From positions 248,001 to 312,000 of the forward strand of contig NZ_CP102512.1 in NCBI RefSeq assembly GCF_024612015.1: a DNA stretch of 64,000 nucleotides, given 5' to 3'. The DNA comes from Streptomyces sp. CA-210063 (lineage in GTDB: Bacteria > Actinomycetota > Actinomycetes > Streptomycetales > Streptomycetaceae). The translations under genes and the position numbers were made by a program. This document shows, in pieces, positions 1 to 64,000 of this stretch. How positions within the stretch are numbered: position 1 is the first letter of the stretch; the number at the start of each line of letters is the position of its first letter. Below the pieces are notes generated by a model, which had not been told where the DNA came from, did no database searches, and was given only the letters and a program-made list of their open reading frames with translations.

Positions 1-27
1 CGTTGCTGCGCAGGGATTTGGACGGCG

Positions 28-115
28 GGGCCATCGGGGCTGGGCTAGGCCATCGCCCGTACCTTTGGCTCCCGGGGCCTGGACGTCGCACTGATCTCCG
101 CAACCGCGACACGCT
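28..115 (+). pseudogene. SDR dehydrogenase N-terminal remnant
   Basis: Codons from 30 read AIGAGLG. After a one-base shift, codons from 49 read AIARTFGSRGLDVALIS. Together they rebuild the Rossmann GxGxxG start of a short-chain dehydrogenase. The second half is almost identical to residues 16-32 of the SDR encoded on the minus strand at 36473-35793 (GSRGFDVALIS there). In the AIGAGLG frame no stop intervenes, but the two halves cannot be read together, and no SDR sequence follows after about 115. I infer a decayed paralogue, cut off by the glycosidase promoter region. The start of the gene may lie before the window. Confidence 0.5.
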
Positions 116-298
116 CGACGATCTCGAGCACTCCCCGGTCGGGCCTCGCCACCGCGCCGGCCACCCCGGTCGAAGCCGAACGCGCTGATCCCGCCGTCCT
201 CGTATGTACGTGAGTTGTCGAAGCGCATCGACTCCACCTCTACCCTTGGTCGGCAGCCAATTGGCCCCTGCTCAAGAAACTTTCCTTGTGTTCAGGCT

Positions 299-352
299 CT
301 TGTTTCGCAAGAAACAAGTCCGTTACCTTCCCCATCAGGCGAAGCGCTTCGA
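299..352 (+). promoter_or_regulatory. Glycosidase operon promoter with LacI-type operator
   Basis: A -35-like TTGTTT (300-305) is followed after 18 bp by TACCTT (324-329). Nine bases later comes the 14-bp near-palindrome GCGAAGCGCTTCGA (339-352), where transcription would begin. The -35 lies inside an inverted repeat, CTTGTTTC GCAA GAAACAAG (299-318), which could bind a second protein or form a hairpin. The same promoter-then-operator order is found before the minus-strand genes at 19278 and 22015. By analogy with LacI-family operators with a central CG, a repressor bound here would block initiation of the GH42-GH36-GH43-GH5 operon. Confidence 0.6.
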
Positions 353-381
353 CAGTTCCTAGGGGAAGGGCCGCAACCGTC

Positions 382-1755
382 ATGTCGGCACGCAGCATCA
401 CCGACCGCCTGGGCGGCCTCGCCTTCGGCGGGGACTACAACCCCGAGCAGTGGGACGAGCCGGTCTGGAAGGAGGACGACGAGCTCATGCGCCGGGCCAG
501 GGTCAACCTGGCCACGCTGGGCGTCTTCTCGTGGGCCCTGCTCGAACCGGAGGAAGGGCGCTACGACTTCGCCTGGCTCGACGCCCACATCGACCGCCTC
601 CACGCGAACGGCGTGACCGTCGACCTCGCCACCCCGACCGCGTCCCCGCCGCCCTGGTTCACCCTGGCCCACCCCGACGCGCTGGCGGTCCGGCCCGACG
701 GCACCCGCCTCGTCCACGGCAGCCGCGACACGTACTGCCTCGCCGCCCCCGCCTACCGCGACGCGGCCCGCCGGATGGCCTCCGCGCTCGCTGCGCGATA
801 CGGCGACCACCCCGCCCTCGCGCTGTGGCACGTGCACAACGAGTACGGCACGCTCTGCTACTGCGAACACACGGCCGCAGCCTTCCGGGTGTGGCTGCGT
901 GCCCGCCACGGCTCACTGGACGCCCTCAACGAGGCCTGGGGAACGGCCTTCTGGAGCCAGCGCTACACCTCCTGGGAGCAGGTGCTGCCGCCGCGCGCGA
1001 CGCAGTGGCACAAGAACCCCGGCCAGGCACTGGACTTCCACCGCTTCTGGTCCGACGAGATCATCGCCGCCTACTGCGAGCAGCGCGACGCGATCCGCGC
1101 GCACAGCGACCGGCCGGTGACGACCAACCTGATGCTCCCCGCCTACCAGAACGTGGACCTGTGGGTCTTCGCCCGGGAACTCGACGTGGTCACCTGCGAC
1201 CAGTACCCCGGCGCACCCGGCCTGGCGGCCGCCGCCGACGAGCGCCTTCACGCCCGCCTCGGCGGCTACCCGGCCGCCCCCCTGCGCGCGGCGCTGGGCA
1301 TCCGCGTCGAGGAATACCGGCCGCTGCGGCAGGACGAGCGGATCACCCTGTCGGACGGGTCGTACGGCACGGTCTGGAGCGAGTCCCTGCGCGCCGAGGG
1401 CGCAGAGACGCTCGCCACCTACACCCACGGCATGCTCACGGGCAGCCCCGTCCTCACCCGGCACCGCTTCGGCGCCGGACAAGGCTGGTATCTCTCCACC
1501 CGCCTGGAGGACGCCGACTACGCCGCCCTGGTCGGCCGCCTGCTGAAGGAGGCCGGCGTCGAACCGGACGTGCCGGGCCTGCCGCCCGGTGTCGAAGCCG
1601 TCATCCGCCATGCGGCCGACGGCCGCCGCTGGCAGGTCCTGCTCAACCACACCCCCGAGACCGTGCCCTTGCCGGCCCCCGCCCACGACCTGCTCACCGA
1701 TGCCGTCGCGCACGAACTGCCGCCCGGCGGTTGCGCGGTTCTGCGCGGGCACTGA
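382..1755 (+). pseudogene. GH42 beta-galactosidase with large in-frame internal deletion
   Basis: The ATG at 382 gives a 457-residue protein with the GH42 opening FGGDYNPEQW (residues 15-24) and the acid/base Glu in HNEYG (E154). GH42 enzymes of this type usually have about 650-700 residues. After YPGAPGLAAAADE (about residue 287) the sequence jumps to RLGGYPAAPLRAALGIRVEEYRPL, which belongs to the C-terminal part of the family. The end of the TIM barrel, including the nucleophile Glu segment, and most of the trimerisation domain are missing. The frame stays open, so the product is probably made but inactive. It is the first gene of a tight operon (17 bp before the next start). An upstream start at 286 is open but would overlap the promoter, so I prefer 382, which has AGGGGAAGG upstream. 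Confidence 0.8.
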
Positions 1756-1771
1756 CCTGGAAAGGGCCGCC

Positions 1772-3907
1772 ATGGCCAAGGGACAAGGAACCTTCCACTG
1801 GGGGCACGGGGCCCTTACCCTCGAGATCGTCCTCGATGGCGACGGCAGCCCGCGCCTCACGCACCTCGGACTGCCCGGCGAAGCGCAGAGCATCCCCGGT
1901 GCTTCCCTGCCCCTGGTGGAGGTGACGGCCGCGGGCCACGGCCGTGGCTGGTCGGGCAACCGCCTCGTGGGCACCGATCTCGGCGGGCGGCTGCGTCACC
2001 GGTCCCACCGCGCGGCCCGCGACGGCGACTGGCACACCCTGACCGTGCACCTCCACGATCCGGAAACCGGGCTGGCCGCGGAGGTCACCTACCGCTCCCC
2101 GGACGGCATCCCCGTGCTCCGCAGCGAGGTGACCCTGCGCAACGAGGGGCAGGCCACGTTGCACCTGGAGTCGGTCAGCTCGCTCGCGGTGGGCTGCCTC
2201 ACCTCGCAGGCGCCGACGGCCTTCGACGCCGCGGACCTGTTGATGGCGGAGAACGACTGGCTCACCGAATGCCGCTGGCGGCGACAGCCGATGCGCCTGA
2301 GCACACCGGCCCAGAGCGGACGCGTGATCCAGGCGAACGGCAGAGCCGGCCTCACCCTGAACGGACAGGGCACCTGGTCCAGCTGTGGGCACCTCCCCAT
2401 GGGCGGCCTGACGGACCGGATCACCGGCCGCACCTGGGTGTGGCAGATCGAGCACAACGGCGGGGGCTGGCGCTGGGAATGCGAAGAGCGGGACAAGGCC
2501 GCCTACGCGGCGCTGTTCGGACCCACCGACACCCACCACGGCTGGCGGCACTCCCTGGAACCCGGCGCCGTCTTCCGCACCGTACCCGCCGCCCTGTCCT
2601 TCAGCGCCGACGGCGGACCGGACGCCGCGTTCGCCGCGCTGACCCGCTACCGCCGCGCCCAGCGCCGCCCGCACACCGACCACCAGCGCCTGCCCGTCAT
2701 CTTCAACGACTACATGAACTGCCTGATGGGCGACCCCACGACCGAGAAGCTGCTGCCGCACATCGACGCGGCGGCCGACGCGGGCGCCGAGTACTTCGTG
2801 ATCGACGCCGGCTGGTACGACGGCGACAACGGCGGCTGGTGGACCACCGTCGGCGCCTGGGAACCGGCCGCCTCACGTTTCCCCGGGGAGAAGGGGATCC
2901 ACGAGGTGCTGGACCGCATCCGGGAGCGCGGCATGGTCCCCGGCCTGTGGCTGGAGCCGGAGGTGATCGGCGTACGCAGCCCCATGGCCACGTCCCTGCC
3001 CGACGAGGCGTTCTTCCGCCGCGACGGCGTCCGCGTCACGGAGGCCGGCCGGCACCACCTCGACCTGCGCCACCCGGCCGCCCGCGCCCACCTGGACCAG
3101 GTCGTGGACCGCCTGGTCGGCGAGTGGGGCGTCGGCTACCTCAAGCTCGACCACAACATCGACCCCGGCTCCGGCACCAGTTCCCACCCCGGCGAGACCC
3201 CGGGCGCCGGCCTGCTCGGCCACAACCGGGCGCATCTCGACTGGCTCGACGGCATCCTCGACCGGTACCCGCACCTGGTGGTGGAGAACTGCGCCTCCGG
3301 CGGCATGCGCTGGGACCACGCCATGCTGTCCCGGCTGCAACTGCAGTCCACCAGCGACCAGCAGAACCTGCGGCTCTACGCACCCATCGCGGCCTCGGCA
3401 CCCACCGCCGTCACTCCGGAGCAGGGCGCCGTCTGGGCCTATCCGCAGCCGGAGGACTCCCTCGACGAGGTCGCCTTCACCCTGGCGAGCGCCCTCCTCG
3501 GCCGCATCCACCTCTCCGGCCGCCTGCCGGAACTGGGGCCCGAGGCCCGCGCCCTGGTCCACGAAGCGGTCGCCGTGTACAAGGCCATCCGCGCCGACCT
3601 GCCCCGGGCCGTGCCGTCCTGGCCACTGGGGCTGCCCGCCTGGGGCGACCCCTGGATCGCTCTCGCCCTGCACACCCCCACCACCACCTACCTCACCGTC
3701 TGGCGCCGCCCGGGCGGTGAGGCCACCACCACCCTCCGGCTGTCCGAGCGGGCGGGCAGCGCAGCGTCTGTCGAGGTGCTGTACCCCGCCGCACGTCAGG
3801 CCGTTGCCGTCTGGAACCCGGACACGGCCGACCTCACCGTGACCCTGCCCACCGCGCCGTCCGCGGCGCTGCTCCGCATCACCCGCACCGAGCCGGACGC
3901 TCCCTGA
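1772..3907 (+). CDS. GH36 alpha-galactosidase
   Basis: This 711-residue enzyme would release terminal alpha-1,6-galactose from galacto-oligosaccharides such as galactomannan fragments. It has no signal peptide and is likely cytoplasmic. The middle barrel shows DAGWYDGDNGGWW, LEPEVIG, the nucleophile Asp in LKLDHN (D460) and the acid/base Asp in QSTSDQQN (D529). A large N-terminal beta-sandwich precedes it, as in full-length GH36. I chose the ATG at 1772 because GGAAAGG lies 7 bases upstream and the protein starts just after the previous stop. It is the second gene of the operon, so it probably works on imported oligosaccharides. Confidence 0.92.
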   Translation: MAKGQGTFHWGHGALTLEIVLDGDGSPRLTHLGLPGEAQSIPGASLPLVEVTAAGHGRGWSGNRLVGTDLGGRLRHRSHRAARDGDWHTLTVHLHDPETGLAAEVTYRSPDGIPVLRSEVTLRNEGQATLHLESVSSLAVGCLTSQAPTAFDAADLLMAENDWLTECRWRRQPMRLSTPAQSGRVIQANGRAGLTLNGQGTWSSCGHLPMGGLTDRITGRTWVWQIEHNGGGWRWECEERDKAAYAALFGPTDTHHGWRHSLEPGAVFRTVPAALSFSADGGPDAAFAALTRYRRAQRRPHTDHQRLPVIFNDYMNCLMGDPTTEKLLPHIDAAADAGAEYFVIDAGWYDGDNGGWWTTVGAWEPAASRFPGEKGIHEVLDRIRERGMVPGLWLEPEVIGVRSPMATSLPDEAFFRRDGVRVTEAGRHHLDLRHPAARAHLDQVVDRLVGEWGVGYLKLDHNIDPGSGTSSHPGETPGAGLLGHNRAHLDWLDGILDRYPHLVVENCASGGMRWDHAMLSRLQLQSTSDQQNLRLYAPIAASAPTAVTPEQGAVWAYPQPEDSLDEVAFTLASALLGRIHLSGRLPELGPEARALVHEAVAVYKAIRADLPRAVPSWPLGLPAWGDPWIALALHTPTTTYLTVWRRPGGEATTTLRLSERAGSAASVEVLYPAARQAVAVWNPDTADLTVTLPTAPSAALLRITRTEPDAP

Positions 3908-3947
3908 GCGCGGCCCTGGTGCTCACCCGACGAAAGGACGAACAAGG

Positions 3948-5459
3948 GTGCCCGCTCAGAACCCTCCCGCCCGCGCCGCCAACCCCGTGCTCCCTGGGCT
4001 CCATCCCGACCCGAGCATCTGCCGGGTCGGCGACGACTACTACCTCGCCTGCTCCAGCTTCGAGTACTTCCCCGGCGTACCGCTCTTCCACAGCCGCGAC
4101 CTGGTGAACTGGCGGCAGATCGGCAACGTACTGGACCGGCCGGAGCAGTTGCGTCTGCCGGCCTCCATGCCGTCCTCAGGCGGCATCTACGCCCCCACCC
4201 TGCGCCATCACGACGGCCGATTCTGGCTGATCGTCACCAACTGCAGCGAGGGTGGCGGCAACCTGATCGTCACGGCCACCGACCCGGCCGGACCCTGGTC
4301 GGATCCCATCCCGGCACCAGGCGTGCCCGGTATCGATCCCGACCTGGCCTGGGACGAGGACGGCACCTGCTGGTGCACGGTCGCGGGGGTGTCGCAGGTC
4401 CGCCTCGACCCGTCCACCGGCGAGACGTACGGAACCCCGCACAGGCTCTGGTCCGGCGGCCCCGGCGCGAAGGCCCCGGAGGCGCCGCACCTGTACCGGA
4501 TCGGCGACTACTGGTACCTGCTCATCGCCGAGGGCGGCACCGAGCGCGGCCACGGCGTGTCGATCGCCCGCGGTAGCACGCCCCAGGGCCCGTTCGAGGC
4601 GTGCCCGGCCAACCCGATCCTCACCCACCGCGGCACCGACCACCCCGTGCAGAACACCGGCCACGCGGACCTGGTCCAGGCGCCCGACGGCTCCTGGTGG
4701 ATGGTCTTCCTCGGCGTACGACCGCGCGGCGGCACCCCCGGCTGGCACGTGCTCGGCCGGGAGACCTTCCTGGCTCCCGTGACCTGGGTGGACGGCTGGC
4801 CGGTCGTCGGTGAGGTCACCTTGGACCTGTCCGCGCCCCCCTGGCCGCTCTCCCCCGCTCCCGCCGAGGAACGGCGCGACGACTTCGAGCTCAGCGAACT
4901 CGGGCCGACCTGGATCTCCGTGCGGGACCGCCCCGCCGAGCTCTGCACCACCAAGGAGCGCCCCGGGTGGCTGACACTCCGCGCGCGGGGCGGCTCCCTG
5001 GACGAGCCCGACGTGGTGTTCACCGGCCGGCGCCAGCAGCACCTCACCTGCCGGGCCCGCACCCTGGTCGACCCGGAGCAGGGGCGCGGCGGCCTCGCCG
5101 TCCGGCTGGACGAGCGGCACCACTACGCGGTCGAGGCGTCCGGGACGGACGTGCGAGTGATCGCGCGGGTCGGCTCCCTGCACACGGTCGTGGCCGAACG
5201 CTCCGTACCCGCCGGGCCGCTGGTGCTCGCCGTCACGATCACGGACCCGCCGCCTCCGCACGGACCGTGCACCGGACCCGACGTCGTCTCCCTCGGCATC
5301 GAAGAACCCGACGGCACGTTCACCGAGTTCGCGGCCCTCGACGGCCGCTCCCTGTCGACCGAGGTCGCCGGCGGCTTCACCGGCCGGGTCATCGGCATGT
5401 ACGCCACCGCAGGCACCGTCCACTTCGACTGGTTCGACTACGAGCCTCTCGAAAGCTGA
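3948..5459 (+). CDS. GH43 beta-xylosidase / alpha-L-arabinofuranosidase
   Basis: This 503-residue protein starts at GTG 3948 with GAAAGGA 9 bases upstream. The five-bladed propeller signatures are all present. They are the base Asp in HPDPS (D21), GIDPDLAWD carrying the pKa-modulating Asp, EAPHLYRIGDYW with the acid Glu, and NTGHADLVQAPDG. A C-terminal beta-sandwich (about residues 310-503) follows, as in the GH43 group with a DUF1349-like domain. No signal peptide is seen, so it probably removes xylose or arabinose from imported oligosaccharides. Substrate specificity inside GH43 cannot be read from sequence alone. Confidence 0.9.
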   Translation: MPAQNPPARAANPVLPGLHPDPSICRVGDDYYLACSSFEYFPGVPLFHSRDLVNWRQIGNVLDRPEQLRLPASMPSSGGIYAPTLRHHDGRFWLIVTNCSEGGGNLIVTATDPAGPWSDPIPAPGVPGIDPDLAWDEDGTCWCTVAGVSQVRLDPSTGETYGTPHRLWSGGPGAKAPEAPHLYRIGDYWYLLIAEGGTERGHGVSIARGSTPQGPFEACPANPILTHRGTDHPVQNTGHADLVQAPDGSWWMVFLGVRPRGGTPGWHVLGRETFLAPVTWVDGWPVVGEVTLDLSAPPWPLSPAPAEERRDDFELSELGPTWISVRDRPAELCTTKERPGWLTLRARGGSLDEPDVVFTGRRQQHLTCRARTLVDPEQGRGGLAVRLDERHHYAVEASGTDVRVIARVGSLHTVVAERSVPAGPLVLAVTITDPPPPHGPCTGPDVVSLGIEEPDGTFTEFAALDGRSLSTEVAGGFTGRVIGMYATAGTVHFDWFDYEPLES

Positions 5460-5497
5460 ACCGACCGAAGGTCACGACCGACCGAAAGGGACGACAC

Positions 5498-7252
5498 ATG
5501 AAGGACATACGGCACCCCGCACACCACCGAAGCCGCGGCCCCGGCCGCCTGGCCTCCCTGCTCCTGGTGCTCGCCGTCATGCTGGGACTCGCGGGCGGCA
5601 CCTCGACCGCCGCGACCGACGGCACGGCGGAGCCGACAGGGTCCACCCTCAGAGTTCCGGCCCGCGCCATGGACGCCGTCGCCGCGATGCGACCCAGCTG
5701 GAACCTGGGCAACACCCTGGACGCCATTCCCAACGAGGATTCCTGGGGCAACGGGCAGACCACCAAGGCGACGTTCGAGAAGGTCGCCTCGGAGGGTTAC
5801 CGCAGCGTCCGCATCCCGGTGACCTGGAGCGCCCACCAGTCCACCACCGCCCCGTACACCATCGACGCCACCTACATGGCCCGCGTCAAGCAGCTCGTCG
5901 GCTGGGCGCTGGACAGCGGCCTGTACGTCGTGCTCAACGTCCACCACGACTCGTGGCAGTGGGTCGAGAAGATCACGAGCGACCACGACAACGTGATGGC
6001 CCGGTTCAACTCCACCTGGTCCCAGATCTCCACGACCTTCCGTGACGCGCCGCGCACCCTGGTCTTCGAGGGCATCAACGAGCCGAGCTTCGCCGGCGCC
6101 ACGGATGCGCAGAAGTTCCAGTACCTGAGGGAGCTGCAGACGTCGTTCCACTCCGTGGTCCGTGCCTCGGGCGGCGCGAACGCGAACCGCCTGCTGAGCC
6201 TGACCACGCCGGCCGGCAGCCCCGACCAGGCCTTCATGGACGACCTGTACAAGACGATCACCGCGCTGAACGACGATCAGCTCATTGCACAGGTGCACTT
6301 CTACAGCTGGTACCCGTTCAGCGTGAACGTCGCGGGCGGCACCCACTACGACGCCACCGCGCAGAAGCACCTGGACGACACCTTCGCCAACATGCACAAC
6401 ACCTTCGTCGCCAAGGGCATCCCGCTCTACATCGGCGAGTACGGCCTGCTCGAGTGGCCCAACCACTTCCACCCCTCCCGCGTCGAGCGGGGCGAGGCGC
6501 TGAAGTACTTCGAGCATGTGGGATACGCGGGGCGCAAGTACGGCCTCACGACCGCCCTGTGGGACCCGTTCTCGTACCTGAACCGCGAGACCCTGCAATG
6601 GCGTGACCCGGCCCTGATGAACTGGATCAAGTCGAGCTGGACCACCCGCTCGGGCACGGCCTCCTTCGACAAGGTCTTCGTGCCGAAGTCCAGCCCGGTC
6701 ACGGCCAAGTCGCTCACCCTGAACCTCAACGGGACCAAGTTCCGCGGGGTGTGGCAGGGCGACACCAAGCTGGCCGCGGGACGGGACTACACCGTTTCCG
6801 GCAACCAGCTGACCTTCACCGCCGGCGCGCTGACCCGCCTGGTCGGCAACCGCGCCTACGGCGTCAACTCGACCGTCCAGGCCCGGTTCACCAGCGGCCT
6901 GCCCTGGAACATCGACATCGTCACCAACGACGTTCCCGTGGTGTCGGACGCCACCGGCACTGTCGAGAAATTCGCCGTTCCCACCCAGTACCGGGGCAAC
7001 GACCTGGCGACCATGCACGCCACGTACGCCGACGGCACCAATGCCGGCCAGACCGACTGGACTCCGTACCAGGAGTTCAACAAGGCCTTCTCGCCGGACT
7101 ACCCGAACAGCACGATCATCCTGACTCCCGAGTTCCTCAACGCGCTCCGCGACGGGGAACCGGCGACGCTGGTCTTCCACTTCTACAGCGGCGCCACGGT
7201 CACGTACCACGTCACGAAGTCCGGCAGCTCGGTCACCGGCACAGCCTCCTGA
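5498..7252 (+). CDS. Secreted GH5 endoglucanase/mannanase with X2-like modules
   Basis: This 584-residue exported enzyme has a basic N-terminus and a hydrophobic stretch (residues 18-33), followed by a small-residue cleavage region near 39. The GH5 barrel shows NLGNTLD, VRIPVTW, NVHHDSWQW, the acid/base Glu in INEPS (E195) and the nucleophile Glu in YIGEYG (E314). After residue 385 come two beta-rich modules. The first resembles CBM_X2 (SLTLNLNGTKF), and the second is of unknown class and ends the protein. GAAAGG sits 9 bases before the ATG. It is the only clearly secreted member of this four-gene operon, so it probably makes the oligosaccharides that its cytoplasmic neighbours finish. Confidence 0.9.
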   Translation: MKDIRHPAHHRSRGPGRLASLLLVLAVMLGLAGGTSTAATDGTAEPTGSTLRVPARAMDAVAAMRPSWNLGNTLDAIPNEDSWGNGQTTKATFEKVASEGYRSVRIPVTWSAHQSTTAPYTIDATYMARVKQLVGWALDSGLYVVLNVHHDSWQWVEKITSDHDNVMARFNSTWSQISTTFRDAPRTLVFEGINEPSFAGATDAQKFQYLRELQTSFHSVVRASGGANANRLLSLTTPAGSPDQAFMDDLYKTITALNDDQLIAQVHFYSWYPFSVNVAGGTHYDATAQKHLDDTFANMHNTFVAKGIPLYIGEYGLLEWPNHFHPSRVERGEALKYFEHVGYAGRKYGLTTALWDPFSYLNRETLQWRDPALMNWIKSSWTTRSGTASFDKVFVPKSSPVTAKSLTLNLNGTKFRGVWQGDTKLAAGRDYTVSGNQLTFTAGALTRLVGNRAYGVNSTVQARFTSGLPWNIDIVTNDVPVVSDATGTVEKFAVPTQYRGNDLATMHATYADGTNAGQTDWTPYQEFNKAFSPDYPNSTIILTPEFLNALRDGEPATLVFHFYSGATVTYHVTKSGSSVTGTAS

Positions 7253-7266
7253 CCGACCGGCCCCTC

Positions 7267-7298
7267 GCCCTGGTTGCCACCTCCCCGGCAACCAGGGC
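7267..7298. terminator. Bidirectional terminator hairpin
   Basis: GCCCTGGTTGCC (7267-7278) and GGCAACCAGGGC (7287-7298) form a perfect 12-bp stem with an 8-nt loop. It lies between the convergent GH5 and lacI-type genes and would serve both. Confidence 0.85.
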
Positions 7299-7318
7299 AC
7301 GCCTGTCCCCAGGCTCCC

Positions 7319-8368
7319 TCACTCCTCCTTCGGCGGAGCCGTGCTCTCCCGGACCGTGAGGGTGGTCGCGATCTCCAGTCCCACTTGCGGCACTTCCTCG
7401 CCGCGGCCGAGCGCCAGAGCCAGCTCGGTGGCGGCCGCCGCCATCTCGGCCAGCGGCTGATGGACCGTGGTCAAGGGCGGATCCATCCAGGCCACGGCCG
7501 GTACGTCGTCGAAACCCACCAGGCTGAGATCGTGCGGGATGCGCAGTCCCAGCTCGCGCGCGGCCTGGTAGACACCGAGCGCCTGCATGTCGTTGGCGGT
7601 GAACACGGCGGTGGGGCGATCGGGGCCGGTGAGCAGCGCCCGCGCCGCGACGTAACCGTGGTCGCGGGTGAGCTGGGTCTTCACCACCAGGCCGGGTTCC
7701 ATCGGCAGTCCGGCTTCCGCGAGAGCGGAATAGTAGCCGGACAGCCGTGCGAGGCAGAAGGAGTGATCAGGCCCGCTGATCATGGCGATGCGCCGGTGCC
7801 CCAGGTCGACCAGATGCCGGGTCGCCGCCTGACCGCCCCTCCAGTTCGTGGCACCCACGAACGGAACGTCGTCGGGCAGCTCGTCGATCGGGTCGAAGAC
7901 GACGAACGGGATGCCCTTCGCCGCCAGTTGGTCCCGCTCGGCTTCCGAGAGCTGCGCGACCGACAGGACACATCGAGGGCGCCGGCCGACCGTGTCGTCC
8001 ATGGTCATGCCCACCGTGTCATGGAGACCGAACTCCGACACCAGCACACCGATCCGGTTCCTGCGGGCCACGCGCTCGACACCGCGGATGATCTCCACGG
8101 CCCACATGCTCTCCAGCTCGCGGAACACGAGCTCCACCAGGTTGCTCCGGCTCTTCGGGGGCTTGCGGTAACCGTACTGATGGATCAGTTCCTGGACGCG
8201 GGTCCGGGTCTCGTCCGACACGCCCGACCGGCCGTTGAGCACCTTCGACACGGTGGGCACGGAGACGCCCGCGGACTCGGCGATGTAAGCGATCGTCACG
8301 GATGCGGGTCCCCCGCCGCGCTCACCGTGGTCCTCCGCCGAAGGTCTTCCCGCTCGGTTGTCCGGCAC
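7319..8368 (-). CDS. LacI-family transcriptional regulator
   Basis: This 349-residue protein starts at GTG 8368, with GAAAGG 6 bases upstream. The N-terminal helix-turn-helix is VTIAYIAESAGVSVPTVSKVLNGR-like (about residues 24-47), followed by the hinge and a periplasmic-binding-protein fold for the sugar effector. The TVSKVLNG hinge-side motif is typical of the family. It lies inside the glycosidase region and converges on the GH5 operon. I infer that it may bind the repeated TCGAAGCGCTTCGA sites at 339, 19396, 19554, 22072 and 22191. No such site is seen in front of its own gene, so autoregulation is not evident. Confidence 0.92.
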   Translation of the reverse strand: MPDNRAGRPSAEDHGERGGGPASVTIAYIAESAGVSVPTVSKVLNGRSGVSDETRTRVQELIHQYGYRKPPKSRSNLVELVFRELESMWAVEIIRGVERVARRNRIGVLVSEFGLHDTVGMTMDDTVGRRPRCVLSVAQLSEAERDQLAAKGIPFVVFDPIDELPDDVPFVGATNWRGGQAATRHLVDLGHRRIAMISGPDHSFCLARLSGYYSALAEAGLPMEPGLVVKTQLTRDHGYVAARALLTGPDRPTAVFTANDMQALGVYQAARELGLRIPHDLSLVGFDDVPAVAWMDPPLTTVHQPLAEMAAAATELALALGRGEEVPQVGLEIATTLTVRESTAPPKEE

Positions 8369-8621
8369 GGTCGCCTTTCCCCCTCCCCTCGCCTGCTGCC
8401 GCCGCCATTCTCGCAGCCGACGGAGGAAGCGTCGTCCAGAACAACGGCTGGGGCTCCGACACCGGCTTCCGGCTCACCCGGCGCACAGACCGGCGTCGCC
8501 AGTCGTGTGCGTACCGCTCGTCAGTGCGGGTGCCTTGCCGCAGCCGGGGGTCACGGCAGCGGCGCCGACGGTTGCGGCAGCCGTGTCGGAGGCCGCCAGC
8601 GGGTGCTCAAGCCGCGGTTGT
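8369..8621. other. Intergenic gap, no gene recognised
   Basis: This 253-bp stretch separates the lacI-type promoter from the end of the GH27 gene. Plus-strand codons around 8430-8490 read VVQNNGWGSDTGFRL, which faintly recalls a glycosidase fragment, but the match is too short to assign. Confidence 0.3.
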
Positions 8622-10268
8622 TCACGCGCGGGTCCACTGCTGGTTGGCCTGGCCGTTGCAGGTCCAGAGGACCAGCGGCGTTCCGTTGGCGGTGCCGGCC
8701 CGGTCTGCGTCGAGGCACAGCCCGGCATGGACGTTGCGGATCGACCCGTCGGAGCCGACGGTCCACTTCTGGTTGTTCTGGCCGTTGCAGGGCCAGGTGA
8801 TGACCCGGGTGCCGTTGGTGGTGCCCTGGTCGTAGGCGTCCAGGCACTTGTCGCCGAAGACGCGGATCTCGCCGCCGGCCCACGTGGTCCACAGCTGGTT
8901 GGCGGCCGTGTGGCAGTCCCAGATGAGTACGGTGGCCCCGGCCGCGGTGGAGGCGTTGTCCACGTCCAGGCAGCGGCCGGAAGCGTTGCCGCGCAGCCGC
9001 GAGGTCGTGGCGGTCTGGGGGCTGCCCCCGGTCACCTGGAACACGGCCACGCCGTGCGCGGGGACGCTCGCCGAGATCTGCCCGGACGTGCTGGACGTAC
9101 CGCCGGTCCACAGGTCGGTGAGGGTGAACGGCCCGCCGGACAGGCCGGCTTGCGCGGCCGTGGTGGTGACCGTCGCTGTGCTCTCTCCCCGGTTGAACAG
9201 GCCCACCGCGACCGAGCCGTCGGACAAGGGCTTGGCGAACACCTCGGTGCCGCCGTCGTCGCGCACCCTGCGCCCGCCCGCGCCCAGCGGATCCTGGTTC
9301 ACCGCCAGCAGACGAGGGTTGCGCAGGATCGCGCTCACGTCGGCGGACATGGTGCGGATGTCGTTGCCGGCCATGAGCGGGGCGCCCAGCAGCGCCCACA
9401 GGGCGAAGTGGGAACGGGACTCGGTCAGGGACAGGCCGGGACGGCCGACGACCAGCATGTCGGGGTCGTTCCAGTGCCCCGGGCCCGCCTGCGCCGCCAG
9501 CGGCGCGGTGACGTCCAGGACGTTGCCGACTCCCATCGGATAGCTGTTGGTGTTGCCGTTCTGCCAGATGTCGAGCAGGTCCTCGGTCGTTCGCCACAGG
9601 TCGGCGACCTCGCCCCAGTTGTAGGTGGCGCCGGTGGGGGCGTGCAGGCTGTTGGGGTTGATGCTGTAGACGATCGGCCGCCCGGTGGAGCGCAGGGCGT
9701 CGCGCATGAGCGTCAACCGCGCGACCTGCTCGTCACGCGTACCGCTGGGGGAACACCAGTCGTACTTGAGGTAGTCGACGCCCCAGGAGGCGAATGTGGC
9801 GGCGTCCTGGGCCTCGTGCCCCCTGCTGCCCGTGGACCCCGGGTAGCTCCCCACGGCCTGGGCGCAGGTGCGCTCGCCCGGCGCCTGGTAGATGCCGAAC
9901 TTCAGGCCCTTGCTGTGGATGTAGTCCCCGAGTGCCTTCATCCCGCTCGGGAACTTGGCCGGATTGGCCCGCAGGTTGCCTGCCGCGTCGCGCTGCGGGT
10001 CGAACCAGCAGTCGTCGACCACGACGTACTGGTAGCCGGCGTCCCGCATGCCGGAGGACACCATCGCGTCGGCGGCCTGGCGGACCTGCGCCTCGGTGAT
10101 CCCGCACCCGAAGCTGTTCCAGCTGTTCCAGCCGAGCGGTGGGGTGAGCGCCGGGCTGCCCGGCGCGGCCGAGGCGGTGGGTGGAGAGGAGGCCGTCACG
10201 AACGCGGTGGCCGTCAGCACAGCCGTCGCGAGGAGACGGAGCAATCGTCCGCCTGATCGTCTGGGCAC
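8622..10268 (-). CDS. Secreted GH27 alpha-galactosidase with CBM13 (ricin-B) domain
   Basis: The protein is 548 residues long if it starts at GTG 10268, which has AAAAGGAGC 6 bases upstream. The ATG further upstream at 10343 has no ribosome site. A signal peptide (residues 1-35, ending ASA) precedes the GH27 barrel, which shows LTPPLGWNSWNSFGC, VVVDDCWFD, the nucleophile Asp in YLKYDWC and the LGAPLMAGNDIR strand. The last 125 residues form a ricin-type trefoil with repeated GRCLD/NQLW, DKCLD/NQKW and GLCLD/NQQW units, a carbohydrate-binding module. It would strip alpha-galactose from polymeric galactomannan or xyloglucan-associated chains outside the cell. Confidence 0.93.
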   Translation of the reverse strand: MPRRSGGRLLRLLATAVLTATAFVTASSPPTASAAPGSPALTPPLGWNSWNSFGCGITEAQVRQAADAMVSSGMRDAGYQYVVVDDCWFDPQRDAAGNLRANPAKFPSGMKALGDYIHSKGLKFGIYQAPGERTCAQAVGSYPGSTGSRGHEAQDAATFASWGVDYLKYDWCSPSGTRDEQVARLTLMRDALRSTGRPIVYSINPNSLHAPTGATYNWGEVADLWRTTEDLLDIWQNGNTNSYPMGVGNVLDVTAPLAAQAGPGHWNDPDMLVVGRPGLSLTESRSHFALWALLGAPLMAGNDIRTMSADVSAILRNPRLLAVNQDPLGAGGRRVRDDGGTEVFAKPLSDGSVAVGLFNRGESTATVTTTAAQAGLSGGPFTLTDLWTGGTSSTSGQISASVPAHGVAVFQVTGGSPQTATTSRLRGNASGRCLDVDNASTAAGATVLIWDCHTAANQLWTTWAGGEIRVFGDKCLDAYDQGTTNGTRVITWPCNGQNNQKWTVGSDGSIRNVHAGLCLDADRAGTANGTPLVLWTCNGQANQQWTRA

Positions 10269-10303
10269 CTGGGGCTCCTTTTCCCGGGGATCACACAAGG
10301 GGG

Positions 10304-10317
10304 TCCGAAATTTCGGA
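10304..10317. promoter_or_regulatory. Palindrome TCCGAAATTTCGGA before the GH27 gene
   Basis: A perfect 14-bp palindrome lies 36 bp upstream of the GH27 start codon, where an operator near the transcription start would be expected. It differs from the TCGAAGCGCTTCGA set in this region. It resembles the CGAAA-TTTCG type elements described in front of Streptomyces hemicellulase genes, but with no central base. A second looser palindrome, TCGAATGTTTCGA, lies at 10478-10490. Confidence 0.45.
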
Positions 10318-10319
10318 GG

Positions 10320-10905
10320 CCATTCGGAAACTGAGAGCCTCACGGATACTAGAGAGGCGAGCCGTCATGTCAACACAACCGGCAAACCAGCCACGCCTTG
10401 CACGCCAAGATCTGAGCATGCGGTACATCCGGGGCGCATCCGCCCAACTGAGCTGCGGTGATTCACCCGCCGCCGCTTCGAATGTTTCGATGTAGCCAGC
10501 GAATCATGCGAGGGCTCTTGACGGCGTCCACCGGCCCTCTATCATCCAGTTTGCTCGACAACTCGACTTGCATTCGAGATTCCGAACGCGCCAGAGCCGC
10601 TCCACTCGAACCCCGCAGGGCACCTCCGGGTTGCGCCACCGCAAACGGCCGAGCCGCAAGGAGCACGCCACCCATGCATATGTCATGACCCCAACAACAT
10701 CTTTCCCGTCGTCGCGCGCCGGTGGCCGCCTCGGCGGCGCGGTCCGCGTCACGTGGTTCGAGCTGTCCACGCCCTGAAGAGGTCCATCGACCGCACTACG
10801 CCCCGGGAGGTCCACCGACCGCACCACGCAACCCCCACCACCCCACGGTCCCGTGGCGGCTCGGCCTCCTCACATAGACCAACTCGACCTGCTGACCGAC
10901 TGCGC
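10320..10905. other. Long intergenic region between divergent GH27 and GH6 genes
   Basis: I see no convincing gene here. Several short open frames exist on both strands, but none has a recognisable fold or ribosome site. The stretch contains a 22-bp direct repeat, GAGGTCCAtCGACCGCAcTACG at 10779-10800 and the same with two changes at 10807-10828. It probably holds the two divergent promoters. Confidence 0.4.
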
Positions 10906-10908
10906 CGT

Positions 10909-10937
10909 GGGAAGCGCTTCCGATGGGAGTGCTCCCC
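10909..10937 (+). promoter_or_regulatory. CebR-like operator pair before GH6
   Basis: Two adjacent palindromes lie 55-80 bp upstream of the GH6 start. GGGAAGCGCTTCCG starts at 10909, and TGGGAGTGCTCCCC spans 10924-10937. The second matches the known Streptomyces CebR box TGGGAGCGCTCCCA at 12 of 14 positions. CebR is a LacI-family repressor released by cellobiose, so the GH6 gene is probably cellobiose-induced. The first site is intermediate between a CebR box and the TCGAAGCGCTTCGA sites of this region. Confidence 0.6.
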
Positions 10938-10991
10938 CTGCTCACCGGCGACCTTCGGACGCACCCCTGTCAGAAAGCCGAGGTACCCATC

Positions 10992-11957
10992 ATGCGCCGC
11001 AGACTCCTCACCCTGGTGGCAGCGCTCTCCTCACTGCCGCTGGCGCTCGCCGCCGCCCCCTCCGCCCACGCGGCCGACCCGACGACCATGACCAACGGGT
11101 TCTACGTGGACCCCGACTCCAGCGCGAAGCGGTGGGTCGCCGCCAACCCCGGTGACGGCCGGACACCCGCGATCAACGCCTCCATCGCCAACACACCGAC
11201 GGCCCGCTGGTTCGGCTCCTGGAGCGGCACCATCGGCACGGCCACCGGCGCGTACGTGGGCGCCGCGGACGCCCGGGACAAGCTGCCCGTCCTCGTCGCC
11301 TACAACATCTACAACCGCGACTACTGCGGCGGGCACTCCGCGGGCGGAGCCTCCTCGCCGTCCGCCTACGCGAGCTGGATCGCCCAGTTCGCGGGCGGGA
11401 TCGCGGGCCGCCCGGCCGTCGTCGTCCTCGAACCGGACTCCCTGGGGGACTACGGCTGCATGACCCAGGCCCAGATCGACGAACGCGAGAGCATGCTGAC
11501 CGGAGCGCTCGCCGAGTTCAACCGTCAGGCTCCCAACACCTGGGTCTACCTCGACGCCGGCAACCCGGCCTGGGCGGGCGCGGCGACCATGGCCCAGCGT
11601 CTTCACGAAGCGGGCCTCCGGCAGGCCCACGGTTTCTCGCTCAACGTCTCCAACTACCTGACCACGGCCGAGAACACCGCTTACGGCAACGCCGTCAACA
11701 GGGAACTCGGCGCCCGGTACGGCTACACCAAGCCGTTCGTCGTGGACACCAGCCGCAACGGCAACGGCTCCAACGGCCAGTGGTGCAACCCTTCAGGCCG
11801 CCGTGTCGGAACCCCCACTCAGCTGGGCGGAGGTGCCGAGATGCTCTTGTGGATCAAGGTCCCGGGCGAGTCCGACGGCAACTGCGGCGTGGGAACCGGC
11901 TCCTCGGCCGGACAGTTCCTCCCGGAGGTCGCCTACAAGATGATCTACGGCTACTGA
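10992..11957 (+). CDS. Secreted GH6 endoglucanase, catalytic domain only
   Basis: This 321-residue enzyme cleaves beta-1,4-glucan with inversion. Residues 1-28 are a signal peptide ending AHA. The GH6 landmarks are YNIYNRDYC (D110), VLEPDSLGDYGC with the catalytic acid D149, YLDAGN, and VVDTSRNGNG near the C-terminus. No linker or cellulose-binding module is attached, unlike many Streptomyces GH6 enzymes. The ATG at 10992 was chosen because the signal peptide starts there. The open frame further upstream covers the operator pair. It is transcribed alone, convergent with GH12. Confidence 0.93.
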   Translation: MRRRLLTLVAALSSLPLALAAAPSAHAADPTTMTNGFYVDPDSSAKRWVAANPGDGRTPAINASIANTPTARWFGSWSGTIGTATGAYVGAADARDKLPVLVAYNIYNRDYCGGHSAGGASSPSAYASWIAQFAGGIAGRPAVVVLEPDSLGDYGCMTQAQIDERESMLTGALAEFNRQAPNTWVYLDAGNPAWAGAATMAQRLHEAGLRQAHGFSLNVSNYLTTAENTAYGNAVNRELGARYGYTKPFVVDTSRNGNGSNGQWCNPSGRRVGTPTQLGGGAEMLLWIKVPGESDGNCGVGTGSSAGQFLPEVAYKMIYGY

Positions 11958-11995
11958 TCCTGGCCGCCCGCGATTCGCGGACTGCAACGCGCTGC

Positions 11996-12046
11996 GGGCC
12001 GAGGTCGACCGCGTCCCCCGAGAAGGACGCGGACCGACCTCGGCCC
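11996..12046. terminator. Terminator hairpin between GH6 and GH12
   Basis: GGGCCGAGGTCGACCGCGTCC (11996-12016) pairs imperfectly with GGACGCGGACCGACCTCGGCCC (12025-12046) across an 8-nt loop. It lies between two convergent genes and fits a bidirectional terminator. Confidence 0.75.
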
Positions 12047-12056
12047 TGATGTCGGG

Positions 12057-12773
12057 TCAGCCGCCGGTGACGGTCAGGTTGTTGGTGTTGAAGTTGAGTC
12101 CGCCGGACGACGAGGTGATCTCATAGCCGAACTGCACGTCGCCGATGGTCTCGTTGCCGGGCATCCAGCCCTTGGTGTAGGCGATCCACTGGAGGACCGG
12201 CTTGATGTCCACGGTGCCGGAGTTGGAGTCGGACGTCCGCAGGAACGAGAACACCTGGTTCGATCCGTTGGTGCCCTTGTAGACGTTCCAGTTGTGGCCG
12301 CCGAGCGTGACGTTGCCCTCGTAGCCGCCGATCGGGCCGACGGCTCCGTTGTAGTTGACCCAGAGCATGATCTCGTACTGGTGGTCGGTGTCCCAGATGT
12401 CGTACGACGTGTTGTACGCGCCGGACGACGGGACGCTGACGTTGTAGTTGCTGGTGAGCCAGCCGAGCGAGTCGATCGTCTTGTTGATCGCTTTGGTTGA
12501 GTTGGCGTAGGACTTGATGCCGCCGGTGTTGGGGTGGTCGGCCCAGACACCCCAGCTGGTCCCGGAGTTGGCCCAGAGGCACTGGCTGCCCGCGCCGGAG
12601 CCCCAGATGTTGTTGTAGAGCTTGTAGCCGTCGAGGCTGGTGCTTGCCCAACGGTCGCAGGAGTTGAAGACCGCTGCCGAAGCGGGGGCGGAGGCGAGGC
12701 CGACGGTGGCACCGAGAGCCATCGCCGGCGCCAGCACCGCCATGGTGATCTTGCGTATCTTGCTTTTGACCAT
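12057..12773 (-). CDS. Secreted GH12 endoglucanase / xyloglucanase
   Basis: This 238-residue protein has a signal peptide (residues 1-33, ending ASA) and a beta-jelly-roll typical of GH12. The nucleophile Glu is in YEIMLW (E134) and the acid/base Glu in GYEIT (E218). N-terminal NSCDRWAS and NNIWG are also family-typical. It has a catalytic domain only and no binding module. GGAAGGGA lies 5 bases before the ATG. GH12 enzymes cut cellulose, xyloglucan or mixed-linkage glucan, and the GH74 and GH31 neighbours make xyloglucan plausible. Confidence 0.92.
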   Translation of the reverse strand: MVKSKIRKITMAVLAPAMALGATVGLASAPASAAVFNSCDRWASTSLDGYKLYNNIWGSGAGSQCLWANSGTSWGVWADHPNTGGIKSYANSTKAINKTIDSLGWLTSNYNVSVPSSGAYNTSYDIWDTDHQYEIMLWVNYNGAVGPIGGYEGNVTLGGHNWNVYKGTNGSNQVFSFLRTSDSNSGTVDIKPVLQWIAYTKGWMPGNETIGDVQFGYEITSSSGGLNFNTNNLTVTGG

Positions 12774-12812
12774 GGTGTCCCTTCCACGGGTGGGGGGAAT
12801 TGTGGGGGTGCT

Positions 12813-12840
12813 ACCACGCCCCCCTGGCTGAGGGCGTGGT
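12813..12840. terminator. Hairpin upstream of GH12
   Basis: ACCACGCCC (12813-12821) and GGGCGTGGT (12832-12840) form a 9-bp stem with a 10-nt loop. It lies between the start of the GH12 gene and the end of the GH74 operon, both on the minus strand. It may terminate the upstream operon or act as a regulator site. Confidence 0.45.
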
Positions 12841-12934
12841 CCTCTCCGGCGACGAGATCGATGGGCTGCGCGTCACCGGAAGAAGTCCTGACTTCGATAC
12901 GGTCGGTGCGAGTCGGCCCCCCGGCTGATCGCGG

Positions 12935-13300
12935 TCATGGCCGGGGCACCGCCACGCCGTAGCGGCCGGGGGTGACCCGGTCGGTGACGGCCGTCCCCGT
13001 CCGCAGATCGTGGTGGGTTCCGGGCACCTCGACGGTCACCGGCTCGCGTCCGTGGTGGAGCACGAACAGCGCCTCGCCCCGGCGGACGGCCTCGACCCGC
13101 TCGGGGAGGCCGCCGAGCACCGGCCGGCCGCCCCACCACTCGGTGCGGCCGTCCTCGGTGACGGGCAGGGTGTCGGGGTGCAGTCGGCCCGTCCAGGGCG
13201 GGGGCGAGGAGATCGGGGTGGCGAGGACGACGCCGATGCCGTTGTTGTAGTCGCCGCCGAGGAGCAGACGGCCTCGTGTCGTGTCATGCAGGCCGGGCAT
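12935..13300 (-). pseudogene. GH42 remnant made of three short segments
   Basis: The 121-residue frame contains three GH42 pieces joined in frame. The first is an N-terminal RLLLGGDYN. The second is a barrel segment, VVLATPISSPPPWTGRLHPD, with the following VTEDGRTEWWGGR. The third is the C-terminal domain from about residue 62 to the end, with VLHHGREPVTVEVPGTHHDL. Both catalytic glutamates are lost. Its ATG overlaps the stop of the GH74 gene (TGATG), so it is still translationally coupled as the last gene of the transporter-GH74 operon. An original GH42 beta-galactosidase here would fit xyloglucan breakdown. The product is surely inactive as a glycosidase. Confidence 0.75.
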
Positions 13301-15513
13301 CAGACGGGCTCCCCGTACTGCACGCCGCGCCCGTTGGTGGCGAGGTAGACCCGGCCGTGGACGCGCGGATCGCCGGTGATGGCCGCGCCGGTCCAGCCCC
13401 ACCGGTGCTGGTCGTCGTTGATCCGCAGCCAGGTCTTCGCCTCGTCGTCGGAGCGGTAGATGGCGTTGAAGTCCTCGATCCCGCCGGCCATGTAGATCGC
13501 CGGGTAGGAGGCGCCCTTGGCGGCCTTGCCGAAGCCCAGGGTGTGCGAGGCCCGGCAGCTGCCGACCTTGGTGAAGCTCGCGCCGCCGTCGGTGGAGCGG
13601 TAGAGCCCGTTCGCCTTGGCGCTGAGCCACAGGTCGCCGGGGCGTCCCGGGGCCGCGGCCAGCTGGAACCCGGCGTCGCCCGAACTCAGGCCGGTGGCCC
13701 GGGCGGTGAAGGTCAGGCCGCTGTCGGTGCTGGCGTAGAGCGTGCCGGCCGTCGTGTCGTAGGCGTAGAAGCGCGCAGGGTCCACGGGGTCCGCGACCAG
13801 GACGGCGCCCTTCGGGAGAGAGGTGACCTCGGCCCAGGTGGCGCCGTTGTCCGCCGAGCGGTGCGCCGGATACACGGTGCCGTCCCAGTGCGCGAGGGAC
13901 CACAGCAGCACACTGCCGTCGGCGTTGGTGACGATCGGGCCGGGCGCGTCCTTGGCGACGGCCGGCTGCGACGCGAAGGGCTCCCAGGTCTTTCCGCCGT
14001 CGTTCGACCATGCGCCGTTGCCCTGGTCGCCCGAGCCGGTGCGCACGACGTACGAGGGCTTGGCCGCGGCCTGGGCGAGTGCGATGGCGGACCCGAACAC
14101 GGGGTTCGTGGCCATGCCGCGGGACGGTGAGGCGGTCAGCCGCTCGTGGTAGAGCACGCCGATGTCCCGCGATCCGCTGATCAGGTGGGCCTCTCCCGTC
14201 GGAGGCGACAGGAGCGCCACCACGGACGCCTCCTCGAGGCCGCGGATCTGCGGGGCCCAACGCTTGAGGTCGCGCGTGCCGTACAGGGTCGCGCCGGTGC
14301 CGTAGACGACGTGCTCGGAGTCGAACGGGTCGAGGCCGACGGCCTGGATCCACCAGCCGAACTTGGGCTTGTCCTTGCCCCAGTTGAGGTAGGGGGTCTC
14401 GGAGACATCGAGGACGGCCGTGTCCTTCAGGGACATCCAGGTGCGGCCGCCGTCGGTGGAACGGAAGACGGTGTCGATCTCGGCCCAGCGGTTGTTGGTG
14501 GACACGACGAGCGTCCCGGGCCGGCGGGCGTCGACGGCGACCCCGCCGTAGCCGAAGGAGTCGGTCCCGCCGTCGCTCGTCGCCCCGCCGGGCTTCACGG
14601 GCGTGACCTCGGTCCACTTCCCGTTCGCCGTACGCAGCTTGTGCACGCTGCCGTCCGACTGACCGTTGGGGCCGGGGGCGTTGGCGTACGTCACGTACAG
14701 CTCGCGGGTGAGGCGGTCGTACGCGGCGCGGACGGGCACCTTGGCGGCGGTGCCGGTGGGCTGCCCGGGGACGGGCTCCCAGGTCCTTCCGTCGGACGTG
14801 CGGTACAGGTTGGGGTGGTCGGCGGTGCCGTCGGAGTCGCCCCAGCCGGCGTAGACGCTGCGGCCCGCGGCGACGACAAGGGTGATGCCCTGGCCGGTGG
14901 CGCTCGGCCTGGCCGGGAAGCTCACGGCCTTCCAGGTCGCGCCCCGGTCGGTCGACTTGAGCAGCCCGTCGTGCCGGGTGCCGAGCCACAGGGTGTCGCA
15001 GTTCCGTGGGTCGACCAGCAGCCGTTCGCCGCATCCCCGCCCGTCCTCGTTGCCGCCGAACTGCACGGTGAGGTCGGTGCGTTTCCAGGTGGCGCCCCGG
15101 TCCTCGGACCGCAGCACGGCCCCGTTGCCGGCCCAGGGCTGGGTGTACGTGCCGAGGGCCAGGTACACCCGGTTCGGGTGGGCCGGGTCGACGGCCATGG
15201 CCTCGACGCCGAGGAGGTTCCAGTCGTCCCAGCCCAGGTGGTCGGTCAGCGGGATCCAGCGGTCGGTCCGGTCGTCCCAGCGGTAGGCGCCGCCGATGTC
15301 GGTCCGGGCGTAGGCGAGCCCTCGCACCGACGGGTGGAACAGCACGCCGGTGATGAACCCGGTGCCGCCCATGACGGCGTTGCGCCAGCGGTAGCCGGTT
15401 GCGGCCGACTCGGCGGCCTGTACCCGCCCCGGGAGGAAGGGGACGGTGGTAAGCGCGGCGGCGGCCGCGGCCCCGGCGAGAACGGCTCGCCTGCCGAGGT
15501 GGGACGTGTGCAT
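13300..15513 (-). CDS. Secreted GH74 xyloglucanase
   Basis: This 737-residue exported enzyme cuts the beta-glucan backbone of xyloglucan. The N-terminus carries an Arg-Arg pair (residues 8-9), a hydrophobic core and a cleavage region near 34, so Tat export is possible. Two seven-bladed propellers are indicated by repeated sialidase-like S-x-D-x-G-x-T-W motifs (for example SEDRGATW, STDRGATW and STDGGRTW). The catalytic acids are D72 in YARTDIGGAYRW and D396 in VGLDPFDSEH. There is no binding module. It follows the ABC permease genes by about 120 bp and overlaps the GH42 remnant, so import and depolymerisation are co-transcribed. Confidence 0.93.
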   Translation of the reverse strand: MHTSHLGRRAVLAGAAAAAALTTVPFLPGRVQAAESAATGYRWRNAVMGGTGFITGVLFHPSVRGLAYARTDIGGAYRWDDRTDRWIPLTDHLGWDDWNLLGVEAMAVDPAHPNRVYLALGTYTQPWAGNGAVLRSEDRGATWKRTDLTVQFGGNEDGRGCGERLLVDPRNCDTLWLGTRHDGLLKSTDRGATWKAVSFPARPSATGQGITLVVAAGRSVYAGWGDSDGTADHPNLYRTSDGRTWEPVPGQPTGTAAKVPVRAAYDRLTRELYVTYANAPGPNGQSDGSVHKLRTANGKWTEVTPVKPGGATSDGGTDSFGYGGVAVDARRPGTLVVSTNNRWAEIDTVFRSTDGGRTWMSLKDTAVLDVSETPYLNWGKDKPKFGWWIQAVGLDPFDSEHVVYGTGATLYGTRDLKRWAPQIRGLEEASVVALLSPPTGEAHLISGSRDIGVLYHERLTASPSRGMATNPVFGSAIALAQAAAKPSYVVRTGSGDQGNGAWSNDGGKTWEPFASQPAVAKDAPGPIVTNADGSVLLWSLAHWDGTVYPAHRSADNGATWAEVTSLPKGAVLVADPVDPARFYAYDTTAGTLYASTDSGLTFTARATGLSSGDAGFQLAAAPGRPGDLWLSAKANGLYRSTDGGASFTKVGSCRASHTLGFGKAAKGASYPAIYMAGGIEDFNAIYRSDDEAKTWLRINDDQHRWGWTGAAITGDPRVHGRVYLATNGRGVQYGEPV

Positions 15514-15551
15514 GACATGCCTCTCATATAGGGGGTGCGGATATCTACCTC

Positions 15552-15601
15552 AGGGGCGCGGGGAACTTGCGCGACCAGCCACGACGAACCCGCAGTCGCC
15601 A
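15552..15601. repeat. Streptomyces-type dispersed intergenic repeat
   Basis: This stretch begins GGGGCGCGGGGAACTTGCGC, continues with CGACCAGCCACGACGAACC and ends CGCAGTCGCC. It resembles a short element that I recall as common between genes in Streptomyces genomes. It lies between the permease and GH74 genes and could weaken read-through or stabilise the upstream mRNA. Confidence 0.5.
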
Positions 15602-15635
15602 ACCGGTACACGCACCCCCACTCAATAGGCGCCGG

Positions 15636-16562
15636 TCAGCCCTTGATGGCCCCCGTGAGCATGCCCTTCTTGAAGTGGCGTTGGACGAAGGGGGAGGCAA
15701 CCGCGACGGGGGTCAGCGCGAGGACCATGACGGCCATCTGCAGCCCCAGGGCGGAGAGTTCGCCGGTGTGGACCGCCTGCTGGAGGCCGGTCGGCGCTTC
15801 GGTGCCCTTCTGGACCAGCTGGATGAGCACGTTCTGCAGCGGCAGCATCTCCTGGTCGGTGAGGTAGATGGAGGCGTTGAACCAGGCGCTCCAGTAACCG
15901 ACCGCGTAGAACAGGGAGATGACCGCGATCACCGCCCGCGACAGCGGCATGATGATGGTCAGCAGGATCCGCAGCTCGCCGGCCCCGTCGATGCGGGCGG
16001 ACTCGGTGAGTTCGGGCGAGATCCCCATGAAGAAGGCCCGCAGGACGAGGACGTTGAAGACGCTGACCGCGCTCGGCAGGATCAGCGACAGATAGGTGTC
16101 GGTGAGGCCGAGCGCCTGCACGAGGAGGTACGTCGGGATGAGGCCGGCCCCGAAGAACATGGTGGCCATGATGGTCATCAGGAAGTACCGGTGCCCGAGG
16201 CTCCCCGGCCGGGAAAGGCCGTAGGCGCCGAGGACCGAGACCGCCATGGAGAACAGGGTGCCGAAGAAGGTGACCCCGACCGAGACCATGATCGCCCGGC
16301 TGACCTGGCCGCCGCCGAGCAGTTCCGTGTAGTTGACGAAGGTGATGCCGCGGGGGATCACGACCAGGCCGCCGGCCTGGTCGATCACCGGTTTCGGGGA
16401 GAGGCTGGTGACGATGACGATCCACAGCGGACCGAGGACGCCGAGGCAGCACAGGAGCAGCAGGCCGCCCTTCGCGGTGAGTCCGGCCTTGCTGGGCGGC
16501 TCCTCCCACACCGGCCGGGGCGGCGCCTTGAGGCTGCGGATGAGCGTGGTGTCGAGACTCAT
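15636..16562 (-). CDS. Carbohydrate ABC transporter permease (LplC/YtcP type)
   Basis: This 308-residue inner-membrane protein has about six hydrophobic segments, beginning near residue 32. The EAA-loop signature (about residues 188-205) includes ESARIDGAGELRIL, the surface that contacts the ATPase. The ATG at 16562 overlaps the stop of the upstream permease (ATGA), which decides the start and indicates coupled translation. It is the third gene of the binding-protein/permease operon. No ATPase gene is present in the window, so a shared sugar ATPase of MsiK type encoded elsewhere is likely. Confidence 0.93.
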   Translation of the reverse strand: MSLDTTLIRSLKAPPRPVWEEPPSKAGLTAKGGLLLLCCLGVLGPLWIVIVTSLSPKPVIDQAGGLVVIPRGITFVNYTELLGGGQVSRAIMVSVGVTFFGTLFSMAVSVLGAYGLSRPGSLGHRYFLMTIMATMFFGAGLIPTYLLVQALGLTDTYLSLILPSAVSVFNVLVLRAFFMGISPELTESARIDGAGELRILLTIIMPLSRAVIAVISLFYAVGYWSAWFNASIYLTDQEMLPLQNVLIQLVQKGTEAPTGLQQAVHTGELSALGLQMAVMVLALTPVAVASPFVQRHFKKGMLTGAIKG

Positions 16563-17614
16563 TTCTTGTACACCCCCTGCTCGCCCAGGAGATGCGCGAA
16601 CTTGTTCGCGCCCAGGACGAGAGCGACGCCGATGAGCCCCTTGACGAGGCCGACCGCCGCCGCGTAACTGAAGTCGCCGTTCTGGATTCCCATGTTCCAT
16701 ACGTAGGTGTCGAGGACCTCACTGGCTCCCGCGCCGACCGCGTCCCGCTGGAGCAGGAACTGCTCGAAGCCGACGCTCAGCGCGTCGCCCACCCGCAGGA
16801 CCAGCAGCAGCGCGATCACCGGGCGCAGTGCGGGCAGCGTCACGTGCCACATGCGCCGCCAGCGCCCGGCGCCGTCCATGGCGGCGGCCTCGTACAGATC
16901 CGTGCTGACGGCGGAGAGCGCGGCGAGGAAGACGATGATCCCCCAGCCGGCGTCCTTCCACACGGCCTCCGCGGTGACCAGCCACTTGAACAGGTCCGCA
17001 TTGGTCATCAGATCGAAGCCGCTCCAGCCGTGGCTCTCCAGGGTCTGGGCGATGATGCCCGCGCCGCCGAAGATCTGCTGGAAGACGGTGATCACAAGGA
17101 CCCAGGAGAAGAAGTGCGGCAGGTACATGATCGCCTGTGCCACGGCCCGCACCCGGGGCCGGATCACGCTGTTGATGAGCAGCGCGAGGGCGATGGGCAC
17201 GGGGAAGAACAGCACGAGCTGGATCACGAACAGGACGAGGGTGTTCTGCGTGGCATCCCAGAACAGCGGGTCCTCGACCATCCGCTCGACCTGGTCCAGG
17301 CCGACCCACGGGCTGTGGAAGATCGCCGTGATCCCGTTGCCGGCGATGTACGGGTCGTACTCCTGGAAGGCGATGACGTTGCCGAGCAGCGGGACGTAGT
17401 GGAAGACCAGCAGCAGCGCGACGAGGGGCAGCGTCATCAGGATGAGCGCACGGTCGCGGTGCCACCGGACCCGGAACGGGACCTTGCCGGCCTTGCCCGG
17501 CCCGCGCGTCGCCCGCCTCTTCGTCACCTCCGCGGCGGCGACCGCGGCCGCCGGCTCCTCGACGGCCGCGGGGGGACGGGTCCCCTCCGGCCTGCTCCCG
17601 GTGGTGAGCGACAT
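16559..17614 (-). CDS. Carbohydrate ABC transporter permease (LplB/YteP type)
   Basis: This 351-residue membrane protein has a long cytoplasmic N-terminus (about 60 residues, Ala/Glu/Arg-rich) before the first transmembrane helix LILMTLPLVALLLVF. The EAA loop reads YEAAAMDGAGRWRRMWH, close to the family consensus. Its ATG overlaps the stop of the binding-protein gene (TGATG), and its stop overlaps the next permease. The LplB-type pair usually imports larger oligosaccharides. Beside GH74, xyloglucan oligosaccharides are the natural guess. Confidence 0.93.
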   Translation of the reverse strand: MSLTTGSRPEGTRPPAAVEEPAAAVAAAEVTKRRATRGPGKAGKVPFRVRWHRDRALILMTLPLVALLLVFHYVPLLGNVIAFQEYDPYIAGNGITAIFHSPWVGLDQVERMVEDPLFWDATQNTLVLFVIQLVLFFPVPIALALLINSVIRPRVRAVAQAIMYLPHFFSWVLVITVFQQIFGGAGIIAQTLESHGWSGFDLMTNADLFKWLVTAEAVWKDAGWGIIVFLAALSAVSTDLYEAAAMDGAGRWRRMWHVTLPALRPVIALLLVLRVGDALSVGFEQFLLQRDAVGAGASEVLDTYVWNMGIQNGDFSYAAAVGLVKGLIGVALVLGANKFAHLLGEQGVYKK

Positions 17615-19278
17615 CAGTTGCCACTGCCGTTCTTGTCGAGGAGCTCCTTGTACCAGTCGCGCAGCTTGTCACCGCCGGAGGACTTCCAGTTGGCGATGAA
17701 GTCCTGGACGTCGGACATCTTCTTGTGGCCGCGCACGTAGTCGATCTGCAGCTGCTCGAGCTGGCTGGAGAGGTTGGCGTAGCGGGCCGGCTCGATGACG
17801 GTCATGCCGTAGATGGAGGTCTTCTTCATGAAGGCACCCATCCGCTGCTGCCACTCGACCTGCGCGCGGGCGATACGGGGGAGGTCGGGGTGGGCCTCGT
17901 AGGGCGCCGGGTGCGCCAGCATCGCCCAGGCGTTGATCACCTCGCTGTTGCCCTGGTCGGTCTTGACCGGGACGCCGTCCTTGACCGTGTAGTGGCTGCC
18001 CTCGACGCCGTAGTCGACGAGCATCCGCTCCTTGGTGCCGTAGGGCGCTGCCGCGAAGTTCGCGGCGGCCAGGGCGTTCTCGACCGTTTCCTTGGAGGCG
18101 CCCTTGCGGATCATCGACCAGATGTTGGCGGGCGCGGACGCGTACGGCGTCGGGTTGCCGCCGTCGACGCCGAAGATGTCCATGCCGTCGATCTGGAACT
18201 CCGGGTTGGCCCGGGCCTGTTCGGCGGCCTTGACGTACCAGAACGACATGTCGCCCTTGCAGACCAGGATCTGTCCGGCGGTGAACCGCTGGCCCTCGTC
18301 GCCGGTGCGCGCCCTGTCATCGGGGTGGACCACGCCGGCGTCGAACAGCTTGCGGAGCCACGCCAGGGATTCGAGATACTCGGGACGCTCGATGCTGTAC
18401 CGCAGCTTGCCGTCGTCGTCGATGTTCCAGTTGGGCGCGACGCTGAAGACGGCGCCCGCGATCCAGGAGATGTCACCGCAGGCATACACCTTGGCCCTGG
18501 CGCTGGTGGCGTCCTTGGCCCAGCTGAGGAACTCGTCGGCCGACTTGGGTACGGAGTACCCCTTCTTCTCGAAGATGTCCTTGCGGTAGTAGGGCACGAT
18601 CATGCTGGCAGGGGCGGTGGGCATCGGAATGCCGCGCAGCGCGCCGCCGAAGATGCCCATGCGCCAGGCGTCGGACGGTATCGCGGCCAGGTTCGGGTAC
18701 TTCTTGACCTTGTCGCCCGCCAGGTAGGGGCCAAGGTCCATGCACTTCGCGGCGACCGCACTCCCGATCTTGCTGTTGTTCAGTTCCCAGCTGGGCACGA
18801 CCACCATGTCGGGCAGGGAGGTGGAGGCGAGGACGGCGCCGAGCTTCTGGCCGTAGGTCATGCCGTTCTGGTTCTGCCAGGTGACCTTGGTACCCGCCGC
18901 CGCGTCGAGCTCCTGGTAGTAGGCGCAACCGGGCTTCGGCGGGGTGCCCCAGAACGGGGACATGATCTTGACGGGGGCGCCGGTGCCGAGCTTGTCCGGG
19001 ACCGAGGTGGCGAGGGCCGCGAGGTCGACCTTGCTGGTGTAGCCGGCCGCCGAACCGTTCTTCGAGGGCATGTCCGGATCGGCCACCTTGCTGGCGACGT
19101 AGGTCGGGAGCAGCTTGTCGGCGGCCTTGCCCGACGTGGTGCCCTCGCGCGAGCTGTTGTCCGAACCGCCGCAGGCGGTGAGCAGCGGCATTCCACCGGC
19201 CACCGCTGCGGTGGCGATCGCGGAGGAGGCGAGGAAGCTTCTCCGGCTCGGTCCGGAGGAAGCGGCATTCGGCGTCAT
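17614..19278 (-). CDS. ABC transporter sugar-binding lipoprotein
   Basis: This 554-residue extracellular solute-binding protein has an N-terminal RRSFLAS stretch of Tat type and a lipobox, LLTACGG, with Cys at about residue 36. It would therefore be anchored outside the membrane. Its length (about 550) fits the large oligosaccharide-binding proteins that pair with LplB/LplC permeases. It is the first gene of the operon with the two permeases, GH74 and the GH42 scrap. The promoter carries the TCGAAGCGCTTCGA operator at 19396-19409. The ligand is not visible in the sequence. Xyloglucan oligosaccharide is inferred from the neighbours. Confidence 0.9.
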   Translation of the reverse strand: MTPNAASSGPSRRSFLASSAIATAAVAGGMPLLTACGGSDNSSREGTTSGKAADKLLPTYVASKVADPDMPSKNGSAAGYTSKVDLAALATSVPDKLGTGAPVKIMSPFWGTPPKPGCAYYQELDAAAGTKVTWQNQNGMTYGQKLGAVLASTSLPDMVVVPSWELNNSKIGSAVAAKCMDLGPYLAGDKVKKYPNLAAIPSDAWRMGIFGGALRGIPMPTAPASMIVPYYRKDIFEKKGYSVPKSADEFLSWAKDATSARAKVYACGDISWIAGAVFSVAPNWNIDDDGKLRYSIERPEYLESLAWLRKLFDAGVVHPDDRARTGDEGQRFTAGQILVCKGDMSFWYVKAAEQARANPEFQIDGMDIFGVDGGNPTPYASAPANIWSMIRKGASKETVENALAAANFAAAPYGTKERMLVDYGVEGSHYTVKDGVPVKTDQGNSEVINAWAMLAHPAPYEAHPDLPRIARAQVEWQQRMGAFMKKTSIYGMTVIEPARYANLSSQLEQLQIDYVRGHKKMSDVQDFIANWKSSGGDKLRDWYKELLDKNGSGN

Positions 19279-19395
19279 TGCGTCAACCCTTCATGGCGCA
19301 TCTGGACACCCAGCGGTGGGCCGTCGGCTGCGGTGTCGTGACTGGAACTGGCTGAGCTGAAAGCAGACATCCAACCACTGCGACGCGATGCGTAG

Positions 19396-19448
19396 TCGAA
19401 GCGCTTCGATGTTGCTGTGAGGTTAAGTGAACACCCATAGGCGCACAA
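19396..19448 (-). promoter_or_regulatory. Transporter operon promoter with operator
   Basis: On the minus strand a -35-like TTGTGC (19448-19443) is followed after 17 bp by TAACCT (19425-19420). Ten bases further is the perfect palindrome TCGAAGCGCTTCGA (19409-19396). This layout matches the promoters at 300-352 and 22123-22072. The operator would cover the transcription start. Confidence 0.65.
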
Positions 19449-19525
19449 GGGCCGCTTCCAAGATTCCTTCAGGGCGCTGTCGGGAGCTCTGCCTATGTCC
19501 TGCTTGATGGAACGGCGTTGCTCCC

Positions 19526-19567
19526 TTGACGCTCGCCTGGCGCCTGACCAGCATCGAAGCGCTTCGA
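19526..19567 (+). promoter_or_regulatory. Promoter and operator of the GH3 remnant
   Basis: A -35-like TTGACG (19526-19531) lies 28 bp before a perfect TCGAAGCGCTTCGA (19554-19567). The operator overlaps the expected -10 position, as at 22162-22204. It points to the plus strand and the GH3 remnant starting at 19602. Confidence 0.5.
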
Positions 19568-19601
19568 AAGCTCGTACCGCTCCGTCTCAGGGGGATCCCA
19601 T

Positions 19602-19735
19602 GTGTCCGCCCACGCGCCGCACGCACCAGCACCTTTCCGCGATCCGCGGCTGCCTTCCGCGAAGCGCATCGACGATCTGCCGGCGCGGCTCACGCCCGAC
19701 GAAGAGATGGGATGGCTACGACCGCGTGGGCCGGC
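19602..19735 (+). pseudogene. GH3 beta-glucosidase 5' remnant
   Basis: GTG at 19602, preceded by AGGGGGA, opens a frame whose first 37 residues look like a GH3 start. It reads PAPFRDPRLPSAKRIDDLPA, followed by RLTPDEEMGWL, the conserved helix of GH3 N-termini. After about residue 38 the similarity ends abruptly and no barrel follows. The promoter, operator, ribosome site and first codons thus survive while the rest of the gene is gone. A beta-glucosidase or beta-xylosidase here would have belonged to the same regulon. Confidence 0.6.
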
Positions 19736-19873
19736 CTCCGCGGCGACCAGGACGTCCTGCTCGGGGACGCGAAGGGCCGATGAATTCGGCCAGGGCGTGC
19801 CGACAGACCGACGCCGGGTTCGTTGTCGGCCTGTCGGCCTGTCGGCCTGTTTCCGGTGCCGCGGTGGCGGATG

Positions 19874-22015
19874 TCACCGGTCCTGCGCGGCCGGCCCCGG
19901 TGCGGCGGCGAGGACGCGGACGTCCCAGGCGCCGAGCCCCACGGGCGTACCGGCCGGGACCGCGCTGCCGTCCAGGGCGTCGGTCAGGTCCACCGGGGCC
20001 TGGGCGGTGGCCGGCTGCCAGCTCCAGTTGTGGACGACATGGACGCGCCGGCCGTCGGGGGCGGTGCCGGTGGCGACGGTGACCGAGTCCGGCAGGTCCT
20101 GCCAGCCGCTGCACGGGGAGGGCGCGAGCCACTTGGCAAGGGCGCGGGCCAGATCGCGGCCGGGCACGGTGCCCACGCAGGTGACGCGGCCCGCGCCGTG
20201 GCGGCGGGTGGTGACGGCGGGCCAGCGCCCGAAGTGCGGGTGGTCGTACTCGGCCAGGACGTCGGCGTCCTCGACGGCCAGGCCCTCCACCCAGCGGGTG
20301 GCCACCGCGTCGGCGGGCAGCTGGAGCGGGCTGCCCGGTGCGGTGCGCAGCGGCAGGTCGGCGTGCAGGTTGCTGAACTCGTCGTACCGGACGCCCGCGG
20401 CCCGCGCCAGTCGCGCCGGCGTCACCTCGTGGCGTGCCCGCGCCTCATGGTCGCCGTAGCCGGTGCGGGGACCGAGGACGAGGTGGCCGCCCGCCTCCGC
20501 GTAGGCGCCGAGCCAGTCGAGCATCCCGTCGCCCGCCACGTACAGCCCGGGAGCGATGAGCACGGGGTGCAGCTCGGCCGCCGACTCCGGTGCCAGGCCT
20601 GGGCGTTCGCCGCGCGCGTCGTGCAACTGACGGGCGTGCAGGATCCGTACCTGGCGCCCCGCCTCGAACGCGCCCCGGTAGAACGGGTCGAAGATGCCCT
20701 CGTACGCGCCCCTGTCCGGACCGCCGTCGGGACCCGCGAGCGGCGGGTACTTGTTCATCAGCCACTTGCTCGGCGCCGAGTACACCATCGCGATGTCGGC
20801 GTCCGGTGTGATCCCGGCGACCAGGTCTCCGGCCCGCTCGAACTCCGCTCCCAAACGGGCGAGTTCACCGTAGGCGCGGCCCGGCCGTCCGCTGTGCGGG
20901 AGGATCCCGCCCCAGTACGTCTCGGTGCCGAAGTGCAGCGTGTGCCAGTGCCAGTACTCGATCATGCGGGCCCCGCGCGCGACCAGCGCCCACGCGGCCT
21001 GCCGCCACTGCCCGTCGAAGGCGGGCCGGTTGTCCGAAGTGCCGCCGATGGCCTGGGCGTTGGTCTCCGTGATCAGGAACGGCTCCTGGCGCGAGGAGTA
21101 GATCCGGTCGGCGCTCTGGTGCAGCGCCCATGCCCCGTACGACATCCACTGCCCCGGCAGCTTCTCGTGCGGAGGCTCCGGCATGGTGAGGCTGTCCTGC
21201 ATGTCGTAGTACGGGTTGCCCGCGGTGACGTCCAGGCTGTCGGTGAGTTCGTCGTCCTCCAGGCCGGGAGACCAGTAGGCCAGGCACGTGGTGACGAACT
21301 GGCCGGGCCTCGCGTACTCACGCACGATGCCGGCCTGCCAGGCGATGAACTCGGTGGTCTGCCGGGCCTGGAACGCCCGCCAGGCCAGGTCGTACTGCGG
21401 CTGTGCGTTGCCCTCCGGCTTCCACAGGTCGGCCCAGGTGGACAGTCGGTGCGACCAGTACACAAGACCCCACTCGCGGTTGAGGGTCTCCACATCGCCG
21501 TACCGCTGCCGCAGGTCGTCCACGAACCGCTGGAAGACACCGTGGTTGTGCGGCAGCCGGGGGCCCGGCTCGTTGTCGACCTGGAAACCGATGACCGCGG
21601 GATGATCGGCGTAACGGGCCGCGATCGCGCGGATCACCCGCTCCGCGTGGAAACGGAAGGCCGGGTGCGTGATGTCGACCTCCTGCCGGCCACCCCACGC
21701 GGCGCGCCGCCCGGTGGCGTCCTCGGCGGCGATCTCCGGGTACTGCCGGGCCAGCCACGGCGGCACCGCGTAGGTGGGAGTTCCGAGGACGACGGAGATG
21801 CCGCGCTCATGGGCGCCATCGAGGACGGGTTGCAGCCAGTCGAGTTCGAACCGGCCGTTCTCCGGTTCCCAGGTGGACCAGACCGACTCGCCGACGCGGA
21901 TGACGGTGAAGTTCGCCTCCGCCATGAGATCGAGGTCGGTCGTGAGCCGCTCGTACGGCTGGTACTCGTGGTAATAGGCGGCGCCGAACAGGACGCGCGC
22001 GGGCAGATCAGTCAT
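19874..22015 (-). CDS. GH42 beta-galactosidase, full length
   Basis: This 713-residue enzyme, without a signal peptide, would remove terminal beta-galactose inside the cell. The ATG at 22015 was chosen because MTDLPARVLFGAAYYHEYQP is the GH42 start. The longer frame runs through the operator. The acid/base Glu is in VDNEPG (E149) and the nucleophile in FLITETNA (E317). The trimerisation and C-terminal beta domains are complete. It contrasts with the two deleted GH42 genes in this region. It is divergent from GH1-GH31 and its promoter carries the shared operator, so it may remove galactose from xyloglucan side chains. Confidence 0.93.
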   Translation of the reverse strand: MTDLPARVLFGAAYYHEYQPYERLTTDLDLMAEANFTVIRVGESVWSTWEPENGRFELDWLQPVLDGAHERGISVVLGTPTYAVPPWLARQYPEIAAEDATGRRAAWGGRQEVDITHPAFRFHAERVIRAIAARYADHPAVIGFQVDNEPGPRLPHNHGVFQRFVDDLRQRYGDVETLNREWGLVYWSHRLSTWADLWKPEGNAQPQYDLAWRAFQARQTTEFIAWQAGIVREYARPGQFVTTCLAYWSPGLEDDELTDSLDVTAGNPYYDMQDSLTMPEPPHEKLPGQWMSYGAWALHQSADRIYSSRQEPFLITETNAQAIGGTSDNRPAFDGQWRQAAWALVARGARMIEYWHWHTLHFGTETYWGGILPHSGRPGRAYGELARLGAEFERAGDLVAGITPDADIAMVYSAPSKWLMNKYPPLAGPDGGPDRGAYEGIFDPFYRGAFEAGRQVRILHARQLHDARGERPGLAPESAAELHPVLIAPGLYVAGDGMLDWLGAYAEAGGHLVLGPRTGYGDHEARARHEVTPARLARAAGVRYDEFSNLHADLPLRTAPGSPLQLPADAVATRWVEGLAVEDADVLAEYDHPHFGRWPAVTTRRHGAGRVTCVGTVPGRDLARALAKWLAPSPCSGWQDLPDSVTVATGTAPDGRRVHVVHNWSWQPATAQAPVDLTDALDGSAVPAGTPVGLGAWDVRVLAAAPGPAAQDR

Positions 22016-22071
22016 GCGAAGCCCTTGAGAGACGAGTGGATCCCGGCAGTCGAGACGGGAAAGTGGTGCAG

Positions 22072-22123
22072 TCGAAGCGCTTCGATTGAGATGCAAGTTA
22101 ATGAGGAATTTCTGGCGAAACAA
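22072..22123 (-). promoter_or_regulatory. GH42 promoter with operator
   Basis: On the minus strand TTGTTT (22123-22118), a 17-bp spacer and TAACTT (22100-22095) are followed after 9 bp by the perfect palindrome TCGAAGCGCTTCGA (22085-22072). The -35 region CTTGTTTCGCCAGAAA is shared almost base for base with the promoter at 299, which reads CTTGTTTCGCAAGAAA. Confidence 0.65.
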
Positions 22124-22161
22124 GAGGCTGCAGTCACTGGAGCCGGGTTTTCCGCCAGGCA

Positions 22162-22204
22162 TTGACATCGCATCTCAGGCAGTGGCAGCGTCGAAGCGCT
22201 TCAC
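22162..22204 (+). promoter_or_regulatory. GH1-GH31 promoter with operator
   Basis: TTGACA (22162-22167) is a good -35. The operator TCGAAGCGCTTCAC (22191-22204; 12 of 14 match) starts 29 bp later and would overlap the -10/start region. The GTG start of GH1 is at 22241. Confidence 0.55.
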
Positions 22205-22240
22205 CAACCCAGCCTCTCCCACTCGTCGAGGTGTCCCTCC

Positions 22241-23632
22241 GTGGGTCCTGCTTTCCTGCCCGCCGGGTTCCGCTTCGGAGCCGCGACCGCCGCCTACCAG
22301 ATCGAGGGCGCCCACGACCAGGACGGCCGCGGCCCGTCCATCTGGGACACCTTCAGCCACACCCCTGGCCGCACCCTCGGCGGAGCCACCGGCGACACCG
22401 CCTGCGACCACTACCACCGCTACCGCGAGGACATCGCCCTGCTGCGCGGGCTCGGCGTCGACGGCTACCGGTTCTCGATCGCCTGGCCCCGCGTGCTGCC
22501 CCAGGGCACCGGGCCGGTCAACGCCAAGGGCCTGGACTTCTACGACCGGCTGATCGACGAGCTGCTGGCCGCCGGTGTCGCACCCGCCGTCACGCTCTAC
22601 CACTGGGACCTGCCCCAGGCCCTGGAGGACCGTGGTGGCTGGCGCGTCAGGGAGACCGCCGAGGCGTTCGCGGGGTACGCGGCCCTCGCCGCCGAGCGCT
22701 ACGGGGACCGGGTGGAGCGCTGGATCACCCTCAACGAGCCGTACTGCTCCGCCCTCGTCGGCTACGCCGAGGGGCGGCACGCACCCGGCGCCGAAGAGGG
22801 ACGCGGCGCACTGGCCGCCGCCCACCATCTGCTGGTCGCCCACGGCCTGGCAGTACATGAGCTGCGCACCGCGGGCGCCCGGGAGATCGGAATCACCCTC
22901 AACCTCGACCGCATCCACGCCGCCTCCGACCGGCCCGAGGACCGCGCCGCCCTGCGACGTGCCGAGACCCTGCACAACGACATCTGGACGGAACCGCTCC
23001 TCGCCCACCGCTACCCCCGGCATGAGGCCGAGACCTGGGCCGGTCTCGCCGACGGCCCCTGGCGGCTGCCCGGCGACCTGGACCTGATCGGCGCCCCGCT
23101 GGACTTCCTGGGCATCAACTTCTACCGGCCCCTCACCGTGGCCGACGCGCCCCATCGGGTGGCCGACCCCGAGCGGCGCACCGCCGTGGACGTGGGCGTG
23201 GCCGAGCTGGACCCGTACGGCACCCGGCACACCACCATGGGCTGGCCGGTCGTCCCGTCCGCGTTCACCGAACTGCTCCGTGACCTCCACGCCCGCTACC
23301 CGCACCTGCCGCCGATCTGGATCACCGAGAACGGCTCCGCGGAGGCCGACACGGTCTCACCCGACGGCCACGTCCACGACCCCGACCGCATCCGCTACCT
23401 GGCCGACCACCTCGCCGCCGTGGCCGACGCCATCGCCGCCGGCGTCGACGTACGCGGCTACTACGCCTGGTCGCTGCTCGACAACTTCGAGTGGGCGCGC
23501 GGCTACGACCAGCGCTTCGGCCTGGTCCACATCGACTACGACACCCAGGACCGCACCCCCAAGGACAGCTACCACTGGTACCGGGGCCTGATCACCGCGC
23601 ACCGCGCGCGGACGGAGGAACCTGCCCGATGA
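22241..23632 (+). CDS. GH1 beta-glucosidase
   Basis: This 463-residue intracellular enzyme hydrolyses beta-linked glucose from short oligosaccharides. It starts FLPAGFRFGAATAAYQIEGA with the family N-terminal signature. The acid/base Glu is in TLNEPY (E166) and the nucleophile in ITENGS (E363). YAWSLLDNFEWARGY near the C-terminus is also diagnostic. The GTG at 22241 has a modest GAGG upstream. Its stop overlaps the ATG of the GH31 gene, so the two are translated together. This fits alternating removal of xylose and glucose from xyloglucan oligosaccharides. Confidence 0.94.
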   Translation: MGPAFLPAGFRFGAATAAYQIEGAHDQDGRGPSIWDTFSHTPGRTLGGATGDTACDHYHRYREDIALLRGLGVDGYRFSIAWPRVLPQGTGPVNAKGLDFYDRLIDELLAAGVAPAVTLYHWDLPQALEDRGGWRVRETAEAFAGYAALAAERYGDRVERWITLNEPYCSALVGYAEGRHAPGAEEGRGALAAAHHLLVAHGLAVHELRTAGAREIGITLNLDRIHAASDRPEDRAALRRAETLHNDIWTEPLLAHRYPRHEAETWAGLADGPWRLPGDLDLIGAPLDFLGINFYRPLTVADAPHRVADPERRTAVDVGVAELDPYGTRHTTMGWPVVPSAFTELLRDLHARYPHLPPIWITENGSAEADTVSPDGHVHDPDRIRYLADHLAAVADAIAAGVDVRGYYAWSLLDNFEWARGYDQRFGLVHIDYDTQDRTPKDSYHWYRGLITAHRARTEEPAR

Positions 23633-25911
23633 AGTTCACGGACGGCTACTGGCTGATGCGTCCGGGCTGCACCGCCCGCTATGCGGCCGAGGTCGCCGAC
23701 ATCCGCGCCGGCGACCACCGGCTGACCCTGTACGCACCCGTGAAGCACGTGAGCCGGCGCGGGCAGACCCTCAACAGCCCGCTGCTCACCGTGGAGTGCT
23801 GGTCCCCGGCCGAGGGGATCATCGGCGTGCGGACCACCCACCACGCCGGATCGGTGCGCCGAGGACCGGACTTCGCGTTGCCCGGCGCGGGTGCGGACGC
23901 CGGCAAGGTGCGCCAGGACGGAGCGTTGCTGGAGCTGGCCTCCGGCGAACTGACGCTGCGGGTGGACACGGAACAGCCGTGGCGGCTGGAGTTCACCGCC
24001 GGCGGACGTGTGCTGACCTCCGCCGGCGAGCGTGGCACCGGTTTCGTCACCGACGCCGAGGGCCGTCACCACATGGTCGGTCAACTCGCCCTGGACGTGG
24101 GGGAACTGGTCTACGGGCTGGGTGAGCGGTTCACCCCGTTCGTCAAGAACGGGCAGGTGGTGGACATCTGGCAGGCCGACGGCGGCACCAGCAGCGAACA
24201 GGCGTACAAGAACGTCCCGTTCCACCTGACCAACCGCGGCTACGGCGTCTTCGTGAACCACCCCGGCAAGGTGAGCTACGAGGTCGGCTCGGAGAGCGTC
24301 GGCCAGGTCCAGTTCAGCGTCGAGGACCAGTCGCTGGAGTACTTCGTCGTGTACGGCCCGACCCCGAAGCAGATCCTGGAGCGCTACACCGCGCTCACCG
24401 GCCGCCCGGCCCTGCCGCCCGCCTGGGCACTGGGCCTGTGGCTGAGCACGTCCTTCACGACCGACTACGACGAGGCCACGGTGGGCCGTTTCATCGACGG
24501 CATGGCCGAGCGCGGCATCCCGCTGAGCGTCTTCCACTTCGACTGCTTCTGGATGCGCGCCTACCAGTGGTCCGACTTCGCATGGGACGCGGAGACCTTC
24601 CCCGATCCGGCGGGCATGCTGGCCCGGCTCAAGGAGCGGGGACTGCGCGTGTGCGCCTGGATCAACCCCTACATCGCCCAGAAGTCCGAGCTGTTCGAGG
24701 AGGGAATGCGCGAGGGGCACCTCGTACGCCGTCCGGACGGCGGTGTGTGGCAGTGGGACCTGTGGCAACCGGGCATGGCCCTGGTCGACTTCACCAACCC
24801 GGCGGCCCGTGACTGGTACACCGGCAAGCTGCGCTCCCTGCTCGCCCAGGGCGTGGACTGCTTCAAGACAGACTTCGGCGAACGCGTTCCCACCGACGTC
24901 GTCTGGCACGACGGCTCCGACCCGGAACGGATGCACAACTACTACACCCACCTGTACAACCAGGCCGTCTTCGACCTGCTGCGCGAGGAGCGCGGCGAGG
25001 GCGAGGCGATGCTGTTCGCCCGTTCGGCCACCGCCGGCGGCCAGCAGTACCCCGTGCACTGGGGCGGCGACTGCGACTCCCACTTCGGCGCCATGGCCGA
25101 GTCACTGCGCGGCGGGCTCTCGCTCGGTCTGTCCGGGTTCGGCTTCTGGAGCCACGACATCGGCGGCTTCGAGGGCACCCCGACGCCGACTGTCTTCAAG
25201 CGCTGGGTGCAGTTCGGTCTGCTCTCCTCGCACAGCCGCCTGCACGGGAGCAACTCGTACCGTGTGCCGTGGGACTACGGCGAGGAGGCCGTCGACGTCA
25301 CCCGCGAGTTCACCCTGCTCAAGCACCGCCTTGCCCCGTACCTGCAACGCGCCGCGCAGCAGGCGCACACCTCCGGTGTCCCGGTGATGCGCGCCATGGT
25401 GCTGGAGTTCCCCGACGACCCGGCCGCCGCCGCCCTCGACCGGCAGTACATGCTCGGTGACGACCTGCTCGTCGCCCCGGTCTTCACCGACGACGGCACA
25501 GTCGAGTACTACGTGCCGGAAGGCACATGGACCAATGTGCTGACGGGCGCTCAGGTCACCGGTCCACGCTGGGCCCGTGAGCGGCACGGCTTCCATACCC
25601 TGCCGCTGCTGGCCCGCCCGGACTCGGTCATCGCGCTGGCCGCCGACGACCAGCACCCGGTCTCCGCCTGGGGGGACGGCGTCGAACTGCGGGTGCACGC
25701 CTTCGCCGACGGCGCCGAGCGCACCGTGGTGATCCCCAGCGCCGACGGCCCCGGTGAAACGGCCCGCTTCCACCTGCGCCGCCGGGGCGGCCGCCTGCAC
25801 GTGACCACCGACAGCCCGCACGCGTGGCAGCTGCGGATCGACGGCCCGAACGGGGCCGTGCACACCCGGCCCGCCGGCACCGCGGAGGCCGACCTGCCGT
25901 ACCCGGGCTGA
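23629..25911 (+). CDS. yicI: GH31 alpha-xylosidase (YicI type)
   Basis: This 760-residue enzyme removes alpha-1,6-xylose from the non-reducing end of xyloglucan oligosaccharides. The nucleophile Asp is in FKTDFGE (D415) and the acid/base Asp in WGGDCDSHF (D481), at almost the same numbers as in E. coli YicI. FHFDCFWMRAYQWSDFAWD is the +1-site motif of alpha-xylosidases, and the total length also matches YicI. No signal peptide is present. GGAGGAA lies 9 bases before the ATG, which overlaps the GH1 stop (ATGA). This gene is the strongest indicator that the region targets xyloglucan. Confidence 0.94.
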   Translation: MKFTDGYWLMRPGCTARYAAEVADIRAGDHRLTLYAPVKHVSRRGQTLNSPLLTVECWSPAEGIIGVRTTHHAGSVRRGPDFALPGAGADAGKVRQDGALLELASGELTLRVDTEQPWRLEFTAGGRVLTSAGERGTGFVTDAEGRHHMVGQLALDVGELVYGLGERFTPFVKNGQVVDIWQADGGTSSEQAYKNVPFHLTNRGYGVFVNHPGKVSYEVGSESVGQVQFSVEDQSLEYFVVYGPTPKQILERYTALTGRPALPPAWALGLWLSTSFTTDYDEATVGRFIDGMAERGIPLSVFHFDCFWMRAYQWSDFAWDAETFPDPAGMLARLKERGLRVCAWINPYIAQKSELFEEGMREGHLVRRPDGGVWQWDLWQPGMALVDFTNPAARDWYTGKLRSLLAQGVDCFKTDFGERVPTDVVWHDGSDPERMHNYYTHLYNQAVFDLLREERGEGEAMLFARSATAGGQQYPVHWGGDCDSHFGAMAESLRGGLSLGLSGFGFWSHDIGGFEGTPTPTVFKRWVQFGLLSSHSRLHGSNSYRVPWDYGEEAVDVTREFTLLKHRLAPYLQRAAQQAHTSGVPVMRAMVLEFPDDPAAAALDRQYMLGDDLLVAPVFTDDGTVEYYVPEGTWTNVLTGAQVTGPRWARERHGFHTLPLLARPDSVIALAADDQHPVSAWGDGVELRVHAFADGAERTVVIPSADGPGETARFHLRRRGGRLHVTTDSPHAWQLRIDGPNGAVHTRPAGTAEADLPYPG

Positions 25912-26243
25912 ACCCGACAGTCAGGGCGGGGTCCCCCGCCGAGGCCGTCGATGCCCACAGCATGCCGACGGCGAGACAGGCGACCGGGCGGGCTGGACCT
26001 CGGCGAGCGGCGCGCCACCCGCTCGCGGACGAGTCGGCCCCGTCCTTCGAGACGCGAGCGGGGGCGCGCGGCCCCCGGCCCCAGTCGCTCCGGCACCCGG
26101 CACCCGGCACCAGGCCCCAGCACCCAGCACCCAGCACCCCGAACGCACCGGCCGGAGCGCCGTGCGGCGGGGGCCGATCTAGGCTGGAAGCAGCCGCTGG
26201 AAACCAGCCCTGACGGGCACGGCTGTCCGGACGGAGGCGTGGC
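25912..26243. other. Intergenic region with 7-bp tandem repeats
   Basis: No gene is seen in this 332-bp stretch. GGCGGGG tc CCCCGCC (25925-25940) is a short strong hairpin just after the GH31 stop and may terminate the operon. Positions 26092-26140 hold seven consecutive heptamers of the type GGCACCC / GCACCCA. The GGAGG at 26233 belongs to the next gene. Confidence 0.6.
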
Positions 26244-28688
26244 GTGGAGATGGCCGGCAAGCAGGACGCGCCCACTGCCGTTGCCGTGGTGGACCCGGAC
26301 GGCATGGTGAGCGGCTGGAGCGAGGGGGCCCGGCTGCTGCTGGGCTGGACGGCGCAGGACACCGTCGGCCGCCCCGTGACCGACCTGCTGGCCGATCCCC
26401 CGCCACCCGGCTTCCCCGAGGGCTACGGCGCCGGCCCCGACCCCACGGGGTTCATCCCGCTGCGCCACCGGGACGGTTCCACGGTGGACGCCGTGGTGGC
26501 GGCTCAGCCGCTGTGCGGCCCCGACGGGCGGGCACTGGGTCAGGTGGTGACCGTCCAGCGCTGGGGACGCCGCCCGGTGATCGCCGACCGGGCCTTCGAG
26601 CAGTCCCCCTTCGCTCTGGGTGTTTACGACCCTGAGCTGCGGTTCCTGTGGATCAACGCCTCCTCGGGCCGGGTGATCGCGCACTCCGAGGAGCAGGTGC
26701 TCGGTAAGAAGTACCGCGAGGTGTTGCCCGAATTCGACCGCACGCTGTTTCCCGAAAGAGACGACAAGCCCTACACCGACAAGCTCGCCGAAGTGGCGAG
26801 GACGGGCGAGCCCGCGCGTCTCATCACCGTCTTCCGCCCGCGTGGCAGTGACTACGCCAACGCCTGGGCCACCAGCATCTGGCCCGTCCGAGATGAGGAG
26901 GGCAGGGTCCGCGCGGTCGCCAACTGGGGATTCGACATGAGCGCCGAGTACTGGGCTCGGCAGCGCCTGCTCCTGCTCAACGAGGCCACCCGTGGCATCG
27001 GCCGGACACTCGACGTGATCGGCACCGCCCAGGAACTGGCCAGGACCCCCGTGCCGGGATTCGTCGACCTCGTCAGCGTGGATCTCTTCGACGAGGTGCT
27101 GCGCGGAGAGGAACCGCCCTCCGCGTCCGCGTTCGCCCCCGGCGAGGCCATCGCGCTCAGCCGTGCCGCCCAGCACAGCGCCAGGGAGGACACCGACCGG
27201 GGTCCCGGGCCCACGATGCCGGTCAGCCACGCTCCCGGTTCCGTCGCCGCCCGCTGCATGGCCACCGGCAGGTCCACGGTCGAACTCGCCGCCGAGCCCG
27301 GCCAGGGCGGCGAATGGGCCTTCGGGCCCGGGCTCGCCGCCGACCCGGCGCACTGGCCCCCGGGCAACCCGTTGATCGACGGGTCCATCGCCGCGGACGG
27401 ACTGACCGGCCGGATCACCGTGCCGCTCCGGGCGCGCGGCGCGCTGCTCGGCGTCGTCGCCTTCTCCCGCCGCGACCGGCCCGAGGCCTTCACCGCCGAC
27501 GACCTGATCCTCGCCGAAGAGCTGACCGCCAAGGCAGCCGTCGCCATCGACAACGCCCGCCGGTACTCGCGCGAGCGCACGACCGCGCTGACCCTGCAAC
27601 GCAGCCTGCTGCCGCAGGGGCTGCCGAAGCAGGAGGCGGTCGAGGTGGCATCCCGCTATTTGCCCGGCGGGACCGGCGTGGAGGTGGGCGGTGACTGGTT
27701 CGACGTCATTCCGCTGTCCGGCGCCCGGGTCGCGCTGGTCGTCGGCGATGTCGTCGGCCACGGCCTGCACGCCTCGGCCGGCATGGGCCGGCTGCGCACG
27801 GCGGTCCGCACCCTCGCCGACGTCGACCTGCCGCCGGACGAGCTGCTGACCCACCTGGACGACCTGGTCCTCCACCTCGCCAACGACCTCCAGCCCGTCG
27901 GCCCCTTCCAGCCGACCGGCGAGTCGGGGGCCACCTGTCTGTACACCGTCTACGACCCTGTCTCCCGGCGCTTCACACTGGCGAGCGCCGGCCATCCCCT
28001 CCCGCTGATCATCTCCCCGGACGGCACCATGACACCGGTACCCGCACAGCCGGGACCGCCGCTCGGCATCGGCGGGCTGCCTTTCGAGGCCACCGAGCTC
28101 GAGCTGTCCGAGGGCAGTCTGCTCGCCCTTCACACCGACGGACTGGTGCAGAGCCGCGAGCGCGATGTCGACCAGGGGATCGCCGAGCTGCAGCAGGTCC
28201 TGAACCACTCGGCCACCTCACTGGAGGCCCTGTGCGACACGGTGATGGACGCGATGCTGCCCGAACGCCGCACCGACGACGCCGCGCTGCTGCTCGCTCG
28301 CACTCACGCGCTGGATCCCCAGCACGTCGCCGACTGGGACGTAGAGCCCGACCCCGCGCAGGTGCCGCGCGCCAGGAAGTTCGCCGTCGAACAGGTGGAC
28401 GCCTGGGGCCTGGAGGAGGCGTCATTCGTCACCGAACTGGTCGTCAGCGAACTGGTCACCAACGCCATCAGATACGGCGAGCCGCCGATCAGGCTGCGGC
28501 TGATTCGCGACACTTCCCTGATCTGCGAGGTCTCCGACGCCAGCAACACCGCTCCGCACCTGCGCCGGGCCCGGGCCTTCGACGAGGGCGGGCGGGGCCT
28601 GTTGCTCGTCGCCCAGCTCACCCAGGGATGGGGCACCCGGCACACCACCGACGGCAAGACGATCTGGTGCGCGCAGACCCTCCCCTAG
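26244..28688 (+). CDS. PAS-GAF-SpoIIE phosphatase with C-terminal HATPase domain
   Basis: The 814-residue protein starts at GTG 26244 with GGAGG 6 bases upstream. Two PAS domains (about 5-110 and 115-235) and a GAF domain (about 245-445) sense signals. A PP2C/SpoIIE phosphatase follows (about 460-680), with VGGDWFDVIPL and VVGDVVGHG carrying metal-binding Asp. The end (about 690-814) is an anti-sigma-like histidine kinase fold with ELVTNAIRYG and GGRGLLLVAQL. Such Streptomyces proteins act on anti-sigma/anti-anti-sigma partners in stress or development, but no partner gene lies nearby. The stop codon TAG is part of the CTAG target of the adjacent IS5-type element, so the gene was only just spared. 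Confidence 0.93.
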   Translation: MEMAGKQDAPTAVAVVDPDGMVSGWSEGARLLLGWTAQDTVGRPVTDLLADPPPPGFPEGYGAGPDPTGFIPLRHRDGSTVDAVVAAQPLCGPDGRALGQVVTVQRWGRRPVIADRAFEQSPFALGVYDPELRFLWINASSGRVIAHSEEQVLGKKYREVLPEFDRTLFPERDDKPYTDKLAEVARTGEPARLITVFRPRGSDYANAWATSIWPVRDEEGRVRAVANWGFDMSAEYWARQRLLLLNEATRGIGRTLDVIGTAQELARTPVPGFVDLVSVDLFDEVLRGEEPPSASAFAPGEAIALSRAAQHSAREDTDRGPGPTMPVSHAPGSVAARCMATGRSTVELAAEPGQGGEWAFGPGLAADPAHWPPGNPLIDGSIAADGLTGRITVPLRARGALLGVVAFSRRDRPEAFTADDLILAEELTAKAAVAIDNARRYSRERTTALTLQRSLLPQGLPKQEAVEVASRYLPGGTGVEVGGDWFDVIPLSGARVALVVGDVVGHGLHASAGMGRLRTAVRTLADVDLPPDELLTHLDDLVLHLANDLQPVGPFQPTGESGATCLYTVYDPVSRRFTLASAGHPLPLIISPDGTMTPVPAQPGPPLGIGGLPFEATELELSEGSLLALHTDGLVQSRERDVDQGIAELQQVLNHSATSLEALCDTVMDAMLPERRTDDAALLLARTHALDPQHVADWDVEPDPAQVPRARKFAVEQVDAWGLEEASFVTELVVSELVTNAIRYGEPPIRLRLIRDTSLICEVSDASNTAPHLRRARAFDEGGRGLLLVAQLTQGWGTRHTTDGKTIWCAQTLP

Positions 28689-29780
28689 GGCCTGTGTGAG
28701 GTCGTGATCAATTTCGGGTTCTGGTCCCGTGCGGGGGCAGAACCTGGTAGGACGCTGGGTGTGACACGCAGGCAACTCACCGACGAGCAATGGGAGTTCA
28801 TCGAGCCGTACCTCCCTATAGGCGAGTACGGTCCGTACCCCGAACGGCTGCGGGAGCAGTTCGAGGGGGTGATCTGGCGGTTCCGGTCCAGCGCCCAGTG
28901 GCGCGAGATGCCCTCCGAGTTCGGACCGTGGCCGACGGTCTACGGGCGCTTTCGCGTCTGGCGGGACGCCGGGGTCTTCTCCGCTCTTCTGGAAGGCGTG
29001 ATCGCGGAGGCCGCCCGCCGGGGACAGACGGACTTGTCCCTGGTCAGCGTGGACTCCACCACTGCCCGCGCCCATCACGACGCCGCCGGGATGCGTATCG
29101 GCAAGGAGGTCATGGACGCCCTTGAAGAAGCTGCCGCCGAGCAGGAGCGGGCCCGGCAAAAGGGGGCGGCACGCCAGAACAGATCGGACAGGACGGCAGG
29201 GACGGCCCCGAGCGGGAAGAGCGGCGGCGTGTCAGGCGGCGGCGCAAGCTCCGCTTGAACCAAGCCCTGCTCGGCAGGTCCCGTGGTGGGCTGACGAGCA
29301 AGGTTCATCTCGCCGCGGACCGCAAGTGCCGTCCGCTGTCGCTCGTACTGACCGCAGGACAGGCCGCCGACAGCCCGCAGTTCGTCCCCGTGTTGCAGAA
29401 GGTGCGGGTCCGTCTGCCTGTCGGCCGCCCCCGGACCCGGCCCGACGCTGTCGCCGCGGACAAGGCCTACTCATCCCGCGCCAACCGCTCTTACCTGCGC
29501 AAACGCAACATCAAGGCCGTCATCCCGGAGAAGAAGGACCAGGCCGCCAACCGGAAGAAGAAGGGCAGCCGGGGCGGCCGCCCCACATGCCACGACGGCG
29601 ATCTTTACAAGGAGCGGAACACCGTCGAGCGGCTCATCAACAAGTTGAAGGCATGGCGAGGCGTCGCGACTCGATACGACAAGTCGCCCGAGAGCTACCT
29701 CGCCGGCCTCCACCTCCGTGCCTCGATGATCTGGATCAACGACCTCCTGAAGGCTGACTGATCACAACGTCACACAGGCC
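28689..29780 (+). mobile_element. IS5-family insertion sequence (IS427-like), first copy type
   Basis: This 1092-bp element is bounded by imperfect inverted repeats. The left end starts GGCCTGTGTGAGGTCGTGAT, and the complement of the right end starts GGCCTGTGTGACGTTGTGAT. CTAG lies on both sides (28685-28688 and 29781-29784), a target duplication of the YTAR kind used by IS5. It carries one transposase in two frames. The left CTAG contains the stop codon of the phosphatase gene. Confidence 0.85.
28761..29761 (+). CDS. IS5-family transposase, two frames joined by -1 frameshift
   Basis: The first frame (GTG 28761, TRRQLTDEQWEFIEPYLP) carries the N-terminal domain and the first DDE Asp in SVDSTTARAHH. 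It would stop at 29258. The second frame continues with RRKLRLNQALLGRSRGGLT, the Asp in ADKAYSS and the Glu in ERNTVERLINKLK, ending at 29761. The frames overlap, and an in-phase slippery heptamer, A AAG GGG, at 29159-29165 would shift ribosomes by -1 and give RQKGGGTPEQIGQDG before joining. Both halves look intact, so the element may be active. Confidence 0.85.
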
Positions 29781-29790
29781 CTAGTTGCTA

Positions 29791-31019
29791 GTGCCGCATC
29801 AGGCAACGTTCGCCCCGTCGACGACGGCGCGGAGGCGCTGGTCGTCGGCGTGGCGGTTTCGCCAGATGATGTAGCGGCGGATCATGCTGCCCTGCTCTAT
29901 GTGGTCCACGTGGTCGGCGCCGTCGAGGGTGAAGTAGCGCAGGGCGGTGAACTGGGCCTCAATCCGATTCAGCCAGGAGCTGTTGGTGGGCGTGTAGGCG
30001 ATCTCGACGTTGTTCGCCGCTGCCCAGGTGCCGACGCGCTGGCACTTCTTCGCGGTCAGGTGTGGGGAGAAGTTGTCGCAGACGATCGCGATGCGGATCC
30101 CGGGCGGGTAGAGGGTTCGCAGTAGCGGCAGAACTCCAGGAATTGTGTGCGCTTCTTGACGGGCTTGATGTGCCCTTAGAGCTTGTTTTTGGCCAGGTCC
30201 AGTGCGGCGAACAGGTGCCGTACCCCGCCGTAGCGGTTGTAGGTGGCCCGGCGCCTGCGGCGGGGTTCGCGGTCGGGGTCTTTGTGCCTGCCACCGCGTT
30301 CGGCCCGCTGCCGGCCCTGGTGTGGCATCAGGTTGAGCGGCCCGAACTCATCCACGCAGAAGACGACTTCGGGCTCGCCGTCCTCGGCCATGACTTCGCC
30401 GTCGGCGATTGCGTAGAGGTGCTCGACGCTGGCCTTCTTCGCGGCATAGTCCGGGTCGCGGGAGGTTTTCCAGGTCTTTATGCGTTGAAAGGAGACGCCC
30501 TCCTCGCGGAGCAGGATGCGCAGGCCCTCGTGGCTGATGTCGTCGACCACCCCCTCGGCGACCAGGAAGTCCGCCAGCTTGGCCAGGCTCCAGGTCGAGA
30601 ACGGCAGGCCGTGCTCGGCCGGCTTCGACTTGGCGATCTTCTTGATCTCGCGGCGCTCGGGCAGTGTGAACGTCTTCGGCCGTCCGCCCTTGTACTTCGG
30701 GTAGAGCGAGGCGAAGCCGTCGGCGTTGAAGTTGTGGATCACGTCGCGGACCCGATCCTCGCTGGTGAACGTGACCTCGGCGATCTTCGCCACTGGCATG
30801 CCCTGAGCGGACAGCAGGATCATCTGAGCTCGCCGCCAGGTCACCACCGACCCGGTGCCCCTGCGGATGATCCGCAGAAGCCGTCTGCCTTCTTCCTCAT
30901 CGATCTCACGGACACGTACTCGTTCTGCCACCCGCACAGCCTGACGGCCACGCGCCGCCCGGAACCGGACCCGAGGAGCGCGTCACATCACGACCGGGCA
31001 ACGTTGCTTGGTGCGGCAC
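29791..31019 (-). mobile_element. IS630-family element, inactivated
   Basis: The ends GTGCCGCATCAGGCAACGTT (29791-29810) and, as complement, GTGCCGCACCAAGCAACGTT (31019-31000) are 20-bp inverted repeats with two mismatches. IS630 elements duplicate TA. TA flanks the left end, but the right side reads TG, so one side has mutated. The transposase inside is broken. Confidence 0.75.
29799..30937 (-). pseudogene. IS630 transposase pseudogene
   Basis: The 5' part encodes 253 residues with an HTH_29-like N-terminus (VTWRRAQMILLSAQGMPVAK) and the first catalytic Asp in FCVDEFGPL. A TAA at 30178-30176 follows KNKL, where a Tyr codon would be expected. Reading on, GHIKPVKKRTQFLEFCRY is followed by a one-base deletion near 30125. 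Correcting it restores IRIAIVCDNFSPHL with the second Asp and NSSWLNRIEAQF with the Glu, ending at 29799. Two independent lesions make it dead. Confidence 0.85.
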
Positions 31020-31064
31020 TGGGTGGAGATCCGCATGCCAGGCCGCAGCCCTTGCCCAACTCGA

Positions 31065-31706
31065 CTACCGGCCTTGACCAGCCAGCCAGCGCCTCACCTC
31101 CTGCCAAGCGGCCCGCCCCTCTGCCTCCGCGCCCCACCACCAGGAGAAAGGCGAGTCGCCCGAAGCCAGCTCCTCCCGCCACCGGTGGACGCTCTCATCC
31201 AGGTGCTGACGGGCGATCGGGCCCTTCTCCATCTCCCAGCGGGCCAGCCACGGGGTGGCTGAGGACCCCGCCGTCACGCAGCTCTCGAATACCTCGGATG
31301 CCGAGGTCGGCGGAGATTTCGTCCGCAGGGTCCTGGTCCACCACGCGTCCAGGAAACCCGCGACGGCCTGGGCCTGCTGTCGGGGCCACTGGGGCCAGCC
31401 TGACGCGGCCAGTCCCCGAGCCATGAGGTCAGACTCGTGCTCCCCCTCAGCCAGGATCGAGACGAGCTCTGGCAAAACCCGTCTGATGATCGCAGGCTGG
31501 TCGCCCCAGTGGGAAGGATGCTTCTGGGCAACGCGGCGGGCAAGATCCGCTGGGAGTGGGACATCGGGAGTCCGCAGCAGCCCAACCTCGCCCGCATCGA
31601 AGCACCGGCCGCAGCCGGCCTCGTCCACTCGGGCCGTCATGCCGCCGAAGACTTTCGCGACCCTGGCCACCGCAGCGGCGAGGACATCGGTATCCGGAAG
31701 AGTCAC
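31065..31706 (-). CDS. Hypothetical protein with CGRC motif
   Basis: The frame is open from 31742, but I prefer GTG 31706 (VTLPDTDVLAAAVARVAKVF), which gives about 213 residues. The protein is mostly helical and Trp-rich. An early AGCGRCFDAGEVGLLRTPDV segment could bind a metal with additional ligands. I do not recognise a family. It lies directly beside the IS630 right end and runs towards it, so its 3' end is close to the insertion but seems complete. Confidence 0.55.
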   Translation of the reverse strand: MTLPDTDVLAAAVARVAKVFGGMTARVDEAGCGRCFDAGEVGLLRTPDVPLPADLARRVAQKHPSHWGDQPAIIRRVLPELVSILAEGEHESDLMARGLAASGWPQWPRQQAQAVAGFLDAWWTRTLRTKSPPTSASEVFESCVTAGSSATPWLARWEMEKGPIARQHLDESVHRWREELASGDSPFSWWWGAEAEGRAAWQEVRRWLAGQGR

Positions 31707-31812
31707 AAGGCATCCCGTCAAAGCTCCAGCAGGTCGCCCCAACCGAAGAGAGCGACGCTACCAGGCGACACCACTCCACGGCCGAACAGGGCGAACACTG
31801 CCGGATACGGCA

Positions 31813-32173
31813 CTAGTTGCCCAAAATGCGCCACCGGTTGTCGGCCGTGCCATTGTCCGAGTCCTGGGCTGCGAACGCGCCGACAGCGGTGGAGTTGTTC
31901 GCGATGGCGAGCAACTTGCCGCTGTGCGCGTTGCGGATCTTGTAGGTCCCGTCTCCCTGGTCGAGCAGCGTCCAGGTGTGGTCGGCGGTGCCGGTGTCCG
32001 ACCACTGCAGGACGGTCGCGTTGTCAGCCGTGGACATGTCCTGGATGCCCAGCACGAGACCGGGGAATGGCCGCTCGGGCGGGAGAACTGCCGATGAGGG
32101 ATCCGGTGGCGGAGGCTGCGGCGGTGGCCCCGGCGACTTGCAGGAGGCGCCGTCTGCTGACGGAGGAAGACAT
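31813..32173 (-). pseudogene. Tat signal peptide joined to a ricin-B domain, catalytic part lost
   Basis: ATG 32173, with GAAAGGGG upstream, starts MSSSVSRRRLLQVAGATAAA, a textbook twin-arginine signal ending ARAA. Immediately afterwards the reading frame must shift by one base to continue as FPGLVLGIQDMSTADNATVL and a trefoil with DHTWTLLDQG, KLLAIAN and DNRWRILGN, a CBM13/RicinB domain that ends at 31815. In secreted hydrolases a catalytic domain normally stands between these parts. I infer a deletion that removed it and broke the frame. Confidence 0.7.
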
Positions 32174-32222
32174 CTTGCACCCCTTTCCGTGGGGGAAGAG
32201 CGGTGAACAGCGGTCGGTGCCG

Positions 32223-33340
32223 TCACCAACCTGTCGGCAGACCGGCGATGAACGAGGTGAGCCGGTCGGCGATGAGCCGGTCGTCACGGGCCGAGTAGTG
32301 CCAGTCGCAGCCGAGGAAGTCCAGGCCCGAGTCGTCGAGGAACCAGTAGCGAACCCCGCTGTCGCCGGCGTCGTTGCGTGCCTTGACCACCTGTTGGACA
32401 TGGCCGGCGTACTGGCCGGCGCCGACTGCCACGATGCTCGTCCCGACCCCGTAGCGCGTACGCAGCTTCTGGAGGAAGTCGCCGTAGGCACTGCGGTAGC
32501 CGGCCGCGAGGCTGTCGGGCGTCCACGGCTCACCGGGGTTGACGGCGGTCGAGAAGTCGTTGGTGCCGAGGTTGACCACGACGACCTGGGGGCGCCAGGT
32601 GCCCGGGTTCTGCCAGACGTCGCCGGACACGTTCTGCAGGGCACGGTCGTAGAAGGTCCGGTACGTGACGTCCGGCTGGCTTCCGTTGACGTTGCGCACC
32701 ATGCCGAGGCCCGAGTAGCCGTTGATCTGGTAGTCGGCGTTCAGTTGCCGGGCGGTGAGGGCGCCGTAGCTCACATCGGAGTTGGTGGTCCGCTTGAGCT
32801 GCTCCCAGGTGCAGGTGCGGGAGGTCGAGAGGTTGCCGTAGCCCACCGTGAGGGAGTCGCCGATGAACTCGATCTGGCGGCTGCGGGCGGCCGGTTTGCT
32901 CAGTACGGCACCGCCGGGCGCTGCGACGAAGCCGCCGAACGCGCTGGTGTCGCCCGGGGTGTCGTTGCGCTTGACGAGCCGGACGGTGTGCGTGCGGTCC
33001 TGCAGGCCGTTGATCCAGTGCGTGGTGTTGCCGGGAGTCACGAGCGTGGCGACGGTGGCTCCGTCGATCTGGACGTCGTAGTCGGCGGCCGAGTCGCTGA
33101 GCACGATCCCCACGCCGGTGCCGCTGACGCGGCCCTCGAAGTAGACGCCGGGCCAGCTGTACCGCACCGTGTTTCCGGCGTCCTTGACCCGCCCCGCGGT
33201 GTGCACCTGCGCCAGCACTCCCGACGTGCGGACCAGTTGCCACTGCTGGTTGGCGCCGCCCCAGTCGGTGAACTGCACGACCTTGGCGCCGTCCGCGGTG
33301 GAGGCGTTCTGGACCTCGACGGCCTTGCCGCTGCTGCGCG
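32223..33340 (-). pseudogene. SGNH/CE2-like esterase, N-terminus lost
   Basis: The frame encodes a partial ricin-B repeat (GKAVEVQNASTADGAK, NQQWQL), a jelly-roll (about 33190-32910) and an SGNH hydrolase with IEFIGDSLTVGYG (Ser nucleophile), NLGTNDFS and a final DWHYS catalytic dyad. This order fits acetyl-xylan esterases of the CE2 type. There is no signal peptide. Upstream of the ricin-B piece, at about 33340, the sequence changes to an AraC gene fragment on the other strand. The formal start at 33413 lies in antisense AraC sequence, so the gene has lost its real 5' end. Confidence 0.7.
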
Positions 33341-33540
33341 GGTGTTCCGTGCCGAAACCGGCCGAACGGTCGTGTCGTACATCCGGCACCGACGCCTTCA
33401 ACGCGCCCGCCACCTGCTCTTGTCCTCCACCTTGTCCATCACCGCCATCGCCGCGGCCGTGGGCATCGTCGGTCTCCAGGCCTTCAACAAAGCCTGCCGC
33501 ACCACGGGCTGTGCCACTCCTTCGCCCGCAGACCTCTCAC
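33339..33540 (+). pseudogene. AraC-family regulator C-terminal fragment
   Basis: Codons from 33339 read RVFRAETGRTVVSYIRHRRL, then QRARHLLLSSTLSITAIAAAVG and VGLQAFNKACR. This is the second half of an AraC DNA-binding domain. Nothing of the sensor domain or first HTH precedes it. Instead the esterase gene begins on the opposite strand. It is a recombination scrap. Confidence 0.7.
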
Positions 33541-33615
33541 ACACTGGTCGGGGGCGCCTCGTAAGGCGGAGATCGCTAGGCGGCGGGTGGCCTCCGTGGC
33601 GAGGACGGCTCCGGC

Positions 33616-34656
33616 TCATGGTTTCGCTGGCTCGGCGCGGATCTGAGGGAGCACCTTCGTGCCGAGCAGTTCGATGGCGCGCAGGAAGTCGCGCTGCGGC
33701 ATACCGCCGACGTCCATCTGGAGGATCTGGCGGGTGTGGCCGAGCAGCCCGTGCAGGTGGAGGATGCGGTCGGCGATCTCGTCGGGGCTGCCGACGAAGA
33801 CCATGCCGTCGGGGCCGTAGGTCGCGGCTCGGTCGGTGCGCGAGGGGGCGGGGCGGCCCAGTGCGGCCATGCCCTCGGCCATCATCCGGTGCTCGTACTC
33901 CAGGTAGGTCGACCGGGCCTGGGTACCGGACTCGGCGACGAACCCGTGCACGGCGACCGCGATGTCGGCCCGCTCGGCGGGATGTCCGGCCTGGGCCCAG
34001 GCGGCGCGGTAGGCGTGCCCGTACCGGGCCCAGTGCTCGGGGGTGCCGCCGAGGACGCCGAGGAACATCGGCAGACCCAACTCGACGGCTCGGCCCACCG
34101 AGCCGGGACTGCCGCCGGTGCCCAGCCAGATCTTCAGCGGCTCCTCGGGGCGGGGAAAGACAGTGACATCCTGCAACGGCCGTCTGCGGTGCGGGCCGTT
34201 CCAGGTGACGTTCTCGCCGGCGTTGACGGCCGTCAGCAGGTCGAGTTTGGAGGCGTACAGCAGGTCGTAGTCGTGCTCGTCGTGGTCGAACAGCGGGAAT
34301 GTGATCGTCGACGAGCCGCGTCCGGCGACCAGCTCGATGCGACCGGGAGCGATCGACGCGGCGGTCGCGAGCTGTTGGAACACCCGGATCGGGTCGTCGG
34401 TCGACAGGACGGTGACCGTGGTGCCGAGCTTGATCCGGTGGGTGGCGGCCGCGGCGGCGTTGACCACCGAGGTGGGCGAGGACAGTGGCATCGCCCGTAT
34501 GTGGTGCTCGCCGACCCCGAAGAAGTCCAGGCCCACCTCGTCGGCGAGCTTGATGGCCTCCAGCACATCGCGGAGGGCCTGGGCGGTGGGGCCGCGGCTG
34601 CCGTCCGCACGGCGCGGGGTGTTGCCGAAGGAGTAGACGCCGAGTTCGAAGGTCAT
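33616..34656 (-). CDS. Luciferase-like flavin-dependent monooxygenase
   Basis: This 346-residue LLM-class oxidoreductase uses reduced FMN or F420. Family landmarks are the N-terminal ELGVYSFGNTP, DFFGVGEHH (residues about 43-51), the strand RIKLGTTVTVLSTDDPIRVF, GRIELVAGRGSS and IWLGTGGSPGS. The start ATG 34656 begins the conserved first beta strand. It is the last gene of a minus-strand operon with an NmrA-like protein 18 bp upstream, DoxX and an SDR. The divergent TetR would regulate the set. The substrate is unknown. Confidence 0.88.
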   Translation of the reverse strand: MTFELGVYSFGNTPRRADGSRGPTAQALRDVLEAIKLADEVGLDFFGVGEHHIRAMPLSSPTSVVNAAAAATHRIKLGTTVTVLSTDDPIRVFQQLATAASIAPGRIELVAGRGSSTITFPLFDHDEHDYDLLYASKLDLLTAVNAGENVTWNGPHRRRPLQDVTVFPRPEEPLKIWLGTGGSPGSVGRAVELGLPMFLGVLGGTPEHWARYGHAYRAAWAQAGHPAERADIAVAVHGFVAESGTQARSTYLEYEHRMMAEGMAALGRPAPSRTDRAATYGPDGMVFVGSPDEIADRILHLHGLLGHTRQILQMDVGGMPQRDFLRAIELLGTKVLPQIRAEPAKP

Positions 34657-34673
34657 GGCGGGCCGGTCCTGAG

Positions 34674-35312
34674 TCAGTTGCTGATGGCGGGCATGGCCCG
34701 CCGGTAGCGGGTGTCGGTGAGCTGGAGGACGAGGAACGCGGCGATGTCGGCGCGGCTCATGGTGGAACCGACCCGGTCGTGGCCGAGGAACCCGGACCGG
34801 ATACGGCCGGTGGCGGGCTTGTGGGTGGGGTTGGTGATGCGGGCGATGGTGTAGTCGAGATCCGAGTCGGTGACGGCCTGGGTCATGCCCTTCAGCTCGG
34901 CCAGGGCCTGGGGGAACATCAGCCCGGCCGCGACGGGCAGCACCTTGTGTTTCCAGTGCGGCTTGTCCTGCGGATCGGCCAGTGAGGGCGTGGCCAGGCC
35001 GATGAAGCGGGTGACCTTCTGGGCCTCCATGGCCTGCACGATGGTGCGGGTGCCGTCGGTCACCTGGGTGCCAGTCGTGGACCGTTTCAGGGAGGGGCCG
35101 AGCGCGCTGATCACCGCGTCGGCGCCGCTGAGGGCCTGTTGGACAGCGTCGCGGTCGGACAACTGGCCGGTGACGGACGTGAGTTGGGAGTGGGTGAGGT
35201 CGAGCTTGGCGGGGGTGCGGACCAGGGCGGTGACCTGGTGGCCGTCGTCCAGGAGTTGTTGGACGACGAGGCGGCCGGTGCCGCCGGTCGCGCCGAAGAC
35301 GGTGACACGCAT
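34674..35312 (-). CDS. NmrA/SDR-a type NAD(P)-binding protein
   Basis: The 212-residue protein starts MRVTVFGATGGTGRLVVQQL, with the GxxGxxG dinucleotide motif. AGGAA is placed 8-9 bases before ATG 35312, while longer frames upstream overlap DoxX. It lacks a YxxxK pair, as usual in NmrA-like redox sensors and atypical SDRs. VISALGPSL and DLDYTIARITNPT are further family motifs. Its place between DoxX and the monooxygenase suggests a redox or detoxification task. Confidence 0.88.
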   Translation of the reverse strand: MRVTVFGATGGTGRLVVQQLLDDGHQVTALVRTPAKLDLTHSQLTSVTGQLSDRDAVQQALSGADAVISALGPSLKRSTTGTQVTDGTRTIVQAMEAQKVTRFIGLATPSLADPQDKPHWKHKVLPVAAGLMFPQALAELKGMTQAVTDSDLDYTIARITNPTHKPATGRIRSGFLGHDRVGSTMSRADIAAFLVLQLTDTRYRRAMPAISN

Positions 35313-35341
35313 CAGGGTGGTTCCTACAGTAGTGGTGGGGG

Positions 35342-35713
35342 TCAGAAGCTGTAGGGGCCGAAGCGTCCCCAGGCCACCACGGCGGCCAGGATCAGCAGGA
35401 CGGCGTTGAAGGCGATCGCGCCGGGCTCCTTGCGGCGGGCGTGGGTGATCGCGGCCAGGACCATCACCACGACCAGGCCTGTCGCGGCCAGCGGGGTCAG
35501 CACGGGGGCTATGCCAGTCGCAGCGGGAAGGATCAGGCCGAGGGCGGCGGCGAACTCCACGACGCCGATGAGGCGGACGGTGCCCTGGGAGAAGTCGGCC
35601 GTCCAGGGCAACTGGCCGACCAGCTTCTCCTTGGGCTGGGTGGACTTCATGACACCGGCCATGGCGAACATGGCGGCGAGCACGGCTTGCACGATCCACA
35701 AGAAGACGTTCAC
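35342..35713 (-). CDS. DoxX-family membrane protein
   Basis: This is a 123-residue protein with four hydrophobic segments. It starts at GTG 35713 (VNVFLWIVQAVLAAMFAMAG), with AAGGAA 7 bases upstream. The motif GVMKSTQPKEKL after the first helix and GVVEFAAALGLILP in the second helix fit DoxX-like proteins, which associate with quinone or thiol redox reactions in the membrane. The gene follows the SDR by 80 bp and precedes the NmrA-like gene by 30 bp. Confidence 0.85.
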   Translation of the reverse strand: MNVFLWIVQAVLAAMFAMAGVMKSTQPKEKLVGQLPWTADFSQGTVRLIGVVEFAAALGLILPAATGIAPVLTPLAATGLVVVMVLAAITHARRKEPGAIAFNAVLLILAAVVAWGRFGPYSF

Positions 35714-35792
35714 GTACGGATTCCTTGCCAAGAGGGGGACGGGACAGGGAGGGAGCGGATGCCCCCTCCCGGGAGCGGCGTGGGCCGGCCGG

Positions 35793-36473
35793 TCAGGCGT
35801 TGAAGACGGACTCGGAGCGGTCGCGGTTTTCGTGCAGGTCCCAGTACACGGGGGCGATCTGCTCGGGCGTGGCCGTGGGGAAGCCCTCCGGGCCGCCGTC
35901 GCCGATCCAGACGTTGATCGCCACGTGTGCGGCGTGCACACCGCTGCCGGCCAGCTCCTTGTCCAGGTTGAGCACCCAGTTGCGCAGGGCCGCGGCGGCC
36001 GCGTTGACGTTGCCGAGCATGGGAATGGGGTCCACGGAGCCGCCGCCGGTGGTGAACAGCAGGGTCCCGGCGCCGGACTCCCGCATGGCGGGCAGTACGG
36101 CCTGGGCCGCCGTGACGGCGCCGTAGAAGAGGTACTCGATCTGCGGCTGCAGATTGTCCACTGTGGCCTCGGAGGGGGCGGCCAGGGTGACGCCGGGCAC
36201 CGGGGAGTGCGGGGCCGGGGAGTACTCCAGTACGTCGATGCCGCCGAAGTGGGCCTTCACGGCGTCCAGGGCGGCGGTCAAGGAGGGCCTGTCCAGGACA
36301 TCGGCGGTGAACGCCTCAGCGGTGATGTCTTCCTTGCCCAGCTGGTCGACCAGGGTCTGAAGCTTCTCCTTGGTGCGGGATATCAGGGCGACGTCGAAGC
36401 CGCGGCTGCCGAAGGTGCGGGCGATGGCCAGGCCCATACCGGGGCCTGCGCCGATGATGGCAATAGTGGGCAT
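35793..36473 (-). CDS. Atypical short-chain dehydrogenase lacking YxxxK
   Basis: The 226-residue protein starts MPTIAIIGAGPGMGLAIART, a clear Rossmann motif, followed by DVALISRTKEKLQTL. The central segment LLFTTGGGSVDPIPM corresponds to the Ser strand. Where the catalytic Tyr-x-x-x-Lys should stand it reads NVNAAAAALRNW, so classical SDR chemistry is unlikely. It may bind NAD(P) as a sensor or use another mechanism. It heads the operon with DoxX, NmrA-like and luciferase-like genes. A decayed near-copy of its N-terminus lies at 30-99. Confidence 0.88.
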   Translation of the reverse strand: MPTIAIIGAGPGMGLAIARTFGSRGFDVALISRTKEKLQTLVDQLGKEDITAEAFTADVLDRPSLTAALDAVKAHFGGIDVLEYSPAPHSPVPGVTLAAPSEATVDNLQPQIEYLFYGAVTAAQAVLPAMRESGAGTLLFTTGGGSVDPIPMLGNVNAAAAALRNWVLNLDKELAGSGVHAAHVAINVWIGDGGPEGFPTATPEQIAPVYWDLHENRDRSESVFNA

Positions 36474-36509
36474 GGTCGTTTCTCTTCTCTTCTGTTGGAC
36501 GTGTGTCGG

Positions 36510-36704
36510 GAGCAGGAGACGGCGATCTTGCCCGGGGTGCCGGCGCCGAAGGCGGCGAACGCCTCAACCGACCCCGCCGGAAGCCCCGGAGACCAGCACC
36601 GTCTCGCCCTCGACCAGGCCCACCGCGTCCAGACTCACCAGGACAGTGGCCCCGGCCTCGCCCAGCGCGCCCGCGTCCCCCGCCTTCACGGTTGCAGCAC
36701 GCAT
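36510..36704 (-). pseudogene. Zinc-type quinone/alcohol dehydrogenase remnant
   Basis: ATG 36704 gives MRAATVKAGDAGALGEAGAT, then LVEGETVLVSGASGGVG and a stop. Just after, another frame reads EAFAAFGAGTPGKIAVSC. These are the start, the cofactor-binding GGVG loop and the C-terminus of a medium-chain quinone oxidoreductase, with everything between deleted. It is the first unit after the TetR operator, so the operon originally began with this gene. Confidence 0.65.
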
Positions 36705-36721
36705 GACCACACCCTTCGAAT

Positions 36722-36788
36722 AAGTGGGACGGTCGGACCAATTTCACGGTCGCCACCGTACACCAGAAGCGGGCCGGTCGTTCCACTT
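36722..36788. promoter_or_regulatory. Divergent promoter region with TetR-type inverted repeat
   Basis: AAGTGGGACGGTCGG (36722-36736) and CCGGTCGTTCCACTT (36774-36788) form a 15-bp inverted repeat with three mismatches across 37 bp. TAGGAT at 36790-36795 can be the -10 of the tetR gene. The repeat would let one TetR control both directions. Confidence 0.45.
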
Positions 36789-36803
36789 GGATAGGATGAG
36801 GGC

Positions 36804-37496
36804 ATGCCCTCGCCACCTTCTGACCAGACGCCGGGCCGACAGCCCGGCACGGGACTGCGCGCCGACGCCGAGCGCAACCGCGACCGCATCCTGGCCGCCG
36901 CCCGCCGCCTCTACGCCACGGAAGGACTCGCCGCCTCGATGGCCTCCGTCGCCCGCGAGGCAGGCGTCGGCAAGGCCACGCTCGGCCGACGCTTCGTCAC
37001 CCGGTAGGAACTCGTCAACGCGGTCTTCGCCGACCTCATGGACGCCTACGCCGACGCCGTCACCGCCGCCCTGGACGACCCCGACCCCTGGCACGGATTC
37101 ATGGGCTACATCCACGCCGTCTGCGCCATGCAGGCCGCCGACCGCGGCTTCGCCGACGTGCTGACCATGACCTTCCCCGCCGCCAAGGCCCTGGAGACCC
37201 GCCGCGCCTAGGCGTACCACCAACTGCTCGAACTCATCGCCCGCGCCAAGGACACCGGGCACCTGCGCGACGACTTCACCCACCAGGATGTGGTCATCCT
37301 GCTCATGGCCAACGCCGGCGTCATCGCCGCCACCGGCGACGCCGCCCCCGACACCTGGCGCCGCCTCGTCGGCCACATGCTCCGCTCCTACGCCGGCCCC
37401 GGCGCCGAGATGCCCCCGCTGCCCGAGTCCCCCGCCCCCACCGCCCTCTACCGCGCCATGATTCGCCTCTCGCGCACCGGCACGAGCACCGCCTAG
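36804..37496 (+). pseudogene. TetR-family regulator with two in-frame TAG codons
   Basis: From ATG 36804 the frame reads a normal TetR HTH (RILAAARRLYATEGLAASMA, VAREAGVGKATLGRRF), then TAG at 37005. It continues as ELVNAVFADLMDAYADAV to a second TAG at 37209 and finishes AYHQLLELIARAKDTG and onward to 37496. The remaining frame is fully coherent. In homologues both positions are commonly Gln, so each can be explained by a CAG to TAG change. Without suppression only the DNA-binding domain would be made. The divergent operon may be derepressed. Confidence 0.8.
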
Positions 37497-37539
37497 GACG
37501 CACCCAGGACGCGTCCTTCGCTGGTCACACAGAGCCGAA

Positions 37540-37560
37540 CCGATAGGCGTCGCCTATACG
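37540..37560 (+). promoter_or_regulatory. LysR-type binding site before dctA
   Basis: CCGATAGGCGTCGCCTATACG contains the 15-bp perfect palindrome ATAGGCG T CGCCTAT. It matches the site at 41199-41219 at 16 of 21 positions. It is about 108 bp before the dctA start and fits a LysR-family T-N11-A type site. Confidence 0.6.
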
Positions 37561-37667
37561 GGCCATCGATTTTTGGTCGTGGACCCCCCTGACTGTGCCC
37601 GGTTCACTGTGGCGGAAAGTCAGCGTGGACCGATCGGGCTCGGTGCCGCGCGATCAGGGAGGCTGCA

Positions 37668-39098
37668 ATGACGCATACCCCGACGCACACTCCGCACAGC
37701 GAGCGAGCCGCCGCGAAACCGTGGTACCGGCAGCTGTACGTCCAGGTGCTGGTGGCGATCGTGATCGGAATCGTCCTGGGCTGGCGGTGGCCGGACCTGG
37801 CCACGTCCATGGAACCGATCGGCACCACGTTCATCACCGCGATGAAGATGCTGATCGGGCCGATCGTCTTCCTGACGATCGTCGGAGGGATAGCCGGTGT
37901 CGCCGACCTGAAGAAGGTCGGGCTCACCGGCATCAAGGCTCTGACGTACTTCCAGATCGGCACCATCGTCGCCATGCTCACCGGGCTGGTGGCAATCAAC
38001 ATCTTCCGCCTCGGCGACGGTGTGCACGCCGACCCCTCCTCGCTCGACACCTCGGGCGACGCGGGCGAGTACATCGAGAAGGGTGAGCACCAGCACTGGT
38101 GGGAGTTCCTGACGAACATCGTGCCGGAAAGCTTCTTCGGGCCGTTCGTGGAGGGCAGCATCCTTCAGGTCATCTTCCTGGCGGTGATCTTCGGCATCGC
38201 GCTGAAGATGGTGGGCAAGGCGGGTGAGCCGATCATCGCGGGTGTGGGGCGGCTGACCGAGGTCGTGTTCAAGGTGCTGTCGTTCGTGATGAAGGCCGCG
38301 CCGCTCGGCGCCTTCGGCGCGATGTCGTACGCCATCGGAAAGTTCGGCCTGTCCACGCTGACCAGCCTCGGTTCGCTGATCCTGCTCTTCTACGTCACCT
38401 CCGCCCTGTTCGTCGTGGTGGTGCTGGGCGGTGTGCTCGCCGCGTACGTGCGGCTGAACATCTTCCAGCTGTTCCGCTACTTCAAGGAGGAGTTCTTCCT
38501 CATCCTCGGTACGTCCACGGCCGAGCCGGCGCTGCCGGGGCTGATGCGCAAGATGCAGTTCATGGGCGTGGAGCGGTCCACGGTCGGTCTGGTGGTACCG
38601 ACGGGCTACAGCTTCAACCTCGACGGTGCGGCGATCTACCTGTCGCTGGCCACCCTGTACATCGCGCAGGCCACCGACACCCCCCTGTCCGTCACCCAGC
38701 AACTCGGTCTCCTCGCCGTCATGTTGCTGACGTCCAAGGGCGCCGCCGGTGTCGCGGGCGGCGGCTTCATCGCCCTCACGGCCACCCTCTCCACGGTCGG
38801 CCACGTTCCGGCGGCGGGCATCATGCTCGTCTTCGGCATCGACAAGTTCATGTCGGAGTGCCGGGCGCTGGTGAACTTCTTCGGCAACGCCGTCGCCACC
38901 CTGTTCATCGCCCGCTGGGAGAACACCCTGGACCTCGCCAGGGCACGCGAAGTCCTCGCGGGGAGGGCCGGAGAACCGCCGACCACCACCGAGCCGAAGA
39001 CTCTCGCGGCCGAGAGCCCCGAGGTGGCCGAAGCGAGTCGTCCGACCGTCACCTCACACACCGCGCACACCGCGCACACCGCCGAGGTGACCCCCTGA
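37668..39098 (+). CDS. dctA: C4-dicarboxylate/H+ (Na+) symporter
   Basis: This 476-residue DAACS-family membrane transporter has GGGAGG 6 bases before ATG 37668. Conserved motifs are PIVFLTIVGGIAGV, the re-entrant loop LGTSTAEPALPGLMRKM, PTGYSFNLDGAAIYL and SKGAAGVAGGGF, followed by DKFMSECRALVNFFGN. The C-terminal 50 residues are a Thr/Glu/Ala-rich cytoplasmic tail with HTAHTAHTA repeats. The stop overlaps the next ATG (TGATG). With tartrate dehydrogenase and glycerate kinase in the same cluster, tartrate or a related dicarboxylate is the likely substrate. Confidence 0.93.
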   Translation: MTHTPTHTPHSERAAAKPWYRQLYVQVLVAIVIGIVLGWRWPDLATSMEPIGTTFITAMKMLIGPIVFLTIVGGIAGVADLKKVGLTGIKALTYFQIGTIVAMLTGLVAINIFRLGDGVHADPSSLDTSGDAGEYIEKGEHQHWWEFLTNIVPESFFGPFVEGSILQVIFLAVIFGIALKMVGKAGEPIIAGVGRLTEVVFKVLSFVMKAAPLGAFGAMSYAIGKFGLSTLTSLGSLILLFYVTSALFVVVVLGGVLAAYVRLNIFQLFRYFKEEFFLILGTSTAEPALPGLMRKMQFMGVERSTVGLVVPTGYSFNLDGAAIYLSLATLYIAQATDTPLSVTQQLGLLAVMLLTSKGAAGVAGGGFIALTATLSTVGHVPAAGIMLVFGIDKFMSECRALVNFFGNAVATLFIARWENTLDLARAREVLAGRAGEPPTTTEPKTLAAESPEVAEASRPTVTSHTAHTAHTAEVTP

Positions 39099-40231
39099 TG
39101 GTGTCCGTACTGATCGCTCCGGACAAGTTCAAGGGCTCCCTCAGCGCCGACGACGTCGCCCACGCGTTGGCACGCGGGGTACGGGAGGGTGCCCCGCACG
39201 CGAGCGTCAGTCGGCTCGCGTTGGCGGACGGCGGAGAGGGGAGCGTGGCGGCCGCCTGCTCGGGTCGGTTCAGCCCCGAGACGATCACGGTGCCCGGGCC
39301 GACCGGGCAGCCCGTCACCGCCACGGTCGCGGTGCACGGCCGTACCGTCCTCGTCGAGGCCGCGGCCGTCTGCGGACTCGGTGTACTGCCCGACGGGCAC
39401 AAGGCGCCGCTCACCGCCACCAGCCGCGGGGTCGGGCAGGCCGTCCGGTACGCGCTGGCCGGCGGGGCGGACACGATCGTCCTCGCCCTCGGCGGCGTCG
39501 CCACCACGGACGGTGGCGCGGGCCTGCTCCAGGCGCTGGGCGCCGTACTGGCACGCGAGGACGGCACCCCGATCGGCCCCGGCGGCCGAGGCCTCGGCGA
39601 ACTCCACACCGTCGACCTCGGCGAACCCCGCGCCCTGCTGAGGGGAGTCGATCTCGTCCTCGCCACCGACGTGGACAACCCGCTGCTCGGACCGACCGGC
39701 ACGGCCACCGTCTACGGCCCGCAGAAGGGTGCGACCACGGACGATGTGCGGGAACTGGAGGCAGCACTCGGGTGCTTCGTACGACGGCTGGAGGCGGCGG
39801 GCGTCGCGGACGCGGCCCGTCTCGCCGAAGCGCCCGGCGCCGGGGCGGCCGGCGGACTCGGCTACGCCGGGATGCTGTTGGGCGGTCGGGTGTGCTCCGG
39901 TGCGGACTACTTCCTCACCCTCCTCGGCGCCGACGAGTTGCTGACCGCGAACGACTTCGTGGTGACGGGCGAGGGGAGCCTCGACGAGCAGTCCCTGTCG
40001 GGCAAGCTGCCTGTCGCGCTCGCCCGGCGGGCACGGCGGTACGGCACCTCGGTGCACGCCGTGGCCGGCCGGTGCACGCTCCCCGCCGAGCGGACCGCCG
40101 CGCACTTCCGCTCCGTACAGGCCCTGACCGAACTCACCGACCAGGACTGCGCGAACGACCCCACCCTGTCCGTGCGGCTCCTGGAACAGTGCGGGCGGGC
40201 CCTCGCCGCCCGCTGGATCGCGGGCGCGTAG
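39098..40231 (+). CDS. Glycerate kinase (GlxK/GarK type)
   Basis: The 377-residue enzyme phosphorylates D-glycerate. It starts with the diagnostic VLIAPDKFKGSLSADDVA (residues 4-21). Further signatures are ALADGGEGS, GGVATTDGGAGLLQALG, ATDVDNPLLG and TGEGSLDEQSLSGK. It is translationally coupled to dctA through TGATG. Together with the tartrate dehydrogenase, whose decarboxylating reaction can give D-glycerate, it would feed the carbon into glycolysis. Confidence 0.94.
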   Translation: MVSVLIAPDKFKGSLSADDVAHALARGVREGAPHASVSRLALADGGEGSVAAACSGRFSPETITVPGPTGQPVTATVAVHGRTVLVEAAAVCGLGVLPDGHKAPLTATSRGVGQAVRYALAGGADTIVLALGGVATTDGGAGLLQALGAVLAREDGTPIGPGGRGLGELHTVDLGEPRALLRGVDLVLATDVDNPLLGPTGTATVYGPQKGATTDDVRELEAALGCFVRRLEAAGVADAARLAEAPGAGAAGGLGYAGMLLGGRVCSGADYFLTLLGADELLTANDFVVTGEGSLDEQSLSGKLPVALARRARRYGTSVHAVAGRCTLPAERTAAHFRSVQALTELTDQDCANDPTLSVRLLEQCGRALAARWIAGA

Positions 40232-40297
40232 GAGCCGGCCGAGCGCCGGATAGGTTGGCCTCGCCGCAGCAGCCCAGAACGACGCGGGAGGTCACCG

Positions 40298-41218
40298 TTG
40301 GACGCCCGGCAGCTCGAGTACTTCCTGGCCATCGTCGAGCACGGTGGCTTCAGCAAGGCGGCTGCCGCCCTGCATGTGGCCCAGCCCTCGCTCTCCCAGG
40401 CCATGGCCAACCTGGAGGCCGACCTCGGGGTGGCCCTCTTCCACCGGGTGGGCCGGGGCGTCGTACTGAGCGAGGCCGGGGCGGAGCTGCTCGAGCCGAG
40501 CCGCCGGGTGCTGCGCGACCTGACGGCCGTCCGCGACACGGCCGCCGCGCTCGCCGGGCTGCAGGGGGGCACGGTCGAGGTGGCCACCATGCCCTCACCC
40601 GGCATCGAACCGCTCACCACGCTCATCCACCGCTTCGCGGAGCTGCACCCGTCCGTGACGGTCAGCACTCAGGCCGCCTTCACCCCCGACGAGGTTCTCT
40701 CCCTCGTCCGCAGCGGCGCGTGCGAACTGGGCCTGTTGGGCTCGGCGGGCGCCGTGAAGCCGACCGGCCTGGATGTCCTGCATGTCGAGGACCAGCCGTT
40801 CGTGGTCGTCGCCGCGCCCGGCGGGACCTTCGAGGACGGCGTCACGATCCGGCCCGAGGGCCTCGCCGGGCACAAGCTCATCGCGTCCCGCACCGGCAGT
40901 CTGATGCGCAGCATCGTCGACGACATCACCGCCGGAGGCGCCGGCACCAAGATCGTGACAGTCGTCGATCACCGCACCTCCATCCTGCCCCTGGTCCTCA
41001 CCGGCGTGGGCGTCGCCGTCCTGCCGTCCTCGTGGACCCGGCTGGCCCGCCGCTGCGGGGCCGTCGTCGCGCCCATCGATTCCACGGCCCACCTGCATGT
41101 GGCGATGGTCAGCCTGCCCGCGCACCTCACCCCGGCCGCGCGCGCCTTCCTCGCCCTCACCGGGTCACTGGCCCATCTCAGGACGCGAGAGGCATCAACC
41201 GATCGGCCTGGCCTATAG
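40298..41218 (+). CDS. LysR-family regulator
   Basis: The 306-residue protein starts at TTG 40298 (DARQLEYFLAIVEHGGFSKA) with GGGAGG 6 bases upstream. The winged HTH covers residues 1-60 and includes ALHVAQPSLSQAMANLEADL. The C-terminal effector domain follows. It stands between the dctA-kinase pair and the tartrate dehydrogenase, all on one strand. It probably recognises the two matching sites at 37540 and 41199. The second site overlaps its own last codons. Confidence 0.92.
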   Translation: MDARQLEYFLAIVEHGGFSKAAAALHVAQPSLSQAMANLEADLGVALFHRVGRGVVLSEAGAELLEPSRRVLRDLTAVRDTAAALAGLQGGTVEVATMPSPGIEPLTTLIHRFAELHPSVTVSTQAAFTPDEVLSLVRSGACELGLLGSAGAVKPTGLDVLHVEDQPFVVVAAPGGTFEDGVTIRPEGLAGHKLIASRTGSLMRSIVDDITAGGAGTKIVTVVDHRTSILPLVLTGVGVAVLPSSWTRLARRCGAVVAPIDSTAHLHVAMVSLPAHLTPAARAFLALTGSLAHLRTREASTDRPGL

Positions 41219-41219
41219 G
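41199..41219 (+). promoter_or_regulatory. LysR-type binding site before tartrate dehydrogenase
   Basis: CCGATCGGCCTGGCCTATAGG shares the framework CCGATnGGCnTnGCCTATAnG with the site before dctA. It overlaps the 3' end of lysR and lies 90 bp before the dehydrogenase start. Confidence 0.6.
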
Positions 41220-41308
41220 TCGCATCGGCAGCACGTCTTGGACGCCCTACGACCCCCCTGTGTTGACTCGAACCGACCGCATCACAGCGAGCCGGAGGAC
41301 ATGCACTG

Positions 41309-42394
41309 ATGACGACCACACCCCGGACGTTCCGTATCGCAGCCGTCCCCGCCGACGGCGTGGGCAAGGAAGTCGTCGCCGCGGGACGGGCCGTGCTGGA
41401 CGCCCTGGCCGCCGACTCCGACGGCGCCTTCGCCTTCGCCTGGCAGGAGTTCCCCTGGGGCTGCGCGTTCTACGAGCGCACCGGCAAGATGATCGACGAC
41501 GACGGCCTGGAGCGGCTTCGGGACTTCGACGCGATCTACTTCGGCGCGGTCGGCTGGCCGACCGTCCCCGACCACGTCAGCCTGTGGGGCCTGCGCCTGA
41601 AGATCTGCCAGAACTTCGACCAGTGGGCCAACGTCCGCCCCGTGCACTTCCTGCCCGGCGTCCAGAGCCCGCTGCGCAAGGCCGACGACACCGAGCTGGA
41701 CTGGGTGGTGGTCCGCGAGAACAGCGAGGGCGAGTACGCCGGTCTCGGCGGCCGCAACCTCTCCGGACGCGGACCGGGTGGTGAAGTCGCCGTCCAGTCG
41801 GCCCTGTTCACCGAGGTCGGCTGCGAACGCATCATGCGCTTCGCCTTCGACCTGGCCCGCACCCGGGCCCACAAGAAGGTCTCCTCCGTCACCAAGAGCA
41901 ACGCCCAGCAGTACGGCATGGTCCTGTGGGACGACGTCTTCAAGCGTGTCGCCCGCGACTACCCGGACGTCGAGACCGAGAGCGTCCTGGTCGACGCGAT
42001 GTCCGCGAAGTTCGTACTGAAGCCGGAGGATCTTTCCGTCGTCGTCGCCTCCAACCTCAACGCCGACATCCTCTCCGACCTCGGCAGCGCTCTCGCCGGC
42101 AGCCTCGGCCTCGCCGCCAGCGCCAACCTCAACCCCGAGCGCCGCTTCCCCAGTATGTTCGAGCCGGTGCACGGCTCCGCCCCGGACATCGCGGGCCAGG
42201 GCCTGGCCAACCCGATCGGCGCGGTCGGCAGCGCCGCGCTGATGCTGGAGCACTTCGGCCTCCCCGACCAGGCGGCCCGCCTGCACAAGGCCATCGAGGC
42301 GACAACAGGCGCCGGCATCCTCACCCGCGACGTCGGCGGCACCGCCTCCACCGAGGAGGTCACGAAGGCACTCATCGACGCGCTGAACACCTGA
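41309..42394 (+). CDS. ttuC: Tartrate dehydrogenase / D-malate dehydrogenase
   Basis: The 361-residue enzyme is an NAD-dependent beta-decarboxylating dehydrogenase of the isopropylmalate family. The tartrate subgroup features are FPWGCAFYERTGKMIDDDGL near the N-terminus, GAVGWPTVPDHVSLWGLRLK, RENSEGEYAGLGGR, VTKSNAQQYGMVLWD and FEPVHGSAPDIAGQGLANP. It would oxidise tartrate or D-malate, with possible decarboxylation to D-glycerate for the neighbouring kinase. The ATG at 41309 follows the LysR-type site by about 90 bp. Confidence 0.93.
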   Translation: MTTTPRTFRIAAVPADGVGKEVVAAGRAVLDALAADSDGAFAFAWQEFPWGCAFYERTGKMIDDDGLERLRDFDAIYFGAVGWPTVPDHVSLWGLRLKICQNFDQWANVRPVHFLPGVQSPLRKADDTELDWVVVRENSEGEYAGLGGRNLSGRGPGGEVAVQSALFTEVGCERIMRFAFDLARTRAHKKVSSVTKSNAQQYGMVLWDDVFKRVARDYPDVETESVLVDAMSAKFVLKPEDLSVVVASNLNADILSDLGSALAGSLGLAASANLNPERRFPSMFEPVHGSAPDIAGQGLANPIGAVGSAALMLEHFGLPDQAARLHKAIEATTGAGILTRDVGGTASTEEVTKALIDALNT

Positions 42395-42655
42395 CGGTGG
42401 CGGTTGGCGCTGCCTTGCACGACGCGTTCCAGCGGCGGAGGCGTCGCTGGAGATGCAGCACGTCCGGCCCCTATGACCTCCGTTGCACCGGAGCGGAGGG
42501 CACCCGATCGCCGGCCGGGCTGGGCGCCGAAGCCGCCTCGGCCATGCGTCGGAAGCCCGTTCCGTTGGCAGTCCTCGCCCCCACGTCCACGCCCCCGTGC
42601 CTGTCTCCCGTCGCCCGCAACTGCCGGTCGAGGCGGTCCCCGCCGGGCTGGTCAC
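42395..42655. other. Gap after tartrate dehydrogenase
   Basis: I see no recognisable gene. Open frames on both strands are low-complexity GC-rich shadows without ribosome sites. The gap leads into two TetR-like remnants. Confidence 0.4.
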
Positions 42656-42838
42656 CAGCCCGTCCGGATGACGAAGCCTCCCGAGACAGGAGAAGCCAGT
42701 GTCCGAGGCCGATCGCCATGTGGTTGAAGTGTGCGGTGAGGCCACGGATGGCCAACTCGTCGGCAGTCCTGTCAGGCAAGGCCCTCGCCACGTAGGCGGA
42801 GGCGCGTTCCTCCAGGCTCGCCGCGAGCAGTTCCCCCC
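42656..42838 (-). pseudogene. Possible TetR-like C-terminal remnant (minus strand)
   Basis: The minus-strand frame reads ELLAASLEERASAYVARALP, then DRTADELAIRGLTAHFNHMA and IGLGHWLLLSRE. Its composition looks like real protein, with helices similar to regulator C-termini, and differs from the flanking GC-rich noise. No start or HTH is seen upstream, because other sequence begins at about 42840. The assignment is tentative. Confidence 0.3.
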
Positions 42839-42843
42839 GCGAG

Positions 42844-43166
42844 CGGATCCTGCACGTCTTCGAGCGGGTGGAACTGCAGGCGAGTGCGCCCGACTTCCAC
42901 GGCTGTCGATACCTGGCTGTGCAGATCGAACTGAAGGACCAGAGTCACCCTGCGAGCCAGGTGGCACACTGGATCAAAGCGAACCTGACGGCCTTTTCCG
43001 TACTGAGGCCGAACGGGGCGGCGCGAGTGATCCCGACCTGCTGGCCCGGCAGCTGATCCTGGTCTTCGATGGCGCCAGTGCCCGTGCGGGGATCGGCGCC
43101 GACAACCCGACCGGGCTCATCGCGCCCACAGCGGCCGCCCTGCTCGACGTGGCAGGCGTGCACTGA
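42844..43166 (+). pseudogene. TetR regulator C-terminal remnant, frameshifted
   Basis: Codons from 42844 read RILHVFERVELQASAPDFHG, then CRYLAVQIELKDQSHPASQV and HWIKANLTAF. A frameshift near 43003 is needed to continue as FRTEAERGGASDPDLLARQL and ILVFDGASARAGI to the stop at 43166. This is the ligand-binding half of a TetR protein of the type that controls GAAACCGATCGGTTTC-like operators next door. The HTH is absent. The regulator of the SDR at 43784 was probably lost. Confidence 0.6.
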
Positions 43167-43700
43167 CGCATCGCCTTTACGGCGAGTTCGGTGACTGGCG
43201 TGCCCTCCTGGCTGATGCCGGTCTCAGGTAACCGGCACGGCCCGCATGGCTTCATGCCCTTGCCCCCGGCACTCGGGGCCAAGTCCGGCGATCGCAAGGG
43301 AATTATGAGCAGCCCGGCGTTTCGCGGGTCTTGTCGGTATCAGAGCCCAGCGGCAGGGCTTGGCTCCCCGGAGCCTCATCCAGCCGGCCCGGACGCTCGC
43401 CGATTTGGCCATCGCCCCGTGCGTCGACGGCTGCCGCGACGGCGTATCCCTGCATCTACATCCGGAGCATTCCGGGGTGCGTCGAGATCGGCCGCGTGTA
43501 AGCGATCGCCATGGGGCTGCCCATCGCGTGGGAGGGTCCGCCCGCACCCCTTCATCCCTTTGGCCACGCTCCCGCAAGCCTGGCGGGCGTCTTCCGTGCT
43601 CCGCGTCAAGGCGGCGACGGCGATCGCCTTCTCACACATGCCGGCGGGCGCCGGTCAGCTCACGAAGCCGGTCGGTGACGCGGCCGGCATCAGTTCCGTG
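43167..43700. other. Gap without recognisable gene
   Basis: Several open frames on both strands exist, but none shows a ribosome site or known motif. I regard the stretch as decayed sequence between the TetR remnant and the SDR promoter. Confidence 0.4.
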
Positions 43701-43707
43701 CTTGAGC

Positions 43708-43764
43708 TTGCACATCGGAAACCGATCGGTTTACAGTAGGGCCAGAGGAAACCGATCGGTTTCC
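43708..43764 (+). promoter_or_regulatory. SDR promoter with two palindromic operators
   Basis: A promoter TTGCAC (43708-43713), 18-bp spacer and TACAGT (43732-43737) brackets the palindrome AAACCGATCGGTTT (43719-43732). A second, perfect 18-bp palindrome, GGAAACCGATCGGTTTCC, lies at 43747-43764. The centres are exactly 30 bp apart, about three helical turns. This is the usual layout for TetR-type repression. Confidence 0.75.
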
Positions 43765-43783
43765 CCAATGAGTTCGGGAGTGC

Positions 43784-44599
43784 ATGATGACGACCAATCG
43801 ACCGGTGGCCCTCGTGACGGGCGCGTCCTCCGGCATCGGCAAGCAGACCGCGCTCGCGCTGGTCGCAGCGGGTTTCGACGTGGCCGGCACGGGCCGGGAC
43901 ACCTCGCGGGTCGCCCCGCTCGGCGGGGTGACGTTCTTCGACCTCGACGTGGTCAGTGACAAGTCGGTCACCACGGTGGTCCAGCAGGTGATCGGGCGGT
44001 TCGGGCGGATCGACGTCCTGGTCAACAACGCCGGCATCGGCTCGATCGGTGCGGCCGAGGAGACCTCCGTCGCGCAGGCCCAGGGCGTCTTCGACATCAA
44101 CGTCTTCGGGGTCATGCGCATGGTGCAGGAGGTCCTGCCGCACATGCGCGCCCAGGGACGTGGGCGCATCATCAACCTCTCGTCCGTGCAGGGCTTCATC
44201 CCCGCCCCCTACATGGCCGTCTACGGCGCGTCCAAGCACGCCATCGAGGGCTACTCCCAGTCCCTGGACCACGAGGTCCGGGAGTACGGCGTCCGCTCGC
44301 TTCTCGTCGAACCCGCCTACACCAACACCGGATTCGAGGCCAACAGCGCCAAGCCCGACACCCCCCTGCAGACCTACGCCGGCCAGCGGCACGTCTTCGA
44401 CCGCCTGATGGAGGAGGCGATCAAGGGCGGCGACGACCCCGCCGTGGTCGCCAAGACGATCGTCACGGCCGCGACCGACGCGAAGCCGAAACTGCGCTAC
44501 GCCGCCGGTCCCATGGCCGGACGCGCACGCATGCTCCGCTTCGTTCCCGCCTGGGTCCTGGACAAGCAGATCCGCACGATGAACAAGCTCACCGGCTGA
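43784..44599 (+). CDS. Short-chain dehydrogenase/reductase
   Basis: The 271-residue classical SDR has VTGASSGIGKQTA at the N-terminus, NNAGIG, the catalytic Ser in NLSSVQG, and Tyr-Lys in YGASKHA. Two ATGs lie in tandem at 43784 and 43787. The second has better spacing to GGGAG. It is controlled by the two palindromes directly upstream, and a SnoaL-like gene follows after 66 bp. The substrate is unknown. Confidence 0.92.
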   Translation: MMTTNRPVALVTGASSGIGKQTALALVAAGFDVAGTGRDTSRVAPLGGVTFFDLDVVSDKSVTTVVQQVIGRFGRIDVLVNNAGIGSIGAAEETSVAQAQGVFDINVFGVMRMVQEVLPHMRAQGRGRIINLSSVQGFIPAPYMAVYGASKHAIEGYSQSLDHEVREYGVRSLLVEPAYTNTGFEANSAKPDTPLQTYAGQRHVFDRLMEEAIKGGDDPAVVAKTIVTAATDAKPKLRYAAGPMAGRARMLRFVPAWVLDKQIRTMNKLTG

Positions 44600-44665
44600 C
44601 ATCCCCCGCCCCGCGCACCCCGCCGCCCGCAAACCCCATCGCGCCGCCGATACCGGGAGAGACCC

Positions 44666-45178
44666 ATGTCCGAGACCCTGCACTCCGCCGCCGCTACCGT
44701 CGCGCGCTGGCGCTCCGCCGAGGAACGCGGTGACGTCGACGCCGCGGTCGCGTGCCTGAGCCCGGACGTCGTGCTCAGCTCGCCGCTCACCGACCAGTTC
44801 CGCTTCGAGGGAACTGACCAGCTGCGCGACTTCCTGACCGTGGCGTTCACGGCGGTCAAGGACGTCCGGTACCACACCCAGACCGGCGAGGGCGACACGT
44901 ACGCCCTGGTCTACCGGGCGCGGGTGGGGTCCCAGTCGTTCGAGGAGGTGCAGATGCTGCGGCTCGACGACCAAGCACGCATCACGGAGATCACGCTCTT
45001 CGGGCGTCCGATGCCGGCCCTCACCGCCCTGATGCACCTCATGGGTCCCGCGCTCGCTCGCCAGCAGGGCCGCCGGGGCCTCGCGACGCTCATGAGCGTC
45101 AGCACCATGCCCATTCACGCGATGGTCTCCTCGGGGGACCGCAGCATGGTCGCAAAGACCCGCCCGGCGGCCCGGTAG
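44666..45178 (+). CDS. SnoaL-like / NTF2-fold protein
   Basis: The 170-residue protein has a GGGAGAG ribosome site before ATG 44666. The first 120 residues fit the NTF2-like cone: helix AATVARWRSAEERGDVDAAV, DVVLSSPLTDQFRFEG, DFLTVAFTAVKDVRYH and final strands DQARITEITLFGRP. The fold hosts isomerases, cyclases or small ligand binders, and no catalytic set can be named. It probably shares a transcript with the SDR. Confidence 0.8.
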   Translation: MSETLHSAAATVARWRSAEERGDVDAAVACLSPDVVLSSPLTDQFRFEGTDQLRDFLTVAFTAVKDVRYHTQTGEGDTYALVYRARVGSQSFEEVQMLRLDDQARITEITLFGRPMPALTALMHLMGPALARQQGRRGLATLMSVSTMPIHAMVSSGDRSMVAKTRPAAR

Positions 45179-45478
45179 ACCTGAGAGCACCAGGTCCACG
45201 GGGCGTTTGACCCCGTTCCCCTTCCACGAGTGGGCCGCAGCCGCAGGCGATGTCCCCGGCGGACAGCTTCGGGTAGGAGGAACGCAGGAGGTACCTGCCG
45301 TCCAGGTGGGCTTCGGCTCGCCCTGACCACACGGGCGAAGCCGACTCCCCGAGAGCGGCCGCTGGAGGCGGCGTCCTCCACCGGCCACGGCAACGTCCCG
45401 CCGATCCCCCACACGCGCCGAGGTGACGCGGCAACTCGCCGCGCCCTCCAGCGACTTGACCCAACAGGAGACGCTCGC
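45179..45478. other. Gap before the Yellow-like gene
   Basis: No gene is recognised in these 300 bp. The promoter of the next gene should lie here, but I cannot point to convincing -35/-10 boxes. Confidence 0.35.
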
Positions 45479-46630
45479 ATGAAACGACGTACGTTCCTCA
45501 CGGCAACCACCGCGTCGCTGGCCGCCACCCAACTCGCCGGACCCGCCTACGCCTCCGCCTCCGGTTCAACAGCCAGAAACTACGAGGTCGTTGCCCGCTT
45601 CTGGGGCGCGATGCCGACGGGTGTCACCCTCTCGCGCCGCGGCCGGGTCTTCGTCAACTTTCCCCGCTGGGGCGACGACGTCCCGTTCACCGTCGCCGAA
45701 CTGCGGGGCGGGAAGCCGGTGGCCTACCCCGACGCCGAGGTGAACCGCGAGGACGCCTTGGACCTGGCCGGGCACTTCCAGTCGGTGCAGAGCGTCGTCG
45801 TCGATGGGGCCGACCGGCTGTGGATCCTCGACACCGGAAGCCCCCTGTTCGCCGGGTCCTCCTACGGCGGTCCCAAGCTCGTGGCGGTCGACCTGCGCAC
45901 CGACCGGATCGTACAGAAGATCCTCTTCCCGCCCGAGGTGGTGCCCGCGAACAGCTACCCCAACGACGTGCGCTTCGACCTGCGGCGCGGCGCCGAAGGC
46001 ACGGCGTTCATCACCGACTCCGGCGGCTCCAACGGCATCATCGTGGTCGACCTCGCCACCGGCCGCTCCTGGCGGCGACTGACCGGCCACCCCTCGGCAC
46101 TCCCGGACGAGCAGTTCCTTCCGGTCATCGAGGGCGAGCCCTTCATGGTCCGCCCCGCGGGCGGCGAGCCCACGCACTACGAGACCGGCTCCGACGGCAT
46201 CGCCCTCAGCGCCGACGGCACGCGCCTCTACTACTGCCCGCTGTCCAGCCGCCGACTGCACAGCGTGTCCACCGACGCCCTCGCCGACCCGGACGCCACG
46301 GACGCCGAGGTGGCGGCGACGGTCGAAGACCTCGGGTTCAAGCCGATGGCCGACGGCCTGGAGAGCGACGACAAGGGGCGGCTCTACGGCGGCGACCTGG
46401 AACACAACACGATCTGGCGCAGAAGCCCGAACGGCACCTACCGGACCCTCGCCCAGGGGAACGACCTGATCTGGGTCGACACCCTGTCCGTCGCCTCGGA
46501 CCGGCACCTGTACGCCATCGCCAACCAGCTCAACCGCCTGTCACCCTTCCACGAGGGCAAGGACCTGCGCCGCAAGCCCTACCTCCTGGTCCGCCTGCCG
46601 ATCGACGCCGGACCCGTCAGGCTCGCGTGA
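45479..46630 (+). CDS. Tat-exported Yellow/major-royal-jelly-like beta-propeller protein
   Basis: The 383-residue protein starts at ATG 45479 with CAGGAG 8 bases upstream. MKRRTFLTATTASLAATQLA is a compact twin-arginine type signal. The body matches bacterial MRJP/Yellow proteins: FWGAMPTGVTLSRRGRVFVN, DGADRLWILDTG, NDVRFDLRRG, AFITDSGGSNGIIVVDL, SDGIALSADGTRLYYCPLSS and LEHNTIWR. These are six-bladed propellers. Insect relatives include dopachrome-converting enzymes, while bacterial roles are mostly unknown. It stands alone on its strand. Confidence 0.85.
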   Translation: MKRRTFLTATTASLAATQLAGPAYASASGSTARNYEVVARFWGAMPTGVTLSRRGRVFVNFPRWGDDVPFTVAELRGGKPVAYPDAEVNREDALDLAGHFQSVQSVVVDGADRLWILDTGSPLFAGSSYGGPKLVAVDLRTDRIVQKILFPPEVVPANSYPNDVRFDLRRGAEGTAFITDSGGSNGIIVVDLATGRSWRRLTGHPSALPDEQFLPVIEGEPFMVRPAGGEPTHYETGSDGIALSADGTRLYYCPLSSRRLHSVSTDALADPDATDAEVAATVEDLGFKPMADGLESDDKGRLYGGDLEHNTIWRRSPNGTYRTLAQGNDLIWVDTLSVASDRHLYAIANQLNRLSPFHEGKDLRRKPYLLVRLPIDAGPVRLA

Positions 46631-46700
46631 CCTCTCCGGCCCGCGCCAGGCAGCCGCCTGGGCGCTGTCTCGGTGCGCACCCCAGCCGTGCAGCGGTCGA

Positions 46701-46729
46701 CCCCGCCCCGGGCGCTGCCCCGGGCGGGG
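46701..46729. terminator. Terminator between convergent genes
   Basis: CCCCGCCCCGGGC and GCCCCGGGCGGGG form a nearly perfect GC-rich stem with a very short loop, between the convergent Yellow-like and reductase genes. Confidence 0.6.
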
Positions 46730-46850
46730 TTGGGCCCGCCGGTGCAGTGCGCGGCGACCCGGTCGATCTCGGCCAGGCCCGCAACGAATCAACCCTGCCG
46801 CTGAGGTTCCTCGCGGCGACGGCAGTGCTGTACGGGCGCTCGGCCCTCGC

Positions 46851-47981
46851 TCACACCTCCAGCACCAACCGCTCCCCTTCCGGTGCACGCGAGACGCAGG
46901 GCAGCATGGCGCCGGCCGCACGTTCGGTGGCAGTGAGCCGGCGGTCACGGTGATCGACATGGCCGTGGGCCACCCGTACCCGGCAGGTGCCGCAGAACCC
47001 CTGGCGGCAGGAGAACGGCAGGTCCGGCAGGGCCTCGTGGAGAACATCCAGGGCGGAGCGGTCGTACGGCACCGGCAGAACCCGTCCGGTGTCGCCCAGC
47101 TGAAGTTCGAAGGGACGGCCGTCCGTGATCGGGGCCGGGGCGAAACGCTCGAAGTGCAGGGCTGACGCGCGGCTGCCACCGAACGCGCGCCGAACGCCGT
47201 CGATCATGGGCGCGGGCCCGCAGCAGTACACCGCACCCGCCGCCGGGATCGAGCTCAACAGATCGGCTGCTTCGGGCACGCCGGACTCGTCGTCAGGACG
47301 GATGGAGACCCGGCCAGGGGCCGCGGCCGCGAGTTCGGCCAGCTCTGCCGCGAAGGGCATCGAGCCGCGGCTGCGGCCGGTGTGCACGAGCCTCCAGTCC
47401 AGCCCGCGTCGGGCGGCTTCCCGAGCCATCGGCAGGATCGGGGTGATGCCGATGCCGCCCGCGATGAGCAGGATGGATGCTTCGGCGGCGAAGGGGAAGG
47501 CGTTCCGGGGCCGCCCGGTGACGGCGACCCGCATACCGTCTGCGAGGGCGTCGTGTACCTCGGCCGAACCGCCTCCGCCGTCGGCGATGCGGCGCACCGC
47601 GATGCGGTACCGGTACCGGTCGGCAGGGTCGCCGCACAGAGAGTACTGCCGCTTGCGGCCGGAGGGCAGGTGCAGTTCGATGTGGGCGCCGGGCTGCCAG
47701 CGCGGGAGTACTCCCCCGTCGGGTGCTGCCAGCCGCAGGGAGACCACATCCTCGGCCTCTTGCTGCTTGGCGGCGACCACCAGTTCCCGGATCACGGGCG
47801 TCCCGGTGGCCGGCGGGCGCCTGGGAGGAGTGCCGCGCCGCGCGAGACCCGCGACCGCGTGGTCACTGAAATCCGCCAGCTTCCGCATGAAGGAGTCGCT
47901 GCGCGGCCTGCCGTACAGGTCCGGCGGCCGTGTGACGGGTGCGCTGATGTCCATGGGATGCCTCACGGGTTGCCGGGTCAT
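46851..47981 (-). CDS. Flavin/NAD reductase with C-terminal 2Fe-2S ferredoxin domain
   Basis: This 376-residue class IA-type electron transfer protein binds flavin with RKRQYSLCGDP (RxYS motif, about residues 103-113) and NAD in LIAGGIGITPILPMAREA with CCGPAPMIDGVR. The C-terminal plant-type ferredoxin has CRQGFCGTC plus a later Cys in AMLPCVS. The ATG at 47981 overlaps the stop of the di-iron protein (ATGA), so the two are made together. The natural reading is that it passes electrons from NAD(P)H to that neighbour. Confidence 0.92.
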   Translation of the reverse strand: MTRQPVRHPMDISAPVTRPPDLYGRPRSDSFMRKLADFSDHAVAGLARRGTPPRRPPATGTPVIRELVVAAKQQEAEDVVSLRLAAPDGGVLPRWQPGAHIELHLPSGRKRQYSLCGDPADRYRYRIAVRRIADGGGGSAEVHDALADGMRVAVTGRPRNAFPFAAEASILLIAGGIGITPILPMAREAARRGLDWRLVHTGRSRGSMPFAAELAELAAAAPGRVSIRPDDESGVPEAADLLSSIPAAGAVYCCGPAPMIDGVRRAFGGSRASALHFERFAPAPITDGRPFELQLGDTGRVLPVPYDRSALDVLHEALPDLPFSCRQGFCGTCRVRVAHGHVDHRDRRLTATERAAGAMLPCVSRAPEGERLVLEV

Positions 47982-48889
47982 CGGGCAGCCGCTCGGGCGG
48001 CGGGGGACGCCGCCAGGTAGGCGACCGCCTGCTGGGTCGAGCCCTCCTGGGTCGGGTGGTATCCGGGGCGGAAGTAGCGCAGCACCGAGCGGGCGAACGC
48101 GCCCGGCGGGGGCAACAGGTCCTTGCGGGCCGCGGCCAGGTAGTCGCGGAAGCGGACCTTGACCCGGTCGTCGAGTTCGGGGTCGGCGCTCATCAGGAAG
48201 CGGACTCCGCGGATCCATAGCCGGGTCAGCACCGGAGCGGTGACGAGCATGCCGACCGCTCGGCGCCGGTACCGGGGATCGAGGTGCACCAGCAGGTCGA
48301 ACGCGACCGAACGGTGTTCGACCTCCTCCGCGCCGTGCCAGCGGAACAGATCGAGCATCGCGGGATCCGCGCCGGCCTGGTCCAGGTGCCCGTTGCTGAG
48401 AATCCAGTGCCCCATGTACGCGGTGAAGTGCTCGAAGGCCGCTATGAGGGCGAGCCGTTGGAGGAGGTGCGCGTGTGTGGCGGCCGGCGTCAGCTCCGGC
48501 CGGTCTCCGAGCACCCTCCGGAAGATCCATTCGGACTGCCGGGTGTACGGAGCCGGGTCCAGCCCCTTGGTGAGCAGGTGCTCCAGGACCTCCTGGTGCG
48601 CCTCGGCGTGCATCGCTTCCTGGCCGATGAAGCCGCGTACGTCCTCGCGCAGCCGGTCATCGGTGATCAGTGGCAGTGCCTGCTCGAAGGTGCGCACGAA
48701 CCAGCGTTCGAGTTCGGGGAGCATGAGGTGGAGCACATCGAAGGTGTGGGTCGCGAAGGGCTCACCCGGCAGCCAGTGCAGCGGGGTGGTGCTCCAGTCG
48801 AAGGTGACGTCCCGGGGTTGCAGCACCAGGTCGTGGTGGTCGATGGGCTCGGGCGGACGGTGCGGGTGGGCATGTGCGGCTCGGAACAT
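47978..48889 (-). CDS. Ferritin-like di-iron protein, PF10118 type (annotated as metal-dependent hydrolase)
   Basis: The 303-residue protein is all-helical. The likely metal ligands are in FIGQEAMHAEAHQ (ExxH, about residues 87-99), AFEHFTAY, and WHGAEEVEHRSVAFD with a second ExxH. These two ExxH helices resemble a ferritin-like di-iron site, more than a hydrolase site. The family is usually annotated as predicted metal-dependent hydrolase. Coupling to a 2Fe-2S flavin reductase argues for a di-iron oxygenase or desaturase role. It is the fourth gene of the operon driven from 52000. Confidence 0.85.
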   Translation of the reverse strand: MFRAAHAHPHRPPEPIDHHDLVLQPRDVTFDWSTTPLHWLPGEPFATHTFDVLHLMLPELERWFVRTFEQALPLITDDRLREDVRGFIGQEAMHAEAHQEVLEHLLTKGLDPAPYTRQSEWIFRRVLGDRPELTPAATHAHLLQRLALIAAFEHFTAYMGHWILSNGHLDQAGADPAMLDLFRWHGAEEVEHRSVAFDLLVHLDPRYRRRAVGMLVTAPVLTRLWIRGVRFLMSADPELDDRVKVRFRDYLAAARKDLLPPPGAFARSVLRYFRPGYHPTQEGSTQQAVAYLAASPAARAAAR

Positions 48890-48974
48890 GACAGGTTCCT
48901 CCTCCGTCGGCGATCGGTGTGTGCGAAGGGGCGGTCAGGCAGTCGTCGTCCACTACTGCCGGTCTGTTGGGCTG

Positions 48975-49898
48975 TCAGATCGGGTGTGCGGTGTGGTCCT
49001 GATCGCGGCGGGAGCCGTCTTCGACGCGGTCGGCGAATCCCGTGATCCGGGACGCGATCTCCTCGGGGTGGCTGAGTTGTACCCAGTGCCCGGCGTCGAT
49101 CGGGTGCCGTTGTAGCTGGCGCGTCCAGTGCTCCACTCCGTACGACAGCACCGGGGTGACGCAGAAGTCGCGCGTGGGGACGATGAGTTGGATCGGTACG
49201 GTGGTCGGCCGCTCCCGGGGACGCAGCAGGCGGGGCAGCATGTTGGCGCGGTACAGCGCGGTGCCGGACACGGCGTCGCGGGCCAGCGTCGGCGCGGGGT
49301 AGGGGGTGTGCCCGGGCATGCCTTGGGAGCCGGTGAGGAAGGCGCGCCAGCGGTGTCCCAGTGCTCGCCAGGTCAGGGCGGGCAGGAGCGGGAAATGGAA
49401 GTAGGCGATGTACCAGGACCGTGCGGCCTGCCGCAGCATCTTCGGCAGATCCGGATGCCGCGGCCGGAGGCGGGCACGGATCAAGTGGCCGACGTGGTCC
49501 AGGCAGGGTCCGGAGATCGAGGTGAACGAGGCGATCCGCCCGGCCAGGCGGGTGCCGGTGACCGACTCCCAGGAGTGGATCGATCCCCAGTCGTGTCCGA
49601 CCAGGTGCACCGGGCGGTCGGGGCTCACAGCGTCGAGAACCGCCTCCAGGTCGGCTTCCAGGCGGGACATCCGGTAGGCGCGCAGCCCCCTGGGCCGGTG
49701 GGAGGCGCCGGCTCCCCGCACGTCGAAGGCGGTGACGTGGAAGCGGTCGGCCAGGCGCTCGGCGACCGGGCGCCACACGGCGCTGGTGTCCGGATAGCCG
49801 TGGACCAGCACCACCGGAGGAGCCGTGGACGTTCCCCATTGGTAGGCGGCCAACTCCACGCCGTCCGCAGCGATGCGGCGGGCAGCCGGGCCGGTCAT
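48975..49898 (-). CDS. Alpha/beta hydrolase (epoxide hydrolase/dehalogenase-like)
   Basis: The 307-residue protein starts at ATG 49898, overlapping the MBL-fold stop (ATGA). The oxyanion motif is VLVHGYPDTSAVW. The nucleophile elbow is VGHDWGS, with Asp as nucleophile as in epoxide hydrolases and haloalkane dehalogenases. The final catalytic His is in DAGHWVQLSHPEE. A cap region of about 90 residues lies between. It is cytoplasmic and part of the five-gene operon. Confidence 0.9.
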   Translation of the reverse strand: MTGPAARRIAADGVELAAYQWGTSTAPPVVLVHGYPDTSAVWRPVAERLADRFHVTAFDVRGAGASHRPRGLRAYRMSRLEADLEAVLDAVSPDRPVHLVGHDWGSIHSWESVTGTRLAGRIASFTSISGPCLDHVGHLIRARLRPRHPDLPKMLRQAARSWYIAYFHFPLLPALTWRALGHRWRAFLTGSQGMPGHTPYPAPTLARDAVSGTALYRANMLPRLLRPRERPTTVPIQLIVPTRDFCVTPVLSYGVEHWTRQLQRHPIDAGHWVQLSHPEEIASRITGFADRVEDGSRRDQDHTAHPI

Positions 49899-51031
49899 CG
49901 GCCACCACCGGCAGGGGTCAGTTCGCCGTAGTTCAGACCGCCGTGGACGAAGCTGGGCAGCACCGGCCACTGCCGCTTGAAGGGGGCCAGCTCCGAGGAG
50001 GGCAGGATCTGCAGCCAGCGCGGATCGCGCCGGCTGGGGTCGGCGAGGGTCTTCTCCTTGACCATGGAGTCGTACTGGTCGAGGGAGTCCTCCAGGGTGT
50101 TGGCGTTGGGCACCACCTCACGGCCGTAGAACGCGGCGTGGCGGCGCACCCCGGGGATGCGGGAGAGCTCGGGCTGCCAGTTGTCGGCCGAGATGCCGTT
50201 CTCGGAGGAGACCCACACCCCGTCGGGGGTGTTCAGCACCAGGGAGTGGTTGCCGTCCGTATGGCCGGGGGTCCACAACAGGCTGACGCCGACACCGAGT
50301 TCGACATCGCCGTCGAAGGCGGTGATGCGCTCGGGCGGTACCCCGTCCATGCCTCCGTCGACGTACCAGGCCCACTGCATCGGATGCACCGATTCGAAGG
50401 TGCCCAGCTCCCTGCGGTGCACCAGCAACCGGGCGCGCGGGAACAGCGCTTCGCGAGGCGCCCGTTCGCCGGGAATGGTGCTGGTGCTTCCCATGATCAT
50501 GCGCACGTCCTGGACGTGCAGGTGGTCGAAGCTGACGAAGTCCACGTCCTCGGGTCGCAGACCGCAGGAGGGCAGGACGGTGTTCGGGTCCTGGTAGTAG
50601 CGGGCGAAGACGTGCTCGGTGAGAAAGTCCCCCGCCAGACGCTTGAGCTGGTCGTAGAACGGCGCTCGAGCCGTTCCGGCGGCGACGGTCGGCTCCCACA
50701 CCAGTGTTTTCGGCTCACCGTCGAAGCCGTCGAACTGCACGACGAGCATCCGGTTGACGATGCTCACGAACGGGTTGACGGCGAGCGCGGCGCCGTGAAA
50801 GCCGAACCGGGTCGGGTACGGGGCGGCGGCGATGTCGAAACTGCGGACGGCGTTGATGCGGCCCTGCTGGACGAACCGCTCACGGTAGGCGGCCGCGGCG
50901 CTGCGCACGGCGCGCAGCCGGTCACCGCGGGGCCATACGTCGTGGACACCTTCGAATTCGGGGATGGGACGCGGAGCGGCGGCGTCCTGGGCCTTCTTCG
51001 CGCTGGGCGCCGGCTTGGGCGTGGTGGTCAC
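49895..51031 (-). CDS. MBL-fold metallohydrolase
   Basis: The 378-residue protein starts at GTG 51031 with GAAGGA about 7 bases upstream, 4 bp after the SDR stop. The zinc ligands are in FDHLHVQD (HxHxxD) and LLWTPGHTDGNHS. A long N-terminal extension (about 150 residues) precedes the metal site. Such proteins in actinobacteria include lactonases, sulfatase-like and thioesterase-like enzymes, and I cannot choose. Confidence 0.88.
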   Translation of the reverse strand: MTTTPKPAPSAKKAQDAAAPRPIPEFEGVHDVWPRGDRLRAVRSAAAAYRERFVQQGRINAVRSFDIAAAPYPTRFGFHGAALAVNPFVSIVNRMLVVQFDGFDGEPKTLVWEPTVAAGTARAPFYDQLKRLAGDFLTEHVFARYYQDPNTVLPSCGLRPEDVDFVSFDHLHVQDVRMIMGSTSTIPGERAPREALFPRARLLVHRRELGTFESVHPMQWAWYVDGGMDGVPPERITAFDGDVELGVGVSLLWTPGHTDGNHSLVLNTPDGVWVSSENGISADNWQPELSRIPGVRRHAAFYGREVVPNANTLEDSLDQYDSMVKEKTLADPSRRDPRWLQILPSSELAPFKRQWPVLPSFVHGGLNYGELTPAGGGR

Positions 51032-51035
51032 GGGC

Positions 51036-51953
51036 TCATCCTTCGGGCAGGCGGGCGGTGCGGGTGCGCTGCTCGTAGGCCGCGCGGACCGACCGGTCGG
51101 ACAGGGCGGCGAGCTGGTTGGGGACAAGGAGGTGATGCAGGGCGTCGCGGGCGCGGCCCGGCAGCAGCGTGGCCAACCGGGTCAGGGCGGCCACCTGGCG
51201 TGGAACGAAGACCTCGAACCGCGGGCGCAGCACGACGTCGAGCACCGCGTCGGCCACCTGATCCGTCGTCAGGCGTCGGGTGGGGCCGGTCGCGGTGCCC
51301 ACGGCCAGCTCGGTGTCCACGACGCCGGGCATCACCAAGGACACGTGCACGCCGGTGCCGCGCAGTTCGGCGCGGACGGCTGTGCTGTAGCCGTGGACGG
51401 CGTGCTTCGTCGCCGCGTAGGTCGCCTCGCCGGCCGGGGCGACCTTGCTGGCGGCGGAGGCGATGTTCACCACGTGGCCGCGACCGCGTTTCCGCATCCC
51501 CGGGATCACGAGTTTCATCCCACGTACTACGCCGTGGACGTTGACGTCGAACTGGCGCAGGGCGGCTTCCTCCGGTTCCTCCTCGAAGGGGCCCACCCAC
51601 ATGATTCCGGCGTTGTTGATCAGTACGTCGATCGGCCCCAGCCGGGTCTCGGCGGTGCGCAGGAAGTCTTCGAAGGAATGTGTGTCGGTGACGTCGAGAG
51701 GCAGCCCGAGCAGTCGGCCACCGGGATGCGCGCCGATGGCACCAGCCGTCTCCGTGGCAAGCTCCGCGTCGAGATCGCCGATCGCCACGGCGGCCCCGGC
51801 CGCGGCGAGCCGGGCTGCGACGGCACGCCCGATTCCGCGGCCCGCCCCGGTGACCGCGATCACTCGGCCGGCCAGCGGTTCTGTACGGGGGGACCTGTCG
51901 CGGCCGCGGTCTCTTCGGCTGAACGTGTACGGGTGCCTGGGCGGTGTTGCCAC
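51036..51953 (-). CDS. SDR family oxidoreductase
   Basis: The 305-residue protein starts at GTG 51953 with GAAGGGG about 7 bases upstream. Motifs are VTGAGRGIGRAVA, NNAGIM, the Ser of NIASAAS and Tyr-Lys in YAATKHA. A 70-residue C-terminal extension (RFEVFVPRQVAALTRLATLL) resembles SDRs acting on lipidic or steroid-like substrates. It is the first gene of the operon SDR, MBL, hydrolase, di-iron protein and reductase. Confidence 0.92.
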   Translation of the reverse strand: MATPPRHPYTFSRRDRGRDRSPRTEPLAGRVIAVTGAGRGIGRAVAARLAAAGAAVAIGDLDAELATETAGAIGAHPGGRLLGLPLDVTDTHSFEDFLRTAETRLGPIDVLINNAGIMWVGPFEEEPEEAALRQFDVNVHGVVRGMKLVIPGMRKRGRGHVVNIASAASKVAPAGEATYAATKHAVHGYSTAVRAELRGTGVHVSLVMPGVVDTELAVGTATGPTRRLTTDQVADAVLDVVLRPRFEVFVPRQVAALTRLATLLPGRARDALHHLLVPNQLAALSDRSVRAAYEQRTRTARLPEG

Positions 51954-52039
51954 GGTCGAGCCCCTTCCTTGCCTGAGCATGAGCGGAACGCCGAGCGGCG
52001 TGCGACGCCCACGCGCGTCTGACACGACGCCATGTCAGA

Positions 52040-52067
52040 TGAACTGACAAGCTAGAGTGTCAGTTCA
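52040..52067. promoter_or_regulatory. Operator in the SDR-tetR divergent promoter
   Basis: TGAACTGACA (52040-52049) and TGTCAGTTCA (52058-52067) form a perfect 10-bp inverted repeat with an 8-nt spacer. A further half site, TGTCAGATGA, starts at 52033. It lies between divergent tetR and the operon, 38 bp before tetR. Confidence 0.75.
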
Positions 52068-52104
52068 GAGCACACCGGTGTCAACACCTCTGCGAAGGGG
52101 AGAA

Positions 52105-52746
52105 ATGACCGGCACAGAGACCGCCGGACGGCGCTACGGCGGACGTGATGCGGCGCAACGACAGCAGGAGCGCCGCACCCGCCTCATCCAGGCGGGCCTC
52201 GACCTGTTCGGCACGACCGGATACGCCTCGGTCTCCGTCAAGCAGGTGTGCTCGCATGCAGGACTGACCGAGCGCTACTTCTACGAGTCGTTCCGCGACC
52301 GCGAAGACCTTCTCGCCGGGGTCTACAACGAGCTGATCACTACGATCACAGCCGAAGTCGCGCAGGCCGCGGCCGCTGCCGCACCCGATGTCGACGCCCA
52401 ACTGCGCGCCGGCCTCGAGGTGTTCATCCGCACACTGGCCGGCGACGCCCGCATGGCCCGCCTGGTGCTCATCGAGGTCGTGGGTGCCAGCCCCCGCCTC
52501 GAAGTGCGCCGCCGTGAGGTCCTGCACGAATTCGCCGCAATGGTCGCCGCCGTCGTCGCACCGCCCCCTGGCCCGGAAGCCTCCTCCAGCCGGCTCACCA
52601 TGACCGCGATGAGCCTGGTCGGCGGAGTCAACGAACTCCTCGTGGACTGGACGCTCGGCCACCAGAACGCCACCGTCGAAGAACTGATCGACCTGTGCCA
52701 CACCCTGTTCATCGCGGCCTACCGAGCCATCAGCGATCAGCCCTGA
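52105..52746 (+). CDS. TetR-family regulator
   Basis: The 213-residue protein starts at ATG 52105 with GAAGGGGAG just upstream. The HTH includes RLIQAGLDLFGTTGYASVSV, KQVCSHAGLTERYFYESF (residues about 22-62), and the rest is the ligand domain. It is intact and divergent from the five-gene operon, sharing the 28-bp inverted repeat with it. It is the most likely repressor of that operon. Confidence 0.93.
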   Translation: MTGTETAGRRYGGRDAAQRQQERRTRLIQAGLDLFGTTGYASVSVKQVCSHAGLTERYFYESFRDREDLLAGVYNELITTITAEVAQAAAAAAPDVDAQLRAGLEVFIRTLAGDARMARLVLIEVVGASPRLEVRRREVLHEFAAMVAAVVAPPPGPEASSSRLTMTAMSLVGGVNELLVDWTLGHQNATVEELIDLCHTLFIAAYRAISDQP

Positions 52747-53201
52747 TCAGGCGCCACTGCACAATGAGCGCAGGTGCGGCACACCTGCCGGCCATCGACT
52801 GTCGGACGGGTTCCCTTACCCGTCCTCCCTTACCCGTCATCCATCCGGAGACGACGCAAGGCGATCGGGCTGAGCGGCCGCGCACCATGGCGGACCTGTT
52901 GCGTCGTGGGAGCTGCTGAACGATCGGGGATCACCCACCGCCTGCGCCTCTGCCGCCGCGCCCGCCCCCGGGGGCCCGCGCCGGACCGACCCTGCCGCTG
53001 CCGCCGGGCGCCCGCCGATGCCCAGGCCCGCTAAGCCTTGATCCACCGAGGTGGTTCGAGAGTGATCTTCTGATCGATTTCTGTGTCCGCTTTGGGCTGG
53101 TGGCTGGTGTGGGCAGGCGGCATCTGCTGGTCTGCCCAGCTTTTCCACGGGTTCGGTTCCGGTTGGGCCCTGGTGAGCGGGGTGGGCAGGGGCTGTTCGG
53201 G
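52747..53201. other. Gap between tetR and IS1380 relic
   Basis: No gene is recognised. CCTTACCCGTC is repeated in tandem at about 52815-52840. The right end of the IS1380 relic probably lies in the last 150 bp, but I could not fix its inverted repeat. Confidence 0.35.
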
Positions 53202-54086
53202 TCAGTCGGGTGGGCTGTGGACGGTGGTGAAGAGGTGTGCCCAGGCGTGCTGCCAGGGCCAGTTGTGGGGCAGGTGCAGAGTGACGCGTCGCGCTGAGCG
53301 GGCGATGCGGGCCGGGACTTGGACCAGGTGGGTCCTCATGGTGGCCGTGGTGGCCTTGGCGTGGAACGCAGAGGCCAGGGAACCAGCGGACCGCAGCAGG
53401 TTGTAGGTCATCGCCCACAGGGTGAGCCAGGCCGCGTTGGCGTGGAAGTGCCCGGCGGGTTCATCCCGGTGGTGACCGAGAAGTGGGCGCCTGCCCGGCG
53501 GCAGGCGGCGATGACCCCGGCGTTGTAGAACTGCGAGTCGGCCCGCAGGATACGGGGCCCGGTGCAGCCGGCCTCGGCGGCGGTGGCCAGGGCCTCGCTC
53601 ACGAATTTCGGGGCGCCCCGGGAGTCTGCTGCTTGGCCGCGTCGCATCCGCACTGCGGCGATCACCGGCCTCGACCGGGGGGGTGCAGACCGTGGCGAGC
53701 AGCGGGTGCAGGGTGCGGATGCCCTTGAACCGGCCGTACTCGGCGCCCTGTTTCGCCCGGCCGTAGACCCGCCTGTGGGTGGAGTCGACGTCAACGAACG
53801 CCACCTCACCCGCACCCGGCAGCAGCGGGGTGCGCGCGGCGAGTGCGGCGAGGAACCTGCGGTGCACGGCGTGGAGTTGCAGAGCGTGTCCGTGGGTGAA
53901 CGCACGCAGGAACGTGCCCAGCGTGGACGGGGCGCGAATACCTCCGAACACCGCCGGCATCGCCCCGTGACGCAACATCGCCAGGTCATCGATACTGTCC
54001 GCGCCCGCTGCCATGCCCGCGACGATGCTGGTGACCTTGGCGTCCGCCGCCGCACCCGCCCCGTTCGTCGCCCCGGTCAGCTTCAA
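53202..54086 (-). pseudogene. IS1380-family transposase pseudogene
   Basis: The start reads VTSIVAGMAAGADSIDDLAM, LRHGAMPAVFGGIRAPSTLG and FVDVDSTHRRVYGRAKQGAE, typical IS1380 motifs with the first catalytic Asp. After ATVCTPP the frame shifts and the other frame continues RGAPKFVSEALATAAEAGCT and RADSQFYNAGVIAACRRAGA with the second Asp. After TTGMNPPG about 150 residues including the catalytic Glu are missing. The end resumes as FHANAAWLTLWAMTYNLLRS to 53202. At least two frameshifts and one deletion make it dead. Confidence 0.85.
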
Positions 54087-54333
54087 CGGAACTGCCGATC
54101 AGGTCCGCTTCCCCGAACACGAGCCCGGTGGTACTGGCCACCAGGCCGGTGTTGCCTGGTTCACGATGTGACCGCGGGCCGCCCACCCCCCGGCCGCCGG
54201 GCCGTTAGGGTGAATATATGGAGGCCGTCCTCTCGCCTCTACGGCCACGCGCATGTCTCCCAGTTGGGTGAACGCCTGCAGGTCGAATTCGGACAGAGTT
54301 TCGGCTGCTGGTCGCGAACGGGAGGGGAGCCGG
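54087..54333. other. IS1380 left-end region
   Basis: The minus strand reads TGLVFGEADLIGSS, possibly the transposase N-terminus in another frame. The terminal repeat is not recognised, and nothing else is seen. Confidence 0.3.
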
Positions 54334-54482
54334 GTGGCGGAGCGATACCGCGTGGAGTGGACCTACGAGGGAAGCTCGTTGGCGTCGTACGACGCCTACG
54401 ACCTGGCGCTCTACCGGGCCAGGGGGTGGCGGAGGACTCGATTGCCGAGGACGTCCGGATCGTCGAGGTCGGATCCGAGTAG
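54334..54482 (+). pseudogene. Small hypothetical protein with a frameshift
   Basis: GTG at 54334 gives VAERYRVEWTYEGSSLASYD, then AYDLALYRARG. At about 54425 a one-base shift leads to VAEDSIAEDVRIVEVGSE and a TAG at 54480. The shifted end ends more naturally than the unshifted one. About 50 residues in all. I do not recognise the family, and the reconstruction is tentative. Confidence 0.3.
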
Positions 54483-54633
54483 GCGGCCGCGCCGGGCTCA
54501 CTGCGCGGTGCTGGCCAGCAACCGGCGTTTCGAAAGTTGAGGACGCCTGCGGTTGCGGGCGGCGGGCCGTTCTACTGCCCGGCGGTGCATACGCGGAGCC
54601 CTACGGGCAATTGTAGGAAACGGAGCAGACGTC

Positions 54634-55230
54634 GTGAGTGATGCAACCGGGTCGGTGCGCACATACCGCCTCTTTCACGGCAAGCGGCTCGCGATGGGAC
54701 TCAGGGGCGAACCGGGGGTGCTCGTAAGCACCTCAACCCCGCCGCCGCTGCCAGGGGCTGCACCGGTCACGCATCCGTTCGCCACTGCGACGTTCCACGT
54801 GGCCGAATGCGAGGGCGAACTCGGAGCGCTCCTGCGCGAGGCATCCGATCTCCATACATTCCTCGACGCTGCCGAGCGTTCCGGCTACGCGGTCGAGGCG
54901 GTCGAGGACCGCACGGCACCATTGCCACCTGCCGCAGGCGGCAGTGACGCGGCATCCGAGGGCGTCGACCGGCTCATAGTGGTGGGCAGAGCGCACTTCG
55001 CTCAGCTCAGGACCGACCCGGTGCTGAACGTCATCGAGCTGCCCGACGGACTCGGCGTCTGCCTCGTGCACGCCGTACGCGGCGGAGGCAAGATCTACGT
55101 TGCACCCGACGAATCGGCGCTGTTCGCGGGGTCAGCGGTCGACTTCGAGACGGGCCTCGACGCGTTCCGCGACGGCGCTCGCACGCCGCTCGAGAAGTTC
55201 GACAACAACGGCAGCGGCACACAAGGGTGA
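54634..55230 (+). CDS. Hypothetical protein
   Basis: A 198-residue protein starts at GTG 54634 with GGAG 8 bases upstream. It begins VSDATGSVRTYRLFHGKRLA and has no hydrophobic segment. Codon bias is actinobacterial and the sequence is not a shadow of another gene. No motif is recognised. The C-terminus (TGLDAFRDGARTPLEKFDNN) looks complete. Confidence 0.6.
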   Translation: MSDATGSVRTYRLFHGKRLAMGLRGEPGVLVSTSTPPPLPGAAPVTHPFATATFHVAECEGELGALLREASDLHTFLDAAERSGYAVEAVEDRTAPLPPAAGGSDAASEGVDRLIVVGRAHFAQLRTDPVLNVIELPDGLGVCLVHAVRGGGKIYVAPDESALFAGSAVDFETGLDAFRDGARTPLEKFDNNGSGTQG

Positions 55231-55628
55231 CGCCGCCGCCCTTGCCCGCGCTCCGCCCCCTTGACGCCGAACGCGGATTGTGCTTGTCGGAGCCGAGGTG
55301 GTCGGTTGATCCCGACCACCGATCGGACAGCGGCTGCCACTTCGTCAGCCGCTGAAGGAGGCCCCCTCATCTGTCAGCCGAAGGTTCTCGGCCTGCAGCC
55401 CGCACCATCTACTCGTGGATCAACTGACCGTCAACCGTCTTCGGCTGCTTCGGCTCAGGCGTCTCGGCGGTCTCGGCCTCCGTCACGTGCTACTGGGAAC
55501 CGATGAATCTTCCTGGATCAGGGATTGCACCGAACACTCACGGCCACCCCGGAGGAGACTGTGGCGGAGGAGGAGAGCGGGGGGCGGCCCGTCCGCGTAG
55601 GCGGCGGGGCCCGCCGCCACAGGCGCGC
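55231..55628. other. Gap, nothing recognised
   Basis: This roughly 400-bp stretch holds only short open frames without ribosome sites. It separates two hypothetical genes that point towards each other, but I see no clear terminator hairpin. Confidence 0.35.
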
Positions 55629-56279
55629 TCAGCCCGTGAGGAAGGCGCCCTCGGAGCAGGGGCGGCAGACGAAGACGTAGCCCAACTGGCCGCCGAGGTT
55701 CATCGCGGTCTGCCGGTCGATCCCCTCCTCCAAGTGTGCCGCGAATTCCGTCGTGCCGGAGCAGGAGGGGCACCCGGGCAACCGGTCGTCGTCAAGGTAG
55801 GAGGGGCTGCCGCCGAGCGATCCGAGCACCTCGCGTTGCTTCCCGAACCGCTCGCCGGGCTCCCGCTTCCACCCTGAACGGGCGAGGTCGTATGTGTCGC
55901 GCGGGAGATCGTCGCTGTCATCCTCCTCGGGATCGAGCGTCACGACCCGGGTCGTGATCGCCGACACTGCGGGCAGCAGCGTCACGCCCTTCTCGGGTAC
56001 GGCCACCGGTACCAGTCCCGCGGGCGGGAAAAGAAGGACCCGATTCGCCCCGGAGGTCGCGTCCCACAGCTCGCAGGCGCCCGGATCGTTCTGGCACACG
56101 AACACCGACAGGACGCCGTACTCGACCGGCAGATGCGCGAAGAACTGCATCGGCCCTCCGCAGTAGTCGCCGCACACCGGCCAGGTGAACCCCTCGGGGG
56201 CCAGCGGCACACCCCCGGTACGTGGCACGTCTGCATCGGGCGCGGCCGTGCCGTCGTAGATCATCAAAGTTGCCTGCAT
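55629..56279 (-). CDS. DUF1963-like (YwqG-type) protein with two CxxC pairs
   Basis: A 216-residue cytoplasmic protein. The N-terminus LPHLP-type layout of YwqG proteins appears as GGVPLAPEGFTWPVCGDYCG and MQFFAHLPVEY, then LSVFVCQNDPGACELWD. CPSCSG (about residue 174) and CRPCSEG near the end probably bind zinc together with CGDYC. The function of the family is unknown. No Shine-Dalgarno is visible before the ATG. Confidence 0.75.
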   Translation of the reverse strand: MQATLMIYDGTAAPDADVPRTGGVPLAPEGFTWPVCGDYCGGPMQFFAHLPVEYGVLSVFVCQNDPGACELWDATSGANRVLLFPPAGLVPVAVPEKGVTLLPAVSAITTRVVTLDPEEDDSDDLPRDTYDLARSGWKREPGERFGKQREVLGSLGGSPSYLDDDRLPGCPSCSGTTEFAAHLEEGIDRQTAMNLGGQLGYVFVCRPCSEGAFLTG

Positions 56280-56430
56280 GGAGGAAGGCTACGGGCAGTC
56301 GGCAGCTCAGGATCCAGCATGCACAGTGCGCCGTCGCGGATCATCCCGATGTACCCCGAGGAGGGAGCACTCCACGAGATCGGCGACGCCGGCGGCGGTA
56401 AACGGGTCAAGGACCGCGCGATCCTGATCC

Positions 56431-56698
56431 TCAGTCAGTTTTCCGCTTGTGCACGGCCCGTGCGGCGATGGCGCAGGCGGACTTGCTCTGTGTGAGAAGG
56501 CCCTCGCGGACCTGGTTCAGCTCATCGACGCGCAGGAGCAATGCCGATGAGACGGCGTGGTCGATCGCGGAGTGCTCCGAGGCGGGCACCCGGGCCGCCC
56601 TGGTGTCACCGGCGGAGGAAAGCCTGGTTCAATATAGCGAGCGCGTCCGCCGACAGGGCCGTGGCGGACCTGATGTGGCGGGCGGTCGTGGGATCCAC
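56431..56698 (-). pseudogene. Short hypothetical gene broken by a frameshift
   Basis: GTG 56698 is preceded by a perfect AGGAGG. The frame reads MDPTTARHIRSATALSADAL, AILNQAFLRR and stops. A one-base shift there restores a long helix-rich continuation, AIDHAVSSALLLRVDELNQV, REGLLTQSKSACAIAARAVH and KRKTD, ending at 56431. The total is about 90 residues. The good ribosome site and coherent second half make a recent lesion likely. The family is not recognised. Confidence 0.5.
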
Positions 56699-56792
56699 GG
56701 GGCGTACCTCCTGTGTCGTGCGGACAGCGGTCAGGCTACGGTCCGGGTCGGACAGGGCTCCGACGGCTGGGGCGGCCCGCGTGACACGGACG

Positions 56793-57065
56793 TCACAGTG
56801 CCGTTGGACTGCACGCCCCCGAACCGGGCTCGTCCTCCTCGATCAGGAATCCGGGTGGTGGCGGCGGAGGCAACTGCGGTGCCTGTTCCAGAAGGCGGCG
56901 GAGGTGCGGTGGCACCGGAGCTTTGACAATCGGGCTTGCCGGACCACGCTCCGGGAAACAGGCCATCATACCGCTGCTGACGTGTACCAACCCTATCTCC
57001 GGTGAGCCCCCCATGGGGGGCGCGTGTTCATACTCAGTCTCTTGTCCACAGTTAACGCAACGCAT
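56793..57065 (-). CDS. Small zinc-ribbon-like protein
   Basis: A 90-residue protein starts at ATG 57065 (MRCVNCGQETEYEHAPPMGG) with AGGGGTG about 6 bases upstream. The single CxxC at residues 3-6 could pair with another subunit. The second half is Pro-rich, with LPPPPPPGFLIEEDEPG. It looks like a real short gene by ribosome site and composition. Function unknown. Confidence 0.5.
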   Translation of the reverse strand: MRCVNCGQETEYEHAPPMGGSPEIGLVHVSSGMMACFPERGPASPIVKAPVPPHLRRLLEQAPQLPPPPPPGFLIEEDEPGSGACSPTAL

Positions 57066-57715
57066 GTCTCACCCCTGCTCCTGGGCCGGGCACCGCAAAA
57101 TCGTGGCTCCTTGGTCCGCCAGCGGCGGCTTGATGTTCCTGGGGCTCGCGCAGCCCCACTACTTGGTCGTCGACGTTCCCCGGGCGGTTCCACGGGCGGC
57201 GTCGCCGCCACCGGTGTACTGCACGCTGATGCCCCCGGTGGCGGTGTCCTCTCACAACGGAGACCGCCGCCGGCATATGGGAAACTTGCATCTCGGAAGT
57301 GCCTTGCTGATCCAGCGTGCTGGAAGCCTGAAGAACTCCCATCATCGCAGTTCACGAGGCACTTCCTCGTTTCTAGAAGAGTTATCCACAGACGTCGGAT
57401 CGGTGGATCAAGACTAAGTGGGGGTCCGCGAGCCCGCACAGGTCGCCGCACCCCGTACGTTCCTGGACGAGTGGCGTTGCCGGCTCCGAGATGTCGTTCA
57501 GGTCCTCGATGTGGCCGGCCGATGCCGTGGTTTTGGTGGGCTGAGAACCGAGCGGCTCCGGCGTCACCCACCCGACCACCGTTGGCCGCAACAGCATGCG
57601 ATTCACATCACACCGGGTGCGCCCGCCACAAAAAAACCTGACTCGTCAGATATCTTGTCGGATGAACCGCTCGCGTCCAGCTGGCCCCTTCTCGACCGAA
57701 CAGCGAAGAGCCCTG
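57066..57715. other. Gap with two DnaA-box-like sites
   Basis: No convincing gene is seen in 650 bp. TTATCCACA at 57382-57390 and TTGTCCACA just upstream at 57042-57050 match the DnaA-box consensus used in Streptomyces. Two boxes 340 bp apart are not an origin by themselves. Base composition around 57290-57400 is unusually AT-rich for the window, which suggests transferred sequence. Confidence 0.4.
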
Positions 57716-58403
57716 ATGAGCACGCTCGACTTCACTGTCCTCGACCGCGACTTCCCGGCCGGCAGCAAGAACAAGGCCGCCACCCTCGTCACCGGCGAGA
57801 ACGAAGCCCTGCTGGTCGACACCGGCTTCACCCACGCCGACGGCCACCGGCTCGCCGCCGAGATCCTCGACTGCGGCAAGAAACTCACCTACGGGGGCAA
57901 GCTGAGGGCGTGGGCGGCGCTCGGACAGAACCTGCTCACCCGCCTGGTGGTCCTCGCCCCGCTGACCAGTGACCTCAACCTGGAAGGCCACCGCTTCGAG
58001 TTCAGGGGCGGCCCCGCCGGCCTGCCCGACCGCCACTACCTCCGGCAGGCCGAGCACCGCGCCCTCTTCGGCGGCGTCCTGCTCTTCCAGCAGGACCACG
58101 TCTGGGTCGCCGAAACCCCCACCCCCGGCGACCGGTCCGTCTGGATCACCCTGCTGGACGGCACGGCCTCCCTCGAACCGGAGCTGGTCGTCCCCGGCCA
58201 CCACCTGCCCGGCACCCCGGCCGGCGCCTCCGCCATCACGGCCACCCGCGGGCTACCTCACCGCCTTCGAAGAGGAACTCGCCACGGCCACGGACGATGC
58301 CGCCCTCACCGACACCCTCATCAAGCGCTGTCCCGACAACGGCATGCGGATCGCCGCACAGATCGGCGCCAAGGTCTCCAAAGTCGAGATGACGTGGGGC
58401 TGA
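57716..58403 (+). pseudogene. MBL-fold hydrolase with metal site deleted
   Basis: ATG 57716 gives MSTLDFTVLDRDFPAGSKNK and ALLVDTGFTHADGHRLAAEI. After LDCGKKLT the sequence jumps to YGGKLRAWAALGQNLLTRLV, skipping about 40-50 residues that should contain HxHxDH. The frame is kept. Later VVPGHHLPGTPAGASAITAT is followed by a frameshift near 58245. The correct end, YLTAFEEELATATDDAALTD to EMTWG, is in another frame and ends at 58403. Two lesions, one removing the zinc site, make it inactive. Confidence 0.8.
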
Positions 58404-58532
58404 TATGGGCCTGATGAGCACGCCGTACCGGAACACCGGCTTCGCCGTTTCCGCCCCGCCGTCCCGGCCGAGGCGGTCCGCCGCCCGAACGCCGGGAACA
58501 TCCCTGCCCCCCACGCAGAAAGGGTTACCCAA

Positions 58533-59684
58533 ATGACCAGCCTTCCCAGTCGACGGCGCCTCCTCGCCACCGGAGCGGGCGCCGCGCTCGGCCTCGGCGC
58601 ACTCGGCGCCACCGCGTCCCCCGCCGCAGCCGCAGCCGCCCCCGCCCCGGCCGCAGCCGCGCGCGGCGCCGGCGCCGAGGAGACCAGGACCCTCGACGAG
58701 CTGTACCAGGCCGCCATCGCCGAAGGCGGCAAGCTCGTGATCTACGCGGGCGGCGACCTCGCCAACTCGGGCAGCGGCGCAGGCGCCCGGGCCGCCTTCC
58801 GCCAGCGGTTCCCGCAGATCGACCTCAACCTCATCGTGGACTACAGCAAGTACCACGACGTCCGCGTGGACAACCAGTTCGCGACCGACACCCTGGTGCC
58901 CGACCTGGTGCAGTTGCAGACGCTGCACGACTTCACCCGCTGGAAGCGTCAGGGGCGGCTGCTGTCCTACAAGCCCGCCGGCTTCAGCAAGCTCCACAAG
59001 AAGTTCAGGGACCCGGACGGTGCCTGGGTGGCCGGCATGGTCATCGCCTTCAGCTACCTGTACGACGTGGCGGCGGCCGGGACCGACGCACCGCAGACGC
59101 CGCTGGACCTGGTCGACCCGCGCTGGAAGGGCGCCATCGCCTCCTCCTACCCGCACGACGACGACGCGGTGCTCTACCTCTTCGCCCTCTACGCCCAGAC
59201 CTACGGCTGGGACTGGATGGCTGACTTCGCCGCGCAACAGCCGCAGTTCGCCCGCGGCTCCTTCTCCCCCGGCACCGCGGTCACCAACAAGGAGAAGATC
59301 ATCGGCGTGGGCACGGGTGGCAGCCCGCTCATCACCAGCCCGAACCGCTGGGTGATGCCCGACGGGCACCCGTTCATGGCGTGGGGACAACGGATCGCGA
59401 TCCTGAAGCAGGCCGCCAACCCCACGGCGGCCAAGCTTTACCTCAACTGGCAGCTGTCCACCGAGCGTCAGACCTCCAACAGTTGGTCGGTGCGCACGGA
59501 CATCGCGCCACCCACCGGCCTGAAGCCCATCTGGGAGTACCCGAACGCCAACCTGGACGGGTTCCCCCGCTTCATGGAGGACCGGGCCCAGGTCGAGCGG
59601 CTCAAGCAGACCTTCGCCCTCTACTTCGGCGAGGTCAAGGGCGACCCGACACCCGGCTGGCCCGGTCTGCACCCGGGCGCCTGA
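58533..59684 (+). CDS. ABC transporter binding protein (Fbp-like), Tat type
   Basis: A 383-residue protein with SRRRLLATGAGAALGLGALG at the N-terminus, a twin-arginine signal with Ala-rich cleavage zone, and no lipobox Cys. The mature part resembles type 2 periplasmic binding proteins of the iron/putative thiamine class: ELYQAAIAEGGKLVIYAGGD, DLVQLQTLHDF, PLDLVDPRWKGAIASSYPHD and AVTNKEKIIGVGTGG. No permease or ATPase gene is adjacent, so it is an orphan. The ligand is unknown. Confidence 0.85.
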   Translation: MTSLPSRRRLLATGAGAALGLGALGATASPAAAAAAPAPAAAARGAGAEETRTLDELYQAAIAEGGKLVIYAGGDLANSGSGAGARAAFRQRFPQIDLNLIVDYSKYHDVRVDNQFATDTLVPDLVQLQTLHDFTRWKRQGRLLSYKPAGFSKLHKKFRDPDGAWVAGMVIAFSYLYDVAAAGTDAPQTPLDLVDPRWKGAIASSYPHDDDAVLYLFALYAQTYGWDWMADFAAQQPQFARGSFSPGTAVTNKEKIIGVGTGGSPLITSPNRWVMPDGHPFMAWGQRIAILKQAANPTAAKLYLNWQLSTERQTSNSWSVRTDIAPPTGLKPIWEYPNANLDGFPRFMEDRAQVERLKQTFALYFGEVKGDPTPGWPGLHPGA

Positions 59685-59733
59685 TCCCCAACAGGCCTCG
59701 ACCGGTCGGGCCCGACACAGCCCCCGGGTCACA

Positions 59734-60000
59734 TCACGACATCTTCGGCATCCCCGCCCTCGGCGGGTGGGGATGCCCCACCGGCGGCCGCACGGTGGAC
59801 TCGCGGAGCAGGCGGGCGGCGGTGGTCATGCGCCAGCGGGCCAGGTCGGTCAGTGGCGGTTCACCGACGGCTTCGGTGAAGCGGCGTGCGAACGTCGCAC
59901 GGGACAGACCCACCCGGGCGCCCAGGGTGGCCACCGTCCAGGAGGCACCCGGTTGCGCGTGGATGAGCTCGAGGGAGCGAGCCACGGCGGTGTCGGCCAT
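59734..60000 (-). pseudogene. AraC-family regulator fragment
   Basis: The frame reads MADTAVARSLELIHAQPGAS, WTVATLGARVGLSRATFARR and FTEAVGEPPLTDLARWRMTT, the first half of an AraC C-terminal domain with its first HTH. After ARLLRES it changes to Pro-rich sequence and stops, so the second HTH is lost. The sensor domain upstream is also absent, and the second IS5-type element begins 43 bp away. Confidence 0.65.
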
Positions 60001-60043
60001 CGCCCTGGACCAGCCACCGGCCGGGTAGTCGCTCTGCTACTAG

Positions 60044-60983
60044 GGTCTGTTACGAAAGTGGATCTTGGTCGTGGATGATCACGCCCTGTGGGGCGTGGCG
60101 ATCTGACGAATGGACAGTGGGCCCGGCTTGAGCCGTCGTTGCCGCAGGGCATCAGGCCGGGCCGTCCGCCGGTGTGGACGCGACGGCAGCTGATGGACGG
60201 CATCCGGTGGCGGACCCGTACCGGTGCTCCCTGGCGTGATGTGCCGGAACGCTACGGGCCCTGGGATCGGGTGTACGACCTGTTCCGGCGCTGGCAGCGC
60301 GACGGCACCTGGGCCAGGATCGTCACTCAGCTCCAAGCTCAGGCGGACGCGAAGGGCCTGATCACCTGGGACGTGAATGTCGACTCCACCGTCTGCCGGG
60401 CCCACCAGCACGCCGCCGGGGCCTCGAAAAAGGGGGTCTGCAAAAGGAGCCGCCCGGCGGCATTGCCGTCGAGCCGGCCGACCACGGTCTCGGACACTCC
60501 CGAGGCGGCCTGACCACCAAGATCCACCTTGCCGTCGAGCAGGGGCAGAAGCCGCTGAGTGTCGTGATCACAGCCGGTCAGCGGGGTGACTCGCCGCAAT
60601 TCGAGCCGGTCCTGGAAGCCATCCGGGTACCTCGCCTTGGTCCGGGCAGGCCCCGCAGGCGGCCGGACCGGGTGCGGGCCGACACAGCGTACGGCTCCCG
60701 CCGCAACCGGGCCTACCTGCGCAGACGCGGGATCAAGGCGACCATCCCGGTCCCCGCCGACCGCGTCCGCAACCGCCAGAAGCTCGGCTCCCGAGGCAGT
60801 CGGCCGCCGAAGTTCGACAAAACCGACTACCGCGAGCGACATGCCGTCGAGTGCGGGATCAGCCGCCTCAAGCGCCACCGAGCCGTGGCCACGAGATACG
60901 ACAAGCTCGCCGTCCGCTACGAGGCGACCGTGTTGGTCGCAGTCCTCAACGAGTGGCTGTGACCAGCACCTTCCCAACAAACC
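60044..60983 (+). mobile_element. IS5-family insertion sequence, second type
   Basis: This 940-bp element is flanked by CTAG on both sides (60040-60043 and 60984-60987). Its ends are related: left GGTCTGTTACGAAAGTG, right complement GGTTTGTTGGGAAGGTG. It differs in sequence from the element at 28689. The right CTAG includes the stop codon of the minus-strand quinone oxidoreductase. Confidence 0.82.
60088..60962 (+). CDS. IS5-family transposase, two frames joined by -1 frameshift
   Basis: Frame one (GTG 60088, [18 protein letters not shown]) has [18 protein letters not shown] and the first Asp in [15 protein letters not shown]. An in-phase slippery heptamer, A AAG GGG, at 60429-60435 allows a -1 shift to [19 protein letters not shown] and [13 protein letters not shown]. 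The rest has the Asp in RADTAYGS and the Glu in [16 protein letters not shown], ending at 60962. Unshifted frame one ends at 60513. All DDE residues are present, so it may be active. Confidence 0.85.
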
Positions 60984-61949
60984 CTAGTCGACCCTGACCA
61001 CGTACTTGCCCCGCACCCCGCCCGCCTCCAGCGCCCGGTGTGCCGCCGCTGTCTCTTCCAGCGGGAAGACCGTGTCCACCGCCGGCCGCAGCTTCCCCTC
61101 CGTCACCTGGCGGGCGAGGTCGTCGAAGAGCGCACGTTCGGGGTTGCCGCTGAAGAAGCGCACCCGGCCGCGTCCGTGGACGGCGCTGGCCGCGATGTAG
61201 CCCAGCGAGGCGGCGGGCCGCGTCAGGTCGAAGGCGATGGTGACCATGCGTCCGCCCGGCTTCAGCATCCGCCGTACGGCACGCAGGTCGGTGCCCGCCG
61301 TGTCGAGGACCACGTCGAACAGTCCCAGTTCCGCAGGAGACACGGTCCGGTGGTCGACGGCGTGGTGGGCACCGAGCGTACGGACGAAGTCGAGGTTGGC
61401 AGCGCGGGCCAGGGCCGTGACCTCGGCACCGTACGCCAGTCCGAGCTGGACGGCGGCGTTGCCGACGCCGCCCGCCGCGCCCCGTACAAGCAGCCGTTCG
61501 CCGAGGCTCAGTGCGGCCTTGTCGCGGAGGGCCGTGACGGCCGTGGTGGCCACCGGCAGCGCGGCAGCGGCCACGAGGTCCAGCCCGTCCGGGACCCGGC
61601 CGAGCCGCTCGGGCCGTACCGTCACGTACTCGGCAGCGCTGCCGAATCCGGAGCTGCGGCCCAGGACGCCCCACACCTGGTCGCCGACCGCTACGCCGGT
61701 CGCGCCGGTGCCGAGTGCGGCGATCTCGCCAGTGAAGTCCAGCCCGATGCGCTGCGGGAACCTCCGGCCGGTGATGAGGCGGGCCCGACCGGAACGGGCC
61801 GCCAGTTCGCCGCCGTTCACGCTGAACGCGCGCACGCGCACGAGGACCTCGCCGGGTGCCGGTCCGGGACGTGGCACCCGGCCCACATACAGCACCTCGG
61901 GGCCGCCGAAGCGGTCGAACAGTACGGCTTTCATCGTGCGGTCGTCCAT
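60984..61949 (-). CDS. NAD(P)-dependent alcohol/quinone oxidoreductase (MDR family)
   Basis: The 321-residue protein starts at ATG 61949 (GAAGGTGAG upstream). A second ATG five codons later (MKAVLFDRFGGPEVL) is possible. It is a zinc-less quinone-reductase type: VNGGELAARSGRARL, GLDFTGEIAALG, LLVRGAAGGVGNAAVQL (nucleotide loop) and GKYVVRVD at the end. The stop TAG lies in the CTAG target of the IS5-type element. The upstream frame is open into a truncated aldehyde dehydrogenase, giving one continuous 771-codon frame. Confidence 0.9.
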   Translation of the reverse strand: MDDRTMKAVLFDRFGGPEVLYVGRVPRPGPAPGEVLVRVRAFSVNGGELAARSGRARLITGRRFPQRIGLDFTGEIAALGTGATGVAVGDQVWGVLGRSSGFGSAAEYVTVRPERLGRVPDGLDLVAAAALPVATTAVTALRDKAALSLGERLLVRGAAGGVGNAAVQLGLAYGAEVTALARAANLDFVRTLGAHHAVDHRTVSPAELGLFDVVLDTAGTDLRAVRRMLKPGGRMVTIAFDLTRPAASLGYIAASAVHGRGRVRFFSGNPERALFDDLARQVTEGKLRPAVDTVFPLEETAAAHRALEAGGVRGKYVVRVD

Positions 61950-62057
61950 CGTTGCGTTCTCACCTTCGCCACCAGTGGCCGTGCGGGGGATCGTGGCGCC
62001 GAGCGTAGGCTGGCCGACGGACGAGATCGTCCACTTGACCGGAGGTGAGAGCCAGCG

Positions 62058-62220
62058 GTGGGGGAATCCTCTCGGATCGCGGGGCAGGACAGTCTGCGGG
62101 CGGACGCCCGACGCAACCGGCGGCGCATCCTCTCGGCTGCCCGCGTGGTCTTCGCCGAGCACGGCATCGACGCGCCCATGGCGACCGGCCCGACGGGCCG
62201 GGGTCGGCGTGGCGACGGGC
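62058..62220 (+). pseudogene. TetR regulator N-terminal fragment
   Basis: GTG 62058 with a perfect GGAGGTGAG 8 bases upstream starts VGESSRIAGQDSLRADARRN, then RRRILSAARVVFAEHGIDAP. A two-base loss after MAT shifts the frame, and the other frame still shows ARRAGVGVAT of the HTH. At about 62220 it runs into the truncated aldehyde dehydrogenase on the other strand. It was probably the divergent regulator of the quinone oxidoreductase. Confidence 0.65.
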
Positions 62221-62224
62221 ACAG

Positions 62225-63296
62225 TGTCGCCGGTCGGGCGCCTGTCCATGATCTCCTCCTGCATGATGGGCGATGCTGGGTCGACATCGGTGAGCACGGT
62301 CGGTGCGATGTACAGGTCGTCGCGGTCGTGCCGGCCTCCCACCGCCGGCCGGCCGGAATCGAGCAGACGGGTGAGCCGGTCGAAGTGCCGCTCGTTGATG
62401 ATCCGGCCGAAGTCGGGTGAGGTCTGCGGGGTGGTGCCGAACCGGGCCTCGACCGCCGCGCGCAGGGCGGGAACCAGTGCGGCGGCGGTGGCAGGATCGG
62501 CCAGAACGTAGTCGGGGGCTATGCACATCTGCCCCGCGTTGCCGAACTTGCCGCCGACCAGCCGCTTCGCGGTCTCGTCCACGTCAGCGTCGGGCGCCAC
62601 GAAGACCGGTGACTTGCCCCCGAGTTCGAGCGTGACCGGGGTGAGGTGCTTGGCGGCTGCGGCCATGACGATCCGGCCGACGGTGCCATTGCCGGTGTAG
62701 AAGATGTGGTCGAAACGCTGCGCCAGCAGGGCCGTGGTCTCCTCGGCGCCCCCCTCGACCACGGTGAGCACATCGGCGTCGAAGTACTCACGCAGGAGGC
62801 GTGAGGCGACCGCCGAGGTGTGCACCGAGATCTCGCTCGGCTTGGCCACCACGGTGTTCCCGGCGGCCAGTGCGCCGATGATGGGGTCGATGAGAAGGTG
62901 CAGGGGGGCATTCCACGGAGCGATCACCAGGACGACCCCGAGCGGGTCGTACGTGGTGTAGGCCGTGGTCGTGGGACCGAAGTGGGCGGGAACCTCCACC
63001 GGGCGGGGCTGAAGCCAGTTCTCGAGATTCGCCAGTGCCTCGTCGATGTCGCCAATGGTGGAGTCGATCTCGTGCGCCTTGGCCTCGGCGGCGTTCTTCC
63101 TCAGGTCCTTCCAGAGGGCTTCGATCAGTTCCTGCTCGTTCTCGACCAGCAGTGCCCGCAGCCGCTGCAGTTGGTTGACGCGCCAGTCGAGTGGGCGGGT
63201 GACGCCGGTGTTGAACGTCGTACGAAGGCGGCCGACCACCTCCGCGGCCGTTTCGCTCTGGTGCGTCCTCGGCTCGGTCGCCTGTGTTGCGGTCAT
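62225..63296 (-). pseudogene. Aldehyde dehydrogenase, C-terminus truncated
   Basis: The protein starts at ATG 63296 and shows VIAPWNAPLHLLIDPIIGAL, AKPSEIS, FYTGNGTVG, the catalytic Glu in LELGGKSPVF and the catalytic Cys in GNAGQMCIAPDYVL. After PASPIMQEEI (about residue 345) it should read FGP and continue another 100 residues. Instead it enters antisense TetR sequence. The last barrel strands and the oligomerisation arm are missing. The ATG overlaps the stop of the integrase-like gene (ATGA). Confidence 0.8.
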
Positions 63297-64000
63297 GGGG
63301 TGTGCTCCGTTCTTGATGCAGGCCGCGCCGTCAAAGGCGTTTTTGGCATGCCGTAGTGCCCGGTGGTGCCGAAGGGCGAGTCGAAGAAGTCCCGGCAGGA
63401 CGACAGCCACAGGTCCATCTCGCCGGCCAGCAGCTTCTTCGCGTCTGCCGGCTCGACGCCGAGTTCCTTCGCCGCGGTGGCGGTGTCGTGCTTCAGCTCG
63501 GCCTCCCGCTGCGGCGGGATCACCCGCAGCTGGACCGCCTCCTGGAGAGCGTGGGACAGACCGTCGGCGACCGCGGCCTCATGCAGCGGCCGAAGCGCGG
63601 GGATGTCCGCGTAGTGGGCGGCGGCCACTTCTTTGGAATGGCCGCGGGCCAGCAGCGGCAGCTGGCCCTTGGTGACCCGGTAGAACTCCGCCTTGTAGGT
63701 CTTGCGCAGACGTCTGAGGTGGACCGTCAGCCGGTCACCGTGCTCGTCGCGCAGGTCTTGCCGTTCGCAGAACGCGATGGCGGCGAACCGGGGCCGGTAG
63801 TGCCGTACTCCGCCGCGGATCTTGGCGCCGTTGGGGTGCCAGTAGATCCACAACGCCGTCTTCGACTCGTCCCCGGTGTGGGCCCGTGCCCGGCGGGTCA
63901 GCCGCAGGGCGAGGCGGATCAGCCCGCCCGGGGTGCCTGGGCTGCCGTCCCGGACCCGCATCCGATTGACCTCTCTGCCGTGCCGGCGCCGTTTGACGTA
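63293..64000 (-). CDS. Integrase-like protein, partial at the window edge
   Basis: The frame is open from the right edge of the window, so the 5' end is outside. The visible 235 residues contain HLRRLRKTYKAEFYRVTKGQ, LLARGHSKEVAAAHYADIPA and RPLHEAAVADGL. HxxR, GHS and a Tyr in HYADI are compatible with the catalytic end of a tyrosine recombinase, followed by a long helical tail as in actinobacterial integrase-like proteins. The extreme C-terminus runs into the aldehyde dehydrogenase start and may be altered. It suggests an integrated element beyond 64000. Confidence 0.55.
   Translation of the reverse strand, partial: YVKRRRHGREVNRMRVRDGSPGTPGGLIRLALRLTRRARAHTGDESKTALWIYWHPNGAKIRGGVRHYRPRFAAIAFCERQDLRDEHGDRLTVHLRRLRKTYKAEFYRVTKGQLPLLARGHSKEVAAAHYADIPALRPLHEAAVADGLSHALQEAVQLRVIPPQREAELKHDTATAAKELGVEPADAKKLLAGEMDLWLSSCRDFFDSPFGTTGHYGMPKTPLTARPASRTEHTP

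Follow-up and report, generated by a model that had tools for sequence, protein, structure and literature searches.

Paired palindromic operators and a distant LacI-family candidate repressor at a xyloglucan-type gene cluster of Streptomyces, with operator spacing that changes in steps of about 11 bp

In the Escherichia coli gal system, which involves GalR and HU, repression is reported to be best at operator distances of 103, 113, 123 and 133 bp and to be lifted at 108, 118 and 128 bp (PMC4693257). For lac loops in vivo, helical repeats of 11.08 and 11.60 bp were fitted to two data sets (PMC1762422). The degradation, import and catabolism of xyloglucan are described as being under the control of XygS/XygR in Ruminiclostridium cellulolyticum, and AxuRS and XylQ of Caldicellulosiruptor bescii are predicted to control an alpha-xyloside transporter and an alpha-xylosidase (PMC8579813). 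Among the matches listed from the open-access literature, none was a regulator of xyloglucan breakdown in Streptomyces. In the present study, we analysed a stretch of 64,000 nucleotides from Streptomyces sp. CA-210063 (the window), whose features are given in Table 1. The predicted activities of its GH74-type, GH12, GH5-CBM46, GH31, GH42 and GH1 genes, together with an ABC importer, indicate a xyloglucan utilisation locus. The name GH74 is one that we take from the family fold, without a named model behind it. The GH3 gene of the window is an N-terminal remnant; a full-length copy (L042:5909-8908) lies in a second cluster of the same genome, which also holds GH95.

Table 1. Predicted genes, promoters and operator sites of the window, with two LacI-family genes elsewhere in the genome (genome coordinates).
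Feature	Position	Strand	Remarks
Operator variant TCGAAGCGCATCGA	218..231		1 mismatch; distal site of the pair with 339, at 121 bp
Class I promoter, GH42a operon (predicted)	300..329	+	TTGTTT-18-TACCTT-9-operator
Operator GCGAAGCGCTTCGA	339..352		1 mismatch to TCGAAGCGCTTCGA; 9 bp after -10
GH42a, short beta-galactosidase gene	382..1755	+	PF02449, PF08532, PF08533; GH42 and GH42M matches incomplete
GH36, alpha-galactosidase-type	1769..3907	+	PF02065
GH43, arabinofuranosidase/xylosidase-type	3948..5459	+	PF04616
GH5, endoglucanase-type with CBM_X2 and CBM46	5495..7252	+	PF00150, PF03442, PF18448
LacI-W	7319..8368	-	PF00356/PF13377
GH27 alpha-galactosidase with ricin-type lectin domain	8622..10343	-	Melibiase_2, Ricin_B_lectin
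GH12	12057..12773	-	PF01670
GH74-type endo-xyloglucanase (presumed name)	13300..15513	-	BNR/Sortilin-type repeats matched
Two ABC sugar permease genes	15636..17614	-	PF00528; first at E 1e-4, below curated cut-off
Solute-binding protein (SBP) of ABC importer	17614..19278	-	PF13416
Operator, class I, SBP promoter	19396..19409		exact
Class I promoter, SBP operon (predicted)	19420..19448	-	TTGTGC-17-TAACCT-10-operator; conserved in relatives
Class II -35 element	19526..19531	+	TTGACG; starts 28 bp before operator
Operator, class II, former GH3 promoter	19554..19567		exact; 158 bp from 19396
GH3 N-terminus remnant	19578..19800	+	tblastn 49% over 74 residues, E 7e-15
GH42b beta-galactosidase	19874..22015	-	
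Operator, class I, GH42b promoter	22072..22085		exact
Class I promoter, GH42b (predicted)	22095..22123	-	TTGTTT-17-TAACTT-9-operator
Class II -35 element, GH1-GH31 operon (predicted)	22162..22167	+	TTGACA; starts 29 bp before operator
Operator variant TCGAAGCGCTTCAC	22191..22204		2 mismatches to TCGAAGCGCTTCGA; 119 bp from 22072
GH1 beta-glucosidase	22241..23632	+	PF00232
GH31 alpha-xylosidase	23626..25911	+	NCBIfam NF007940 alpha-xylosidase, 1228 bits vs cut-off 606
LacI-B	2,782,944-2,783,954		precedes GH31 gene; about 2.5 Mb from window
LacI-C	6,562,086-6,563,075		end of SBP-GH31-LacI operon; exact operator at operon head

A preliminary description of this DNA had placed one operator at positions 339, 19396, 19554, 22072 and 22191. 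A pattern scan bore out all five, three as exact copies of the palindrome TCGAAGCGCTTCGA, one with one mismatch and one with two; the mismatches in two of the five had gone unmentioned. The sixth site, at 218, had been overlooked, and the arrangement in three pairs (218/339, 19396/19554 and 22072/22191) with helical-phase spacing had not been recognised. From base composition alone, the exact 14-mer is expected 0.00016 times per window and 0.028 times per genome; it was observed 3 and 8 times, and the reversed pattern gave no exact match in the genome. With up to three mismatches, 9 matches were found in the window against 3.8 expected, a number reached in one of 100 shuffles. Genome-wide, a search at two mismatches was uninformative (92 matches, and 84 with the pattern reversed), and the exact 12-mer by itself was no better (9 against 9). 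The gal operator sequence differs from this palindrome. The look-alike at 19659 (GCGAAGCGCATCGA, two mismatches) is probably no operator, because it coincides with codons of the GH3 N-terminus (AKRIDDL), and it was rejected together with its counterpart at 2,808,100. The genome site at 8,219,379 and its five copies in relatives were likewise rejected, as IEALR codons of a DHDPS-type gene.

Pairing at the head of the GH36 operon recurs in relatives. Within a 1.5-kb flank, an operator pair lies upstream in 9 of 30 GH36 ortholog loci, where the window itself scored as a single site since the flank ends there; eight of these orthologous pairs are 119-122 bp apart and one 89 bp. Twenty loci are without a site, with a GH42 match (13), a GH74-type match (3) or neither (4) in the flank, and for four orthologs (L523-L526, 65-70%) a search over 1.5 kb gave no site. 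On the minus strand upstream of 218, TTGGCT begins 29 bp before the site, and TTGACA stands there in G097, G009 and G091.

Both promoter layouts proposed earlier were exact to the base. To the SBP/GH3 region we devoted a larger sample, in which 170 fetched loci minus five duplicates from the same genomes left 165 unique loci. L193 was dropped; its SBP gene is cut by a contig edge and there is no site in 3,051 bp, and another contig of the same genome (G099) carries two exact sites 159 bp apart. Two operators were found in 165 of 165 loci, both exact in 163. The SBP-side operator is preceded by TTG at 37-41 bp in all 165 regions (TTGT in 152), and the GH3-side operator by TTGAC at 27-31 bp in 162; the -35 element on this side is TTGACA in 160 loci. 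With both operators retained in 165 unique regions and the promoter spacings in at least 162, the earlier proposal of one LacI-family repressor at fixed positions is well supported. The sites, their pairing and the promoter layouts were obtained directly. It is extremely improbable that the palindromes are drifted CebR boxes under cello-oligosaccharide control. The CebR box TGGGAGCGCTCCCA has the same 14-bp length and GCGC centre (PMC5332605, PMC4898821), and for A. mirum, CelR control of a xyloglucanase has been predicted (PMC3377646). Against this, the half-site differs from that of CebR at three of seven positions and is kept as TCGAAGC throughout the 165 loci, the targets are xyloglucan-type genes and a LacI gene of the palindrome's own, and a GH74 gene of S. 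scabies is listed without a CebR box (PMC5332605). No exact CebR box occurs in the window.

The preliminary description had named LacI-W as the sole local candidate, and no other LacI-family match falls in the window; LacI-W as the regulator was not supported. Orthologs of LacI-W (at least 64%) are found in 3 congeners out of 101, with this genome counted, whereas the motif occurs in 59, so LacI-W is probably the wrong protein for the main regulator of the palindrome. Control of the cluster by LacI-W through this operator would fit its location among the controlled genes and the presence of the motif in all three LacI-W genomes: in G091 its order next to GH5 and GH43 is preserved, with an operator pair (one and two mismatches) upstream of GH43-GH5, and in G011 a site with one mismatch lies about 13 kb off on the same contig. 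However, its own promoter has no perfect palindrome of at least 12 bp, and in G097 the orthologous GH36-GH43-GH5 operon keeps its operator pair, with only a broken remnant of the LacI-W gene there. In a comparison that covered 30 of 43 LacI helices, the recognition-helix region of LacI-W reads VSVPTVSK, against VSASTVSY in LacI-B and VSPSTVSY in LacI-C, both of which lie in operator-bearing operons. On the grounds of rare orthologs, the lack of a palindrome at its own promoter and the operators persisting beside the broken gene, LacI-W was rejected as the main regulator, and its control of the cluster is very unlikely.

LacI-B is the candidate that we favour. It carries an N-terminal LacI HTH (PF00356, 4.9e-17) and a periplasmic-binding-protein-like sensor domain (PF13377, 5.6e-30). 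Downstream of its gene lie GH31 and an AI-2E-type transporter gene, and upstream, in divergent orientation, an acyl-CoA dehydrogenase gene. The palindrome with its central CG, at or near promoters, is attributed to LacI-B by position. At a threshold of E <= 1e-70, LacI-B-type genes (LacI-C included) are present in 56 of 101 genomes, and all 56 have the exact motif. Among the 45 others, three have it (G016, G025 and G051), at one site each within reading frames; these sites were rejected as operators, being SKRF codons. The exact 14-mer occurs at 214 sites in the 56 genomes against 4 control matches; for the remaining 45 genomes the two numbers are 3 and 16. The LacI-B promoter itself has an exact site and a weaker one (one or two mismatches) in all 80 named loci and in 118 of 119 unique loci, the sole miss being L094 with one site, and the commonest proximal variant there is the same as that at 22191. 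In another family of the order, the pair stands at the LacI-B promoter in nine of nine loci of 67-71% identity with enough upstream DNA, a cut chosen after the result was known; L478, with 32 bp upstream, was dropped. Outside this range, no site was found in five matches at 64-65% nor in one at 60%; L477 (66%, another genus of the family) had none in 347 bp and L481 (65%) none in 188 bp. Another match at 60% has a single one-mismatch site, and one at 62% has two two-mismatch sites. The co-occurrence is partly a matter of linkage, because the operator lies in LacI-B's own promoter and the SBP cluster is nearby (some 5-22 kb away where single-contig genomes were compared); targets unlinked to LacI-B, namely the window, the LacI-C operon and the GH36 operon, are fewer.

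LacI-C is a paralog of LacI-B (55% identical), and in the relative L442 a permease match stands between SBP and GH31 of its operon. One operator could serve two sensors, with LacI-B and LacI-C jointly, or LacI-C alone, regulating the window promoters. In line with this, an exact operator heads LacI-C's own operon, its recognition helix is similar to that of LacI-B, and in three of the four genomes with LacI-C only, the single site is found 5.4-5.6 kb before LacI-C, as in this genome; in the fourth (G086), the single site lies just beyond the other end of the gene. Yet all four have that single site and no SBP match, and LacI-C alone is unnecessary because the motif is present in all 44 SBP genomes, 22 of which carry LacI-B but no LacI-C. 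We hold a regulatory role of LacI-C at the window to be rather unlikely; LacI-C would use this operator at the transporter-GH31-LacI operon in which it is encoded, and it may cross-talk with the LacI-B regulon. Taken together, it is likely that TCGAAGCGCTTCGA is the operator of LacI-B, with dimers on paired sites and the DNA looped between them; we infer the binding, repression, inducer and looping from the genomic evidence.

The spacing of the paired sites bears on the looping. At the SBP/GH3 region, spacing changes of at least 5 bp came to lie no more than 2 bp from a multiple of 11 in 43 of 51 cases; for a control distance in the same loci, from operator to SBP start, this held in 31 of 80 (Fisher 2.4e-7). 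An SBP-gene tree of 59 loci, which retains duplicate loci, gave 21 of 22 such changes near a multiple of 11 (within 2 bp) against 13 of 33 for the control, and tip pairs were in phase in 15 of 18 cases against 8 of 27. Operator distances of at least 150 bp fit a period of 11.1 bp. The conservation, the phylogenetic link to LacI-B and the helical quantisation at this region were observed directly. Strong phasing is limited to the SBP/GH3 region, with other regions weakly tested: pairs at 119-122, 109-112 and 244 bp (L439, L426) have no clear common phase with the 158-206 series. At the LacI-B promoter, the two sites are 88-93 or 101-103 bp apart (89-91 or 99-101 bp in the other family), and only 2 of 40 inferred spacing changes exceed 3 bp (8 and 11). 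The steps of about 11 bp at the SBP/GH3 region suggest repressor contact over looped DNA in the manner of GalR. The quantisation might instead reflect inherited ancestral lengths, or a constraint between divergent promoters, without repressor contact. Lengths are indeed shared among related loci, promoters move together with operators, and each tree rests on a single gene, the larger on about 330 bp (for which one of the 165 loci was too short). Against this stand the many changes inferred on two trees, the unquantised control distance next to them, and the LacI-B promoter, where a single core promoter lies between two sites with the spacings given above. We give this alternative limited credence.

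E. coli LacI is a tetramer through its C-terminal tail. The alignment of LacI-B to LacI (1lbg, 360 aa) stops at LacI residue 328 and LacI-B residue 329 of 337, and LacI-B is thus without the tetramer tail; because of this, a loop would need GalR-type contacts. In the mechanism that we propose, LacI-B dimers would occupy two operators per control region when the inducer, probably a xyloglucan oligosaccharide, is absent. The operator would lie just downstream of the predicted start at class I promoters and over the predicted -10 and start at class II promoters, and at LacI-B's own promoter the -35/-10 core would stand between the two sites. Across a DNA loop, the two dimers would touch, so that both divergent promoters are shut together, and the distance between sites would therefore be held to whole helical turns. 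On balance, a tail-less LacI-family dimer of Streptomyces probably bridges the paired operators of a scattered xyloglucan regulon, often between divergent promoters, with the phase kept by selection through dozens of indels of about one to two turns, and the genomes would record an in vivo helical repeat of about 11.1 bp.

These results put forward, for xyloglucan breakdown in Streptomyces, a regulator that can be tested, and correct a guess from proximity (LacI-W) that was natural and probably wrong. The single control region sampled here in 165 natural variants resembles the hand-built spacing series of lac and gal, and it offers a comparative test of DNA looping.

Compared with known systems, LacI-B shares the kind of target with XygS/XygR and with AxuRS and XylQ. 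The former, as described, is a two-component activator outside the LacI family, and the latter are AraC-family regulators from a different organism group (PMC8579813). Like CebR/CelR of Streptomyces and Thermobifida, the system here has a LacI-family protein, plant-polysaccharide genes and a 14-bp GCGC-centred palindrome, with one site at many promoters (PMC4898821, PMC3377646, PMC5332605). The half-site is TGGGAGC there and TCGAAGC here; the CebR/CelR gene adjoins a cellobiose transporter and a beta-glucosidase and its product senses cello-oligosaccharide, whereas LacI-B adjoins GH31. Phased operator pairs find no mention in the available parts of the three CebR/CelR reports. With E. coli LacI, LacI-B shares the repressor family and the helical phasing, shown for lac as phase-dependent repression (PMC1762422), and differs in having no C-terminal tetramerisation tail. 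Common to GalR and LacI-B are a LacI/GalR-family dimer and two operators around promoters (PMC4693257); here, operator pairs are present in 165 of 165 SBP/GH3 loci, and their helical phase is kept, with spacing that evolves in steps of about 11 bp. Unlike in the GalR system, looping is here suggested by evolution only, and the operators lie at divergent catabolic promoters and recur at several loci.

The preliminary description had placed one palindromic operator at five window positions and had suggested a genome-wide motif scan. All five sites were present, and a further site at 218 had been overlooked; with this site added, the window sites therefore formed three pairs. The scan detected eight exact copies of the 14-mer in the whole genome, including sites beyond the window at the LacI-family gene LacI-B, at a second cluster and at the operon of LacI-C, a paralog of LacI-B. 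The second cluster contained SBP (importer solute-binding protein), two genes in the permease position, GH42, GH95, GH12, GH36 and a divergent GH3. One of the eight, within a DHDPS-type coding sequence, was rejected as an operator, being accounted for by codons. In the compared genome G091, an exact operator (L434:7995; 4,244,994) lay outside all called reading frames. The gene that follows it, about 70 bp downstream, has a start resembling, by eye, that of a cold-shock protein.

Operator sites in the genome (window coordinates for the three pairs, genome coordinates otherwise)
Site	Location	Match	Remark
218/339	window	339, 1 mismatch	121 bp apart
19396/19554	window	both exact	158 bp apart
22072/22191	window	22072 exact; 22191, 2 mismatches	119 bp apart
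one site	upstream of LacI-B (2,782,944), then GH31	exact	2-mismatch partner nearer the gene
two sites	second xyloglucan-type cluster, 2.79-2.81 Mb	exact	
one site	head of SBP-GH31-LacI operon, 6.56 Mb	exact	LacI-C

The same description had named the LacI-family gene at 7319-8368 (LacI-W) as the only local candidate for the repressor. A single operator in fixed layouts was borne out, but LacI-W is probably not the main regulator: its orthologs (at least 64% identity) occurred in three of the 101 congeneric genomes, the present one included, versus 59 of 101 for the exact motif. Other matches at 44-58%, among them a second gene in the same genome at 3,973,261, were taken as other paralogs. On the side of LacI-W, all three genomes with this gene carry the motif; in G091 two paired sites, one with 1 mismatch and the other with 2, are near it, and G011 has a 1-mismatch site about 13 kb away. 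The GH36-GH43-GH5 operon of G097 retains two operators 122 bp apart, with only a broken LacI-W remnant (83- and 35-residue matches) next to it. On contig 34 of G011, one locus (L437) combines a tandem pair of LacI-W-type genes with a 63% LacI-B paralog; permeases, SBP and a site with 1 mismatch lie alongside, and the locus may illustrate the exchange of regulators of this kind.

LacI-B-type genes (matches at E <= 1e-70, LacI-C counted in) were found in 56 of the 101 genomes, all 56 of which have the motif; the three motif genomes lacking such a gene had single sites within reading frames. The LacI-B promoter itself carried an operator pair in 80/80 named loci and 118/119 unique loci. The named loci were all titled Streptomyces bar one (Actinobacteria bacterium), and S. 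caniscabiei (99%) and S. scabiei (98%) were among the closest. For relatives from another family of the same order (67-71% identity, adequate upstream DNA), the pair was present in 9/9 loci, with the distal site 152-258 bp from the start codon and the inter-operator distance kept at 89-91 or 99-101 bp. The exact pair was absent from more distant relatives: no site was found in 347 bp upstream of L477 (66%), in 188 bp upstream of L481 (65%) or upstream of five relatives at 64-65%; one at 62% had two 2-mismatch sites, and of two at 60%, one had no site and the other one site. A caveat on the co-occurrence of LacI-B and the motif is linkage, since LacI-B itself carries a site and is often found close to the SBP cluster. 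Operator targets unlinked to LacI-B were the window, at a distance of 2.5 Mb, the loci of LacI-C and, in genomes other than this one, the GH36 operon; LacI-B of G009, for example, is at 7.15 Mb, and the site is at 8.77 Mb. The window's genome has 43 LacI-family HTH matches. Among 30 helices parsed, the STVSY-LSGKR helix occurred only in LacI-B, LacI-C and the gene at 9,080,326.

Both promoter layouts were found as previously described. In class I, the operator lies about 10 bp after the -10; in class II, the -35 starts 28-29 bp before the operator, which covers the predicted -10/start. Transcription starts were predicted from promoter elements. We aligned 30 SBP/GH3 control regions (29 loci and the second cluster) on their operators, and CTTGTG and TTCACTTAACCTC were strongly conserved before the SBP-side operator, as were TTGACA and AGCA on the GH3 side. 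Across 165 unique loci, the SBP-side operator was preceded by TTG at 37-41 bp in all (TTGT in 152) and by TAA at 14-18 bp in 160, and the GH3-side operator by TTGAC at 27-31 bp in 162. The two layouts thus represent the two halves of one divergent control region. The LacI-B promoter had a third layout, read by eye in eight genus sequences: its two sites flank a TGGACA-17-TACTGT core. A conserved block, GGAATCTTGG, about 10-20 bp upstream of the SBP -35 (L164-L192) in most of the 30 regions, could be the site of a second regulator.

All 170 SBP/GH3 regions fetched (165 unique) had exactly two operators at no more than 1 mismatch, both exact in 163/165 unique loci. The inter-operator distances fell into groups of 109-112, 123-126, 158-161, 166-173, 180-184, 188-195, 202-206, 214 and 223 bp, and none of these regions had 162-165, 174-179, 185-187 or 196-201 bp. 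A tree built from the GH3 coding part (164 loci) gave 88 inferred spacing changes; of the 51 that measured at least 5 bp, 43 deviated by no more than 2 bp from a multiple of 11, versus 31/80 for the operator-to-SBP-start distance of the same loci; tip pairs gave 15/18 versus 8/27. On an SBP-gene tree (59 loci, five duplicates), the values were 21/22 and 13/33. The best-fit period for distances of at least 150 bp was 11.1 bp; for the in vivo lac data presented in PMC1762422, the fitted values were 11.08 and 11.60 bp per turn. Pairs of the window's GH36-operon type were 119-122 bp apart (here 121; G097, 122; G009, 121; G091, 120). Of 30 GH36 loci, nine had a pair: the spacing was 119-122 bp in eight (G097 and G009 recurring) and 89 bp, a shortening of about three turns, in the ninth. 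Spacings of 244 bp (G007, G049) and 101 bp (upstream of a GH5 gene in G097) were also seen. In G049, a second xyloglucan cluster resembling that of the window (L425, 10.146-10.166 Mb) had its own pair 155 bp apart; its SBP and permease matches were short (56/554 and 124/351 residues), as if the importer had been lost.

The window (bases 248,001-312,000 of one 10.86-Mb contig) has in its first 26 kb domain matches to GH42, GH36, GH43, GH5 with CBM46, GH27, GH6, GH12 and GH74-type enzymes, two permeases, SBP, a second GH42, GH1 and GH31, the last scoring far over the cut-off of an alpha-xylosidase model. This gene set is suited to xyloglucan use. The window cluster may be a partly decayed copy, since only an N-terminal GH3 remnant (19578-19800) now faces the intact 19554 operator and the minus-strand promoter at 218 reads TTGGCT, where G097, G009 and G091 have TTGACA. 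The second cluster has a full-length GH3 gene, and the two SBPs are 60% identical. By eye, a short segment in 1-217 resembled the beginning of a short-chain dehydrogenase gene (35793-36473), as if a decayed gene copy lay left of the 218 site. Open frames at ~28704-29761 and ~60088-60962 resembled, by eye, split IS transposases, possible routes for cluster movement near the chromosome end. At 10910-10937, ahead of the GH6 cellulase gene, the perfect palindrome GGAAGCGCTTCC adjoins TGGGAGTGCTCCCC, which has 2 mismatches to the CebR box; together they suggest separate cellulose-type control of GH6.

In the literature searched, the 12-mer CGAAGCGCTTCG and its longer forms occurred in no paper, and no LacI-type xyloglucan regulator of Streptomyces or actinobacteria was found among the matches listed. 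The main text of a LacI-family comparative study lacks the word "xyloglucan" (PMC4052901); an earlier prediction of the motif in RegPrecise is possible.

From sequence anatomy, co-distribution and helical phase, we infer binding, repression and looping. In the simplest account, LacI-family repressor dimers would occupy both sites and contact each other by looping the intervening DNA, and the inducer, judging from the gene set, would be a xyloglucan oligosaccharide. In the gal system, repression recurs each turn, with the wild type at 113 bp, according to data in PMC4693257. The LacI tetramer tail is missing from LacI-B, so the nearest working model is GalR.
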